From NCBI GenBank assembly GCA_948144175.1, contig CANXME010000315.1, positions 1-64,000 of the forward strand: DNA of 64,000 bases, written 5' to 3'. This stretch comes from Closterium sp. NIES-65. Lineage: Eukaryota; Streptophyta; Zygnematophyceae; Desmidiales; Closteriaceae. Shown here one piece after another: positions 1 through 64,000 of this stretch. Positions within the stretch are counted from its first letter, which is position 1. Every line of letters begins with the position of its first letter. The notes beneath the pieces are model-generated. The model was not told the DNA's origin. It did no database searches and saw only the letters and a list, made by a program, of their open reading frames with translations. The position numbers and the translations under genes are program-made.

Positions 1-363
1 GAGAGAAGTGAAATTTGAGTATTGGCACAAAATGCCCACTGCGTCGCCTTCAGCCCATTCATGCAGACATCTAGAGGTCCGTGAGGACAAGGTGGAAGCA
101 GGGCTCTTGCTAACTTTTAGGCCCGTCTCACGTTTTGCAAAAAAAAAAAACTTTCGTCTAACCCTCATAACGGAGGATTTTTGGTGGTCTTATGTCATCA
201 GACAAATTTTTAGAGGTTAGTATGACGGTTCAGACAAATTTTTGAAGTGATCCGACATTAGTTTAATTCTATATCAACTACACACTAATAACGATCTACA
301 AATAACCATACATTAACATTTCACTATTGCTACCATGAGAGTAATCATCCTCGTCGTCACTGT
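1..363. other. No gene recognised
   Basis: AT-rich sequence with short A runs and no reading frame that resembles a known protein. I see nothing specific in it. Confidence 0.5.
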
Positions 364-870
364 CTAGCTCTGAATTGAGTCGTGGGCTCTTTGCCGTAGC
401 CTGCCCGTCTCTGCCAGGGGCCCAACTCCTCCTCTAGCATGCCTCTTCTTCTGCAGCTGCTGCTTCACGAGCGGCAGCCTCTTGTTGCTGCTGCTACTGC
501 TGTTGTTGCCGCTTGCTTCGCTGCCAGCATCGCAAGGTTCTTCTTCGTGCGCTTCACAGACCTTGGCGCATGCACCATTACCACATCCTTGGCTGGACGT
601 CTCTTCTTCGCACCTCTCCACACCTCTACAAGGGCGGGCCAGTCAGGGTCATACTTCAGCATGGAGATGGTCATCAGGTCGCCAAGCTTCGCGTCGTTGA
701 GATTGCCACACAGCCAGATCTTAATGACGTTCTGGCGGGAAACAACCCTCCCTGCACTCCACAGTGATCAGGGCAGAACAGCGACCGCCATCCAAAGGCG
801 GACCAGATTCGGGTAGGCCGTGCACCAGTCAGACGAGTTGAGCATCTGCTTCAGGCCGTCCCGAAGCTCA
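364..870 (-). pseudogene. Decayed hAT-like transposase, C-terminal dimerisation region
   Basis: Read on the minus strand, the stretch gives LRDGLKQMLNSSDWCTAYP, then a Leu-Pro followed by TVECREGCF, then NVIKIWL...NLNDAKLGDLMTISM. This resembles the hAT family C-terminal dimerisation block (Leu-Pro, Ser, Ala-Glu-Arg-x-Phe-Ser, then a Leu-rich end with 'Leu-Met-x-Ile-Ser'). The two halves lie in different frames near 740-760, and a stop follows Leu-Pro, so the copy is dead. Downstream the frame runs into a Gln/Ala-rich tail. It is a plain DNA transposon relic and no terminal inverted repeats were identified. It could instead be a domesticated hAT-derived host gene with an unseen intron. The match rests on motif spacing only. 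Confidence 0.45.
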
Positions 871-1090
871 GCTCCTGGTCATGGGTCGACATGATCATGT
901 TGAAACTACATATTTTCTTCTGTGCCCTCGTCCAGTTGATTCCCCGAGGTGGGGTGTGAAACAGATCAGTTATAATGAGATGACAAGAGTTGTTGTTTGA
1001 AAGTAAACAAAGTCATGCATTCAACTAAACATATGTTGACACAAACAACATCGACAACTCAATCAAGCACAAACATATTTGAAGACGTAC

Positions 1091-1230
1091 CGGGCAGGGT
1101 GTCAGTGTCGGACGGTTTGTGCTTAAACAGGTTACGGAGAACCTCCAGCCACTGCAAATACCGAGGCTGCCACTTCGAGTGAGATTTCGGGTATGCCCCT
1201 TGCGTGAACAGCCTGGCGCCGTCGTGAAGT
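1091..1230 (-). other. Possible exon of unknown protein
   Basis: A minus-strand open stretch reads GARLFTQGAYPKSHSKWQPR followed by YLQWLEVLRNLFKHKPSDTD and ends at a plausible GT splice donor (GTACGT, 1085-1090). Trp/Tyr/Lys-rich and not low complexity, so it may once have been coding. It lies upstream (in the minus direction) of the hAT-like relic and could belong to the same element. I do not recognise the protein. Confidence 0.25.
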
Positions 1231-1719
1231 CTGACCCACTATCTTTTGTTTGTAGAGGGTGTACTCATGAATAGTCGGCGTCCCGTTCGAGTTGGTGTCC
1301 GTCATCTTCACTTGCCTCTTTTCCGACGATCAATGCTTCGCCAAGAAGGCGCTCAGCTCGTTGCTCCCAACCCCGAAGTCGTCTGCGTCACTTAGGTAAC
1401 GGTTTGCGGAGTGTGAGCCTAGTAATGTCCACCATCTGCAGCACGTGTCACGTTGACCTTCCACACACACATGAGAGGCAGTCGAAAGGCATGCAAGGGT
1501 CAATATTTAATGCGGAGATAACTCGTACAACGGGAGCTAGACAGCGGGCTAGGCACGGGTGCTCGTGAGATCTCTGCGTTCGTTCCTTAGTTTGTTCTCT
1601 AGCACTTGTGCATTCACGGGGCAAAACTGCAAGAGTTTCACTAGCAAAGGTTGAGAACAAGGATTCCGAATGATAGTAACAAAGTTGGCATGCAGGACTA
1701 CATCAGACCCAGCAAATCT

Positions 1720-2410
1720 GCTGGTCGACTTCCCAGCGCAGCACGGTCGGCTGCGTGCCACCACGCCTTGGTCGACTGCGCTCCAGCAGAGCAAAGTCGC
1801 GGCTTGCCAACATTGCAAGTCCACGGTGTACCAATGCTGCAGCAAGTCGGCTACATAGCGTTCCACCCGCAGAACAATGAAGCACCTGCTTTGCAGGTGC
1901 GCGCAATTGGTTGGTGCACTCTACTCCTCGTCACGTGCACAGTGCAGACGTCTAGGTCGACTCCACATCAGCGACTACGCCCACCAGCCACATCGACCTC
2001 AGGTAACCTTCCGAGGTCGATCTTGCCACTACCGCATGGGAAATCGTCGCACTCCTCCGCAGAACCTTGTCACCCAGGTAACCTGGTCGACCGGGCAACC
2101 ACATCAACCAGCTGCTCCTTCATGTGCCCGTCGACCTCCCAAGTCGATGACCACCTCCAGTCAACCTCGCCAGGTCGACCACACCCCTGGTCGACTAGCT
2201 CCAGGTCGACGTTACTCCTGGTCGACCAGCTCCACGTCGACCAGCACAGTTATTAGCCGACCACTCAAGTCGGCTTCTCCAAGCCGGCGTCACCAAGTCG
2301 ACGCCCTACTACTCGACCACCAGGTCAGGCCGACCACCTGGTCGAACACCACAAAGTTGGCGCCCTGAAGTCGGCGCCAGAGCAGTCGCCCCCCCCGCGC
2401 AGGTCGACCA
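1720..2410. repeat. GTCGAC-rich region
   Basis: About a dozen exact copies of the 6-bp palindrome GTCGAC lie here (about 1724, 1771, 1956, 2086, 2130, 2174, 2190, 2205, 2221, 2236, 2297, 2403), with many one-base variants such as GTCGGC and GTCGAT. The flanking bases vary, so it is not a simple tandem array. It sits just beyond the 3' end of the copia fragment at 2.7-4.9 kb, which is also rich in GTCGGC. Open frames across it are Ser/Thr/Pro-rich and not gene-like. Confidence 0.6.
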
Positions 2411-2689
2411 CATCTTCGACCAGCTCGCCCTGCTGCAAGCCGGCTGCACTCCCCCATACACCAACCACGAGGTCGGCTCGGCCGTCCGCCCAGAGGACCC
2501 GGCCCGTACACCCAACTCCCGTTAACACTCCCCTGCGCGTTCACACTTGGGCCCCCAGCCCACACGGTAGCACTGCTCAGAGAATAGCTCGTCGGCGTGC
2601 ACCCTAACCATAGCACGCCAGTCACTGCACCCAGCCATGCAAGAGGGCATGGCACCTACTCCTGCACATCGTCGTTGCCATCGCCCACG

Positions 2690-4900
2690 TCGGCCAAGCG
2701 CACCTGGCCGAGTGCGACGGAGCATTGGTTGAAGGCCGGGTAGTGCAGCGCCTTTGTCAGGAAGTCGGCCCGCTGCTCAGCTGTGTCGGGATATACTTCA
2801 GCGAAAACTTCCCGCGCTTCACCATGTGATGCAGCCAGGCCTGTCGCCGCTCCATGTGTTAGAGGTTGCCGCTCCTCACCGTGAGGCCGCTCTCCCAGCT
2901 TGCTGCAGGCGAAGGCGATGTCCGCCTCTCGTTGGTCGTCGCCGCGAACTGCAGCGAGCCGACCTTCTGCCGGTACTCCTCCTCCTGTCACTCTTGTGCA
3001 TCCTCGTCATCAAGGTGAGCTCGGCGTAGGCGTTGACCGAGACCGCGTATTGGGGTTTCTCTCGTCTGCTCCTTGTCAGGAACCGCCTACGTAGCTTGTC
3101 GGCGTAGACCTGCTGGTGCAGTAACAGCTTCCCCGCCGACCTGTCCTGCATGATCTCCAGCCTGAGGTACTTCTGCACTGGTGAGATCTCGCGTAGCTTG
3201 AAGACGGCTTCGAGTAGCTCCTTCAGCTCCTTCAGCATCTCGGCACTACTACTCGTGTCGAGCAGGTCGTCGACGTAGACTAGCACCCAACATGCCACTT
3301 CATCGTCGGCGACCTTGAAGTATAGAGCCTCGTCGACCTGGCTCTTCTTCCACCCGACGCCGACCAGCACGTCGTTGAGCGCCTTGTACCACAACAGCGG
3401 CGAATGCTTCAGTCGGTTTTTCTCTTCAGTAGCTTACACACCCCCCGGTCCCCGTCATTGAAATAGTCTAGCTAGTACATGTAGAGCACTTGGTCAAGCT
3501 TACTCTGCAGGAAGGGCGTGCTTCATGTCAAGGTGCATCAGGTTTGAGGTTGAAGACGGGGACAATGCTAAGGAAGATCCTCAACGTGACGTAGCTGCTC
3601 ACTGGCACGTACGTCTCGTCGTAGTCGGCGCCATACACCTGCGTGGAGCCCTTTACGACAAGCCTTGCCTTCTCGCGCTCGACGGTGTCGTTGATGTGGT
3701 ACTTCGTTGTCGGCACCACACCGGTTCTTCATGATGTTCACCCTCGGCGGGCGTTCGACCAGCTCCCACGTGCCCATGTTGATGAGGGCTATGGCTCTCT
3801 CCTCCATGGCAGCCTTCACCGCCTGGCCCTTCAGGCTCGCGCAAACGCCTCCTTCACTGTCATCGTAGAGATCTCCTAGCGGTGCTCAGGGTCAGCGTGC
3901 ATGTCAGGGTATAGCTCTAGCAGCTCCTCATCGTCCTCGGCGTCATCGTACGCCAGGTCGTCGTCCACGTCAATACACCGTGGTGAAGGCGGCGGGGACG
4001 AAGTAAGTCAGGCCCATACGCCGTGGTCCATCCTGGACTTCCACCACGTCGGTGTCAGTGGACTCCTCGGCCCTCTCAGCGTCCCCCCCTTCGTCACCGG
4101 CATTGCTGCCGTCACGTCCTAATGCACCACGGTCGACGTCCCAGCCGACTGCTCCCTTGTGGTCGGCTCCCCAGCCATCTGCATGGTTGCCGACTGCTCC
4201 GTGGTGGGCTTCGCCGCTGCCTGCTTCCCTGTCGGCTGCTGCCTTGCTGGTGCCTTCTTTGCTGGCTTCACCAAAGTCGGCTACACCTCCTCAGATTGCT
4301 CCTCCCCTCTCCACGTCGATCTTGCTCCCACATCGACTTGCCGCTCGTCATGTCGGCCACCGGCGATGCTTTTGGCCAGCGCCGAAGGCGACGTCCCACG
4401 TCTCCCCTCATCGCCGAAGGCCGACCCAGAGTTAGCCCACACAGGTCGGCCACAAGGGAGGGGCAAGAGGGACACGAGAGGGGGAGGGAGAGAGGGACGT
4501 CCTTGACATCCTCTGCAGTAGGATCATTGACCTCGGCGAGCAAAGGCAGTGTTGCCGTCGAGGTGTCTGTCGGCGGGGTGGTCAGCCCCCGCCCCGACGT
4601 CGGACCGTGCGCCGACTTCCACACCTCCAGCGACATATTCTTGTAAAACACCACATCCAACGTCGTGACCACTCGGTTGGCGGCGATGTCGAGGAGTTCC
4701 CAGCCCTTTCTCTCCTCCGACACGCCGAGGTGAAGGCCCCACCGGGCCTTCGGCTTCAGCTTCCCACCGCGCTGCTGCTGCTCAGGGACGAGGAATTGCC
4801 CCATGCAGCCCCACACCCGTGCCATCAACAAGTCGGGCTTCTGCCCGGTGAGGAGCTGGTACGACGTCGTCCCCGCGGACAGCGAGTGTGAGAGTACGAC
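2690..4900 (-). mobile_element. Ty1/copia retrotransposon fragment
   Basis: Fossil of a Ty1/copia element on the minus strand. In element order it shows the C-terminal side of integrase (about 4,830-4,500, with KARWGLHLGVSEE-like and DVVFYKNMSLEVW motifs), the start of reverse transcriptase (about 3,720-3,530, KARLVVKG...GADYDETY.PV), the catalytic RT block with YVDDLL (about 3,290-3,240) and the end of RNase H (about 2,760-2,690, ADFLTKAL). It is from a different lineage from the four elements that follow, which share their own gag and LTR type. No LTR pair was found. Broken, with many breaks; old. Confidence 0.8.
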
Positions 4901-5183
4901 GGCTTATGCCAACTATGCTTGCTTGCCTTTACTTTATCATGCTATTTCTAGCATAGGATAATTATATGCATGCATGAATTGCTTGATTTCCTAGGCTATG
5001 TGCTTTCCTAAAATATATTATAGTTATAGAACCGAGCTAGGTTGCGTGCACCGAATTCTGGCTTTTTGGTTGCCACCGAATTGCCTTCTACCGACATTCG
5101 GGAAGGATCTGTTCGTGACGCTTCGCGACCCGTGGAACCTTCGCGTAACACCTGGGTTACTGGGCCTTGTATCAAGCATATAT
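4901..5183. other. AT-rich spacer
   Basis: AT-rich DNA between the copia fragment and the 3' LTR at 5,184. No coding or RNA signal is visible. Confidence 0.4.
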
Positions 5184-5311
5184 TGTGAAGAAATGAGGGA
5201 TGAATGAACTAGCAGAGAGGGTGTGTACCAAGTAGGAAAACCTAAAAGTGGTGTACCCCATATTGTCTACCCCACTACAGCCTACACAGATTATAGCATA
5301 TGAGTTTGACA
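5184..5311 (-). repeat. 3' LTR of the interrupted copia element
   Basis: 128 bp with TG...CA ends. On the minus strand it follows a G-rich polypurine tract (5,312-5,322). It shares the block around GGCTGTAGTGGGG with the other copia LTRs in the window. Confidence 0.7.
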
Positions 5312-5559
5312 CACCCCCATAGGCAAGAGTGGGGGAGAACAAGAACGTTACAAGACCAGTCAAGCAAAGCAAAGCAAGCTCAGGGTGGGATACAAGCAAC
5401 GTCACCACACAATCCTAGCACAAGAGCAGGCCAAAAGGCCAGTTCACATGCAAGATCATATATAAAGGTAAACAAGCAAGTGCAGGTATAGAGAGATCAC
5501 AGTACAAGCAAGGTCAAGCATGTGAGGCACGTGGGGGCCAAGTAGGCACAAACCTAGCA

Positions 5560-7160
5560 TCGTAACAGAAACGCTGATGATCCCCAGGCGGAAAAGGTGG
5601 CCCTTGGTAAAGATATCATCAGTGTTGGCCTCAGAGGGGACGCCACGTAAGCAAGGCGCAACTGACCACGCTGCTGCAGCTCACGGAACACAAGGAAGTA
5701 GCGAAGAGCAAGTGTGCTTCGTTCTAGTGCTTCCAGTTCCCCTGTGCTCCCGACACAAAGGCCAGCATGGCCTTGTTGTCTACGTACAGAACTGGAGGAG
5801 AACGAGGCGCCCTCTCCGAGGTCAAGTCAGGCAGGTAGGTGAGCCAGCGTAACTCCTGTGGACAGCCATTGGCCCCGCGTAGATCTCAGCCTCAACAGCT
5901 GGAGCCGAGAACAGAAGACGAGCGGGTAGACCGCCACGAAAAAGAGCCAGAACCAAGGCTGAAGGTGGTAACCCTGTGACGACCGCTGCGTAGCCTGTTC
6001 GTCGCCCAGAAGGGTGTCATCGTGACCTGTGAGGACCACTCGACGTCGCCCTCCAAGCACTAGCCCCATGCCCGACGTATTGCACAAGTAGCGCAACACC
6101 CTCTTCGCTGCAACCATGTGCTCTGGTCGGTGTCTCCCAGGAGCAACATAGCGTGCCAAGATGCTAAAGAGGGTATGCAAGGTCAGGTCGAGTGCAGGTC
6201 ATCAGGTACACGAGGAAGCCAACAAGCTCTGGGTACGGGCCACTCAGCTCCTACGGACTCGTTCGAAGGTAGAGCTGAGAGCGAGTGGCGAGTAGACAGA
6301 GGAGTGGCCTGAGGCGAGGAGTACGTAAAGTCGAAGCGCTGAGGACCTGCTCCACCGTGTGTGACCGAGTCAGAGTAATGGTGTGCTGTGCTGTGTCCCG
6401 GGTGATCTGCAAGCCAAGGTAGCTGCGCAGTTCACCCAGGTCTGTGCATGTGTCTCTTCAACAGCTCCGACTTCACGTGGGCGAGTCCGGCAGGTGTCAG
6501 CAATAGCAAAGACCAAGTCGTTGACGTACACGAGGATGTAGAACGGCGGCAAAGAAATGTCGGTGCGTAGAAAAAGCGACGGGTCGGCAGTAGAAGGAGC
6601 AAACCCAAGAGCCGCAAGTGTAGTCCTCAGTGTGTGGTGCCACTCTCCGGGGCGCCTGCGGAGACCGTAGACTGGCCACCGAGGCTCCAAAGGGTACCAA
6701 GAGGAAACGACCCAGTGAAGCCAGATGGGCGGGCGCAGCCAGATCTCCTCGTGCAAGCTGCCTTGTAGGAAAAGTAGTGCTGAAGTCAAGAAAGTGAAGC
6801 TCGTAGTCGCGCTGAGCGGCTATATGCAGCAACACCCGAAGAGTGGTCATCTTTGGGGTGGGAGAGAAGGTCTGAAAGTACTCAACTCCCTGCCGCTGAC
6901 TGAAGCCTCGAGCCACGTAAACGCGCCTTGAAAGACAGGCGGAGAACCCGGCGGCCGCTTCACCCTGAAAATCCACATGCCACTGACGATGCTCGCCCCA
7001 GGTGGGGGAACCTCGTCCACGTAGGTGCCTGTGGACTTCCAGGAAGCCATCTCTGCGTCCATGGCTGACTGCCACTGAGAGGAGTAGGGACTCTCTAAAT
7101 CGCCTCTGCGTAAGAGCGCGGAGTCGGGATGTCTGGTGCATCCGGGTCTCCCTCAGGGGC
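5560..7160 (-). pseudogene. RT and RNase H region of the interrupted copia element
   Basis: Shows copia reverse transcriptase and RNase H similarity, including ARGFSQRQGV, YILVYVNDLVFA (the YVDD-box region) and CNTSGMGLVLGGR. The same segments occur in the related elements at 20-21.8 kb and 29.2-30.6 kb. Fossil, broken. Confidence 0.75.
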
Positions 7161-7780
7161 AATCAGCATGGACACGAGATGAGGCAAAGCAGCACGAAAA
7201 CACAGGAACTCCTCCTGCGTGTCCACAAGGACGTCCGTGCTAAGAGCACACTCACCCCCGACGGAAGGAGGACAGACAGACTCAGACTCAGCAGAAGACT
7301 AGCGGCGTAGTCTAGACGACATCGAGCAGCGAAGTCGACAAGCTCAACAACTAAGGCAGACGCAGCAGTGGGGGACTCAAGGAAGGGTCAGTGACAACAG
7401 TAGCCAGGAGACGCGTGACAGTAGGACTGGCAGCACGAAAGAGAGTCAGACTCCGGGTAAGCAAGACAGGAAGAGAGGACTCTGGAGGAGACGACAAAGG
7501 GACACGCAGTGGAGCAGTAGGAAGGACGCAGTGCCATCTGGTGCGTGCCCGGGACCGCAGGAGGACGCTGACGCGGAACACGACGACTAGTGCTAGCAGC
7601 ACGAACAGGCGACGCAGGACGAGACGCAGGCTCACGATGCTCCGTAAGACCTCCAGTAGGACCAGTGTAGGGAGAAGGAGCAGGTAGTGGGGAGGCGGGC
7701 TGTAACTGTGACTCGGACTGGACAGGCAGTGGACAATCTAAGGGAGGAGCAGGACCAGTAGAGGGTGGAAGACGAAGAAC

Positions 7781-7998
7781 TGTTACAATAGTAGATTAAG
7801 CTAAGACTAGGGTTTTGGGTAGGAGGAGACTTAGTGAGAAACATGTCGAGAGAGTTTGCCAAAAGAGGGGTTTCATTATAGAATCAAAGGTACAAATAGG
7901 CAAGAAGCAAGACAAGAAGGTGCACCACCAAACAGGATGATTAGGATAACTACACTACAGCTAGAACCACATGCAGTTATAACAATATAATTTTGACA
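7781..7998 (-). repeat. 3' LTR of the short LTR element
   Basis: 218 bp, TG...CA ends, nearly identical to 8,969-9,187. Confidence 0.9.
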
Positions 7999-8968
7999 TC
8001 CCCCCATAACTACATGGAGGAATAGCCAAGTGCAAGACACAACCTGCAGGGGTACATCATAGACAGAGAAAACAGCAACAGCAAGCAAGAGCAGTTGCAA
8101 CCAGTGCAGTGGTAGCAGATTCAGCTGCACCAACCCCTCAGCCAAGATAGAAACAGCGGAAGCAAGTGTAGGGGCGGCAGGTCGCCTAAGGAGCAGGCTC
8201 TGTGGCTGCAACGTGCAGCAGGACAGTAGCGGCTCGACGGCAGCACCTGCAGGCCCCAGCAGCAGGTAGCAAAAGACAGGGCAGGTGGCGACAGGGGCGA
8301 CAGCTGGAGGTGCCACAGTAGCAGCTGGCGGCAGCAGAAGATGCCCGGCTGAATTTCGCCACTGTCCTCACCCCTCCCCCCCACGGCAGCACGTGCGGCA
8401 GTGAGAGAGAGAGGAGGAGGGGTGGCTGCTGGCTCGGCAGAATCTCTCTCGTCACTCCCTCACACTCTCCCCCTTTTCCCTCAACCTCCCCCCGCAACCT
8501 GCCGCTGGCGCTGGCTTCTGCCATCCGCGCTGGCGCCTGGCACCCGGCGTCCGCTTCGAGCGTTGGCGTCCGCGCCGGCGTTAGCGCTGGCGCTGGGCGC
8601 TGGCGCCGGCGTTGGTGCCTGGCGCTGGCGTCGGCGCTTGCGTCTGGCGGTGGCGTCCGCGACGACGTCGGGAGCAGGCGTCCGCGTTGGAAGCGGGCGC
8701 CGAGGCGACGGGACGCGGGGGCGCCGATGCGAGGCGCCGCGGCGACAGATCGTGGGTCGCCGCGGCGACGGGACGCGGAGCGCCGCGGCGACTGCAGCGG
8801 CAGGGCGACGGGGCGAGCGACGAGCGTAGGAGCTGCCATTCCGTGAGCTGGCAGAAACGAGCATGAAGCTTCTGCAGTATTTGCGCTTCTGCGCTAGCAG
8901 GGGCTTCATTGCTACGAAAGGGTGGGCCCATTTAGACGTAGGTCCAGGAGCTTACAGCTCTGATAGCA

Positions 8969-9187
8969 TGTTACAATAGTAGATTAAGCTAAGACTAGGG
9001 TTTTTGGGTAGGAGGAGACTTAGTGAGAAACATGTCGAGAGAGTTTGCCAAAAGAGGGGTTTCATTATAGAATCAAAGGTACAAATAGGCAAGAAGCAAG
9101 ACAAGAAGGTGCACCACCAAACAGGATGATTAGGATAACTACACTACAGCTAGAACCACATGCAGTTATAACAATATAATTTTGACA
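8969..9187 (-). repeat. 5' LTR of the short LTR element
   Basis: 219 bp, TG...CA ends, nearly identical to 7,781-7,998 and adjacent to the tRNA-like primer site. Confidence 0.9.
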
Positions 9188-11239
9188 AGAACGTGCTCAA
9201 GGAGTGGAACGAAGTACGGCCGTGGCCGCGCAGCACCTCCACAACCAGCAGGGACAGTACCAGCACCCCAGGGTCGGCCCCGACTCCAGCAGCTCCACCA
9301 GCTCTAGGAGCCGCAACTCCAGCACCCATAGGAGCACTGGCACCAACAGTAGCTCAAGCTCCAGCAGGACCACCGGAAGACTCAACAGCCCCAGCTCCAG
9401 CAGCTCCTACTTCAGCAGCACTGCCAGCTCTAGCACCGCCTGCAGCTCCAGCACCAGGAACACCCCCAGGCCGAGCAGCTCCAACACCCCTAGCAGTAGT
9501 AGAACCTCCAGCTCCGGCAGCACCTCCTGCTCCAGCAGCACGGCTCCAGCACCGAGCAAACCACTCGCGCAGCTCCTGTGGAGAGGGTAGCTACCGCCGG
9601 GACGAAGCACCCGAATGACCTCCAGACCCAGTACCGCTAGACTCCACACGAGCAGGCCTAGCACCCTCAGGCTCCGCACCCCCAGTCGTAGCAACCCCAG
9701 GCTCAGCACCCCTAGACTCAGCAACCCCACGCTCAGCACCCCCAGACTCAGCACCCCCAGGCTCAGCACCCCCAGACCCCGCACCTGCAGGCTCAGCACC
9801 CCTAGCAGCACCAGAGTAAACAGCTACCTCGACAGGCTCGAGTGCGTCTACCTGAGACACACCTGAGGGGGCAGGACCCTGAGGGGGAAGGGGGTCTACC
9901 GGGGGGGGACCTGGCGCGAGAAAGAGCGGCGGCGGGGGAGAGATGCAGTGCGGTAGGGGAAGAGACGGTAGTAAGGAACCGACTCGTCAAACGTGACGTC
10001 CTGGGAAGACATAACACGGCACAAGGTGGGGTGGTAAACCTGCCTACCAAGCGTGTCAAGGGGGAAGCCAAGGAAGACGCAGGGCACAGCACGGGGGGAC
10101 AGCTTGTCCGCAGACAAGTCGTGGACAAAGCTCGAGATCCCCAGACACAGAACGCAGACGCATCGCCAACTTTCCCCATCCACCGCAAGGCGGGGGAGGT
10201 CTCGCAGAAGGTCAGAGGAAAACTCTCCGCCTCTGTCGGAGTGCACACGCAGAACAGGAAAGTCTGAGCCGAAACTCTCTTTCCGCTCGAGACGAGCTGC
10301 GCGGATCCAGTCGATCAACACCTCAGTGACCTCACCCTTGCTGCGCAAGGGTAAGACTGGGGTGTAACGCGAGTAGTCGTCAACCACCAGCAGGAAGTAA
10401 CGCTCGTGACCCTGTCCACGGACGCGGGCTGGGCCCCACACGTCCAGGTGAAGCGTCTGCAGCGGAGCCTCTGTCGAAGGAAACTCGGAGGAGTGAGGAG
10501 CGGCGCGCTGCCGCCCCTCGACGTAGGGAACGCAGGTAGGGGCACGCCCCGGGGGTAGGGGAGGGAGGGACCGGGGGAGACCAGAGACAAGGACACGGGA
10601 GGCCATGCCTCGGAGACGCGGCAGGGAGGGGTGACCAAGGCGGTGGTGCTAGAGGAGAGTCTGGTGAGACAGGAGACGACACAAGCAGGGGGCCGACTCA
10701 GGACCAGACATGGACGCTGCAGCAAACACCTGACCCGACACAGCTACCTGACCAGACGCAGCAACCGGAGGAGACTCAGTAGTCACTGTGTATAGGCTCG
10801 ACCCCGGCTGACGGGTGAACGTGGCCAAGTTTTGGCCCATCCGAGCACACGTACAGTGGGTCACTCGCTGACTTGCAGGAGTGAACTGGTCAACCCCCCT
10901 ATCCTGTAGGTCAGCACCACTCACCAATTTCGTAGAGAACGAGGGCAGGTAAAGACCTGACAGGGTGCCAGAAGGGGCCGCCGGACAAGTTAAGACAGTG
11001 GAGAAGTGGGCAAGGACAGGACCCCCAGAGGGATCCGCCAGGGAGACTGCAACCGGCCGACTAAGCGGCGTGAGTGTGGTGCGGTCTCGAAAGAAGGAGC
11101 GGGAAGCACCCGAGTCAAGGGTGAAGGTGTGCAAAACCTGAGCCGATGTGGTACCTCAGAGAGCAGACTCACGATCACCTGGGGCAGCAGACTCACCACC
11201 ACCTGGAGCAGCAGACGCACTAGCACCAAGAGCAGCAGC
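9188..11239 (-). pseudogene. Protease, integrase and linker region of the interrupted copia element
   Basis: Contains the aspartic protease motif LDSGASRSFFRD (about 11,120-11,085), a pre-integrase region, the integrase block with YFLLVVDDYSRYT and HSDRGGEFSS (about 10,420-10,230), and a low-complexity linker of pentapeptides GGAEP/GGAES (about 9,830-9,640). Fossil, broken. Confidence 0.75.
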
Positions 11240-11372
11240 TGTCAGAACATTATAGCTTATACATTTGTGTAGGCTGTAGTGGGGTAGCCCATATGGGGTA
11301 CAACCCAATTAGGGTTAGTACTTGTACCCAACTGTTTCATAGTTCATTCATTCTTTCGTTTCATTCTTCACA
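11240..11372 (+). repeat. 5' LTR of the nested copia element
   Basis: 133 bp, TGTCAGAACA...TTCTTCACA, followed at once by the tRNA-like primer site. Its middle matches the LTR of the element at 19.4-26.9 kb. Confidence 0.8.
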
Positions 11373-11386
11373 TGATATAGAGCTGG

Positions 11387-12404
11387 TTCCCTCGTGGGAA
11401 CTGTTCCTAGGGCCCACCAACCTTTTTTTTTCCTGCTGGGAGCACGCTTGGCCCCGAGTCGTCCCCCCTCTAGCGGCCTCTAGCGGCCCCTTCTACGGCC
11501 TCCAACGGCCCCTCTTATGGCCCCTAACGGCCCCGTCGCGCCGCCCTTTCGGCCCCGTCGCGCCGCCCTTGAGCCCTCGTCACGCCGCCCTTGCGGCCCC
11601 GTCGCGTTGCCCCTTACGCGACCTCGTCGCCGCCCTTTCCTACGGCCCTGTCGCCGCCCTTTCAACGGCCCCGTCGCCGCCCTTTTAGCGGCCCCGTCGC
11701 CGCCCTTCCATGGCCCCATCGCCGCCATTTCACGGCCTCGCCACCCACCCTTACAGCGGCCCCGTCGCCTGCCCTTCCGTGGCCCCGACACCGCCCTAAA
11801 GCGGCCCCGTCGCTGCCCTCCAGCGGCCCCGTCGCTACCCTTCAGCGGCCCCGTCGCCCGCCCTTTCAGCGGCCCCACCGCCGCCCCTTCAGCGGCCCCG
11901 TCGCCGCCCGCCCTTTCAGCGGGCCCCGTCGCCGCCCTTTCAGCGGCCCGTTGCCGCCCTTCCCTCGGCCCGTCGCCGCCCTTTCAGCGGCCCGTCGCCG
12001 CCTTTTCAGCGGCCTGTCGCCGCCCTTTCAGCGGCCGTGTCGCCGCCCTTCCAAGGCCCCGTCGCCGCTCATGCGCCCAGCGCCCGAGCCGCCGAGCAGC
12101 TGAACCGCCGAGCAGCCTAGCCGCCCGACCGCCGAGCCGCCCAGCCGCCGAGCTGCCCAGCGCCGCCACCTAGCAGCCGAGCCGCCCAGCAGCCGAGCCG
12201 CCCGACCGCCGAGCCGCCCAGCCGCCCGACTGCCGAGCCGCCCAGCAGCCGAGCCGTCGAGCCGCCGAGCAGCCGCGCCGCACCGCAGCCGAGGCGCTAT
12301 CTTCTGTCGGCCTGCCCGGGACCCCCCCACTTGCCTGGTAAGAGCAGCGTCTCTGCCACTAAACTGCCCTGCCCAACTGTACTCACTGCCTGTCTACTGC
12401 TGTC
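11387..12404 (+). repeat. GC-rich tandem array in the 5' leader of the nested element
   Basis: About 600 bp of a degenerate 23-25-bp unit around CCGTCGCCGCCCTTTCAGCG, then about 200 bp of a GAGCCGCCCAGCAGCC-type unit, between the primer site and the gag start. Open frames here are Pro/Arg/Ala low complexity and not genes. Confidence 0.7.
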
Positions 12405-13770
12405 ATGGACTCCCTTAGTGTTCTCACCTTTGACGCTGAGGGTCGGGTAGTTGAGTTTGAGGTCTGGGTAGATGATCTGCAGCTTTTCCTATAGTGCGAT
12501 AGGGCAGACGGTCTCTCCCTGTTTGACCTCAGTTCTGGTGCCTCTCCTGCCCCTGCTGCTGATGCTGACGCCACTGTTTGCTCACAGTGGGCCACGCGTG
12601 ATGGTGCTGCTCGCCTTGCTGTGCGCCGCCACTTACCGACCACTGAGCGTGCACACTTTAGTCAGTACAAGAGTGCTCAGACCCTGTACGACGCTGTAGT
12701 TGCACGCTACTCTTCCCCTGCCACTGCTGCACTAAGCCGCCTCATTCTACCGTACCTCTTCCCTGACCTTGCTGCCTTTCCCACAGTCGCTGACCTCATT
12801 ACGCACCTCTGCACTAGTGACACTCGCTACCGCGCTGCGCTTCCTGCTGAGTTCTGCGCCAAGAACCCCCCCCCCCCCCATGTACATCACCCTCTACTAC
12901 ATAGTCACCTGGCTCCTTAACTCTCTCCGCGTAGTCAGGGACCACTTCCTCTCAGTTTACCCCACCACTCTCACCGTTGACCTCCTCGAGAAGGCCCTCC
13001 TAGCGGTAGAGAAGAGCATAGTCGGTGTAGGAGCCTCTCGTGGTGACCCTCGCACCCCCGTCTTTGAGGGGTGTTCTCCCTCCCCCCTCTTGCCCTCTGT
13101 TGCCTCTGTTGCAGCGGCCGACCTCGTTGGCTTCGAGTCGGTCGGCGCTGCGTCTGCCCCGAGCGGGAGACGCCGCACCGGCAAGGGCAAGGGGGGCAAG
13201 GACGCTGGAGGGGCTGGAGGGGGCGGTGGAGGTGGTGGTGGAGGGAGTGGAGGGAGTGGGGGTGGTAGTGGGAGTGGTGCCAGGGGTGGCGGCGGCGGCG
13301 GCAGCAGTGGAGGCGGCGGAGGCGGTGGTGGTGGCGGAGGGAGCGGAGGCGGCGGAGGGACCAGAGGCGGCGAAGGTGGCGGAGGAGGCGGAGGTGGAGG
13401 AGGCGGCGGAGGCAGCGGTGGCGGCGGCGGTGGCGGAGCGGGTCGCGACTCTGCACAGAGGAGTGGCTCAGGTGGTGGTCGGCGCCAGCAGCAGCGGAGC
13501 GGTGTGACCCTGTCCCCTCAGCAGCTTCGTGAGTGGTACACTGCGCGTCAGCGCGATGGAGGTTTTGGTCCCTGCACTTACGTCCTCCGTACCGGCGACT
13601 GAGCTGGTGAATAGTGCAGAGGCCCGCACTCCACCCAGCGCTGCTTCGGTCGCCTGACGGACGCGTGGCGTCGCCAGTTCCCTGAGGCGACACAGATCCC
13701 TCGCTGGGGAGATCTGTCTAGGGCGGGAGTTGTCGTCTTTGATCTTAACTATGATGCTATTCTTGCTGCC
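12405..13770 (+). pseudogene. gag region of the nested copia element
   Basis: Starts with an ATG at 12,405 in the context SVLTFDAEGR shared by the family's gag. Shows the FRAALPAEFCAKNPPP-type segment, then a long Gly-rich tract and a C-terminal part with Cys/His residues (relative: GEPCGGPHSPQRCFGRL). Fossil, broken. Confidence 0.7.
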
Positions 13771-16176
13771 ATGTATGCTATTGATGATAGTGTTGTGGGT
13801 GACTGTTACCTGTGTGTACCGCCTAACCCAGGCATTGAGGCTACTGCTCTAGGTGCTGGTGAGGCTGCTGCTCTAGGTGCTAGTGCGTCAGCTGCCCCAG
13901 GTGCTAGTGCGTCTGCTGCCCCAGGTGCTGGTGAGTCTGCGCTCTCAGGTACTACGTCGGCTCAGGCCTTACACACCTTCACCCTTGACTCGGGTGCACC
14001 CCGCTCTTTCTTTCGAGACCGCACCACTCTTACGCCGCTCAGTCGGCCGGTTGCAGTCTCCCTGGCAGACCCCTCTGGGGGTCCTGTCCTTGCTAGCTTC
14101 TCCACTGTCTTACCGTGCCCGGCAGCCCCCTTTGGCACCCTGTCAGGTCTCTACCTCCCCTCGTTCTCTACAAACTTGGTGAGTGGAGCGGACCTACAGG
14201 ATAGGGGGGTTGACCAGTTCACTCCTGCTAGTCAGCGAGTGACCCACTGCACGTGTGCTCGGACAGGCCGACACTTGGCCACGTTCACCCGTCGGCCAGG
14301 GTCGAGCCTGTACACCCTTACTACTGAGTCTCCTCCGGCTGCTAAGTCTGGCCAGGTAGCTGCGTCGAGTCAGGTGTTAGCTGCAGCGTCCAGGTCCGGT
14401 CCTGAGTCTGCTCCCTGCTTGTGTCGTCTGCTGTCCCACCAGACTCTCCTTTAGCACCACCGCCTTGGTCACCCCTCCCTACCTCGTCTCCGAGGCATGG
14501 CCTCCCGTGTCCTTGTCTCTGGTCCCCCTCGGTCTCTCCCTTCTCTACCTCCGGGGCCTGGCCCTACCTGCGTCCCCTACGTCGAGGGGCGACAGCGCGC
14601 CGCCCCTCACTCCTCCGAGTTTCCTCTGACAGAGGCTCCGCTGCAGACTCTCCACATGGACGTGTGGGGCCCAGCCCGCGTCAGTGGGCAGGGGCGCGAG
14701 CGGTACTTCCTGCTGGTGGTTGACGACTACTCACGTTACACCACAGTCTTCCCCTTGCGCAGCAAGGGTGACATCACTGAGGTGTTGATCAACTAGATCC
14801 GCGCAGCTCGTCTCCAGCTCAGAGAGAGTTTCCGCTCGGACTTTCCTGTTCTGCGTCTGCACTCAGACAGAGGCGGAGAGTTTTCCTCTGCACGTCTGGG
14901 AGCCTTCTGTTGTGCACAGGGCATCCGCCAGACCTTCACGCTTCCGGACTCTCCATAGCAAAATGGGATTGCTGAGCGCCGCATTGGCATGGTCATGGAC
15001 GTCGCTCGTACGTCCATGATGCATGCGCCTGCCCCCCATTTTCTGTGGCCGTTTGCGGTTCAGTACCCCGCGCATCAGCTCAACCTTCAGCCCCGGGTCT
15101 CCTTGCCAGACACCTCCCCCGCCTTGCGGTGGACCGGGAAGGTTGGCGATGCGTCTGCATTTCGGGTCTGGGGATCTCGGGCGTTTGTCCGCGACTTGTC
15201 TGCGGACAAGCTGTCCCCCCGTGCTGTTCCCTGCGATTTCCTTGGCTTCCCCCCTGCCGCGCCTGGTTGGCAGTTTTACCACCCCACCTCGCGCCGTGTT
15301 CTGTCCTCCCAGGACGTCACCGTTGACGAGTCGGTACCTTACTACCGTCTCTTCCCCTACCGCACTGCGCCTCTCCCCCCGCCGCCGCTCTTCCTTGCAC
15401 CAGGTCCTCCCCCGATAGAGCCCCTCCCCCCTCAGGGTCCTGCCCCGTCAGGTGTGTCCCAGATAGACGTAGTCGAGCCTGTCGAGGTAGTTGTTGACTC
15501 TGGTGCTGCTAGAGGTGCTGAGCCTGCGGGTGCCGGGTCTGGGGGTGCTGAGACTGGGGGTGCTGAGTCTGGGGGTGCTGAGACTGGGGGTGCGGAGCCT
15601 GGGGGTGTGGAGCCTGGAGGTGCGGAGCCTGGGGGTGCTGAGCCTGGGGGCGCTGGGTCTGCTCGTGTGGACGCCGGCGGTGCTTCGTCGAGGCGGGAGT
15701 CGCTCTCTCCACAGGAGCTGCGCGAGTGGTTTGCCCGTCGCTGGAGACGTGCTGCTGAGACTGGGGGTGCTGCTCGGGCTACTGGAGTTGGTCCTGCTGG
15801 AGCTGCTACCGGTACTGGTGCTACTGGAGCTGGAGCTGCTAGGGGTGTTGGCGCTGGTGTTTCTACTGGCGCTGGTGCGTCTGGGGGTGCTGCTGAGGCT
15901 GCTGGAGCTGCCGGTCCTACTGGAGTTGGTGTTGCTGGAGCTGGAGCTGCTGGGGGTGTTGACGCTGGTGGTACTGCTGGCGCTGGTGCTTCTGAGGGTG
16001 CTGGAGTTGGCGCTGGTGGAGCTGGAGGTGCTGCTGGCGCTGGTGCTGCCGCTGGGAGTACTGGTGCCATCCTTGCTGGTTCTGGAGGCGGTGCGCGGCC
16101 GAGGCCGTACTGGTGCCGTCCTTGCTGGAGCAGGTTCTTAATCTCCCGCCCTCTACTGGTCCTACTCCTCCCTTAG
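13771..16176 (+). pseudogene. Protease-integrase-linker region of the nested copia element
   Basis: Protease motif near 13,985, pre-integrase near 14,440, integrase core with YFLLVVDDYSRYT near 14,705 and HSDRGGEFSS near 14,860, then a linker made of GGAEP/GGAET pentads. Fossil, broken. Confidence 0.7.
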
Positions 16177-17148
16177 AGTGTCCACAGCGTGTCCAGTCGC
16201 AGTCACAGTTACAGCCTGCCTCCCCTCTTCCTGCTCCTTCTCCCTACACTGGTCCTACAGGAGGTCTTGCTAAGCGTCGTGAGCCTGCGTCTCGTCCTGC
16301 GTCGCCTGTTCGTGCTGCTCGCACTAGTGGTCGTACTGCGCGTCCGCGTCCTCCTGCGGTCCCCGGGTACACACCAGATGGCACTACGTCCTTCCACTGC
16401 TCCTCTGCGTGTCCCGTTTCCGTCTCCTCCAAAGTCCTCTCTTCCTTCTCTTGCTGACCCGGAGTCTGACTCCCTTCGTGCTGCTAGTCCTTCGGTCACG
16501 CGCCTTCTTGCTACTGTTGTCACTGACCCTTCCTTTGAGTCCACTGCTGCGTCTGCCCTAGTTGCTGAGCTTGCCGACTTCGCTGCTCGCTGTCGTCTAG
16601 ACTACGCTGCTAGTCTCGTTGCTAAGTCTGAGTCTGTCTGTCCTCCGTCCGTTGAGGGTGAGTGTGCTCTTAGCATGGACGTCCTTGAGGACAGGCAGGA
16701 GGAGTTCCAGTGCTTTGCTGCTGCTTTGCCCCATCTTGTGTCCACGCTGATTGCCCCTGAGGGAGACCCGGATGCACTAGACATCCCGACTCCTCGATCG
16801 TACGCTGAGGCGATCGAGGGTCCCTACTCCTCTCAGTGGCAGTCGGCCATGGACGCATAGATGGCTTCCTGGAAGTCCACAGGCACCTACGTGGACGAGG
16901 TTCCCCCACCAGGGGCGAACATCGTCATTGGCATGTGGATTTTCAGGGTGAAGCGGCCGCCGGGTTCTCCTCCTGTCTTCAAGGCGCGTTACGTGGCTCG
17001 TGGCTTCAGTCAGCGGCAGGGAGTTGCCATCCCAAAGATGACCACTCTTTGGGTGCTGCTGCACATAGCCGCTTTGCGCGACTACGAGCTTCACTCTCTC
17101 CACTCAACTGTTTCTTAGTTCATTCATTCTCTCGTTCCTTTCTTCACA

Positions 17149-18556
17149 GGAGCCTCACCAGCACCTAGAGCAGCAGCCTCAATGCCCGGGTCAGGCGGAA
17201 CACACAGGTAACAGTCACCCTCATCACTAGTAGACACAACATACATTGCAGCAAGAATAGCATCATAATCAAGATCAAAGATAGCAACCCCCGACCTAAG
17301 CAGCTCGCCCCAGCGAGGGATCTCAGTGGCGTCAGGGAACTGGAGATGCCAGGCGTTCGTCAGGCGGCCAAAGCAGCGCTGGGTGGTGTGCGGGTCGCCG
17401 CATGGCTCACCAGTGCGGTCGCCGGTACGCAGGACGTAGGCATAGGGACCAGCACCCCCACCCCGCTGACGCGTAGCGTACCACTCACGAAGCTGCTGGG
17501 GGGGCGGGGTCTTACGAGTGTGCTGCTGCTGCTGGCGCTGACCACCACCGTAGCCACCCGGCTGCACAGAGCCACCTCGACCAGCTCCACCGCCGCTGCC
17601 GCCAGCGCCGCCACCGCCGCCTTCTCCGCTCCCACCGCCGCCACCGCCTCCGCCTCCACCGCTGCCACCGAAGCCCCCACCCCCGCCACCACTCCCACCG
17701 CCACCCCCACCCCCTCCGCCGCCTCCACCGCCACCACCACCGCACCCTCCAGCTCCTCCAGCGCCCTTGCCCCCTTTGCCCTTGCCGTTGCGGCGTCTCC
17801 CGCTAGGGGCAGACGCAGCACCAACCGACTCGGTGCCAACGAGGTTGACAGCACCAGCAGAGGCAACAGAGGGCAATAGGGGGGAAGGGGAGCACCCCTC
17901 AAAGAAGGGGGCACGAGGGTCACCACGAGAGGCCCCTATAGCGACTATACCCTTCTCAGCTGCAAGGAGGCGCTCCTCGAGGACGTCAACGATGAGTGTG
18001 GTGGGGCAAACAGAGAGGAAGTGGTCCCTGACCGAGCGAAGGGAGTCAGGCAGCCGGCTGACTAGGTAGTAGAGGGTGATGTACATGGGGGGGGGTTCTT
18101 GGCGCAAAACTCAGCAGTAAGCGCAGCGCGGTAGCGGGTGTCACTAGTGCGGAGGTGCGTAATGAGGTCAGCGACTATGGGAAAGGCGGCGAGGTTAGGG
18201 AACACGTACGGCAGCATGAGGCGGCTAAGGGCAGCGGTGGCAGGGGAAGAGTAGCGTGCAACTACAGCGTGGTACAAGGTGTTAGCACTCTTGTATTGAC
18301 TAAAGTGCGCGCGCTCAGTGGACGGCAGGTGACTACGCACAACAAGACGGACAGCAGCATCGCGTGTGACCCACTATGAGTGAACAGTACTGTCAGCATC
18401 GGCAGTAGGGGCAGCAGAGGCGCCAGACGTGAGATCGAACAGTGAGAGACCGTCTTTTCTATCGCACTGCAGGAAAAGCTGCAGATCATCGACCAAGACC
18501 TCAAAGTCGACAGCCCGACTCTCAGCATCAAAGGTGAGCACATTGGGGGTAGGCAT
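17149..18556 (-). pseudogene. gag region of the interrupted copia element
   Basis: The minus-strand gag begins at 18,556 (MPTPNVLTFDAE), with the Gly-rich tract about 17,790-17,570 and the conserved GEPCGDPHTTQRCFGRL Cys/His segment near 17,400. It stops where the plus-strand element was inserted. Fossil, broken. Confidence 0.7.
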
Positions 18557-19283
18557 GACAGCAGCAGCAGCAGGCTAGCAGCAGCAGCAGCAGCAGAAGC
18601 AGGTTAGCAGTAGTAGCAACAGAAGGCGCGTGGCTCGGCGGTGCGCTTACCAGGGGCGGGTGGGTAGAAGTCCGCAAGTGGTGGGGCAAGGCCGAGGTGC
18701 GCCGGCAGGAACAGGGCCGCGACAGGGCGGCATAGGAGGGCCGCGCCTCGGCTGCACGGTAGGGCCGGGACGGCGGCGGCGGCTGTCACGGCAATGGCAG
18801 CGGCGGTTGTCTCAGCAGCAGCGGCGGCGGCTGTCACGGCAGCAGCGGCGGTGGCGACCGGCCGTGGCGGAAGCAGCGGCAGCAGGTGCGACGACAGCTG
18901 CTGTTGGGGCGGCAACGACGGGGCGGCAGGGCTGTGAAGAGCCGGGGAGGGGCCGCGAAGGGGCCGCGAAGAGCCGCGAAGGGGCCGCGGAGGGGCTGTG
19001 AAGGGGCTGCGAAGGGCCGCGAACGGCCGCGAAGGGGCTACGAAGGGCCGTGAGGGGGGCCACGAAGGGCCGCGAAGGGCTGAAAGAGGGGTCGCGAAGG
19101 GCTGAGAAGGGGCCGCGAAGGGGCCTTAAGGGGCGCGACGAGCCGCTAAGGGCAGGGGACGCGACGGGAGGGCAGGCGCAGGGGGCGCGACTAGGGCAAG
19201 CGCGAAGCGCGCTCCGGGCAGGTAAGGAAAAAAAAAAAATCGTAATAGTGGTGGTCCCTAGAAAACGTTCCCAGTAGGGAACC
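18557..19283 (-). repeat. GC-rich 5' leader with tandem units
   Basis: Lies between the primer site and gag of the interrupted copia element. It has CAG-type triplet runs next to gag and an array of GCCGCGAAGGG-type units (about 18,950-19,110). Not coding. Confidence 0.6.
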
Positions 19284-19295
19284 TGCTCTATTCCA

Positions 19296-19421
19296 TGTGA
19301 GAATTACGAGGAATGAAATGACTAGGCAAAATGTGGGTACAAGTAGGAAACCTAGAAATGTTGTACCCTAAAGTGTCAACCCCACTATAGCCTAGATAGA
19401 CCATAGCATATAAGTTTGACA
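19296..19421 (-). repeat. 5' LTR of the interrupted copia element
   Basis: 126 bp, TG...CA. On the minus strand it is followed by TGGAATAGAGCAGG, the tRNA-like primer site. It abuts the 3' LTR of the next element at 19,423. Confidence 0.7.
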
Positions 19422-19422
19422 A

Positions 19423-19553
19423 TGCGCGCATTCATGTGAAAGTAGAAATGTGAAATCAAACAAGTACAAGTACCAACCCTAATTGGGTTGTACCCCCTAT
19501 GGGCTACCCCACTACAGCCTACATATATGCATCAGCAATGTAATCATCTGACA
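19423..19553 (-). repeat. 3' LTR of the best preserved copia element
   Basis: About 131 bp. The right 97 bp match the 5' LTR at 26,790-26,886 base for base; the left end does not. It directly abuts another element's LTR. Confidence 0.7.
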
Positions 19554-19773
19554 CACCCCCATAGGCAAAGTGGGGGAGAGCAAGGGGTCACAAGACCAGT
19601 CAAGTAAAGCAAAGCAAAGCAAAGCAAGCTCAGGGTGGATCTCAAGGATACCACACAAATTCCGAGCACAAGGTCAAGGCCACAAGGCCAGTTCACATGC
19701 AGCAGAACATATATATATAACAGTGCTAAACAAGCAAGAGCAAGGATATATATATGCAGCAGTACAAGCAAGG

Positions 19774-20451
19774 TCAAGAGGTAAGCAAGTGAGGCCCAGT
19801 GGGCACAAGGCCTAGCAGAGTGCAAAAGCGCTGATGGTCACGAGGCGGAAGTGCCTTGGTGAACACATCAGCAGTGTTGGCCTCAGTGGCCACGAAACGC
19901 AGGCGAAGCTGACCACGCTGCTGCAGCTCTCGAGCAAGGAAGTAGCGCAGAGCAATGTGCTTCGTCCTGTGCTCCAGTCTGTGCTCCTGACACAAGGCAA
20001 TGGTTGCCTTGTTGTCGACGTACAGCACTGGAGGAGAACGAGGCCGCTCTCCAAGGTCAGTCAGCAGGTAGGTAAGCCGGCGAAGCTCCTGGGCAGCCAT
20101 GGCCGTGGCGTAGATCTCAGCCTCACAGCTGGAGCTGAGAACCGAAGAAGAGCGAGTAGAGCGCCAAGAGACAGAGCCAGAGCCAAGACTGAAGGTGTAA
20201 CCCTGAGACGACCGCTGAGTAGCCTGGTCGTCAGCCCAAGAAGCGTCTGAGTGCCCAGTGAGCACAGGCCGCTCTCGCCCTCCAAGCACTAGCCCCATGC
20301 CCGACGTAATGCACAAGTAGCGCAACACCCTCTTAGCTGCATCCATGTGCTCCTTCCGGTGACGGCCGGGAGCAACATAGCGTGCTAAGATGCTAAGAGG
20401 GTATGCGAGGTCAGGTCGAGTGCAGGTCATCAGGTACATAAGGCAGCCCAC
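19774..20451 (-). CDS. Copia RNase H region
   Basis: Open frame with RNase H of Ty1/copia type: YLMTCTRPDLAYPLSILARY, the SCEAEIYA segment, DNKATIALCQEH and, near the C-terminus, ANTADVFTKALP. Part of the element at 19,423-26,886, at the end of pol. Fossil. Confidence 0.8.
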   Translation of the reverse strand: MGCLMYLMTCTRPDLAYPLSILARYVAPGRHRKEHMDAAKRVLRYLCITSGMGLVLGGRERPVLTGHSDASWADDQATQRSSQGYTFSLGSGSVSWRSTRSSSVLSSSCEAEIYATAMAAQELRRLTYLLTDLGERPRSPPVLYVDNKATIALCQEHRLEHRTKHIALRYFLARELQQRGQLRLRFVATEANTADVFTKALPPRDHQRFCTLLGLVPTGPHLLTS

Positions 20452-20565
20452 AAGCTCTGGATACGGACCACTCGACTCTACGGACTCATCCGAAGGCAGA
20501 GCTGAGAGCGAGTGTCCCGTAGGCAGAGGAGTGGACTGAGGCGAGGAGTACGTGAAGCCGAAGCG

Positions 20566-21792
20566 CTAAAGGACCTGCTGCACCATGTGTGACTGAGTCA
20601 GGGTAATGGTGCGGCGTGCTCTGTCCCGGGTGATCCGCAAGCCAAGATAGCTTGTCAGTTCACCTAAGTCTGTGCACGTGTGTCTCTTCTGCAGCTCGGA
20701 CTTCACGTGGGCGAGTGCGGCAGTGTCCGCAGTGGCAAAGACCAAGTCGTCGACGTACACGAGGATGTAGAACGGCGGCAGCGAGGTGTCGGTGCGCAGA
20801 AACAGCGACGGGTCAGCAGTAGAAGGAGCAAACCCAAGAGCCGCAAGTGTAGTCCTCAGTGTGTCGTGCCACTCACGCGGCGCCTGGCAGAGACCGTAGA
20901 CTGGCCGCAGGAGGCTCCACTGGGTACCAGGAGGGAACGACCCAGTGAAGCCAGGTGGGCGGCGCAGCCAGATCTCCTCGTGCAGGCGGCCCTGCAGGAA
21001 AGCAGTGCTGAAGTCAAGAGAGTGTAGCTCGTAGTCACGCTGAGCAGCGACGTGCAGTAGAACCCGAAGAGTGGTCATCTTCGGGGTCGGGGAGAAGGTC
21101 TGGAAGAAGTCAACTCCCTGTCGCTGACTGAAGCCACGAGCCACGTAGCGCGCCTTGAAGACAGGCGGAGAACCCGGCGGTCGCTTCACCCTGAAGATCC
21201 ACATGCCACTGACAATGTTCGCCCCAGGAGGGGGAACAGCGTCAACGTAGGTGCCTGTGGACTTCCAGGAAGCCATCTCTGCGTCCATGGCTGACTGCCA
21301 CTGAGAGGAGTAGGGACCGGCCATCGCCTCTGCGTAAGAGCGTGGGGTCGGGATGTCTAGAGCATCCGGGTCTCCCTCAGGGGCAACAAGCATGGACACG
21401 AGATGGGGCAAAGCGGCGGCAAAGCACTGAAACTCCTCCTGCCTGTCCTCAAGGACGTCCGTGCCAAGAGCACAGTCACCCCCGACGGACGGAGGACAGG
21501 CAGACGCAGACGCAGCAGACGCAGACTCAGCAGACTCAGCAGGCTCAGCAACAAGACTGGCAGCGTAGTCTAGACAACACGCAGCAGCAAAGTCGACCAG
21601 CTCAGCAACTAGGGCAGACGCAGCAGTGGACTCAAAGGAAGGGTCAGTGACAAGAGTAGCAAGAAGACGCGTGACAGTAGGACTGGCAGCACGGCGAGAG
21701 TCCGACTCCGGGTCGGCAAGCGTAGGAAGAGAAGACTGAGGAGGAGAAGGCAAAGGGGCACGCAGAGGAGCAGTGGACGGACGCAGAGACAT
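20566..21792 (-). CDS. Copia reverse transcriptase region
   Basis: Open frame with copia RT motifs in order: WKSTGTYVDAVPPP, FKARYVARGFSQRQGVDFF, LDFSTAFLQGRLHEEIW and YILVYVDDLVFATAD (the YVDD active site). Upstream residues form the Ser/Ala-rich linker from integrase. Part of the element at 19,423-26,886. Fossil. Confidence 0.85.
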   Translation of the reverse strand: MSLRPSTAPLRAPLPSPPQSSLPTLADPESDSRRAASPTVTRLLATLVTDPSFESTAASALVAELVDFAAACCLDYAASLVAEPAESAESASAASASACPPSVGGDCALGTDVLEDRQEEFQCFAAALPHLVSMLVAPEGDPDALDIPTPRSYAEAMAGPYSSQWQSAMDAEMASWKSTGTYVDAVPPPGANIVSGMWIFRVKRPPGSPPVFKARYVARGFSQRQGVDFFQTFSPTPKMTTLRVLLHVAAQRDYELHSLDFSTAFLQGRLHEEIWLRRPPGFTGSFPPGTQWSLLRPVYGLCQAPREWHDTLRTTLAALGFAPSTADPSLFLRTDTSLPPFYILVYVDDLVFATADTAALAHVKSELQKRHTCTDLGELTSYLGLRITRDRARRTITLTQSHMVQQVL

Positions 21793-22230
21793 CCCGTGTG
21801 TGCCAGGGACAGGAGGAGGACGCTGACGCGAACCGTGACCACTAGGGCGAGCAGCTCAGACTGGCGACGCAGGGCGGGACGCAGGCTCACGACGCTCAGC
21901 AAGACCTCAAGTAGGACCAGTGTAGGGAGAAGGAGAAGGCAGGGGAGAGGCGGGCTGTAACTGTGACTGCGACGGGACAGGCTATGGGCACTCTACGGGA
22001 GGAGAAGGACCAGTGGAAGGTGGGAGACCAAGAACCTGCTGAAGGAGCGGAACGAAGTACGGCCGAGGCCGCGCAGCACCGCCAGAGACAGCAGGGACAG
22101 CACCAACACCTCCAGAGGCAGCACCAGCACCAGTAGCAGCTCCAACTCCAGCACCTCCAGCAGCACCAGAAGTACCCTCAGTAGGACCGACAGTCGTAGT
22201 CTCAGCGCCAGCACCCGCAGCAGCTCCAGC

Positions 22231-25200
22231 TCAAGAGGCACCCCCGGGCCCGGCAGCTCCAGTACTCTCAGTACGAGCACCTCTGCGACCCGTGGTACCA
22301 GCTCCCTCGGCAGCAACAGAACCTCCAGCACCCGCAGCACCCCCAGCTCCAGCAGCTCGCCTCCAGCGCCGGGCAAACCACTCACGCAGCTCCAGAGGAG
22401 AGAGCGGCTCGCGGCGCGAAGAACGGTCCGGAGAACCACCAGGAACAGAAGCAGCAGGCGCAGCACTCCCAGACGCAGTACCCCCAGGCTCAGCACCCCC
22501 AGGCCCAGCACCCCCAGGCTCAGCACCCCCAGGCTCAGCACCCCCAGGCTCAGCACCCCCAGTCTCAGCACCCCCAGGCTTAGCACCCCAAGGCACAGCA
22601 CCCCCAGGCTCAGCACCCCCAGTCTCAGCACCCCCAGGCTCAGCACCCCCAGGCTCAGCACCCCCAGTCTCAGCACCCCGAGGCTCCGCACCCGCAGCAG
22701 CACCAGAGTCACCAATGACCTCAACAGGCTCGACCGTGTCTACCTGAGACACACCTGAAGGGGCAGGACCCTGAGGGGGGAGGGGGTCTACCGGGGGGGG
22801 ACCTGGGACCAGGAAGAGGGGCGGCGGGGGGAGGGACGGAGTGCGGTAGGGGAAGAGCCGGTAGAAGGGAACCGACTCGTCGAACGTGACGTCCTGGGAG
22901 GACAGAACACGACGAGAGGTGGGGTGGTAAAACTGCCACCCAGGCGCGTCAGGGGGGAAACCTAGGAAGACGCAAGGAGCAGCACGAGGGGACAGCTTGT
23001 CCGCAGACAAGTCGCGGACAAACGCCCGAGATCCCCAGACACGGAACGCCGACGCATCGCCAACCTTCCCCGTCCACAGCAAAGCTGGGGAGGTCTCCGG
23101 TCTGGAGACCCTGGGCTGAAGGTTGATCTGATTCGTTGCGTACCGAACCACAAACGGCCACAGAAAATGGGGGGCAGCCGCATGGACCATGGACGTACGG
23201 GCGACGTCCATGACAATGCCGATGCGGCGCTCAGCAATCCCATTCTGCTGTGGAGAGTCCGGAAGCGTGAAGGTCTGGCGGATGCCTCGCGCCTGACAGT
23301 AGGTTCGCAGAAGGCCGGAGGAGAACTCTCCGCCTCTTTCCGAGTGCAGACGCAAAACAGGAAAGTCCGAGCCGAAGCTCCGCCTGAGCTGGAGACGAGC
23401 TGCGCGGATCCAGTCGATCAACACCTCAGTGACCTCACCCTTGCTGCGCAAGGGGAAGACTGTGGTGTAACGCGAGTAGTCGTCAACCACCAGCAGGAAG
23501 TAGCGCTCGTGACCCTGTCCACGGACGCGGGTTGGGCCCCACACGTCCATGTGAAGCGTCTGCATCGGGGCCTCTGTCGGAGGAAACTGGGAGGAGTGAG
23601 GGGTAGCCCGCAGGCGACCCTCGACAAAGGGGACACAGGGAGGGCCAGGCCCCGGAGGAAGGGGAGGGAGGGACCGGGGAAGACCAGAGACAAGAAGGCG
23701 AGAGGCCATGCCCCGGAGACGAGGCAGGGAGGGGTGACCCATGCGGTGGTGCCACAGGAGGGTCTCGTGGGACAGGAGGCGACACGAGCAGGGGGCAGAC
23801 TCAGGACCAGACCTGGACGCTGCAGTAAACACCTGACCCAACGTAGCTACCTGACCAGACGCAGGAGGAGGAGACGGAACAGTGAGTGTGTACAGGCTCG
23901 ACCCCGGCCCACGTGTGAACGTGGTCAAGTGTCGACCCGTGTCCGCGTCCGTGCAGTGGGTGTCCTGTCGGCGCGGAGGGGTGAACTGGTCAACCCCTGC
24001 ATTCTGTAGGTCAGCACCCGCCACCAAGTTCGTAGAGAACGAGGGGAGGTAGAGACCGGACAGAGAGCCAGACGGGACCGCAGGGCACGGAAGGACAGTG
24101 GAGTAGCGAGCCAGAACAGGACCCCCAGAGGGGTCCGCCAGGGAGACTGCCACTGGCCGACTAAGCGGCGTGAGTGTGGTGCGGTCTCGAAAGAAGGAGC
24201 GAGACGCTCCTGAGTCAAGAGTGAAGGTGAGAGAGGGCGGAGCCGACGCAGTACCTGAGAGAGCAGACTCACCAGCACCTGGGGACACAGACTCACTGGC
24301 ACCTAGAGCAGCAGCCTCAACAGCACCTGGAGCAGCAGCCTCAACAGCACCTAGAGCCGCAGTACCAATGCCCGGGTCGGGCGGGAAACACCGGTAACAG
24401 TCACCCTCCTCACTAATAGTCACAGCATACATGGCACGAAGAATAGCATCAAAGTCAAGATCAAAGATAGCTACTCCTGCCTTAGACAGCTGGTCCCAGC
24501 GAGGGATCTCAGAGGCGTCAGGAAACTGGCGGCGCCAAGCGTCAGTCAGGCGACCGAAGCAGCGCTGGGGGGAGTGTGGACCACCACACGGCTCACCCGC
24601 ACGGTCGCCAGTGCGCAGGACGTAGGTGCACGGACCAGTACCCCCACCCCTCTGACGTGCAGCGTACCACTCACGGAGCTGCTGCGGGGAGAGGGTCTCC
24701 TGACCACGCTGCTGCTGCTGGCGCTGACCACCACCGGAACCACTCCTCCGCGACGAGCCACGACCTCCGCCGCCGCCTCCTCCGCCGCCGCCGCCACCAC
24801 CCCCGCTGCCACCGCCACTCCCACCGTCGCCGCCGCCACCGCCGCCTCCGCCTCCACTCCCACCACCACCGCCGCTGCCGCCCCCGCCTCCACTGCCGCC
24901 GCTGACACCCCCACTCCCGCCACCACTCCCGCTCCCACCCTCACCTCCTCCGCTGCCCCCACCGCCGCCTCCACCGCCCCCGCCGCCTCCACCACCGCCC
25001 CTGCCCCCCTTGCCCTTGCCAGAGCGACGTCTCCCACCGGGGGCAGACGCCGCACCGACCGACTCAAAACCAACTAGGTCGGCCGTAGCAGCAGAGGCGA
25101 CAGAGGGCAGGAGGGGGGAGGGGGAACACCCCTCAAAGATGGGGGTGCGCGGGTCACCACGAGAGGCCCCTACATCGAGAATGCTCTTCTCGGCTGCTAG

Positions 25201-25428
25201 GAGGGACTTCTCGAGGAGGTCAACAGTGAGAGTGGTGGGGCAGACTGAGAGTAAGTCGTCCCTGACTCCGCGAAGAGAGTCAGGGAGGCGGGTGACAATG
25301 TAGTAGAGAGTGAAGTACTGGGGGGGGTGGGTTCTTGGCGCAGAACTCAGCAGGAAGCGCAGCGCGGAAGCGAGCGTCACTAGTGCGCAGGTGGGTAATG
25401 AGGTCGGCGACTGTGGCAAAAGAAGCAA
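22231..25428 (-). CDS. Copia gag-protease-integrase open frame
   Basis: A 1,065-codon open stretch and the longest element frame in the window. Order: end of gag with a Gly-rich tract (about residues 155-240), the Cys/His segment GEPCGGPHSPQRCFGRL, the protease motif TLDSGASRSFFRD, pre-integrase ETLLWHHRMGHPSLPRL, integrase with YFLLVVDDYSRYT, HSERGGEF and QQNGIAERRIG, then a linker of some 20 pentads GGAEP/GGAET. The gag start lies outside this frame at 25,793. Fossil. Confidence 0.85.
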   Translation of the reverse strand: MLLLPQSPTSLPTCALVTLASALRFLLSSAPRTHPPQYFTLYYIVTRLPDSLRGVRDDLLSVCPTTLTVDLLEKSLLAAEKSILDVGASRGDPRTPIFEGCSPSPLLPSVASAATADLVGFESVGAASAPGGRRRSGKGKGGRGGGGGGGGGGGGGGGSGGGEGGSGSGGGSGGVSGGSGGGGGSGGGGGSGGGGGGGGGDGGSGGGSGGGGGGGGGGGGGGRGSSRRSGSGGGQRQQQQRGQETLSPQQLREWYAARQRGGGTGPCTYVLRTGDRAGEPCGGPHSPQRCFGRLTDAWRRQFPDASEIPRWDQLSKAGVAIFDLDFDAILRAMYAVTISEEGDCYRCFPPDPGIGTAALGAVEAAAPGAVEAAALGASESVSPGAGESALSGTASAPPSLTFTLDSGASRSFFRDRTTLTPLSRPVAVSLADPSGGPVLARYSTVLPCPAVPSGSLSGLYLPSFSTNLVAGADLQNAGVDQFTPPRRQDTHCTDADTGRHLTTFTRGPGSSLYTLTVPSPPPASGQVATLGQVFTAASRSGPESAPCSCRLLSHETLLWHHRMGHPSLPRLRGMASRLLVSGLPRSLPPLPPGPGPPCVPFVEGRLRATPHSSQFPPTEAPMQTLHMDVWGPTRVRGQGHERYFLLVVDDYSRYTTVFPLRSKGEVTEVLIDWIRAARLQLRRSFGSDFPVLRLHSERGGEFSSGLLRTYCQARGIRQTFTLPDSPQQNGIAERRIGIVMDVARTSMVHAAAPHFLWPFVVRYATNQINLQPRVSRPETSPALLWTGKVGDASAFRVWGSRAFVRDLSADKLSPRAAPCVFLGFPPDAPGWQFYHPTSRRVLSSQDVTFDESVPFYRLFPYRTPSLPPPPLFLVPGPPPVDPLPPQGPAPSGVSQVDTVEPVEVIGDSGAAAGAEPRGAETGGAEPGGAEPGGAETGGAEPGGAVPWGAKPGGAETGGAEPGGAEPGGAEPGGAGPGGAEPGGTASGSAAPAASVPGGSPDRSSRREPLSPLELREWFARRWRRAAGAGGAAGAGGSVAAEGAGTTGRRGARTESTGAAGPGGAS
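22440..22700 (-). repeat. 15-bp repeats encoding GGAEP pentads
   Basis: Tandem 15-bp units CCCCCAGGCTCAGCA (plus strand) encode the pentapeptide GGAEP or GGAET on the minus strand, between integrase and RT. The same linker array recurs in the related elements at about 9,640-9,800, 15,520-15,660 and 31,790-32,030. Confidence 0.8.
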
Positions 25429-25793
25429 GGTCGGGAAAGAGGTACGGTAGCATGAGGCGGCTCAGTGCAGCAGTGGCAGGGGTGGAGTAGCGTGCAATAA
25501 CTGCGTCGTACAAGGTCTGAGCACTCTTGTACGACCCAAAGTGTGCACGCTCAGAGGGAGGGAGGTGGCAACGCACAGCAAGACGTGCAGCAGCATCGCG
25601 TGTGGCCCACTGTGAGCGAACAGTGGCATCCTCAGTAGCAGCAGGGGCGGGAGAGGCACCAGAGGTGAGATCAAAGAGAGAGAGGCCGTCAGCTCTGTCG
25701 CACTGTAGGAAAAGCAGCAGGTCGTCTACCTACACGTCAAAGTCGATGGCTCTGCCCTCAGCGTCAAAGGTGAGGACACTGGGGGTAGCCATG

Positions 25794-26740
25794 ACAGCAG
25801 TAGGGTGAGGGCAGTGCGCAGAGTAAAACTCAGTGCTCACCAGACAGGGCAGTGCAGGCGGCTCGGGCGGCTCGGGTGGCTCGGGCGGCTCGGCGGCTCG
25901 GCTGCTGGGCGGCTCGGGCGGCTCGGGCGGCTCGGCTGCTGGGGCGGCTCGGCTGCTGGGGCGGCCCGGCTGCTGGGGCGGCTCGGCTGCTGGGGCGGCT
26001 CGGCTGCTGGGGCGGCTCGGCTGCTGGGGCGGCGCAGATGCTGGGGCGGCGGGGCCGGGAGATGCAGTTGCGGGGCCGGGAGATGCAGTGGCGGGGCCGT
26101 CAGGGGTAGTGGCGGGGCCGGTAGGTGAAGCGGCGGGGCCGTCAGGTACAGCAGCGGGGCCGGCAGGTGAGACGGCGGGGCCTGCAGGTGCAGTAGCGGG
26201 GCCGTCAGGGGTAGCGGCGGGGCCGGTAGGTGCAGTGGCGGGGCCGTCAGGGGGGACGGCGAGGCCGTCAGGTGCAGTGGCGGGGCCGTCGGAGGGGATG
26301 GCGGGGCCGTCAGGTGCAGCGGCGGGGCCGTCTGAAGCAGCGGCGGGGCCGGCAGAGGGGACAGCGGGGCCGTCGGGTGCAGCGGCGGGGCCGGCAGAGG
26401 GGACGGCGGGGCCGTCAAGCGCAGCGGAGGGGCCGGTAGAGGGGACGGCGGGGCCGTCGCAGGCGATCGCGGGGCCGTCAGAGACGGCGCCGGCGTCGCG
26501 AGGGTCAGAGGGGGGGCGGCGCGCGACTGGAGGGCGGCACGCGCGACGCGGCGCGGCCTTCTAGGGGCGGCGCGACGAGGCCGCGTAGGTGGCGCGCCAA
26601 AAATTCGCGGGCGGCTCGACGCGATCGGGCCGCCAAAGGAAAAAAAAAAAGGGCCGAGCGCGACTCGGGCTAGGGCAGAGCGCGCTCCGGGCAGGACGGA
26701 ATAGTAGATGGGCCCTAGGAACAGTTCCCACTAGGGAACC
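25794..26740 (-). repeat. Tandem-repeat 5' leader of the copia element
   Basis: Two arrays lie between the primer site and gag: 17-bp GCTGCTGGGGCGGCTCG-type units (about 25,860-26,040) and 21-30-bp units around GCGGGGCCGTCAGGTGCAG (26,040-26,470). Not coding. Confidence 0.7.
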
Positions 26741-26752
26741 TGCTCGATACCA

Positions 26753-26886
26753 TGTTGAGATAGAGGCGAGGAATGGTGCACTATGAAATGAAACAAGTAC
26801 AAGTACCAACCCTAATTGGGTTGTACCCCCTATGGGCTACCCCACTACAGCCTACATATATGCATCAGCAATGTAATCATCTGACA
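26753..26886 (-). repeat. 5' LTR of the best preserved copia element
   Basis: 134 bp, TGTCAGATGA...ATCTCAACA on the minus strand, followed by the primer site TGGTATCGAGCA. Confidence 0.85.
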
Positions 26887-28862
26887 TGTATCAAAACGGA
26901 AAAATATTAAAAATCGTCAGCCAGTAGGAGATCGTTTCCGCACACCAAAATGCTCTCTGATTGGTTCACAGTGTACGCTCATGTGCGGCGATTTTAATAT
27001 GATCCGACGGCTGTGGTTCGAGTACGATAACTACCACACCAGCATGTTTGAGTTTCATCTATAGTACGCCACATGCCATGTGGCGTGTCGTGACACTTTC
27101 GTGTAGGTTGCTCAGGAGTGACGTTTTCCACCCCCCTAGTTGCTTTACCGTATATCTCACAATTGCATCAAAGTGTACAGTTTGTGTTGGGAATGTGACG
27201 GGAAAGTCACTTCGGAAGTTACTGACACTACCACAGTTTTCAACTAAGACTTTTTTCTTGCGCGGACAATGCAACTGGAAAGTTACGAAACAGAAACTTT
27301 TAGGTTTTTTTTTCGCACTTCCCTTTTCCGAGATGGTGGTTCTGCGAACCACACTAACTATGGCAGGATAAAGCGGATCGACGGCGGTGGCGTGTTGAAA
27401 GCATCTAGTGAATGAGCAAGGAAGCTACGACGTTGCTTAAGAGTGTGGTTTACGGCAAGAGAAACAAAGGCGTTGTTCTGTAGGCGTTAAATTTTCCAAA
27501 AACTGGGTCTGCAGAATCTTCATTGATAAGTGGTCTTCTGCCTATCAAGGTTTGATGATAAGAAAGGTCCTGCCGAACTTGTTTGCGCCAAGTTTAACGC
27601 TTCAGCCTGCAGAACGCCACTTTTGGGGCGCACGAATTTTATGTCTGCAGGTTCGAAGTTGTTGCTTCGCCGGGCAAATGGTCGCACAACTAGTGCGGTG
27701 CTATTTCTACCTCGGGAGCTAGCATCAGCCTCCGCACATGTTATGCGAGCCAGCAACATCCATGCAACGCAACTAGCATGAATGCGCCTAGAAAATGCAC
27801 GGAAGGCTACCGCGGTCAAATTGGTGCCGAACCCTAAACGCCTGCAGAACAACGCCAAGGAGAAAGGAATGGAAGGAGGGAGGAAGAAATCGACCAGGAA
27901 GAAGTGAGGGTATCGTTCTGTTGCCATATTCGAGATGCTTGACCCCCTGAGGAATATTCTAGGAAGGCATGTGACTGAGCTTAAAGCCCATGTCGAGCCT
28001 CCCAACTCGTTATTGTGTACCAAACCTGGTAGCATTTCTTGTGCGCCCAAGGGTTCAAGAACGCATCACCGCTAGTGCTTTCAGACCTTACTAGGAAATT
28101 TCTGTTCCAGGCAAACTGGAGGCACCGCTCGTCCGAACCCTGTCCGCCCAACCTAGGTAGAATGAGGGGGCGCACAAGCAATAACGGGCAGATCTGAACG
28201 CCCGATTTTGGGAAACTTTGCGATGAAATCACTCACCAGAAAAACATACCAAACAAGAGGCAAGGGTGAACCCAAAGGTTGAAGATTTGAGAGTGGTTGG
28301 GATGAAACACTTTGAGCATCCTGGGCAGACTGGGCATGGTGAACGGAAAAAACATGGGCTGTTGGCAAAACCGTTTTGTCATTAGCAGCAGACTTCGCCG
28401 ACCCCCGCGGAAGGGTTGACCCCTTCAAGGGAAACCCATCCCACAGTGCTTGTGCGGGAGGCCCGAACTGCTCATGCGAAAACAGAACGATACCGAGGAG
28501 AAAGTGTTTGACGTGGGTCAACTGTGGCGTGTTCAACAAGGAACCAAATGCGGACTTCAGGCGCGTTCGACAAAGGTGGAGAAGGTTGCGTGTGCGACGC
28601 GGGGTGAAATGAGGCGTCACGTAACGTGTTGGACACGTTTGGTTACTTAGCTCATTTGTGTACCTTGCTTGAACCTAAATATTTGTTGTACCAGGTTGTT
28701 GAAGTAACACTTTGAAAAAATCTCTCGCTTCAAACATTGTGGTCCTCTCTGATTGATTGAAATTTCTAGCACTTGGTTGAGATTTGCGTCTAACTTCAGT
28801 GAAGCCTCCAAATACACGATGGCATCTCATTTATCTCTCTTACAGGCTAAAAACAGAAGTTT
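26887..28862. other. Spacer between copia elements, no gene recognised
   Basis: About 2 kb of moderate GC. The longest frames (27,520-28,050 and 28,153-28,620, minus strand) resemble no family I know and have no clear start or splice context, so I do not call them genes. Confidence 0.4.
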
Positions 28863-28993
28863 TGTTAGATTTGAACAAGAGTGAATGCACTAGGAAAGTG
28901 TTGGGTACAAGTAGGAAACCCTAAATTTACTGCACCCCATAATAACTACCCCACTACAGCCAAAACAAACTGTAGCAGATATAATATTTGACA
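28863..28993 (-). repeat. 3' LTR
   Basis: 131 bp, TG...CA, about 91% identical to 35,680-35,810, next to the polypurine tract. Confidence 0.85.
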
Positions 28994-29229
28994 CACCCCC
29001 ATAGGCAAAGTAAGGGAGAGCAAGGAGTCACAAGACCAGTCAGGAAAGGCAAAGCAAGCTCAGGGTGGATCACAACGTCACCACACACTCTGAGCACAAG
29101 CAAAGGGCCACAAGGCCAGTTCACATGCAGAGGCATGTATGCAACACAAACAGCACAGTGATCTCTACCGAACAAGGCAAGCATGCAGGTATATATATAG
29201 ATCACACTACAAGCAAAGCCTACAGCAAG

Positions 29230-30740
29230 TGAGGAAAAGTGGGCACAAGCTCTAGCATAGTGCAGAAACGCTGATGATCACCAGACTGAAGTGCCTTGGT
29301 GAATATATCAGCAGTGTTGGCCCAAATGGCCACGTAACGCAGACGAAGCTGACCACGCTGCTGCAACTCTCGAGCCAAGAAGTAACGCAGAGCGATGTGC
29401 TTTGTTCTGTGATCCAGACTGTGCTCCTCACACAAGGCAATGGTAGCCTTGTTGCGTAGATCTCAGCCTCACAACTGGAGCTGAGAACTGAAGACGAGCG
29501 TGTAGAACACCAAGAAACTGAACCAGAGCCAAGGGTGAAGGTGTAACCCTGTGACGACCGCTGTGTAGCCTGGTCGTCAACCCAAGAAGCGTCTGAGAGC
29601 CCAGTGAGAACAACTGAGCTCCTCCCTCCAAGTACGAGCCCCATGCCTGATGTACTGCACAAATAGCGCAGTAACCTCTTAGCAGCATCCCAGTGCACCT
29701 TTCGGTGCCGACCAGGAGCCACGTAGCAAGCCAGAAGGCCAAGAGGGTATGCGAGGTCAGGTTGAGTGCAAGTCATCAGGTACATGAGGCAGCCAACTAG
29801 CTCTGGGTACGGACCACTCGGCTCTACGAAATCGTCCGAAGGTGCAGCTGAGAGCGAGTGACCTGTAGCCAGAGGAGTGGCCTGTGCTGAGGACCAGGTG
29901 AAGCCGAAGCGCTGAAGGACCTGCTGCACCATGTGTGACTAAGTCAGTGTGATGGTGCGACGTGCTCTGTCCCGGGTGATCTGCAAGCCAAGGTAGCTAC
30001 GCAGTTCACCCAGGTCAGTGCAGGTGTGTCTCTTCTGCAGCTCTGACTTCACCAGGGCGAGAGCCTCAGTGTCAGCAGTGGCAAAGACCAAGTTGTAGAC
30101 GTACACGAGGATGTAGAACGGCGGCAGCGAAGTGTCGGTGCGCAGAAACAGCGACGGGTCAGCAGTAGACGGCGCGAACCCAAGAGGTGCAAGTGTAGTC
30201 CTCAGTGTGTCGTGCCACTCACGTGGCGCATGGCGAAGACCGTAGACCGGCCGCCGGAGGCTCCACTGGGTACCAAGAGGGAACGACCCAGTGAAGCCAG
30301 GAGGGCGGCGCAGCCAGATCTCCTCGTGCAGGCTGCCCTGCAAGAGAGCTGTGCTGAAGTCAAGAGAGTGAAGCTCATAGTCACGCTGAGCGGCAACGTG
30401 CACTAGCACCCAAAGAGTGGTCATCTTCGAGGTGGGGGAGAAGGTCTGGAAGAAGTCTACTCCCTCACGCTGACTGAAGCCTCGAGCAACGTAACGAGCC
30501 TTGAAGATAGGCGGAGAACCTGGCGGCCGCTTCACCCTGAAAATCCACATGCCATTGACAATGTTCGCCCCAAGGGGGGGAACCTCGTCAACGTAAGTGC
30601 CAGTGGACTTCTAGGTTGCCATCTCTGCGTCCATGGCTGCCTGCCACTGAGAGGAGTGCTCACCCGCGATCGCCTCAGCGTAAGAGCGCGGGGTCGGGAT
30701 GTCTGGTGCATCCGGGTCTCCCTCAGGGGCAATCACCATG
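29230..30740 (-). pseudogene. RT and RNase H region of the 28.9-35.8 kb copia element
   Basis: RT motifs FKARYVARGFSQREGVDFF, LDFSTALLQGSLHEEIW and YILVYVYNLVFATAD are followed by RNase H (YLMTCTQPDLAYPLG, SCEAEIYAT). Fossil, broken. Confidence 0.75.
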
Positions 30741-31107
30741 GACACGAGATGAGGTACAACGGCGGCAAAGCACTCTAACTCCTCCTGCCTATCCTCAAGG
30801 ACGTCCGTGCCAAGAGCACACTCACCCCCGACGGACGGAGGACAGACAGACTCACACTCAGACTCAATGACAAGACTCGCAGCGTAGTCTAGACGACAGT
30901 GAGCAGCAAAGTCGACAAGCTCAGCAACTAAGGCAGACGCAGCAGCTGACTCAAAGGAAGGGTCAGTGACAGCAGATGCCAGGAGACACATGACAGTAGA
31001 ACTAGCAGCACGAAGAGAGTCAGACTCCAGGTCAGCAAGGGCAGGAACAGAGGACGCAGGAGGAGAAGGCAGAGGGACACGCTGTGAAGCAGTGGAAGGA
31101 CGAAGTG

Positions 31108-32652
31108 TCATCTGGTGAGTGCCTGGGACAGAAGGAGGATGCTGACGCGAGACACGACGACCAGTGCGAGCAGCACGAACAGGTGACGCAGAACGAGACT
31201 CAGGCAACACAGGACGAGACGCAGGCTCACGACGCTCCGTAAGACCTCCTGTCGGACCAGTGTAGGGAGAAGGACCAGGGAGTGGCGAGGCACGCTGTAA
31301 CTATGACTGCGACTGGACAGGCGCAGGACAAGGAGGAGGCGGCTGACCAAGAACCTGCTGAAGGAGCGGAACGAAGTACGGCCGCGGCCGTGAAGCGCCC
31401 CTAGAACCAGCAGATAGAGAGCACCAGAACTCCTAGCAGCAGCTCCAACCCCTGCAGCACCACCAGCAGCTCCAGTAGCGCCAACTCCAGGACCCCCAGT
31501 AGCACCAGCTCCAGCCGCACCGTCGGCTCCAATACCAGTAGCACCTCCAGCAGCTCCAGTAGTACCCTCAATCCCAGCAGCTCCAGTACCACCAGTACGA
31601 GCACCTCCTGGACCAGTGGCTCCAGCACCTCCAGCGCCAACCCCAGGGTCAGCAGCTACACCAACTCCAGTAGGCCCAGCGTCCTCAGCTCCAGCTCCAG
31701 TAGCACCTCCAGCGCCTACAGCACCACGGCGGTGGCGACAGTACCGAGAGTACCACTCACGCAGTTGCTGGGAAGAGAGAGCGCCCCCAGGCACAGCAAC
31801 CCCAAGCTCAGGACCTCCAGGCTCAGCACCCCCAGGCATAGCACCCGCAGCCTCCGCACCCCCAGGCTCAGCACCCGCAGTCTCCGCACCCCCAGGCTCA
31901 GCACCTGCAGTCTCCACACCCCCAGGCTCAGCACCCCCAGTCTCCGCACTCCCAGGCCCAGCTCCCCCAGTCTCAGTACCCCCAGACCCAGGACCACCAA
32001 GCTCAGCACGCTTTGGCTCAGCACGCTTAGGACCTCGCGCAGGACCAGAGTCGACAGCTACCTCGACAGGCTCGACCGGGTCTACCTGGGAAACACCTAA
32101 GGGAGCAGGACCCTTGGGAGGCAGGGGGTCTACCGAAGCAGCACGTGGCGTGAGGAAGAGCGGCGGAGGGGGGAGCGGGGCAGTGCGGTAGGGGAAGAGA
32201 CGGTAAAAGGGGACCGACTCGTCAAACGTGACGTCCTGAGAGGGGAAGACACGGCGCGAGGTGGGGTGATAAAACTGCCAGCCAGGCGCGTCAGGGACAA
32301 TGCCCAGGAAGACACAAGGAACGGCGCGGGAGGAGAGCTTGTCCGCGGACGTTTCACGGACAAAGGCATGAGAACCCCAGATCCGGAACACGGACGCATC
32401 GCCAACCTCTCCCGTCCAACGCAGTGTCGGCGAGGTCTGCGGAATGGAGACACGGGGCCAGAGGTTGAGCTGATGCACGGCATATCGGACCGCAAACGGC
32501 CACAGAAAATGGGGGGCAGCCGCATGGATCAAGGAGGTATGAGCGACCTCCATGACCAAGCCAATGCGGCGCTCAGCAACCCCATTCTGCTGCGGAGAGG
32601 CCGGAAGTGTGAACATCTGGCGAATGCCCTCCCCCTGACAGAAGGCCTCCAA
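31108..32652 (-). pseudogene. Integrase C-terminal and linker frame
   Basis: A 514-codon open stretch. It begins at integrase (QQNGVAERRIGLVMEVAHTS), continues through FRIWGSHAFVRE and FLGIVPDAPGWQFYHPTSRR, then a Gly/Ala/Glu/Pro pentad linker. Part of the element at 28,863-35,810. Fossil. Confidence 0.75.
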
Positions 32653-33311
32653 TAGGCCGGGGAAAACTCACCACCTCTGTCAGAGTGCAGTCGCAGGACG
32701 GGAAGGTCCGTGCAAAGGCGCCTCTCCAGCTGGAGACGGGTAGTGCGGATCCAAGGGATCAAGACAGCAGGGACCTCTCCCTTGGTGCGCAAAGGGAAGA
32801 CCGTGGTGTAACGCGTGTAGTCGTCAACTACCACCAGGAAGTAGCGCTCTCCGCCCTGTCCACCGACGCGGGCTGGGCCCCACACATCCATGTGAAGGGT
32901 CTGCAGAGGTGCCTCCGTCAGGGGGAACTTAGAGGAGTGGGGGGTGGCACGCTGCCGCCCCTCAACACAGGGAAGACAAAGAGGGGCAGGGGACGGTGGC
33001 AGGGGAGGCAGTGACCTGGGGAGACCAGAGACAAGGAAACGAGACTGCATGCCACAAAGGCGCTGCATCAAAGGGTGCCCAAGGCGGTGGTGCGAGAGGA
33101 CCGTCCGGTGCGACAAGGCGCGACACGAGCAGGGGGCGGACAGCTGACCTGACGCAGACGCAGACGCAGCTACCTGAGGAGACTCAGTGGTCAGTGTATA
33201 CAAGTCCGACCCCGGCTGCCGAGTGAAGGTAGCCAGGTGACGACCCGTCTGGGCACACGTGCAGTGTGTCACACGCTCATAGGCAGGGGTGAACTGGTGA
33301 ACACCCGCGTC

Positions 33312-35063
33312 CTAGAGCGCAGAACGCGCCACCAAGTTCGTAGAGAACGAGGGGAGGTAAAGGCCCGACAGTGTGCCGGACGCGACAGCAGGACAAGGGA
33401 GGGCAGTGGTGGAGGTCGCAAGGACCGGACCCCCAGAGGGGTCAGCCAGGGAGACAGCAACCGGCCTAGGGAGCTGCTCGAGGGCAGTGCGGTCGCGAAA
33501 GAAACAGCAGGAAGCACCTGAGTCTAGTGTGAAGGTGTGCAGTGCCTTAGTAGACGTAGACTCACAAGCACCTGAAGCAGCAGACACACCTGCATCTAGA
33601 GCGGCAGCCTCACCAGGACCTGGGGCAGCAGACGTACTAGCACCTAGAGCGGTAGCCTCACTGGTCGCAATGCCTGGGTCTGGTGGCACACACAAGTAAC
33701 AGTCACCCTCAACACTAATAGTCAATGCATACATGGCTCCAAGGATAACATCAAAGTCAAGTGCAAAGACATCAATGTTCTTTTTAAACAGATCAGCCCA
33801 GCGGGGCAGCTCAGAGGCCTCAGGGAATTGTGCACGCCAGGCGTCGTCAAGACGGAAGAAGTAGCGCTGCGGCGTGTGGAACCTCCCACACGTCTGACCA
33901 GCGCAGTCACCTGTGCGGATGACATACGTGCAGGTACCTCCACCCCCAGACCCCCCATGCTGAGAGTACCACTCACGAAGCTGTTGGGGCATCGCGGTCT
34001 CTCCGAGACGCTGCTGCTGGCGCTGGACACCACTCGAACCTCCACGCTGCGCTGGTCCACCCCGACCACCACCCGAGCCGCCGCCACCACGCCCACTGCC
34101 GCCACCACCACCACCTCCACCCCGGCCTCCTCCACCACCACTGCCGCCGCCACCCCCGCCGCTGCCACTGACCCCCCCAGCCCCGCCACCACCCCCACCA
34201 CCGCCACCACCCCCACCGCCCTCACCGCCTCCACCTCCACCTCCACCTCCCCCGCTGGCACCGCCACCACCCTTGCCCCCTTTGCCCTTACCACTCTTGC
34301 GCCTCCAACTAGGAGCAGACGCAGCCCCGACTTCCTCAGCACCAAGGTAGTCGACAGCCGCAGCAGAGGCGACCGAGGGGAGAAGGGGGGGAGAGGAACA
34401 CCCGTCAAAGAAGGGCGTGCGGGGGTCGCCACGAGAGGCACCTACAGCAACTATGCTAGACTCAGCTGCAAGCAGATGCTTCTCGAGGAGGTCAATGGTG
34501 AGCTCGGTGGGGCAGAGGGCGAGAAAGTGGTCCCTGACTGCGCGAAGAGAGTCAGGGAGACGGGTGACTAGGTGGTAGAGAACGAGGTACATCGGGGGAG
34601 GGTTCTTGGCGAGGAACTCAGCAGGAAGGGCAGCGCGGTAGCGAGTGTCACCAGTGCGGAGGTGTGTAATGAGGTCAGCGACTGTGGGAAAGGCGGCGAG
34701 ATCGGGGAAGAGATAGGACAGCGAGAGACCGCCTATCGTAGCAGAGGCAGGCGAGGAGTAGCGGGCGACTACCGCATCGTAGAGTGCCTTAGCAGTCTTG
34801 TGCTGGCCAAAGTGGGCGCGCTCATCTAGCGGCAGGTGACTGCGAATGGCTAGGCGAGCATGGGCTTCACGAGTCTGCCACTGGGAGCGAGCTGTACTGT
34901 CAGCAGTGTCAGGAGGTGCTGGAGCGGTTCCGGACTCGTGGTCATACAGCGAGACATCATCCTTAGCGGTGATCTGGAGGAACAGGTGCAGATCGTCGAG
35001 CCAAGCATCAAACTGGAGCGGACGGCCCTCAGCATCGAAAGAGAGAACTATGGGTGTAGCCAT
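33312..35063 (-). pseudogene. gag-protease frame
   Basis: A 583-codon frame from the gag start (MATPIVLSFDAEGRPLQFD) through YDAVVARYSSPASATIGGLS, a Gly-rich tract at about residues 255-350, the Cys/His segment GQTCGRFHTPQRYFFRL, and the protease motif TLDSGASCCFFRD. Part of the element at 28,863-35,810. Fossil. Confidence 0.8.
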
Positions 35064-35679
35064 AGTGGCAGCAGTAGCAGTAGGAACAGCAAGAACAGCA
35101 GTAGCAGTAGCAGTAGTAACAGCAGGAACAGCAATAACAGGAGGGCAGCGCGGCTAGGACAGGGCGGCGCGGCTCGGTTTGGGCAGGGCAGCGCGGCGCG
35201 GCTCGGACAGGGCGGCGCGGCGCGGCTCGGACTAGGCTACGCGGCGCGGCTCGGACGGGCGGGGCGGCGCGACGGCGGGCCTGCGTGTGGGTCGTGTCGC
35301 GTACAGGCCGCGACTGCGCGTGAGCTGCAGGCGTGGCGGCGGCCTACCAAGGCGGGCGGGGCTGCAGCGCGCTACGCAGCCAGCAGGGCCGGTCGACGGG
35401 CGGCTAACGAGGCTGCTCGTGGGCGGCGCTGGTGGCTCGAGCGGCTAACAGGAGTCGCGCGCTGGTTACTAGTGGGCTGCGCGCGCTAGAAAAAACGGGC
35501 CGCGCACGGGTGGCTAGGGGGTTGCGCACGGGCAGCGAGAGGAGGAGCGGCGCGTGAGGGCGCACTGGCAGTGAGGCGCACGAGGGCGCTAAAGCGATCA
35601 GGCGCTCGAGAGCGCTAGCGGAAAGGCGGGCCCTTAGGACTAAGTGGTCCTAGGTTCCTAACCTAGGCTCGTAATACCA

Positions 35680-35810
35680 TGTTGGAATTGAACAAGAATG
35701 AATGCACTAGGAAAGTGTTGGGTACAAGTAGGAAACCCTAAACTTACTGTACCCCATAGTAACTAACCCACTACAGCCTAAACAAACTGTAACAAATATA
35801 ACATTTAACA
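35680..35810 (-). repeat. 5' LTR
   Basis: 131 bp, TG...CA, followed on the minus strand by the primer site TGGTATTACGAGC. Confidence 0.85.
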
Positions 35811-36217
35811 GTTTTTACCTTCTATTCGACCCCCAGACCTTAATTGATTTTGTTTTGTTTTGCCCGTTAGTCATGCGACATTGATCAGCGCGGGGAACTG
35901 TGCGACGAGAAGTTGAAGCAAGCGCGGTCCGAGTCAACGTTAAAGTCAAAATAAAAAAACTAGTAGCAAACAAACCACTCTTCATGCAATTTTCCTGAAC
36001 GGGACTATTAGTATCGCGTATTGCCCAGGGTTTGAAGGTTTTCGCACTTAGTCCGCGCGCGGCGTTTCAGTCCGTCGGACTATAAACGAGAACATCTGTA
36101 CACGGTAGGTAATATACAACTGTACAATTGGCAGCACATCATCTCCACAGCTACCGTAAGAATTGCATTTATACACGCAAGAGTATTAGAGGACCTTAAC
36201 ATTCATGGCCCAGAATT
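35811..36217. other. 3' flank of the histidine kinase gene
   Basis: About 400 bp between the copia element and the histidine kinase stop. It presumably contains the kinase 3' UTR and polyadenylation site, but I see no clear signal. Confidence 0.4.
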
Positions 36218-39200
36218 TCATAAATAATCACCTTGCACGATTTCATTTCCCTTCAGCCCAGACAAGCATCGCCAGACAGCCTTGGAGAGGGAGGCGTCAT
36301 CAAGGGGTTTGGAGAGGTAGTCATCCATGCCGACGGCAAAGCAGTGCTGGCGCGTGCCGGCAATCACATCCGCTGTGAGCGCAATGATGGCCACATGCCC
36401 CCCGCCCTGAGCCCTCTCCCTCGCTCGGATCCTCCGGGTCGCCTCCAGCCCATCCATTTCCGGCATCTGGGGGGTGTAGAGGAACGAGGGGTGGAAAAGG
36501 GGGAGTTCAACGCCAAATGGAGTGGCGGATGCTCCTACTCGCCTCCAGCCCGTCCATACCCGGCATCTGCATGGGAAGGTGGGGAAAGGGAGGTTGAGAG
36601 ATGAAGATGAAGCAATGATGATTGATTTGCTACCCTCCCATACATCTCCCACCCTCTCACACATCTCCCACCCTCCCACCATCTGCTACTCTCCCACACA
36701 TCTCCCACCCTCCCACCATCTGCTACCCTCCCAAACATCTCCCACCCTCCCACCATCTGCTACCCTCCCACACATCTCCCACCCTCCCACCATCTGCTAC
36801 CCTCCCACACATCTCCCACCCTCCCACCATCTGCTACCCTCCCACACATCTCCCACCCTCCCACCATCTGCTACCCTCCCACACATCTCTCCCTCGCCTC
36901 CTAGGCTCACCTGCAGGTCCATGAAGACAAGCTGATAGGGGTGGGGCGGAGCAAGGGCTTGAAGCGCCTTGGTGCCGCCATCCACGGCAGTGACTCGCGC
37001 GCCGTGCCTCTCCAGCAGCTTGCTGGCCACCTTGCGGTTGATGAGGTTGTCATCCACCACCATCACCCGCCGACCCACCAGCACGCTCAGCCCCTCCGCC
37101 ACCGTTGCCGGCTCCCGTGCCGCTGCTGCTGGGGCTGGTGCTTCTGCAGGGGCTGCTGCTGCTGGCACGGGCATTGCTGCTGTTGCTGCTGCTGCTGGCG
37201 CTGCTTCTGGAGCTGCTGCTGGTGTTGGAGGCGGTGGTGGTGCTGCTGCTGCCACAGCCACAGCAGTAGCACCACCTGCACGAGCAATTTGGGATGCAGA
37301 AGCAGCAGAAGAATCTGCAGCAGCAGCAGCAGCAGCAGCAGCTGGGGTAAACTGTGGTGATGCCGGAGTGATCTCAGTTGCCCTGCGTTTCCTCTTATCT
37401 TTCCTCGAATCACCTTCCTTTGAACTGTCTGTAGCAGCGTGACATGAAGACCTGTCAGGCTCGCACGCAGCAACGTTTCCACGAAACTTTCGAGGAGACA
37501 GCAGCTTCCATAAACCCCTGTCCTTGCCAAACCTCCCACTGCTCCCTCCCTCTTTTCTCTCTCCCTCCTTTCTCTCATCCTCCCTGCTCCCACACTCATG
37601 GCAATCATTTTCAACAGAGTCACAAACTCCACAATCAACCTGCAAGCTACCCAGCTTCCCAGGCTCACTGGTGTAACCTGAGAGCATTTCAAGACCTCCT
37701 CTAGCCTGGTCAGCATCAGAATCACAGCGTCTCACCGGCTCGGTAGTATCTACGTGGCGGCTGCTCACATGAGGCGAGTGTGACAACACAGACTTTTGGG
37801 ATTGCGGTAAGAAGAGGGGCAGCAGGGCAGCGGCAAGCGTGTTCCTCCGAAGCGGCTTCCGAACCACAGCATCGAACCCGAGAGAGAGGAGGTACGGCAC
37901 GGTGGTAACCGGTGAGGCCGACGCTCCTGGAGTGGCAGGTGCACCGAATCTGGACACCACATGCGCCTCGCTGCTGCTGCTGGCGGTTCGGCTGCAAGCA
38001 GGGGTGCTGTGGTTGTGGTTGCTGTTCCTGTTATCGGAACCATTGATATTGGTGTTGTCGGCGGTGCTTCCAGGGTTGCCTTTTGTACTGGTTTCCGGAG
38101 CAACAGACGGTTGAACGAGGTCTGGAGCAAGGGACACCCACCCATGTAGCAGCACCAGTGCCGGACGCTCACGATTCCTCCCCTGCCTCTGCCCTGTCTG
38201 CTGCTGCTGCTGCTCCTCCTCCTCCTTCTTCTTGGCCTCCTCTTCCTCCTCTTCCTCCTGCACCATCTGCTGCTGCCGCTGCTGCTGCTCCAGGGGAGAG
38301 AGGTGGGGGGACACGAGGGCAAGCAGCTGGTCCACATGCAGGCGGCAGCGATTCATCATCTCCTCCTCCACCACCACCGCCACCACCCGACTCCTCGGCA
38401 CCACACGCTGCGGCTGCTGCTCTTGCTGCTCGTGTTTCTGCTGTTGCTGCTGCTGCTCTTCTTGCTGCTGCTCCTGCTTTTGCTGCTCCGCCTGCATCCC
38501 CCGCTGCGGCTCCTCCTCCTCTTCCTCCTCCTCCCCTCTCTGCTGCTGCTGTTGTTGCTTCACCTGAGCCTCAGCCAAGCACTGCAGCAGCAGCGACGCT
38601 TTCGACTCGATCCTCGGCCCTTCCATGCTCACACTCACCACCTTGCCACTCGCGGTGCGCATCAAACTCGACCGTGTTGACTGCCTTGACTGCATTGAAA
38701 GTATTGACCGCATCGACTGTGTTGACTGAGTTGACTGCCACCCCTCCACCACCACCCCATCCCTTGCCGCACATCCAAAGTTGCAGGCCCCATGCAGGCT
38801 GCATCCCATCCTGCCAGGGACACATTCACCAAGGGGTGAGAGGCGCGGTGGCCCCACCGCGCTAACTGACGATGCTCTCGCATGCTTCGAAGCCGCTGAC
38901 CCCGGGCCAGTGGGGCTAGAAATGTGCGGGCTGGAAGCAGGAGTGAGGGAGACAGACGGGGCGTGGGTCGATGAGAGGGACGGGACCCTAGGAGGGTAGG
39001 ACGGAAGGGACTGGGTGACCAGAGAAGGTTGTGGAAGTCGATCAAAGGTACAGATCAAAGGGCCAGAGGGGGGGTCGAGGGACAGTGCCTTTTGAGTCGA
39101 CTCAAGAGGATCTAGGGAGAGAGAAGGGTTGAAGGGAGGGTCGAGGGAGAGGGTGGGGCTACACGCACCCTCTGCATAGGCCCTCTCTGCTTGCTTCTGA

Positions 39201-39479
39201 AACGCCTTTCTGAGGCTTGGGAGGTCGTTGTGGGAGAGGGACGGGGTGCGGGACAAGGAGGGGGAAAAGGAGGTGGATGCGTGTAGACGCTCTTTCTTTG
39301 TTGAGAGTGAGGAGGTGCGTGCTAAGGAGGAGGAGGGTGGTAGATGCTTGGAACGGCGCGCGGGGTTGGAAGAAAGGTCGGGAGAGGAGGATGGCTGGAG
39401 AAGGGGGGGTGAGGGGTAGGAGGGGAGTAAAGATGGGTGGGGACAGTGTTGTTGTTGCTGTTGTTGATGGTGGTGGGAC

Positions 39480-39511
<32 letters not shown>

Positions 39512-40668
39512 GTCTGCAAAGAATCGGCAGATGGGATTCCGAACAAGGCCAGCAGTAGGAGAGTCTTCCAAACCAGAGGCCCCTCGGAGCACAGCAGTCA
39601 GAGCAGCATCAGCAGCTGGGCCTACATCAGTCGAGGAGCAAGGAGAGGCTGAGAGAGAGCGAGGCACGCATGCCTTTTTTGCGGGGGAGGCGCCCAAAGA
39701 GCTGCTTCCAGGGGCTGCGATTGATGGGCTCACACAGGCCCCGCTTGCACGCGCAGCAGCACGCAGGGCTGTGGTGGCAGCGCTGGGCGGTGCAGAGGCG
39801 GCAGAAGCAGAGATGGAGTGTGGGAGAGACGCCAGCCTGGGCGGCATGCTGCTGCTGCTGGCTGCAGTAGGTGAAGGGCCAGCAGCAGAAGGCATTGCAG
39901 CAGCAGAAGCAGTAGGGGCAGTAGGGGCAGGAGGGACAGAAGGAGAAGGGGCCAGAGCAGATGTGGCAGTGGGAGCAGGGGGTAGAGAGGAGGAAGCAGG
40001 AGGTTGGGCGGCTAAAAGAGAAGGAATCAGACTGGGAGGGTGAGTGGCTGTGCAGTGGTGAGCAGTTGGGGGGTCAAGAGCAGCGGTGGAGGAGCGATGG
40101 CGCCAGTGGTGCGGTGCAAAGCGGAGGAGAGGCTGACTCCTGGTCTTCTTGGAGTCAGGGAGGAGGGGGATGAGCGACTGACTCCTGGTCTTCTTTTGAG
40201 GCGCCTCAAGAGGCTGGCTCCTGGTCTTAGTGGACGTGGGGAGGAGGGGGATGAGAGAGATGGACATAGAGTCTGCTGACGTCTCCGCCCTGGGGAGAGG
40301 CGGGACGAGAGAGAAAGATGGTGAGTCTCCCCTTCCCAAAGAAAACGTTTTCTTTCTCTTCGTTGCTCCTGCTGCTGTTACACTCGCTCCTCCTCCTCCT
40401 CCTCCTCCTCCTCCTCCTCCTCCTCCTCCTCCTCCTCCTCCTCCTCCTCCTCCTCCTCCTCCTCCTCCTCCTCCTCCTCCTCCTCCTCCTCCTCCTCCTC
40501 CTCCTCCTCCTCCTCCTCCTCCTCCTCCTCCTCCTCCTCCTCCTCCTCCTCCTCCTCCTCCTCCTCCTCCTCCTCCTCCTCCTCCTCCTCCTCCTCCTCC
40601 TCCTCCTCCTCCTCCTCCTCCTCCTCCTCCTCCTCCTCCTCCTCCTCCTCCTCCTCCTCCTCCTCCTC

Positions 40669-40699
<31 letters not shown>

Positions 40700-43600
40700 G
40701 GCTGCTGCTGGTGCTCCTGTTGGTGCTGCAGTCAATGCCACATCAGATTCAGGTGCAGCTGCAGCAGCTGGTGGGAGGCCGTAGTGGTGTTGGGCGAGGA
40801 GGCGGGGGAGGAGGTGGAAGGAGGGGCAGGGGAGGGTGCAGATGCCAAGGCGGCGCAGCAGAGAGAGAGTGACGGCATGCCGCACCGCCCGGTCGTCCAC
40901 ACTCACCACAAGCACGCCTTCCCATCCCTCTGCTGCCCTCCAACCACCCCCACCACTCACCACGCACACGCCCATCTCACTCCCAGCCACTGTTCCACCA
41001 GCACCACCAGCAGCAGCAGAGCAAGCAGCAGCAGCTGCACGTGGTGTGAAGGACGGCCCAGAAGCAGCAGGCGAGATGGTGCGAGGCAGCAGAGGCATAG
41101 AGGGCGCGAGAGGAGGAGGAGGAGGAAGAGGAGGGCAGGGCGCTGGGCAGGAATGGGCGGAGGAAGGAGGGAAAGGAGGAGGGCAGCAGGGCGGAGGGGT
41201 GGAGGGAGTGTCGGTAGGAGGGGTGTGGAGCGTGATATCAAAGTAGAATGTAGTGCCGACGCCTGGCTCGCTGGTGAAGGCGATGCTGCCTCCCATGAGC
41301 GACACGAGACGCTGCAGAACAGATGAGGCATGCCACACGGGAAGAGGAAGGGAAGCCCAGAGACATGAAGCGAGATAGGAGGTGCGAGAGTTGATGTACA
41401 AGGGGAAGGTGCTGCTGACGCCTGGCTCGCTGCTGAAGGCAATGCTGCCTCCCATGAGCAACACGAGACGCTGTAAGGGGGAGGGGAAAGAGGGAAGAAC
41501 AGGGTCGGACAACACAGAGAGGTGGACATAAGCTCGTTCCTTCAGGGCTAGCGTAATGGGCGTAGCAGAGGGAGAGGGATGCGTGTTGGCCTGTGCAGGC
41601 GTTGCGTGCGGGATGCGATGGGAACAGCAGAGGGATGGCTGCCAGGGAACAGCAGAGGGATGGCTGCCAGGGAACAGCAGAGGGATGGCTGTCAGGGGAT
41701 TGGGTAGAAGCGTGGGGGACTAGAGAAGAACATGTGAGTCTCAGGCAAATTTCAGGGTGCGACAGGCAAAACACAGGGCAACAGGGCAAATCTAGAGTCA
41801 AGGCCACCAGAAAATCTAGGAAGCGTGGTGCCACACGCACCTTACAGATGGAGAGGCCGATGCCCGTCCCCCCATGCAGGCGAGTGGTGCTGGCGTGCGC
41901 CTGGGAGTACGGGCGAAACATACGCCTCTGTGCCGCCATGGGGATGCCTTCTCCTGTACCTCATCCGTACCTCACCCATACCTCACTCGTACCTCACCCA
42001 TACCTTATCCGTACCTCACCCATACCTCACCCGTACCTCACCCATACACAACGGACCTTACAGATGGAGAGGCCGATGCCCGTCCCCCCATGCAGGCGGG
42101 TGGTGCTGGCGTGCGCCTGGGAGTACGGGCGAAACATGCCCCTCTGAGCCGCCATGGGGATGCCCTCTCCTGTATCCTCCACCGCCACCAGCAGCCGCAC
42201 CGCCTGCCCTCCGCACGCTGGGTGCGCCTGAGAACTCTCTGCAACACCCTGCACCGCCTGCCCTGCACACGCTGGGTGTGTTTGAGCGTTGCTGGAGCAG
42301 GTGTGATTCGCCATGCCATGCTGCTGACAGCTGTGATTGGCCGTGCCGGTGCCGGTGCCGGTCCAGGTGCCAATGCTGGTGCTGATCGTACCGGTGCCAA
42401 CGGTGCTGAGGTCTACAGTGCCGCCCATAGCCTCCCATGAGCACCACGTTTGCACTGCCGGCCGCCCGCTCAGCGTCAGTGCTGCTGCTGCTGCTGCTGC
42501 TGGTGGTACTGCTTCTTCGGGTGCTCTTGGTGCTGCCTTTCCGCTTCTGCCTTCCTCTCTTGAAGCGTGCCGGCGATGGTGATGGGAGTGGTGGTGGTGG
42601 GAGTGGTGATGGAAGGACACAGACAGCTCTTCGAGCATGCTCCTCCAGTGGCGGTCGGGATCGCTGTTGCGGCGGCGATGGTAACCATGGTGCGAATGCG
42701 AGTGGTGGTGGTGCTGCTGGTGGTGCGAGTGGTGTTGGTGGTGGTGCTGCGAGTGGTGCTGGTGCTGGCGGTGATGGAGGGAGGAAGAGGCAGAGGAGGC
42801 GAGGGAGTGGACGGTATCGTCGGGCAGAGCGAGGCGGATGACGAGGAAGATGTGCCCCGTGCTCGTGAACTTGAACGCGTTGCTGATGAGGTTCATGAGG
42901 ATCTGTGGCCGGTGGGGAGGGTGGGAAGGGAGGGGACAGGTGAGGGGTATAGCCTCAACGCATTCATGAGGACTCATTAGGCTTTGTCGGGCAGAGCGAG
43001 GCGGAAGACGAGGAAGATGTGCCCCGTGCTCGTGAACTTGAGCGCGTTGCCTATCAGGTTCATCAGGATCTGTGGTCGATTAAAAGGGCCGAGGGGTCGT
43101 AGGGAGAAAAGAGGGAGATTGTTTGCTAATTTTTCGCTCACAAAAAATGGGTGGTGGGGAGCGCGGTGGGGCACGAGGGTCAATGGAAGAGGGGGGCGCC
43201 GGTGGGCAGTGTGGGCGGGGTACAGGGGCACTGGCGATATTTTTAGTTGAACTTCAGGTTTTAAAGGTAGCAATGTTCTAATGGGTCTAGTGTAAAAGTG
43301 GGATGCATGGAAACAACGTGAGTTTAACGGCAATAAAGAAAATCTCCACCGGAAAAAAAACTAAAACAAATAAACAAACAATTGCTGAGTTTTATTTACT
43401 CACCTGCCGTATGCGCAGCGGATCCCCGACGAGAGTCTCCGGCACATCATCAGCCACGAAGGCTGCCAGCTCCACCGATCGCTTCTCCTCCGCGCTCTCC
43501 ACAAACAGTGCAAGCACGTCGTCGAGCTCGGCTCTCAGATTCAAGGGGATGCGCTCGAGGCGGAGCTTCTCGGCCTCGATCTTGGAGAGGTCGAGAATGT

Positions 43601-46600
43601 CGTTGATCAGCGCACACAGCGCCCGCCCGCTGCTGCACGCCGTCTCCGCGTAGTCCTGCTGCGTGCCGTCCAGAGGGGTCTCCATCAGCAGGTTCAGCAT
43701 GCCTGGTGGGGGGCATTGACAAAGGGGAGGGAGGGTTGGAAGGAGGAGTGTGTCCGACTCAAGAGGAGCAGGTGTGCCGCGACCAGAAGTGGAGCAGGTG
43801 GGCTGAAGGGGAGGGGAAGGTTGAGGTAGGGTGAAGGCGGCCGTGATGTGAGATGAAGGGCGCAAGCAGATTCAGCATGGCAAGGTTAACGTGTGCCGGC
43901 CGGGTGGGTGGTGGTGATGTGCAGTGCAGGCAGGAATGCAGGGTCCAAGCAAGCATGGTGGGGGCTGCTAGTATATGGTAACTGAAAGCGTACCTATCAC
44001 GCCATTCATGGGAGTACGAATCTCATGGCTCATGGTGGTGAGGAAGTCGCTCTTAGCTCGACTCGCCGCCTCTGCCGCCACCTTGGCCGTCGCGAGCTGC
44101 GCTTGTGCTGATTCCACTCGCAGCGTGTCGGTTTCAAGCTTGGCCATGAGGTGCACGGACATCCAGAGCACGAGCACTGAGATCGCCAGGATGATGAATG
44201 AAACTACCATCCACACGAACGGCGGGCTCGGCTTCGCGTTGGCTTCCGGCCTGCGAGGGGGAAGGAAGGGGGTTTGTTGATATAAAGAGTCACTTACGAT
44301 GCACTCAGGAGGCAAATTCGAGGCTATGAAGAGGTAGAATGAGAAGCACGCAAGGGGCGCTTCACGAGCACTTGAGAGACAGATTCTTAGGATTTCTAAT
44401 AGCTGGACAACCAACCTGCAGACAGAACGAAACAAAAAAGACGGGCTCGACAGAGCGAGACGGAGCGGATCAGACAAAGGCAAACAGACAGAAAGAAGCA
44501 ACGCTGAGCCCCAGGCAGCCCACTCACTCGCAAACAAGCACAAAGTTCCGTGACGGGTCGCCGAACCACATGGGGTACTGAACGCGCCCTTGGTACTGCA
44601 CCACTCGTCTCTTATGCGCCACCGCCGCCCACACTCCTGCCTGCTTCCCCGTCATCCCCTCCGTCCCTTCCGGCCCAAACAGCACAGCTGGGCTGCTCTC
44701 ATTGGTCACGTCTATGAGGTATGTGCGAAGAGGGAGGGCTTTAAGCTGGTCGAAGTTGGGGGCGAGGCGGAGTGTGTGGAAGGAGTAAGCTGCGATGAAA
44801 AAGCCGTGCGGTTTGGTGAGTGCGTCGAGCGAGTCGGGCTCAAAGCTCTGCGGTGCAGATGGGTCGATTCCGGTGTGGGGGTGAGGGGGGGATCCAGTGG
44901 GTGCATGTGCGTCTGGGGAGTTGGTTGGGATGGAACCGCTGCTGCCATTGCTGGTGCTACCACTACCCTCCGTGCCACTGCCGCTGCTGCTGCCACTGCC
45001 GCTGCTGCCATTGTTGCCGCTCCTGCCACCGCTCCTGCTGCTACCAGTGCTATTAGCATTGGTGGAGGCAGCACCAGGCACGTGAACGAACACGTGGCCG
45101 TGGTCATGAGTGTCGTACACGGGGAAGGCCTGCGCCACCATGTGGAAGGGCGATGCTGGGGATGCCATGGGGGCGGACATGGCGCCGCTGCGCCCCGTGT
45201 CTGCCGCCCGGATCATGGCTGCTAGCGTGGGGTCTGATGGAAGGGAAGGGTGGAATGGGGGAGGGGTGGGAAGTGAGTAGGAGTCATGGGATTGGGGAAG
45301 TGAGTAGGAGTCAGCGCCGCAAGCTAGGGCTCACCGGAGAGCAGGTCAGCGCCGGCAGCAGTGCGGTGTGGGGGGAGGTGGTTTTGAGAAGAGATCTTTT
45401 GAGTCGAATCGCAAGCTCAGGCTCACCGGAGAGCAGGTCAGCGCCGGCAGCAGTGCGGTTGCGGGGAAGGCGGCGCATGCTGCTCCCCTCGTTGCTGCTG
45501 GTGCCCAGCAGCAGCGGCACGTACAGCGGCAGGCCAGGCGGGCGGCAGGAGAACTCCGCGCTCACTGCGATGAGGCAGCCCTGCAGTCGCTGCTCCACGT
45601 GGCTGCGCAGGGCTGAGCTGTTGACTCGGAGAGCATAACCCACAACTGGAGAGGGGGGGAAGGGGTGGGTGCGATGGGTGCGATGAGTGCAATGAGGCAG
45701 CCCTGCAGTTGCCGCTCCACGTGGCTGCGCAGGGCCGTGCTGTTCACTCGAAAGGACAGGGAGGGGGAGGGATGGGTGCAGTGAATGTGATGAGGCAGGC
45801 CGGGCGGGCGGCAGGAGAACTCCGCGTTCACTGCGATGAGGCAGCCCTGCAGGCGCTGCTCTTTGCTACGTGATGGCGGAGAGCCGTGCTGTTGTGTTGA
45901 CTCGAGGAGCATAGCCCACAACTGCAGGGGGGGTTGGGGAAGTTTGAAGGACAGGGGTTGACGGGGTAGGGAGGGGATGGAGAGGAAAGCGGAAGGAAGC
46001 AGAATGGGGAAGGAAGGGCAGGAGAGGAAATGAGGGAAGGCACGAGGCAGCAGTAGAAAGAGCGAGTGGTGGGAGGATGGGTGGTTGGGGTGGTTGGGGT
46101 GGGCGGATGAGCGGATGGGTGGATGAGTGAATGGGGGGACGAGGGAGGCAACTCACATGCTGCCACGGGGCGGGCGTGCAGTGCGGAGGAGCTGAACTTG
46201 AGGAACTTGGACGGGCGGAAGAAGCTCTCGCGCCTGATGGGGGGAAGGTGAGTGGGGGAGAGTGGGGGGGTGGATGCGGGGGGGGGGGGGGATATTGGGG
46301 GAGAGGGGGGGACAAGGGAGTGACAGGGAGATTGTGGGCGTATCTTCTGACATGGTAAAAGTGCGACACCTTATGACGTAGAGGGCATACCCACCCACTC
46401 GTATGGTAAACGTACCCGTCGATGTAGTAGGCGTGGACGAACTCGGCGAGCGCGCGCGTGTTGGCCTGCGTGGAGTTGAAGTGCGACTCGATGAACGCTG
46501 CCCACTCGCCGCACTGCCCCTCGCGCTCCGCCTGCTGCTCGCTCGACGCTTGCGTCCACACGATCGTGAAGATCATCGCCAGCAAGCCCACGCTCATCAC

Positions 46601-48153
46601 CGCCCAGATCCAACACACGCGCTGGGATGGCGGCGGGGAGGGAGCGGGAACAGGGGGAGGGGGAAGAGGGACACTGAGTGTTTCTCTGCCACTGCGCGCG
46701 CCCGCACGCGCGCGAAGACGACTGCTAGCCCGTCGAGACTGATCACTGCCCAGATTCAACACATGCGCTGGGGGATGGGGAAGTGGAAGTGGCGGGGATG
46801 GGGTGGTAAGGGGGAAGAGAAGCGATGCGCGCATCAGCAAAAGTCGCCAGCAGCGGACCCGCGCTAGTCAGCGGCGAAATTCGACAGAAGCAAGGAGAGA
46901 CGGAGGAGAGGAGATGAGACGCCGTGAAACACGCAGCACTCGTACCACAAAGATCATTCGTCGCGCGCGCGCATTCGTTGAATGCGTGCAATCGTCGCAT
47001 GCGTGCATTCGTCGCATGCGTGCATTCGTTGCATGCGTGCATTCGTCGCATGCGTGCATTCGTCGCATGCGTGCATCCGTCGCATGCGTGCATCCGTCGC
47101 ATGCGTGCATTCGTCGCATGCGTGCATTCGTCGCATGCGTGCATCCGTCGCATGCGTGCATCCGTCGCATGCGTGCATCCGTCCCATGCGTGCATTCGTC
47201 GCATGCGTGCATCCGTCGCATGCGTGCATTCGTCGAACGCGCGCGTCCGGCGCCCTGACGGCCAAGACCCAGCACACGCGGCGCTGTGAGACAGGAAGAG
47301 CACCCAGTGCATGCGTGGTTAACGCCGCTGGCGCGACCAGGCGGAAAATAGTAATGAAAAGGCAAACAACAAACAAAACACACGCATTTGAACGTACCAG
47401 ACGCCATGCGTGCGTAAGAGCGCGCAGCGGCCAGGAGAGAAACGACTCGACGGCAGACACCCAGGACTCTCTCGTGCTCCCACTTAACTCCTCCGCCCCC
47501 CCCTTGTCGTCCTCCTCTTCATCCTCCCATTCCTCGTCTCCTTCCCAGTGTCCATCACATTTCCGTAGCGCCGTTCTCTCGGTGTTCCTCATCCCCTGGT
47601 CGCCTTTGCGACAACTTAGTCCACCGATTTCCCATCCATCGTCGCTAGAGCTGGACCCATCGCTACTATCGCCATCACCTTCGTCGTAAGCATGCGACTC
47701 CTTCCCGCCGCGTCGCCTTGCCGTTTTCCGCCATAAACGCGAAATGCCTACCCAGCTTTTCTTCCTCTTACGACCAACTCCGTCAGAACCCACTAAATTG
47801 TCCACTTCGGAATCATCCCGGTCGTTTCTCTCTAAAAGCTTCCTGTCCAGCCACGAACTGGGAGGTTCATGGTTACTCTCGCCACCATCTCGCCGCGCGG
47901 GGTCAGCAGCAGCGAAATCGTAACCGTCAGAAGCTCCCAGGCTTGCGACAGCCGCACAACTGCTGCTGCCCTCGCTGCTGCCGGCGAAACCCTTCCGGTC
48001 GTCAACATTACCGGCGGCAGCCGCAGCTTGCCTTCGCGTCATGTATTCCTGGGGACGCGTGGAGCGAACGGAGTTGCTTGCGCTGAGATGCTCGGACACG
48101 TCGGGCGAAGATTCCGCGGAAGGTGATGCGAACACACTCATTTCCGCCATCAT
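36218..48153 (-). CDS. CHASE-type hybrid histidine kinase (cytokinin receptor-like)
   Basis: Sensor kinase with the AHK/CRE1 layout. Model of 10 exons: 48153-47398, 46621-46416, 46233-46157, 45645-45427, 45233-44528, 44250-43994, 43702-43404, 42902-42057, 41311-36911, 36466-36218. All phases agree and give about 2,671 aa. Seen: a 252-residue acidic N-terminal extension; TM1 ([19 protein letters not shown]); a CHASE-like extracellular region (exons 2-5, ending [13 protein letters not shown]) with a Gly/Ser insert; TM2 ([20 protein letters not shown]); HisKA with the phospho-His motif [11 protein letters not shown] box ([10 protein letters not shown]); a His-rich insert; G boxes VEDTGEGIP and [10 protein letters not shown]; a pseudo-receiver; and a C-terminal receiver with VVDDN, acceptor Asp in FMDLQMPEMDG and Lys in LSKPL. 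Exon 9 (1,467 codons) carries a huge low-complexity insert that splits the pseudo-receiver. It would autophosphorylate at a membrane and relay to HPt proteins. Cytokinin as ligand is inference. The start was chosen as the first Met of the long frame. Confidence 0.85.
36536..36572 (-). repeat. Decayed copy of the start of kinase exon 10
   Basis: It has an AG acceptor and reads MPGMDGLEA before diverging; the real exon 10 start ([12 protein letters not shown]) lies about 100 bp further on. It sits in the preceding intron. Confidence 0.75.
36640..36890 (-). repeat. 37-bp minisatellite in kinase intron 9
   Basis: Six to seven tandem copies of a 37-bp unit that includes CCCTCCCACCATCTGCTACC (plus strand). 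Intronic and not coding. Confidence 0.85.
39089..39108. repeat. Family palindrome within kinase coding sequence
   Basis: TTTTGAGTCGACTCAAG, translated as LESTQK on the minus strand. It is flanked by SLDPP-encoding repeats. Confidence 0.7.
40194..40210. repeat. Family palindrome within kinase coding sequence
   Basis: TTTTGAGGCGCCTCAAG, translated LEAPQK. It is flanked by CTGRCTCCTGGTCTT repeats (about 40,133, 40,179 and 40,213) that encode KTRSQ. Confidence 0.75.
40386..40672 (-). repeat. (CTC/GAG)n microsatellite encoding poly-Gly
   Basis: About 95 uninterrupted triplets, read as GGA (Gly) in the kinase frame and adjoining about nine GCA/GCT-type Ala codons. The opposite strand reads as poly-Pro or poly-Leu, which I do not take as coding. 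Confidence 0.9.
41390..41470 (-). repeat. Copy of the start of kinase exon 9
   Basis: It reads [20 protein letters not shown] with a weak acceptor (TTACAG). The presumed real exon starts at 41,311 with [20 protein letters not shown]. Confidence 0.8.
41829..41956 (-). repeat. Copy of the G-box end of kinase exon 8
   Basis: It reads [20 protein letters not shown], ends [10 protein letters not shown] and a GTGCGT donor, and has its own upstream AG. Nearly identical to the end of exon 8 (about 42,057-42,170). Confidence 0.85.
42984..43074 (-). repeat. Copy of the N-box start of kinase exon 8
   Basis: It reads [20 protein letters not shown] and then hits a stop soon after LALPDKA, with no donor nearby. 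The functional version is at 42,902. Its AG acceptor is intact, so it could trap splicing. Confidence 0.85.
43862..43890 (-). repeat. Decayed copy of the start of kinase exon 7
   Basis: AMLNLLAPF resembles the [10 protein letters not shown] start of exon 7 at 43,702. Confidence 0.55.
45319..45459 (-). repeat. Direct repeat - palindrome - direct repeat at the kinase exon 4 donor
   Basis: Two 49-bp copies of the end of exon 4 with its GTGAGC donor (45,319-45,367 and 45,411-45,459, two mismatches) flank 43 bp that contain a decayed family palindrome (TTTTGAGTCGAATC, 45,397-45,410). Confidence 0.85.
45690..45928 (-). repeat. Two decayed upstream copies of kinase exon 4
   Basis: 45,690-45,757 reads [20 protein letters not shown]; 45,806-45,928 reads [12 protein letters not shown] and, in another frame, [20 protein letters not shown]. 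The real exon starts at 45,645 and reads [20 protein letters not shown]. Confidence 0.85.
46731..46770 (-). repeat. Decayed copy of the start of kinase exon 2
   Basis: Acceptor CAG, then codons matching [10 protein letters not shown] but with an early stop. Confidence 0.75.
46975..47235 (-). repeat. 17-bp minisatellite in kinase intron 1
   Basis: About 15 copies of GCATGCGTGCATTCGTC with C/T variants. The long open frames across it on both strands are repeat artefacts. Confidence 0.9.
47253..47290 (-). repeat. Outer copy of the start of kinase exon 2
   Basis: Acceptor CTCACAG, then [12 protein letters not shown]. It is in frame with exon 1, so it could be spliced, but it runs into the minisatellite. 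Confidence 0.75.
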
Positions 48154-49373
48154 AGAAATCTGGAAATCATATCTAAAACTAGGATTTTCGACGCAAGCTT
48201 CAAGTGGATATAATTATGTATTTTACGCAAGTTCTATAACGACTTAACAGGGTTTTCGACGCGAGCTGTCAGTCTCACAGTTCGAATGCGATAGCCGACA
48301 GCGGAATAAGCGGTCTGTCTATTAGCTTCAGCTATCTCGTTTCCATGCTGCAAATAAAATCGTAAATTAGGTGCGCAGAGATGATACATGACCTAGCCGC
48401 CTACGACGGCTCCTCCTCGCACAACTACTCTTCAGACGACTGCGATGACGATGATAGATAACAAGCCGAAACGCAGGACAAGTCTTGAAAAATGTGGGAG
48501 GATGGCGTAGGAGAGAAAGACGGGGGAAGTTGGATCATCTTGCAGGGATGCACTGTAGCGTGCTCGATGTTCCCGGGGAGGACACGGAATGATGGTCACA
48601 ATAGGGACTGCGATGCGAAGCGAAGAATGACAATGAAGGGTGGTGCAGCAGTGTCGTGTTCTGTTTCAAAAATTAGGACCGAGATGCAACAGACAGACAG
48701 GGTTGGGGAGGAGGGGGAGGAAGCTGGGCAGCGGGCAAATCGGCTGCTCCTATCAAGCAAGCGAGGGGTGGAGGGGGTTGCCACGTGTACCTGATCGCAC
48801 AAGCCGAGCGCCAGCGCACAAGTGGGCAACCCTAGATTCTGGGGCACACCCAAATTGACTGCTTGCGATCAGTTGCCGTGCATTGATTGCTCAGCTTCCA
48901 GCGAAAACGTCCTTCCGTTATCCGGAAAGTCGACGGATGAACTCAAGGGTCGCTGTACAACTGTAGAACGGTCAATGCTGCAGTTGAGTCAGAGAGGGTG
49001 GCGCAACATTGATATTTCCGAATCAGCATGTTTCGTGACGTTTTTAAGTGTCACAACTTAGCAGCAGCATTGGAAATGGATGGAAAACTCTTAGGCGAGG
49101 GAGCAACAGCAAACAGACACGAGATAATGATACAGAAGCACAATTGCAGTTCGGAAATCAAACTCGGCTTGAACCACATTGTGCCAACGAAGAAGCGCTA
49201 AGTGACAGGAGAAGACTTCGGGTAGGGCAAACACGATTTATACCTCCCGTAATAGATCAATTTACAGTATCACGCCCTTCTCTCTTGCCACACCATTCCC
49301 CTGGCACCTAGGGTGCACCAGGAGGTACTGGTGCTCAACCAAATGTCACATGCTCGCAGAAAATGTGTTTTTG

Positions 49374-49388
49374 GGTTGCGAAGCAACC
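49374..49388. repeat. Hairpin followed by TAAT and a T run
   Basis: GGTTGCGAAGCAACC can form a 6-bp stem with a GAA loop. It is followed by TAATACGAT and, about 20 bases later, a run of about ten T. A similar unit is at 52,186. Confidence 0.6.
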
Positions 49389-50473
49389 TAATACGATCGT
49401 TATGTACAATTTTTTTTTTCCAGTCCTCAATATTTTAAAAAATAGAGGATGGAAAAAATAAAGTGAACGGTACCGTACTAGCTAAGTGACTGACTGCTAT
49501 GTATCTGCCGCGTCAATTTACCATGTGCTGAACCACATTCCTTCTCATTTCGTAGTTTACTTTGACTGAACCTATATTACATGAGTCGCCCAAATGATGA
49601 ACTGTGAACGCGTAACTGTTTATTCCGTGATGCATGTCTGATGATGATATAAGTAGATGAAGTAAATGCAAATGCATTAGTATAATGCATATTCTACCGG
49701 TAATGAAATAAATGCACAGCATGATGGAAGTGCGTAACAGTTAATTGACGCAGACCCTATGCTACCGCATCCCCTGCCTAGCATGGGGGGGAGCTCAATA
49801 GCATAATTTCTGAATCATCCAACTGTTACATGAAACAACACAATCTATGTGATCTAAAAAACGGGTCAATTCCATCAAATCCAGTTCGAATGGACACACT
49901 CACTCAGTGCGCAAAGAACCTTCTCGGAAATGATAGTTTGATCCCAATTTTTAAACCCCACAGACATGTGTTATTAATGCAATAGAAACATGAATGAAAA
50001 CGCATACGCACACAACACAACGCATACACATCATCATACACATTCACACATACACGCACACACGAAGCCAACTAACAAAGCATATTAACCGCAGATGAAA
50101 TAGAAACCTAAATCACCAAGACATTATGTATCCTATACTGTAAGTCACAAGCAATATCAGTCTACTCCTCATATTGAGCTCGACTGCCTGAAAAGTAAGA
50201 CAAAGCTGGGTTGAGGAAAGGAAGGCAAATGGGAAATAACAAGGCATAATGAAATTACGAGAAAAAGGAATAATGAAGAAACAAATGAAACAATACAAGG
50301 GCCAAGAAAAACGCCATGAGCATTGAAGGGTTAGAGCTGACAAATAACAAGGAGAAAATGTACTAAGGCATAAAACGAAAGTAAAGAACGAGAACAAAGG
50401 GAAAAACACATAACGGGACAGTAAACGAACGAAAAGAATATAACAAATACGTTGACCGAGAACAACGGAGACC

Positions 50474-51346
<873 letters not shown>

Positions 51347-51849
51347 CTAATAATTTAACTCTCTGAACATAATTGTTAATAATCTTGTCAAATTTCAATT
51401 AAGGAAGAGGAATAAATCAAGAAACAGCGTACGGAAGAAGACAAAAGTAAGAGCAAGAGCTGAAAAGAGCAAGCAAGTAGAATGTAAATCGAAATAAAGG
51501 AGAGAACAAAAGTACGGTGCATAACCTAGGAAGAAAGGGAGGTTAAGAAACAAAATACGTCTACATCTCGTTTAAAAAAAAACAACTCTCAACCAAATGA
51601 GCTAAACTAGAGCCCACTCTCAACTAGAATGAACTTAAGAATAGAGAGAATGAGGCTTACCTTAACTAGGAGTTATAGTCTGAGTGGTGTGAGTGGCGTG
51701 AGTGGCGTGAGGGACGGGGAGAAGCTAGAGTAGTCTGACTAGGTGGAAGAGAAACGGAGGAAAAAGACATGTGACGAAACCCTAGAATGGGAAGTTTCTT
51801 ATTGCATTAAAGAACAATATTAAGTTTTGCCAGATCTAAACATGGGTTG

Positions 51850-51912
51850 TATAGCATAGCTCTGTCGACGTCGTCGTTATCGCGAAGGTCGGGAGTTCGA
51901 AACTGATCATGG
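51850..51912 (+). other. tRNA-like A box and B box
   Basis: TAGCATAGCTCTG resembles a pol III A box and AGTTCGAAACT a B box, at tRNA-like spacing. I could not fold a convincing cloverleaf, so at best it is a tRNA relic or a SINE head. Confidence 0.2.
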
Positions 51913-52185
51913 CCGATGATTCGGTTAAAAAACGCTCTTCCTTTCTGTAGTTTTATTTGTTTCAGATTTTCAGTCACCCTAAAACCAAATCATATGAACA
52001 CAACAAGAATAACTTACCCTAAACAACCACACCCATCTGTTATGTACACCCTTTCATTTGTATACTACCATATTACATGAAACATGTATCTATGAATAGC
52101 AATGATTCAGCAAATATCAAAGTCATGTTACGATATTATATAATTCTCACTATAGATCAGATGTATCTAAAAATAACAGTGTAAT

Positions 52186-52198
52186 GTTGCTTCGCAAC
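52186..52198. repeat. Second hairpin followed by CTAA and a T run
   Basis: GTTGCTTCGCAAC, then CCTAAGACGAT and a run of T about 20 bases on, in the same order as at 49,374. Confidence 0.55.
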
Positions 52199-53022
52199 CC
52201 TAAGACGATTTCGTCGCCTCTTGTTTTTTTTTTTGTTGGACGGCTCGTGCGCCAAGTCAGCACCTCAGGGTTGGGGGTCCGTTTGAAGAAATCATAAGTT
52301 GGTGCTTGTAAATATATTATCTTACACTCAATATTCCATAAACTGCAATTGAGTATGAAACACTGGCACTGACCTAGATGCTATGAGCCTAAAGGTATCA
52401 GCCTAACGTGGAAACTTCAATCCTGGCTGTATAGCATGTTGTTTAGTACCATGGTCCATGTCTCATTGGGCCCGTATGCTCATACAAGCTACCTAGTCCA
52501 GCCCTTTTTGGAACACATTCACTCAAGAAGTGCATAAATACAGCACCGTTGGGCAAGCATTGAGTGGAACTTAGAAGGAAGAAATTTGCCAGCAATGTTG
52601 CAGCCTTACACATCCCCACATACTGTATCCGACATCACATGGACTCAGTGTGGCCATATACCCGTTCCTAGCTGGATTGTGATGCGAATACACGACTATT
52701 GTTGAAAAACAAATGCTATAATGAAAAGAACTAATTGCACTCAAGGCGAATCAAACCCAAAGACACGGAAGACACCTGCGACAAGGACACAAACAGGAAG
52801 TATGTACGGTACAGTATTATTGAAGATATAGGAGCCACAATCCTTCCACTTCACACAGCGAATGCCACTACACACCGCACTCCACACTCTATGTCATGCC
52901 ACCACAGGCACTCCACTCCACATGAGTGCGAAGCAGACTCAAAAAGAGAACAAATGCTGCTCGAAAAGCATATGTGAGCAACTGGCAATGCAGCCGCTCC
53001 CTACGGTTCCACCTCGAAATGT

Positions 53023-53156
53023 GTCACAGGGGGCGATCGATCATCCGAAGGGTCGTCTTTGTGGGGTTAGAAAAGGCTCTGAAAGCTGCGATTGCAATTA
53101 GCGTGATTACACTGCGGTGGCGGATCGATATTGGACGATCAATCGCCCCCTGTGAC
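53023..53156. repeat. 134-bp inverted repeat
   Basis: 24-bp arms (53,023-53,046 and 53,133-53,156), starting GTCACAGGGGGCGAT and its reverse complement, with two mismatches and an 86-bp centre. It could be a small MITE or a hairpin RNA. No target duplication is seen. Confidence 0.6.
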
Positions 53157-53229
53157 GCGTCCCCAAGGCACCTCACCGAGAGGGGCAAATAAGCACTTTG
53201 CTTTTTCATGGCAACAGCCAATAAGCAGG

Positions 53230-53590
53230 CTCACTCGCCCCAGTAAGGGTGTTTGCCATCGTCGTCAGAGGCATACGCCATAGTCAGAGGCATACGCCAT
53301 AGTCAGAGGCATACGCCATAGTCAGAGGCATACGCCATAGTCAGAGGCATACGCCATAGTCAGAGGCATACGCCATAGTCAGAGGCATACGCCATAGTCA
53401 GAGGCATACGCCATAGTCAGAGGCATACGCAATAGTCAGAGGCATACGCCATAGTCAGAGGCATACGCCATAGTCAGAGGCATACGCCATAGTCAGAGGC
53501 ATACGCCATAGTCAGAGGCATACGCCAAAGTCAGAGGCATACGCCAGCTGCGGGTGCTTGGGGTTCCACTCGAGTCATTTCAGTCAGGGC
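53230..53590 (-). repeat. THO3 exon 10 copy containing a 19-bp minisatellite
   Basis: A third copy of the last THO3 exon: WNPKH-type codons at about 53,550-53,580 and DDDGKHPYWGE near 53,235. In between, about 15 tandem copies of the 19-bp unit CATACGCCATAGTCAGAGG (53,265-53,545) are derived from the LAYASD codons of the exon. Confidence 0.85.
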
Positions 53591-53640
53591 CAGGCCCCCT
53601 AAGGCACAAAAAGGCAATGCTTTCATCGCAACCAGGTGAC

Positions 53641-53680
53641 TTTTGAGTCGACTCAAAGAGGTGACTTTTGAGTCGACTCA
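53641..53680. repeat. Two tandem family palindromes
   Basis: TTTTGAGTCGACTCAAA at 53,641-53,657 and TTTTGAGTCGACTCA at 53,666-53,680. They lie between two copies of THO3 exon 10 (53,230-53,590 and 53,706-53,795). Confidence 0.9.
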
Positions 53681-53705
53681 ATAACAACCAAGAGGCTCAC
53701 TCACC

Positions 53706-53795
53706 TGGGGATGAGTGCTTGCCATCGTCGTCACATGCATATGCGAGGAGCAGGTGCTTGGGGTTCCACTCAGATCATTCCAGTCCAAGCAGCAC
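53706..53795 (-). repeat. Second copy of THO3 exon 10
   Basis: Matches WNPKHLLLAYA.DDDGKHSSPG with the same GTGAGT after the end. It lacks the upstream half of the exon. Confidence 0.85.
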
Positions 53796-53849
53796 CCCTG
53801 AGGCATAAAACAGAAGTGCTCTTGGGGCAACAAAGTACTAGCAGCAGGC

Positions 53850-56800
53850 TCACTCACCCGGGGATGAGTGCTTGCCATCGTCGTCAGAGGCATATGCGAG
53901 GAGCAGGTGCTTGGGATTCCACTCCACACTGTTCATCGCCGCCCAGGATGGGATCTGATGCACCGACCGCCCCGTCTCCACCTCCGCCTGTTGTTGGAAG
54001 GGGATCCGGAGGAGAGGGTTGGGCGGCAGAGCATAGGACGTGGGGAATGCGGGGGAAAGAGAGGGATGGAGGGGATGTGTGAGGTCTGGGGGCTTACATC
54101 GCTGAGATGAATCTTGTGCTGAGATCTGGGGTGGCTTGCATGAGATAGGGAAGAAGGATGGGGGAATTTTGCGCTGAGTTTAGAACAGTTTGGGAGGCGG
54201 GAGAGGGTGGTGAAGGAGGGAAGACAGGAGACAGGGATGGAGGGAGGCAATGGCGTGGTAGCTGCATGCACGGTGTGTTCTATGCACGGTGTGTTCTATG
54301 CACGGTGTGTTCTATGCACGGTGTGTTCTATGCACGGTGTGTTCTATGCACGGTGTTTTCTATGCACGGTGTGTTCTATGCATGGTGTGTTCTATGCATG
54401 GTGTGTTCTATGCATGGTGTGTTCTATGCATGGTGTGTTCTATGCATGGTGTGTTCTATGCATGGTGTGTTCTATGCACGGTGTGTTCTATGCATGGTGT
54501 GTTTTATGCACGGTGTGTTCTATGCACGGTGTGCATGCATGATACACCGGCACAATGAGTGAGCTCGCAAGATACAGCACTATACATGCATGCTGCATGG
54601 CCCACAGTGCTGCACGGCCCACAGTGCTGCACGGCCCACAGTGCTGCACGGCCCACAGTGCTGCACGGCTCACAACACGGCACGCCTTACAATGTCAACA
54701 AAGAGGTCTTCACTAGCAGACGCGAGATACCGCCCATCGTGGCTGAAGCTGACAGTGCGTACGGGCCATCTGAGGAAGAGTGGTTGAGAAGGGAAGGGAA
54801 GGGAAGGGAGATGCATTGACCGAAGGGGGAAATAAGGGGATTGGAGGTTGGATGGGATGGGACGCATGAGCCGCTCGAGTTGACAGCAAAGCCTCCAACT
54901 ACGCCTTATAACAAAGCCTTATAACAAACTACGAGAATGGAGGGTAGGAAGGGACCATTTTTGAGACGCCTTAAAAACGGAAAGGGGGAACGGACAAAGC
55001 TGACTTTTGAGTCGACTCAAAGGGATGAAGGAGGGACGACTTTTCAAAAAGGGACGAATTAATGAGCCACTGGAGTTGACAACAAGGAGAGGCGGAGCGG
55101 CATTGGAACATTGTGGGCACTAGCCAGCCATGGTAGGGGGCACAGGGGGCAGGCAGATATGAACGAAGCATGCAGCCTGACAGGTGCTGCTCACTCAATG
55201 GTGTGAGGGTGCAGACACACAATGTGTGCTGTATGTTGCACACAACAGGGCACTTGGTACGTACTCGTGCATGCACTTATCAACTCTCTCGAGGCGTGTG
55301 AAGGTGCGCTCACACAGCATGTGCCGCATGTCCCACAGGGCGAGACACTTGATAGTCACTCGGGACATGCATACTGTTCAACTCACTCTAATCGTGTGAA
55401 GGTGCGCACACACAGCATGTGCTGCATGTCCCACAGGCTCACCAGTGCGTCTGCACTGCCCGCTGCAAAGTACCTGTGGGTGATGGTGATGGTGGGGGGA
55501 GATGGCGTGGCGTGGAGAAGGAGACAGGGGAGGAGATATGAGGACTTGTGGTGGTGCCGATGGTCCCATCGGCTCGGCTCACCAGCAGTCTGCACTACCT
55601 GCTGCAAAGTACCTGCAAGCTGATGGTGATGTGAAAGGAGAAAACGGGAAAGAAAGAGAACGGGAAAGAAAGAGAACAGGAAAGAAAGGAGACGGAGAAA
55701 TTGAAGTGTGCGGGGAAGGGATGAGAAGAAGCGGAAGGGAATAAGGAAGAAGAAAAGAACTTCAATGGAGCAAGTGGAAAACATACCGAAAAGCATTTTT
55801 AGATAAGCAGACGGGAAACTATATCGCAGAAGAGAGGATAACATGTGCAATGCAACTACATGCTTACATCCTCCTCACGCCCTCCCATACACACCCTCAC
55901 TCTACCACTTCATTTTCTGATCGACTGACAAATCGCACTCCCACTCGCACTTCCACACACATTCCCCTCATCACACACTCCCTCCCTCCCACCGGCCACT
56001 CTACCACCTCCCTTATGCAATGCCTCAAACACACGCACCTGCCAAGGGGGTCAATGGCCAGCGAATACACCCCTGCTGTGTGTGCGTGCAGGGTGTCTAG
56101 TGTCTGCAGGGAGGGGTAACCCAAAACTTCCACTGCACCTGCAAATTGAGGTGTGGAGAGAATTTGAGGTGTGGTGGAGAATGGGGTGTGGTTGAGTTGA
56201 GGTGTGATGGGAAGTCGATGTGCAAAAGGAAGGTGAGTGAGTCAATGTTAGTTTTGAGGCGCCTCAAAACTGAAGGAAGGTGAGCGAGTCAACGCCAGGG
56301 GCCGGGTTGATGCCACCGAACGGACAGTTGCTCAGTCCCACGGCTCATCAGCGCACCACAGCCACACCGTTTTGCACCGCACTCCACACCTGTGCACCGG
56401 AGCTCACCTGTGCCGGTTGTGACAAGGAAGATGGACCCTGTTCGGTCCCACGCGAACTCGTTCAGCTGCCCAGGGTACAGGTGGGTGGGAGAGAGACAGT
56501 GAGAGGCAGGGAAACAGCATGCAGACAGGTGAGAAGCGAGGCTGAACTGGACGGTGGGCGGAAGCGGAGAGGTAAGAAGAGGATACAGGAGACAGGGGGA
56601 ATAGACGGAGGTATTGGTGTGAATGTGAGAGCCGTAAAACGAACTCAGCTGCAATAAGTGGGGGCCAGGCAGAGATGCGGGTGAGGCAGAGAAGGGGCAA
56701 TGGTTAAGAATGGCTGACCTCGTAGGTGAACTTGCGCTTGTGGATAGGCTTCAGCTTCCTCACATCCAGAATAGTCAACTCGTCCGCCTGCAGCATGCAT

Positions 56801-59800
56801 GCAACCCCAGGCACCATGCATGCATGCATGCAACCCCAGGCACCATGCATGCATGCATGCAACACCAGGCACCATGCATGCATGCATGAAACGAAGTAGG
56901 TGAGGTGAGCGGTCTATCCATGAAACGAAGTAGGTGAGGTGAGCGGTCTATCCATGAAACGAAGTAGGTGAGGTGAGCGGTCTATCCATGAAACGAAGTA
57001 GGTGAGGTGAGCGGTCTATCCATGAAACGAAGTAGGTGAGGTGAGCGGTTTATCCATGAAACGAAGTAGGTGAGGTGAGCGGTCTATCCATGAAACGAAG
57101 TAGGTGAGGTGAGCGGTCTATCCATGAAACGAAGTAGGTGAGGTGAGCGGTCTATCCATGAAACGAAGTAGGTGAGGTGAGCGGTCTATCCATGAAACGA
57201 AGTAGGTGAGGTGAGCGGTCTATCCATGAAACGAAGTAGGTGAGGTGAGCGGTCTATCCATGAAACGAAGTAGGTGAGGTGAGCGGTCTATCCATGAAAC
57301 GAAGTAGGTGAGGTGAGCGGTCTATCCATGAAACGAAGTAGGTGAGGTGAGCGGTCTATCCATGAAACGAAGTAGGTGAGGTGAGCGGTCTATCCATGAA
57401 ACGAAGTAGGTGAGGTGAGCGGTCTATCCATGAAACGAAGTAGGTGAGGTGAGCGGTCTATCCATGAAACGAAGTAGGTGAGGTGAGCGGTCTATCCATG
57501 AAACGAAGTAGGTGAGGTGAGCGGTCTATCCATGAAACGAAGTAGGTGAGGTGAGCGGTCTATCCATGAAACGAAGTAGGTGAGGTGAGCGGTCTATCCA
57601 TGAAACGAAGTAGGTGAGGTGAGCGGTCTATCCATGAAACGAAGTAGGTGAGGTGAGCGGTCTATCCATGAAACGTCAGGCTTTGACACGACCGACTGAC
57701 ATCGAAGCAACTAGAATGTCAGTAGCTTGGCTGTAGTGTCAAGCCATTAGTGACCTAACTCACAGCGCAGCCCATTCACTCACATCACAAGACAGCTCAC
57801 TAGCATAGTACGGAAGGTTGACGTTACAATACCACCCACAGCACAGCACGTTAGAACACACGTTACAGTACAGCACTTTCACGTTACAGTACAGCACTTT
57901 CACGTTACAGTACAGCACTTTCACGTCACAGTACAGCACTTTCACGTTACAGTACAGCAATTTCACGTTACAGTACAGCAGACTCACGCTGTTGCCCACA
58001 GCGATGTGCGTGCCATCAGGCTTGTACGTGACGTTGATGTTCTCGCCCTTTAGAGTCACACTCTGCTGACACCTGGCCGCTGACATGGCAAGGAGAGGAA
58101 CACACAACGGACAGAAGACAGCAGCACTTGTGCAAAATGAACAAATAAGAATACTCATGAAATGTTTGCGTGTGTGCATGTGTGCATTGCATGAACGTGC
58201 ACGTGCACGAATAAGGATAACCGAAGATCTGCACAACATCTTAAGATGTTTTGAAGATTTGCAAAACATCATCAGATTGCTGCGTGTAACCTTCACTCCC
58301 ATCTCGCGTGTCGCCAATGTGAACAAATTTGTCTTGAGACAGTCTGGACACGAGTAGGTCCAGATGGAGGGGACGTTTGAGAATTCTTAAAAGTGATTTT
58401 CATATAACACGTCTGGACACAAGCAGGTCCAGATGGTCTTGAAGAACTTTTGAAGCGCCTCAAACTCCGCCCATACCATGCGCCCTTCACTCCCATCACA
58501 TCACACTGCACCCGCACGCATCCGAAAGCGTACCCCCTGCACTCACATCCTATCCCACACCCCCTGCACTCACATCCCATCCCACACCCCCTGCACTCAC
58601 ATCGTGTGTCCCAGATGCGCACGGACTTGTCTTGAGGCGCGGACGCAAGGAGGTCCGTCCGGGTGGGTGGGGGAGGAGACTCTGAGGCGCCTCAACATGC
58701 GTCCCATACCATGCACCCTGCACGCTTATCCCATCCCACACCCCCTGCACTCACATCGTGTGTCCCAGATGCGCACGGACTTGTCTTGAGGCGCGGACGC
58801 AAGGAGGTCCGTCCGGGTGGGTGGGGGAGGAGACTCTGAGGCGCCTCAACATGCGTCCCATACCATGCACCCTGCACGCTTATCCCATCCCACACCCCCT
58901 GCACTCACATCGTGTGTCCCAGATGCGCACGGACTTGTCTTGAGAAGCAGACGCAAGGAGGTCAGGGTGGAGGGGGTCCCAGCACAGGTTGTCCACACTC
59001 TCGCTGTGGCCCCTCAACTCCACCTCCCGATGCTTGCTCTGCACCATGGCACATAGTATGACATGACATTCCATGACATGTCATCACATGAATGACATGA
59101 CATGATATGTCAGAGTGGTGAAAGGGGCCTCTTTCCCAGCACAAGTTGTCACCACTCTCGCTGTGACCCCTCAACTCCACCTCCCGCTGCTTGCTCTGCA
59201 GCACCACGGGCAGCACGTGAACGGCATGACACGACAACGATGGGAGGAATGAGGCGGATGGAGGCTCAGAGTCGGTCGGATCGGAAACGTTACACTGGGA
59301 TGGGGTGCTGGACTGGGATGGGGTGTTGGACTGACTGGAATGAAACTTAACAAATGGAATGGGGCGTTGCCAGGCTGACTCACGGAGTTTGATTGGCCGC
59401 TCGGATCCACTTGCCACACGCGAATGGTTTGGTCCACCGAACCTGACCCGAGCTTCTCGCCGAGGCAGTTCCACACCACCGAATGCACCTGGGTCAGAGA
59501 AAGAGAAAAACGTCATAATGAAACACAGAAAATGATGCATTCAACGTTCTTTGGAACGGAATCCGTGTTACCTTGACCTAGCATCCTTTCCCTTCCCCTA
59601 CCTTCAGTTCTGTATGACCTCATTCTGTATGACCTCATTCTGTATGACCTCATTCTGTATGACCTCATTCTGTATGACCTCATTCTGTATGACCTCATTC
59701 TGTATGACCTCATTCTGTATGACCTCATTCTGCATGACCTCATTCTGTATGACCTCATTCTGTATGACCTCATTCTGTATGACCTCATTCTGTATGACCT

Positions 59801-60616
59801 CATTCTGTATGACCTCATTCTGTATGACCTCATTCTGTATGACCTCATTCTGTATGACCTCATTCTGTATGACCTCATTCTGTATGACCTCATTCTGTAT
59901 GACCTCATTCTGTATGACCTCATTCTGTATGACCTCATTCTGTATGACCTCATTCTGTATGACCTCATTCTGTATGACCTCATTCTGTATGACCTCATTC
60001 TGTATGACCTCATTCTGTATGACCTCATTCTGTATGACCTCATTCTGTATGACCTCATTCTGTATGACCTCATTCTGTATGACCTCATTCTGTCTGTCAA
60101 CTCCATACCTCCACAAGACCTCATGCCCCCAACACACTCCTACTCCCCCCCTCTCCCCCGTGCCTCCCACGCGCCTCCAACGCTCCCGCATGCCTCCCAC
60201 CTGCTTTCTACTCCCTCATTGGTCCACGTGTCTCGTACCTTCTTCTTGTGCCCAACAAACTCTCGGCTGTACAGGTTCCTAAAAGGGTCCTTTCCCGCTC
60301 TTAGTTGCGACGGCAGCGGCGCGGGTGCCGGCGGCTGCTGTGACTGCCCTTGCGCCTGGCCCTGCCCCTGCGCCTGTCCTTGCGACTGCTGTTGCTGCAG
60401 CTGCTGCTGTTGCTGTAGTTGCGCTTGCGCCTGCTGCTGTTGCGCCTGCTGCTGCGGGTGCGGAAGCGGAGGCTGCGCGGGGGGTCCGCCGGGGTATTGC
60501 GCGAATCCGGTTGCGCCGGGGTGCGGCGGAGTGGGGTAGCGGTGGGGGATGTGGCCGTGTGTGAAGGGTGAGGGGTGGTGCTGCTGGTAGTGCATCGGCC
60601 CTCCCATTCCGTACAT
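53850..60616 (-). CDS. THO3: THO complex subunit 3 (TEX1), WD40 protein
   Basis: Member of the THO/TREX complex, which couples transcription to mRNA export in the nucleus. Exons: 60616-60239, 59488-59384, 59038-58909, 58079-57988, 56787-56719, 56465-56408, 56138-56039, 55473-55387, 54769-54691, 53987 to a stop at 53850. Phases agree; about 411 aa. After a Gln/Pro-rich N-terminal extension of about 100 residues the product follows plant TEX1 closely: EFVGHKKKVHSVVWNCLGEK, GSVDQTIRVW, ASASQDKSVRIWDTRS, KGENINVTYKPDGTHIAVGN, ELTILDVRK, LDTLHAHTAGVYSLAIDP, AAGSADALVSLWDMQHMLC, SASEDLFVDI, AAMNSVEWNPKH. These are WD40 blades of one propeller. The last exon ends at GKHSSPGE, short of the VFRIFGF-like end of homologues. 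A GTGAGT there may be a donor to an unseen exon, so the 3' end is uncertain. The neighbouring genes lie on the same strand. Confidence 0.9.
54268..54530 (-). repeat. 16-bp minisatellite in THO3 intron 9
   Basis: About 16-17 copies of GCACGGTGTGTTCTAT with C/T variants. Confidence 0.9.
54597..54668 (-). repeat. 17-bp minisatellite in THO3 intron 9
   Basis: About four copies of CCCACAGTGCTGCACGG just after the exon 9 donor. Confidence 0.85.
54867..55085. repeat. Direct repeat with two palindromes between, THO3 intron 8
   Basis: A roughly 24-bp sequence ATGAGCCRCTSGAGTTGACA occurs at about 54,867-54,890 and 55,062-55,085. Between the copies lie TTTTGAGACGCCTTAAAA (54,959-54,976) and TTTTGAGTCGACTCAAA (55,005-55,021). 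Confidence 0.8.
55192..55352 (-). repeat. Two decayed downstream copies of THO3 exon 8
   Basis: 55,290-55,352 reads LWDMRHMLCERTFTRLE; 55,192-55,248 reads NIQHTLCVCTLTPL. The real exon end is at 55,387 (LWDMQHMLCVRTFTRL). Confidence 0.85.
55545..55608 (-). repeat. Decayed upstream copy of THO3 exon 8
   Basis: It has a TTGCAG acceptor and reads YFAAGSAD before a stop. Confidence 0.8.
56228..56294. repeat. Direct repeat - palindrome - direct repeat, THO3 intron 6
   Basis: GGAAGGTGAGYGAGTCAAYG at 56,228-56,247 and 56,275-56,294 (two differences) flanks the perfect 20-bp palindrome GTTTTGAGGCGCCTCAAAAC at 56,251-56,270. This is the cleanest example of the pattern. Confidence 0.95.
56789..57676 (-). 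repeat. Minisatellites in THO3 intron 4
   Basis: Near exon 5, two to three copies of a 36-bp unit rich in GCATGCATGCA. Then about 23 near-perfect copies of a 34-bp unit beginning CCATGAAACGAAGTAGGTGA (56,888-57,676). Confidence 0.95.
57862..57980 (-). repeat. 21-bp minisatellite at the THO3 exon 4 donor
   Basis: Five to six copies of TACAGCACTTTCACGTTACAG, starting within a few bases of the GTGAGT donor at 57,987. Confidence 0.85.
58292..58908 (-). repeat. 154-bp tandem repeat carrying THO3 exon 3 fragments
   Basis: The exon 3 end with its GTGAGT donor recurs exactly 154 bp apart at 58,600 and 58,754, the functional copy following at 58,908. Each unit also contains the palindrome core TGAGGCGCCTCA (58,683 and 58,837). 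Farther down lie a related palindrome TTTTGAAGCGCCTCAAA (58,448-58,464) and a more decayed exon copy (58,292-58,370). Confidence 0.9.
59134..59195 (-). repeat. Decayed copy of the start of THO3 exon 3
   Basis: Acceptor CTGCAG, then SKQREVELRGHSES.DNLCW. The real exon starts at 59,038. Confidence 0.85.
59609..60095 (-). repeat. 15-bp minisatellite in THO3 intron 1
   Basis: About 32 copies of TGTATGACCTCATTC. The unit is a multiple of three, so it opens long false frames on both strands. Confidence 0.95.
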
Positions 60617-61082
60617 CGCGGCGCGCTGAGTAGTAACCGCGGAGCTCTCGAGGCGTCGAAAAAACAGCTGACTGACTAAGTAAAAGCGGACAATTACTAC
60701 GATCGTCGCACGTACGGACGAATGAGCAGCAGCAGCAGCAGCTGCGGGAAGTTTGATTAAGTCCGCGAGGCAGAACAGGGCGATTGCTGGATTTTGAAGC
60801 GAGTCGCGGTTATGCGATTGTCGGAAGAAACTGGACGCATCAAGCAGGAGAGACTAGTGTGCAGGAGCACAGCTACGGCGCCTTGATCGGAAACGTAATG
60901 GGGGCGTGACTTTTAGGGAATAAAATCCACGTTACGAGAAGCAAGAATATAGTGACGAGACGACTCGTGGCACTGAAGAGCTACACTTCGTGAATGAATT
61001 ACGTTCATGACCTTACATACAGCATTTCCTAGTTCCTCATCCAGAATAATGTTCGGATTACTCATTTAATTTCTACAACTGT
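60617..61082. other. Intergenic: THO3 promoter side and phosphate acetyltransferase 3' flank
   Basis: 466 bp between the two same-strand genes. It should contain the THO3 promoter and 5' UTR and the phosphate acetyltransferase 3' UTR. I see no distinct motif. Confidence 0.5.

Positions 61083-64000
<2,918 letters not shown>

What the first reader, a model, noticed from the sequence alone, without database searches (positions are those of the whole stretch)
39089..63608. A family of short palindromes, each sitting between direct repeats of local host sequence
About a dozen sites fit TTTTGAGNCGNCTCAAAA (middle TCGA, GCGC or ACGT): 39,090; 40,194; 45,397 (decayed); 53,641; 53,666; 54,959; 55,005; 56,252; 58,448; 58,683; 58,837; 61,305; 62,043; 63,517 with 63,543. 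In each case I checked, unique local DNA is present on both sides as a direct repeat: 20 bp at 56,228/56,275; 25 bp at 62,006/62,068; 36 bp at 63,481/63,573; 49 bp at 45,319/45,411; 66 bp at 61,186/61,335; about 90 bp around 53.6 kb; 154-bp tandem units at 58.6-58.9 kb. Two lie in coding sequence between short coding repeats. The NN positions stay complementary (T..A, G..C, A..T), as expected if symmetry is kept or restored. Two readings: a tiny palindromic insert that makes long, variable target duplications, or a hairpin that triggers template switching and tandem duplication. I know of no described element with this form.
Basis: seen in the sequence. Interest (0 to 1): 0.92.

Follow-up and report, generated by a model that had tools for sequence, protein, structure and literature searches.

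The report
Tiny palindromic insertions duplicating their targets
The nuclear genome of a Closterium-like green alga carries tens of thousands of tiny mirror-symmetric DNA inserts, most intact ones lying between two copies of a stretch of local DNA, and I found no described mobile element of this form.

Summary
The window is from a Closterium-like alga (874-Mb assembly). TTTTGAGNCGNCTCAAAA occurs at 24,964 places, reversed control 0. In 264 kb, 38 of 55 independent palindromes have an abutting direct repeat, against 154 of 1500 random positions; for intact symmetric cores it is 27 of 31, against 7 of 58 for the poorest matches. A second sample gave 17 of 20. Repeats run from 16 bp to the 150-bp limit of the test. 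Empty sites were seen between strains for two insertions (proteins) and in one paralogue.

The centre is fixed and the outer ends vary independently; lone half-sites are at chance level. This is the opposite of a terminal-inverted-repeat transposon.

Best reading: micro-insertions at staggered breaks. The palindrome forms when two copies of one short half-unit join through a self-complementary tip, and gap filling duplicates the target. Insertion with target duplication is shown; the tailing step is inferred. No enzyme, template or parent locus was found, and ten literature searches showed no equivalent.

The parts
39090..39107 (.). Palindrome, centre TCGA, in coding sequence of a hybrid histidine kinase (reads LESTQK on the minus strand)
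   Evidence: the window has 12 extra residues here that NIES-53, NIES-54 and Naga37s-1 lack
40194..40211 (.). Palindrome, centre GCGC, in coding sequence of the same kinase (reads LEAPQK), between copies of KTRSQ
   Evidence: present in the three other strains too
40131..40255 (.). Direct repeat 40131-40174 / 40212-40255 around the 40194 palindrome
45382..45414 (.). Decayed composite insert with two TTTTGAG half-sites
45318..45459 (.). Direct repeat 45318-45367 / 45410-45459
53634..53683 (.). Two TCGA palindromes in a 25-bp tandem unit
54959..54976 (.). Palindrome, centre ACGC; no clear abutting repeat
55005..55022 (.). Palindrome, centre TCGA; no clear abutting repeat
56250..56271 (.). Perfect 22-bp palindrome, centre GCGC
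56226..56292 (.). Direct repeat 56226-56245 / 56273-56292
58375..58392 (.).
58448..58465 (.). Decayed palindrome, centre GCGC; no abutting repeat
58562..58963 (.). 154-bp tandem units with GCGC palindromes at 58680 and 58834, overlapping a THOC3-like WD40 exon
61303..61324 (.). Palindrome, centre ACGT
61175..61408 (.). Direct repeat 61175-61259 / 61324-61408; the first copy overlaps a phosphate acetyltransferase exon, the second is a non-exonic copy of it
62043..62060 (.). Palindrome, centre TCAA
62005..62097 (.). Direct repeat 62005-62035 / 62067-62097
63517..63558 (.). Composite 42-bp insert TTTTGAGA...TCTCAAAA
63466..63609 (.). Direct repeat 63466-63517 / 63558-63609, abutting the composite insert on both sides

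Best explanation
These are insertions of a very small palindromic unit into nuclear DNA at staggered breaks. Two opposite-strand nicks some 16 to 150 bp apart open the target. Both 3' ends receive the same short tail, a half-unit such as CGAGGTGACTTTTGAGTCGA, begun at a variable outer point and finished at one fixed inner end. The inner ends are self-complementary tetranucleotides (TCGA, GCGC, ACGT, AATT), so the tails pair tip to tip; gap filling gives TTTTGAG-NNNN-CTCAAAA and duplicates the DNA between the nicks (D-P-D). The half-unit is probably copied from a short RNA that begins at the palindrome centre, as in twin-primed reverse transcription. Shown: the family and its copy number, the abutting target duplications, empty sites at three loci, fixed centre with variable outer ends, lack of lone half-sites. 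Inferred: tail joining, the RNA template, the enzyme.
For: 24,964 exact places, reversed control 0. Abutting duplications 38/55 against 154/1500, 27/31 for intact symmetric cores, 17/20 in a second sample of which L171 and L177 are near-identical copies. Some duplications are 98-100% identical, e.g. 60 bp at L127:9299. Empty sites: 12 aa at 39,090 absent from three other strains; LEPTQ with a repeated 11-residue stretch present in those three and absent here; a neighbouring paralogous exon runs through the L127:9299 site without the insert. 177 of 199 half-sites lie in palindromes (at least 9 of 14 arm matches), the other 22 against 19.3 expected. Left and right tail lengths uncorrelated, r=0.07, 24 clean loci of 60. 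Arms agree within a locus more than between loci of one centre class at positions 1, 2 and 4 (0.84, 0.60, 0.51 against 0.65, 0.36, 0.38), not at position 3 (0.53 against 0.52). CCGG centre only 4 copies. Head-to-tail half-unit runs: 19 matches on 12 contigs, one run ending in an ordinary palindrome (L199).
Against: No template RNA, enzyme or parent locus found. Of 76 half-units not followed by the usual base I read 20: by eye 13 are two-armed palindromes with point changes or small indels, 4 are runs or fused to another palindrome, 3 (L183, L186, L195) have no recognisable second arm; none looks like a parent, 56 were not read. Head-to-tail runs may be slippage. FETSQK in NIES-53/54 has no fresh duplication of its own. 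Five of six answered joined-flank searches found only filled copies. 17 of 55 palindromes show no repeat at the threshold, and the fall with core decay is uneven in small classes (14-of-14 asymmetric 2/5; 13 symmetric 6/14; 13 asymmetric 3/5; 11 symmetric 4/6). Of 38 local direct repeats in 36-64 kb only 10 have a palindrome (11 or more of 14) in the spacer.
Confidence: 0.5

Rival explanations
1. A ready-made palindromic DNA, duplex or snap-back hairpin, is captured as filler at staggered breaks; its ends are trimmed before joining and fill-in duplicates the target.
For: A fixed centre, independently varying outer ends and lack of half-sites fit equally well. Fill-in at breaks with protruding ends is a known source of small tandem duplications (PMC8355091, passages).
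Against: Needs a large supply of one short DNA with few discrete centres; does not directly give head-to-tail half-unit runs; no donor locus found.
Confidence: 0.3
2. A palindrome that is already present stalls replication as a hairpin, and template switching duplicates the neighbouring DNA.
For: Arrays of palindrome plus D exist.
Against: Empty relatives lack both palindrome and second copy; D-P-D with one P is the usual form; perfect palindromes of 20 bp or more without this core were not seen in 264 kb, so the model does not explain the shared sequence.
Confidence: 0.08
3. Non-autonomous DNA transposon (MITE) whose interior is lost, leaving two fused terminal inverted repeats.
For: Palindromic, many copies, insertion polymorphism.
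Against: The centre is conserved and the ends vary; lone TTTTGAG ends are at chance level, so no longer element with such ends shows in the sample; duplications vary in length.
Confidence: 0.07
4. Single-primed retrotransposition of a palindromic RNA with 5' truncation, as for a very short SINE.
For: Variable-length target duplications and one variable end fit.
Against: Truncation past the centre should leave half-sites in excess; 22 seen against 19.3 expected. Both ends vary, not one.
Confidence: 0.05

Closest known systems
Mobile palindromic GC clusters of yeast mitochondria, GC42 (PMC4478555; abstract, opening text and section 17 read); double-hairpin elements of other mitochondria seen only in a search listing
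   Same: Very short palindromic units in many copies, insertion polymorphism, putative target duplication, RNA-mediated spread suggested
   Different: Organelle genome; the target nucleotides quoted for GC42 are AG; here the genome is nuclear and duplications run to 150 bp. A conserved centre with variable outer ends was not mentioned in what I read
Rickettsia palindromic elements (described in passages of PMC6649704; listings)
   Same: Palindromic units inserted in frame in protein-coding genes
   Different: Bacterial; target duplications not mentioned in the passages seen; longer units (recalled)
Twin priming in LINE integration (recalled; papers only listed)
   Same: Two cDNAs in opposite orientation between target duplications
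   Different: LINE RNA is kilobases long and gives asymmetric inversions; no LINE sequence here
Small tandem duplications from repair of breaks with protruding ends (PMC8355091, passages)
   Same: Duplication of the DNA between two nicks
   Different: No constant palindromic insert between the copies in the passages read
MITEs and introners (recalled)
   Same: Many short insertions, some in or near introns
   Different: Conserved ends and short target duplications of near-fixed length (recalled); not so here

Membership tests
TIR DNA transposon or MITE | Conserved terminal inverted repeats, variable interior | tested here: not met
   Centre fixed, outer ends variable; half-sites at chance level
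TIR DNA transposon or MITE | Target duplication of fixed short length | tested here: not met
   16 bp up to the 150-bp test limit
TIR DNA transposon or MITE | Autonomous relative with transposase | not tested
   No search for transposase genes was made
Non-LTR retrotransposon or SINE | Target duplication of variable length | tested here: met
Non-LTR retrotransposon or SINE | One constant 3' end, variable 5' truncation | tested here: not met
   Both outer ends vary independently; no excess of half-sites
Non-LTR retrotransposon or SINE | RNA intermediate | not testable with these tools
   No RNA data; Rfam at gathering threshold gave 0 matches in 36-64 kb
Staggered-break tandem duplication with filler | Direct duplication of the DNA between the nicks | tested here: met
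Staggered-break tandem duplication with filler | Filler of arbitrary or locally templated sequence | tested here: not met
   The same core recurs at 24,964 exact places
Mitochondrial GC cluster or double-hairpin element | Short mobile palindrome in an organelle genome | tested here: not met
   The host DNA is nuclear: intron-bearing genes and copia elements in the window, 874 Mb

The most novel reading that the evidence does not exclude
A retroelement reduced to a half-unit of roughly 11-30 nt with no coding capacity: genomic palindromes are transcribed as hairpins, released halves serve as template for a telomerase-like or LINE-type enzyme that tails both 3' ends of staggered nicks, the tails join by their self-complementary tips, and each event seeds a duplication that can become a minisatellite, an in-frame peptide insertion or an exon copy inside an intron.
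Probability: 0.25. Interest if true: 0.97.

Novelty: categorically new. Interest (0 to 1): 0.9.

Why it matters
If right, this is mobile DNA that fits neither transposon class as usually drawn: no conserved ends, no genes, a fixed centre, about 30,000 places with intact arms in one streptophyte nucleus, and insertions that differ between strains. It would be a direct source of target duplications, of some minisatellite arrays (10 of 187 distinct arrays in 264 kb carry the core, 6 of 101 with 2.6 or more copies), of in-frame peptide insertions and of exon copies in introns. It also makes a mechanism testable: what joins a constant palindrome into staggered breaks in this lineage.

Tried and rejected
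Symmetry repair. That palindromes drift and are made symmetric again was weakened by the near absence of centre CCGG (4 copies).

Strand asymmetry. In the window the right arm looked damaged more often than the left; the genome sample shows outer ends that vary independently on both sides, so I dropped it.

Parent element. 76 half-units not followed by the usual base, 20 of them read: no parent. Nick motif: base frequencies at 24 clean loci showed no strong motif. Rfam: 0 matches at gathering threshold. Viral contigs: 11 stretches, one place each. Both read as chance.

Retrotransposons. The 120 best-listed Closterium copia proteins (162,962 aa; 8000 were scored) gave one PESPQQ and one LSRLR, both judged chance. 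0 of 88 palindromes lie in 26,252 bp of copia-like coding in 264 kb, but 20,298 bp of that is in this window and the sample was chosen for palindromes, so avoidance and youth of the elements cannot be told apart. Among 17 Closterium kinase proteins scanned, 12 motif matches come from four insertions in one gene plus one judged chance (VESAQE in P0005); 103 other proteins gave one match.

Nulls. Searches were inflated by tandem arrays. One search masks arrays of 2.6 or more copies and random positions within 250 bp of a palindrome; 33 of 88 cores were dropped as lying in arrays or within 60 bp of another. Five thresholds were printed there; I quote 15. The 20 sample stretches held listed cores, so they do not measure density.

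Literature. Ten searches, open-licence papers only. Four papers opened: PMC10407611 (passages; 'palindrom' 0 times in the main text), PMC6649704 (passages), PMC4478555 (abstract, opening text, section 17), PMC8355091 (passages).

Full report
What was checked. At 12 or more of 14 arm matches the window has 12 sites, with 0.025 expected in 28 kb of Markov-1 sequence. The quoted direct repeats are present. In the window 7 of 13 loci sit in the spacer of a direct repeat (spacer at most 70 bp), null mean 0.26, maximum 3 in 5000 draws. It is not universal: 54,959, 55,005 and 58,448 have no clear abutting repeat.

Where it is. The window holds copia retrotransposons, a hybrid histidine kinase, a THOC3-like WD40 gene (PF25174) and a phosphate acetyltransferase gene (PF01515). 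The kinase's best hits and all 120 listed copia hits are Closterium. The assembly has 874,075,685 bases in 2400 contigs; the window is C315:1-64000. The strain is not known to me.

Abundance. TTTTGAGNCGNCTCAAAA: 24,964 places, reversed control 0, iid expectation 0.12. TTTTGAGNNNNCTCAAAA: 30,327 places, control 4, expectation 1.6. The 30-bp GGTGACTTTTGAGTCGACTCAAAAGTCACC: 613 places, control 0. In 264 kb (the window plus 200 kb taken around listed cores) 36 of 36 perfect palindromes of 20 bp or more outside tandem arrays carry the core.

Flanking repeats. Of 88 cores with at least 13 of 14 arm matches, 55 remain after dropping those in tandem arrays or within 60 bp of another. Of these, 38 have an abutting direct repeat at alignment score 15 or more, against 154 of 1500 random positions; Mann-Whitney p = 5e-22; repeat length 21-150 bp (150 is the test limit), median 50. 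Exact shared words of 14 or more: 33/54 against 158/1500. By core integrity: 27/31 for intact symmetric cores, 2/5 intact asymmetric, 6/14 and 3/5 at 13 matches, 6/15 at 12, 6/17 at 11, and 7/58 for asymmetric 10-of-14 matches, which is the random level. Two further samples: 17 of 20 loci of the 30-bp form, of which L171 and L177 are near-identical copies of one locus, and C315:64-104 kb, where 6 of 8 cores (12 or more matches) reach the threshold, two of them in one array.

Empty sites. In the kinase the window carries 12 extra residues (LESTQK plus a copy of the neighbouring motif) that NIES-53, NIES-54 and Naga37s-1 lack. NIES-53 and NIES-54 read DPATVGEGQGM-LEPTQ-EPATVGERLSV, and Naga37s-1 a close variant, where the window has one copy and no insert. 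LEAPQK is in all four. FETSQK is in NIES-53/54 only and has no duplication of its own. In the window's own genome, joined flanks of L127:9299 (60-bp duplication, 100% identical) align to two neighbouring paralogous exons without interruption; one alignment runs 24 bases past the left junction, the other only 3. Three near-identical copies of the locus itself are filled. The other five joined-flank searches that were answered found only filled copies.

Anatomy. A clean locus reads D - tail - TTTTGAG NNNN CTCAAAA - tail' - D. Example L133:9827: a 44-bp repeat, GAGTGAC, the core with AATT, GTCACTC, the 44-bp repeat again. Tails are 0-18 nt, median 3.5, left and right lengths uncorrelated (r = 0.07; 24 of 60 loci met the criteria). 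Arms agree within a locus more than between loci of the same centre at positions 1, 2 and 4, not at 3. The longest half-units seen by eye are about CCATGGTAACGAGGTGACTTTTGAGTCGA for centre TCGA and something like CACGTGTTTGAAGAAGTGTTTTGAGACGT for ACGT; 30 of 104 arms examined at exact TCGA cores end in GAGGTGAC, several of them in one array. Centres among 78 sample cores: TCGA 35, GCGC 19, ACGT 12, AATT 5, others 7; CCGG has 4 copies in the genome. Single half-sites are not in clear excess: 22 outside palindromes against 19.3 expected.

Mechanism. Target duplication plus empty sites show insertion at a staggered break. The obligatory centre, the independent outer ends and the self-complementary tetranucleotide suggest that the palindrome is made of two copies of one half-unit joined at the tip. 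My preferred route is templated tailing of both 3' ends, tip pairing and gap filling (inferred). Head-to-tail half-unit runs (19 matches on 12 contigs), one of them ending in a palindrome (L199), fit repeated rounds of addition, though slippage is possible. Capture of a ready-made palindromic DNA is the main rival and is not excluded.

Consequences. Ten of 187 distinct tandem arrays of period 18 or more in 264 kb carry the core. In phosphate acetyltransferase and THOC3 duplicated segments include exon copies outside the exon itself. I infer that insertions at exon edges survive when D brings a splice site along, or when the added length keeps the frame, as in the kinase.

Limits. No enzyme, template or parent locus was found. 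No DNA of another strain was available, so the between-strain cases rest on protein alignments. Of 38 local direct repeats in 36-64 kb, 10 have a palindrome (11 or more of 14) in the spacer; whether others are decayed D-P-D events is unknown.

Noticed in passing
window 36000-64000: Many local direct repeats without the palindrome in the spacer, e.g. 41835/42051, 42819/42986, 62378/62503, 63152/63284, several copying exon pieces.
   Followed up: partly
window 40387-40673: A (CTC)95.7 run encodes about 96 glycines in the histidine kinase; the NIES-54 relative has about five glycines there and Naga37s-1 a gap.
   Followed up: no
window 3000-36000: Copia-like polyproteins with glycine-rich tracts; no palindrome of this family with 11 or more of 14 arm matches there.
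   Followed up: partly
G000:C10 (2,026,582 bp): All cores listed for this contig lie between 350,727 and 472,620 (the list is ordered and goes on to C13), while C6 of 154 kb has 27 listed; the distribution is very uneven.
   Followed up: no
G000:C2249: Near-identical second copy of parts of the window (98-100% over the two stretches searched), both carrying the same inserts.
   Followed up: no
G000:C21:1653907-1655371: Array of the 30-bp palindrome, 15 units listed, mostly at 67-bp spacing.
   Followed up: no
window 50474-51248: 775-bp GA-rich dinucleotide tract.
   Followed up: no
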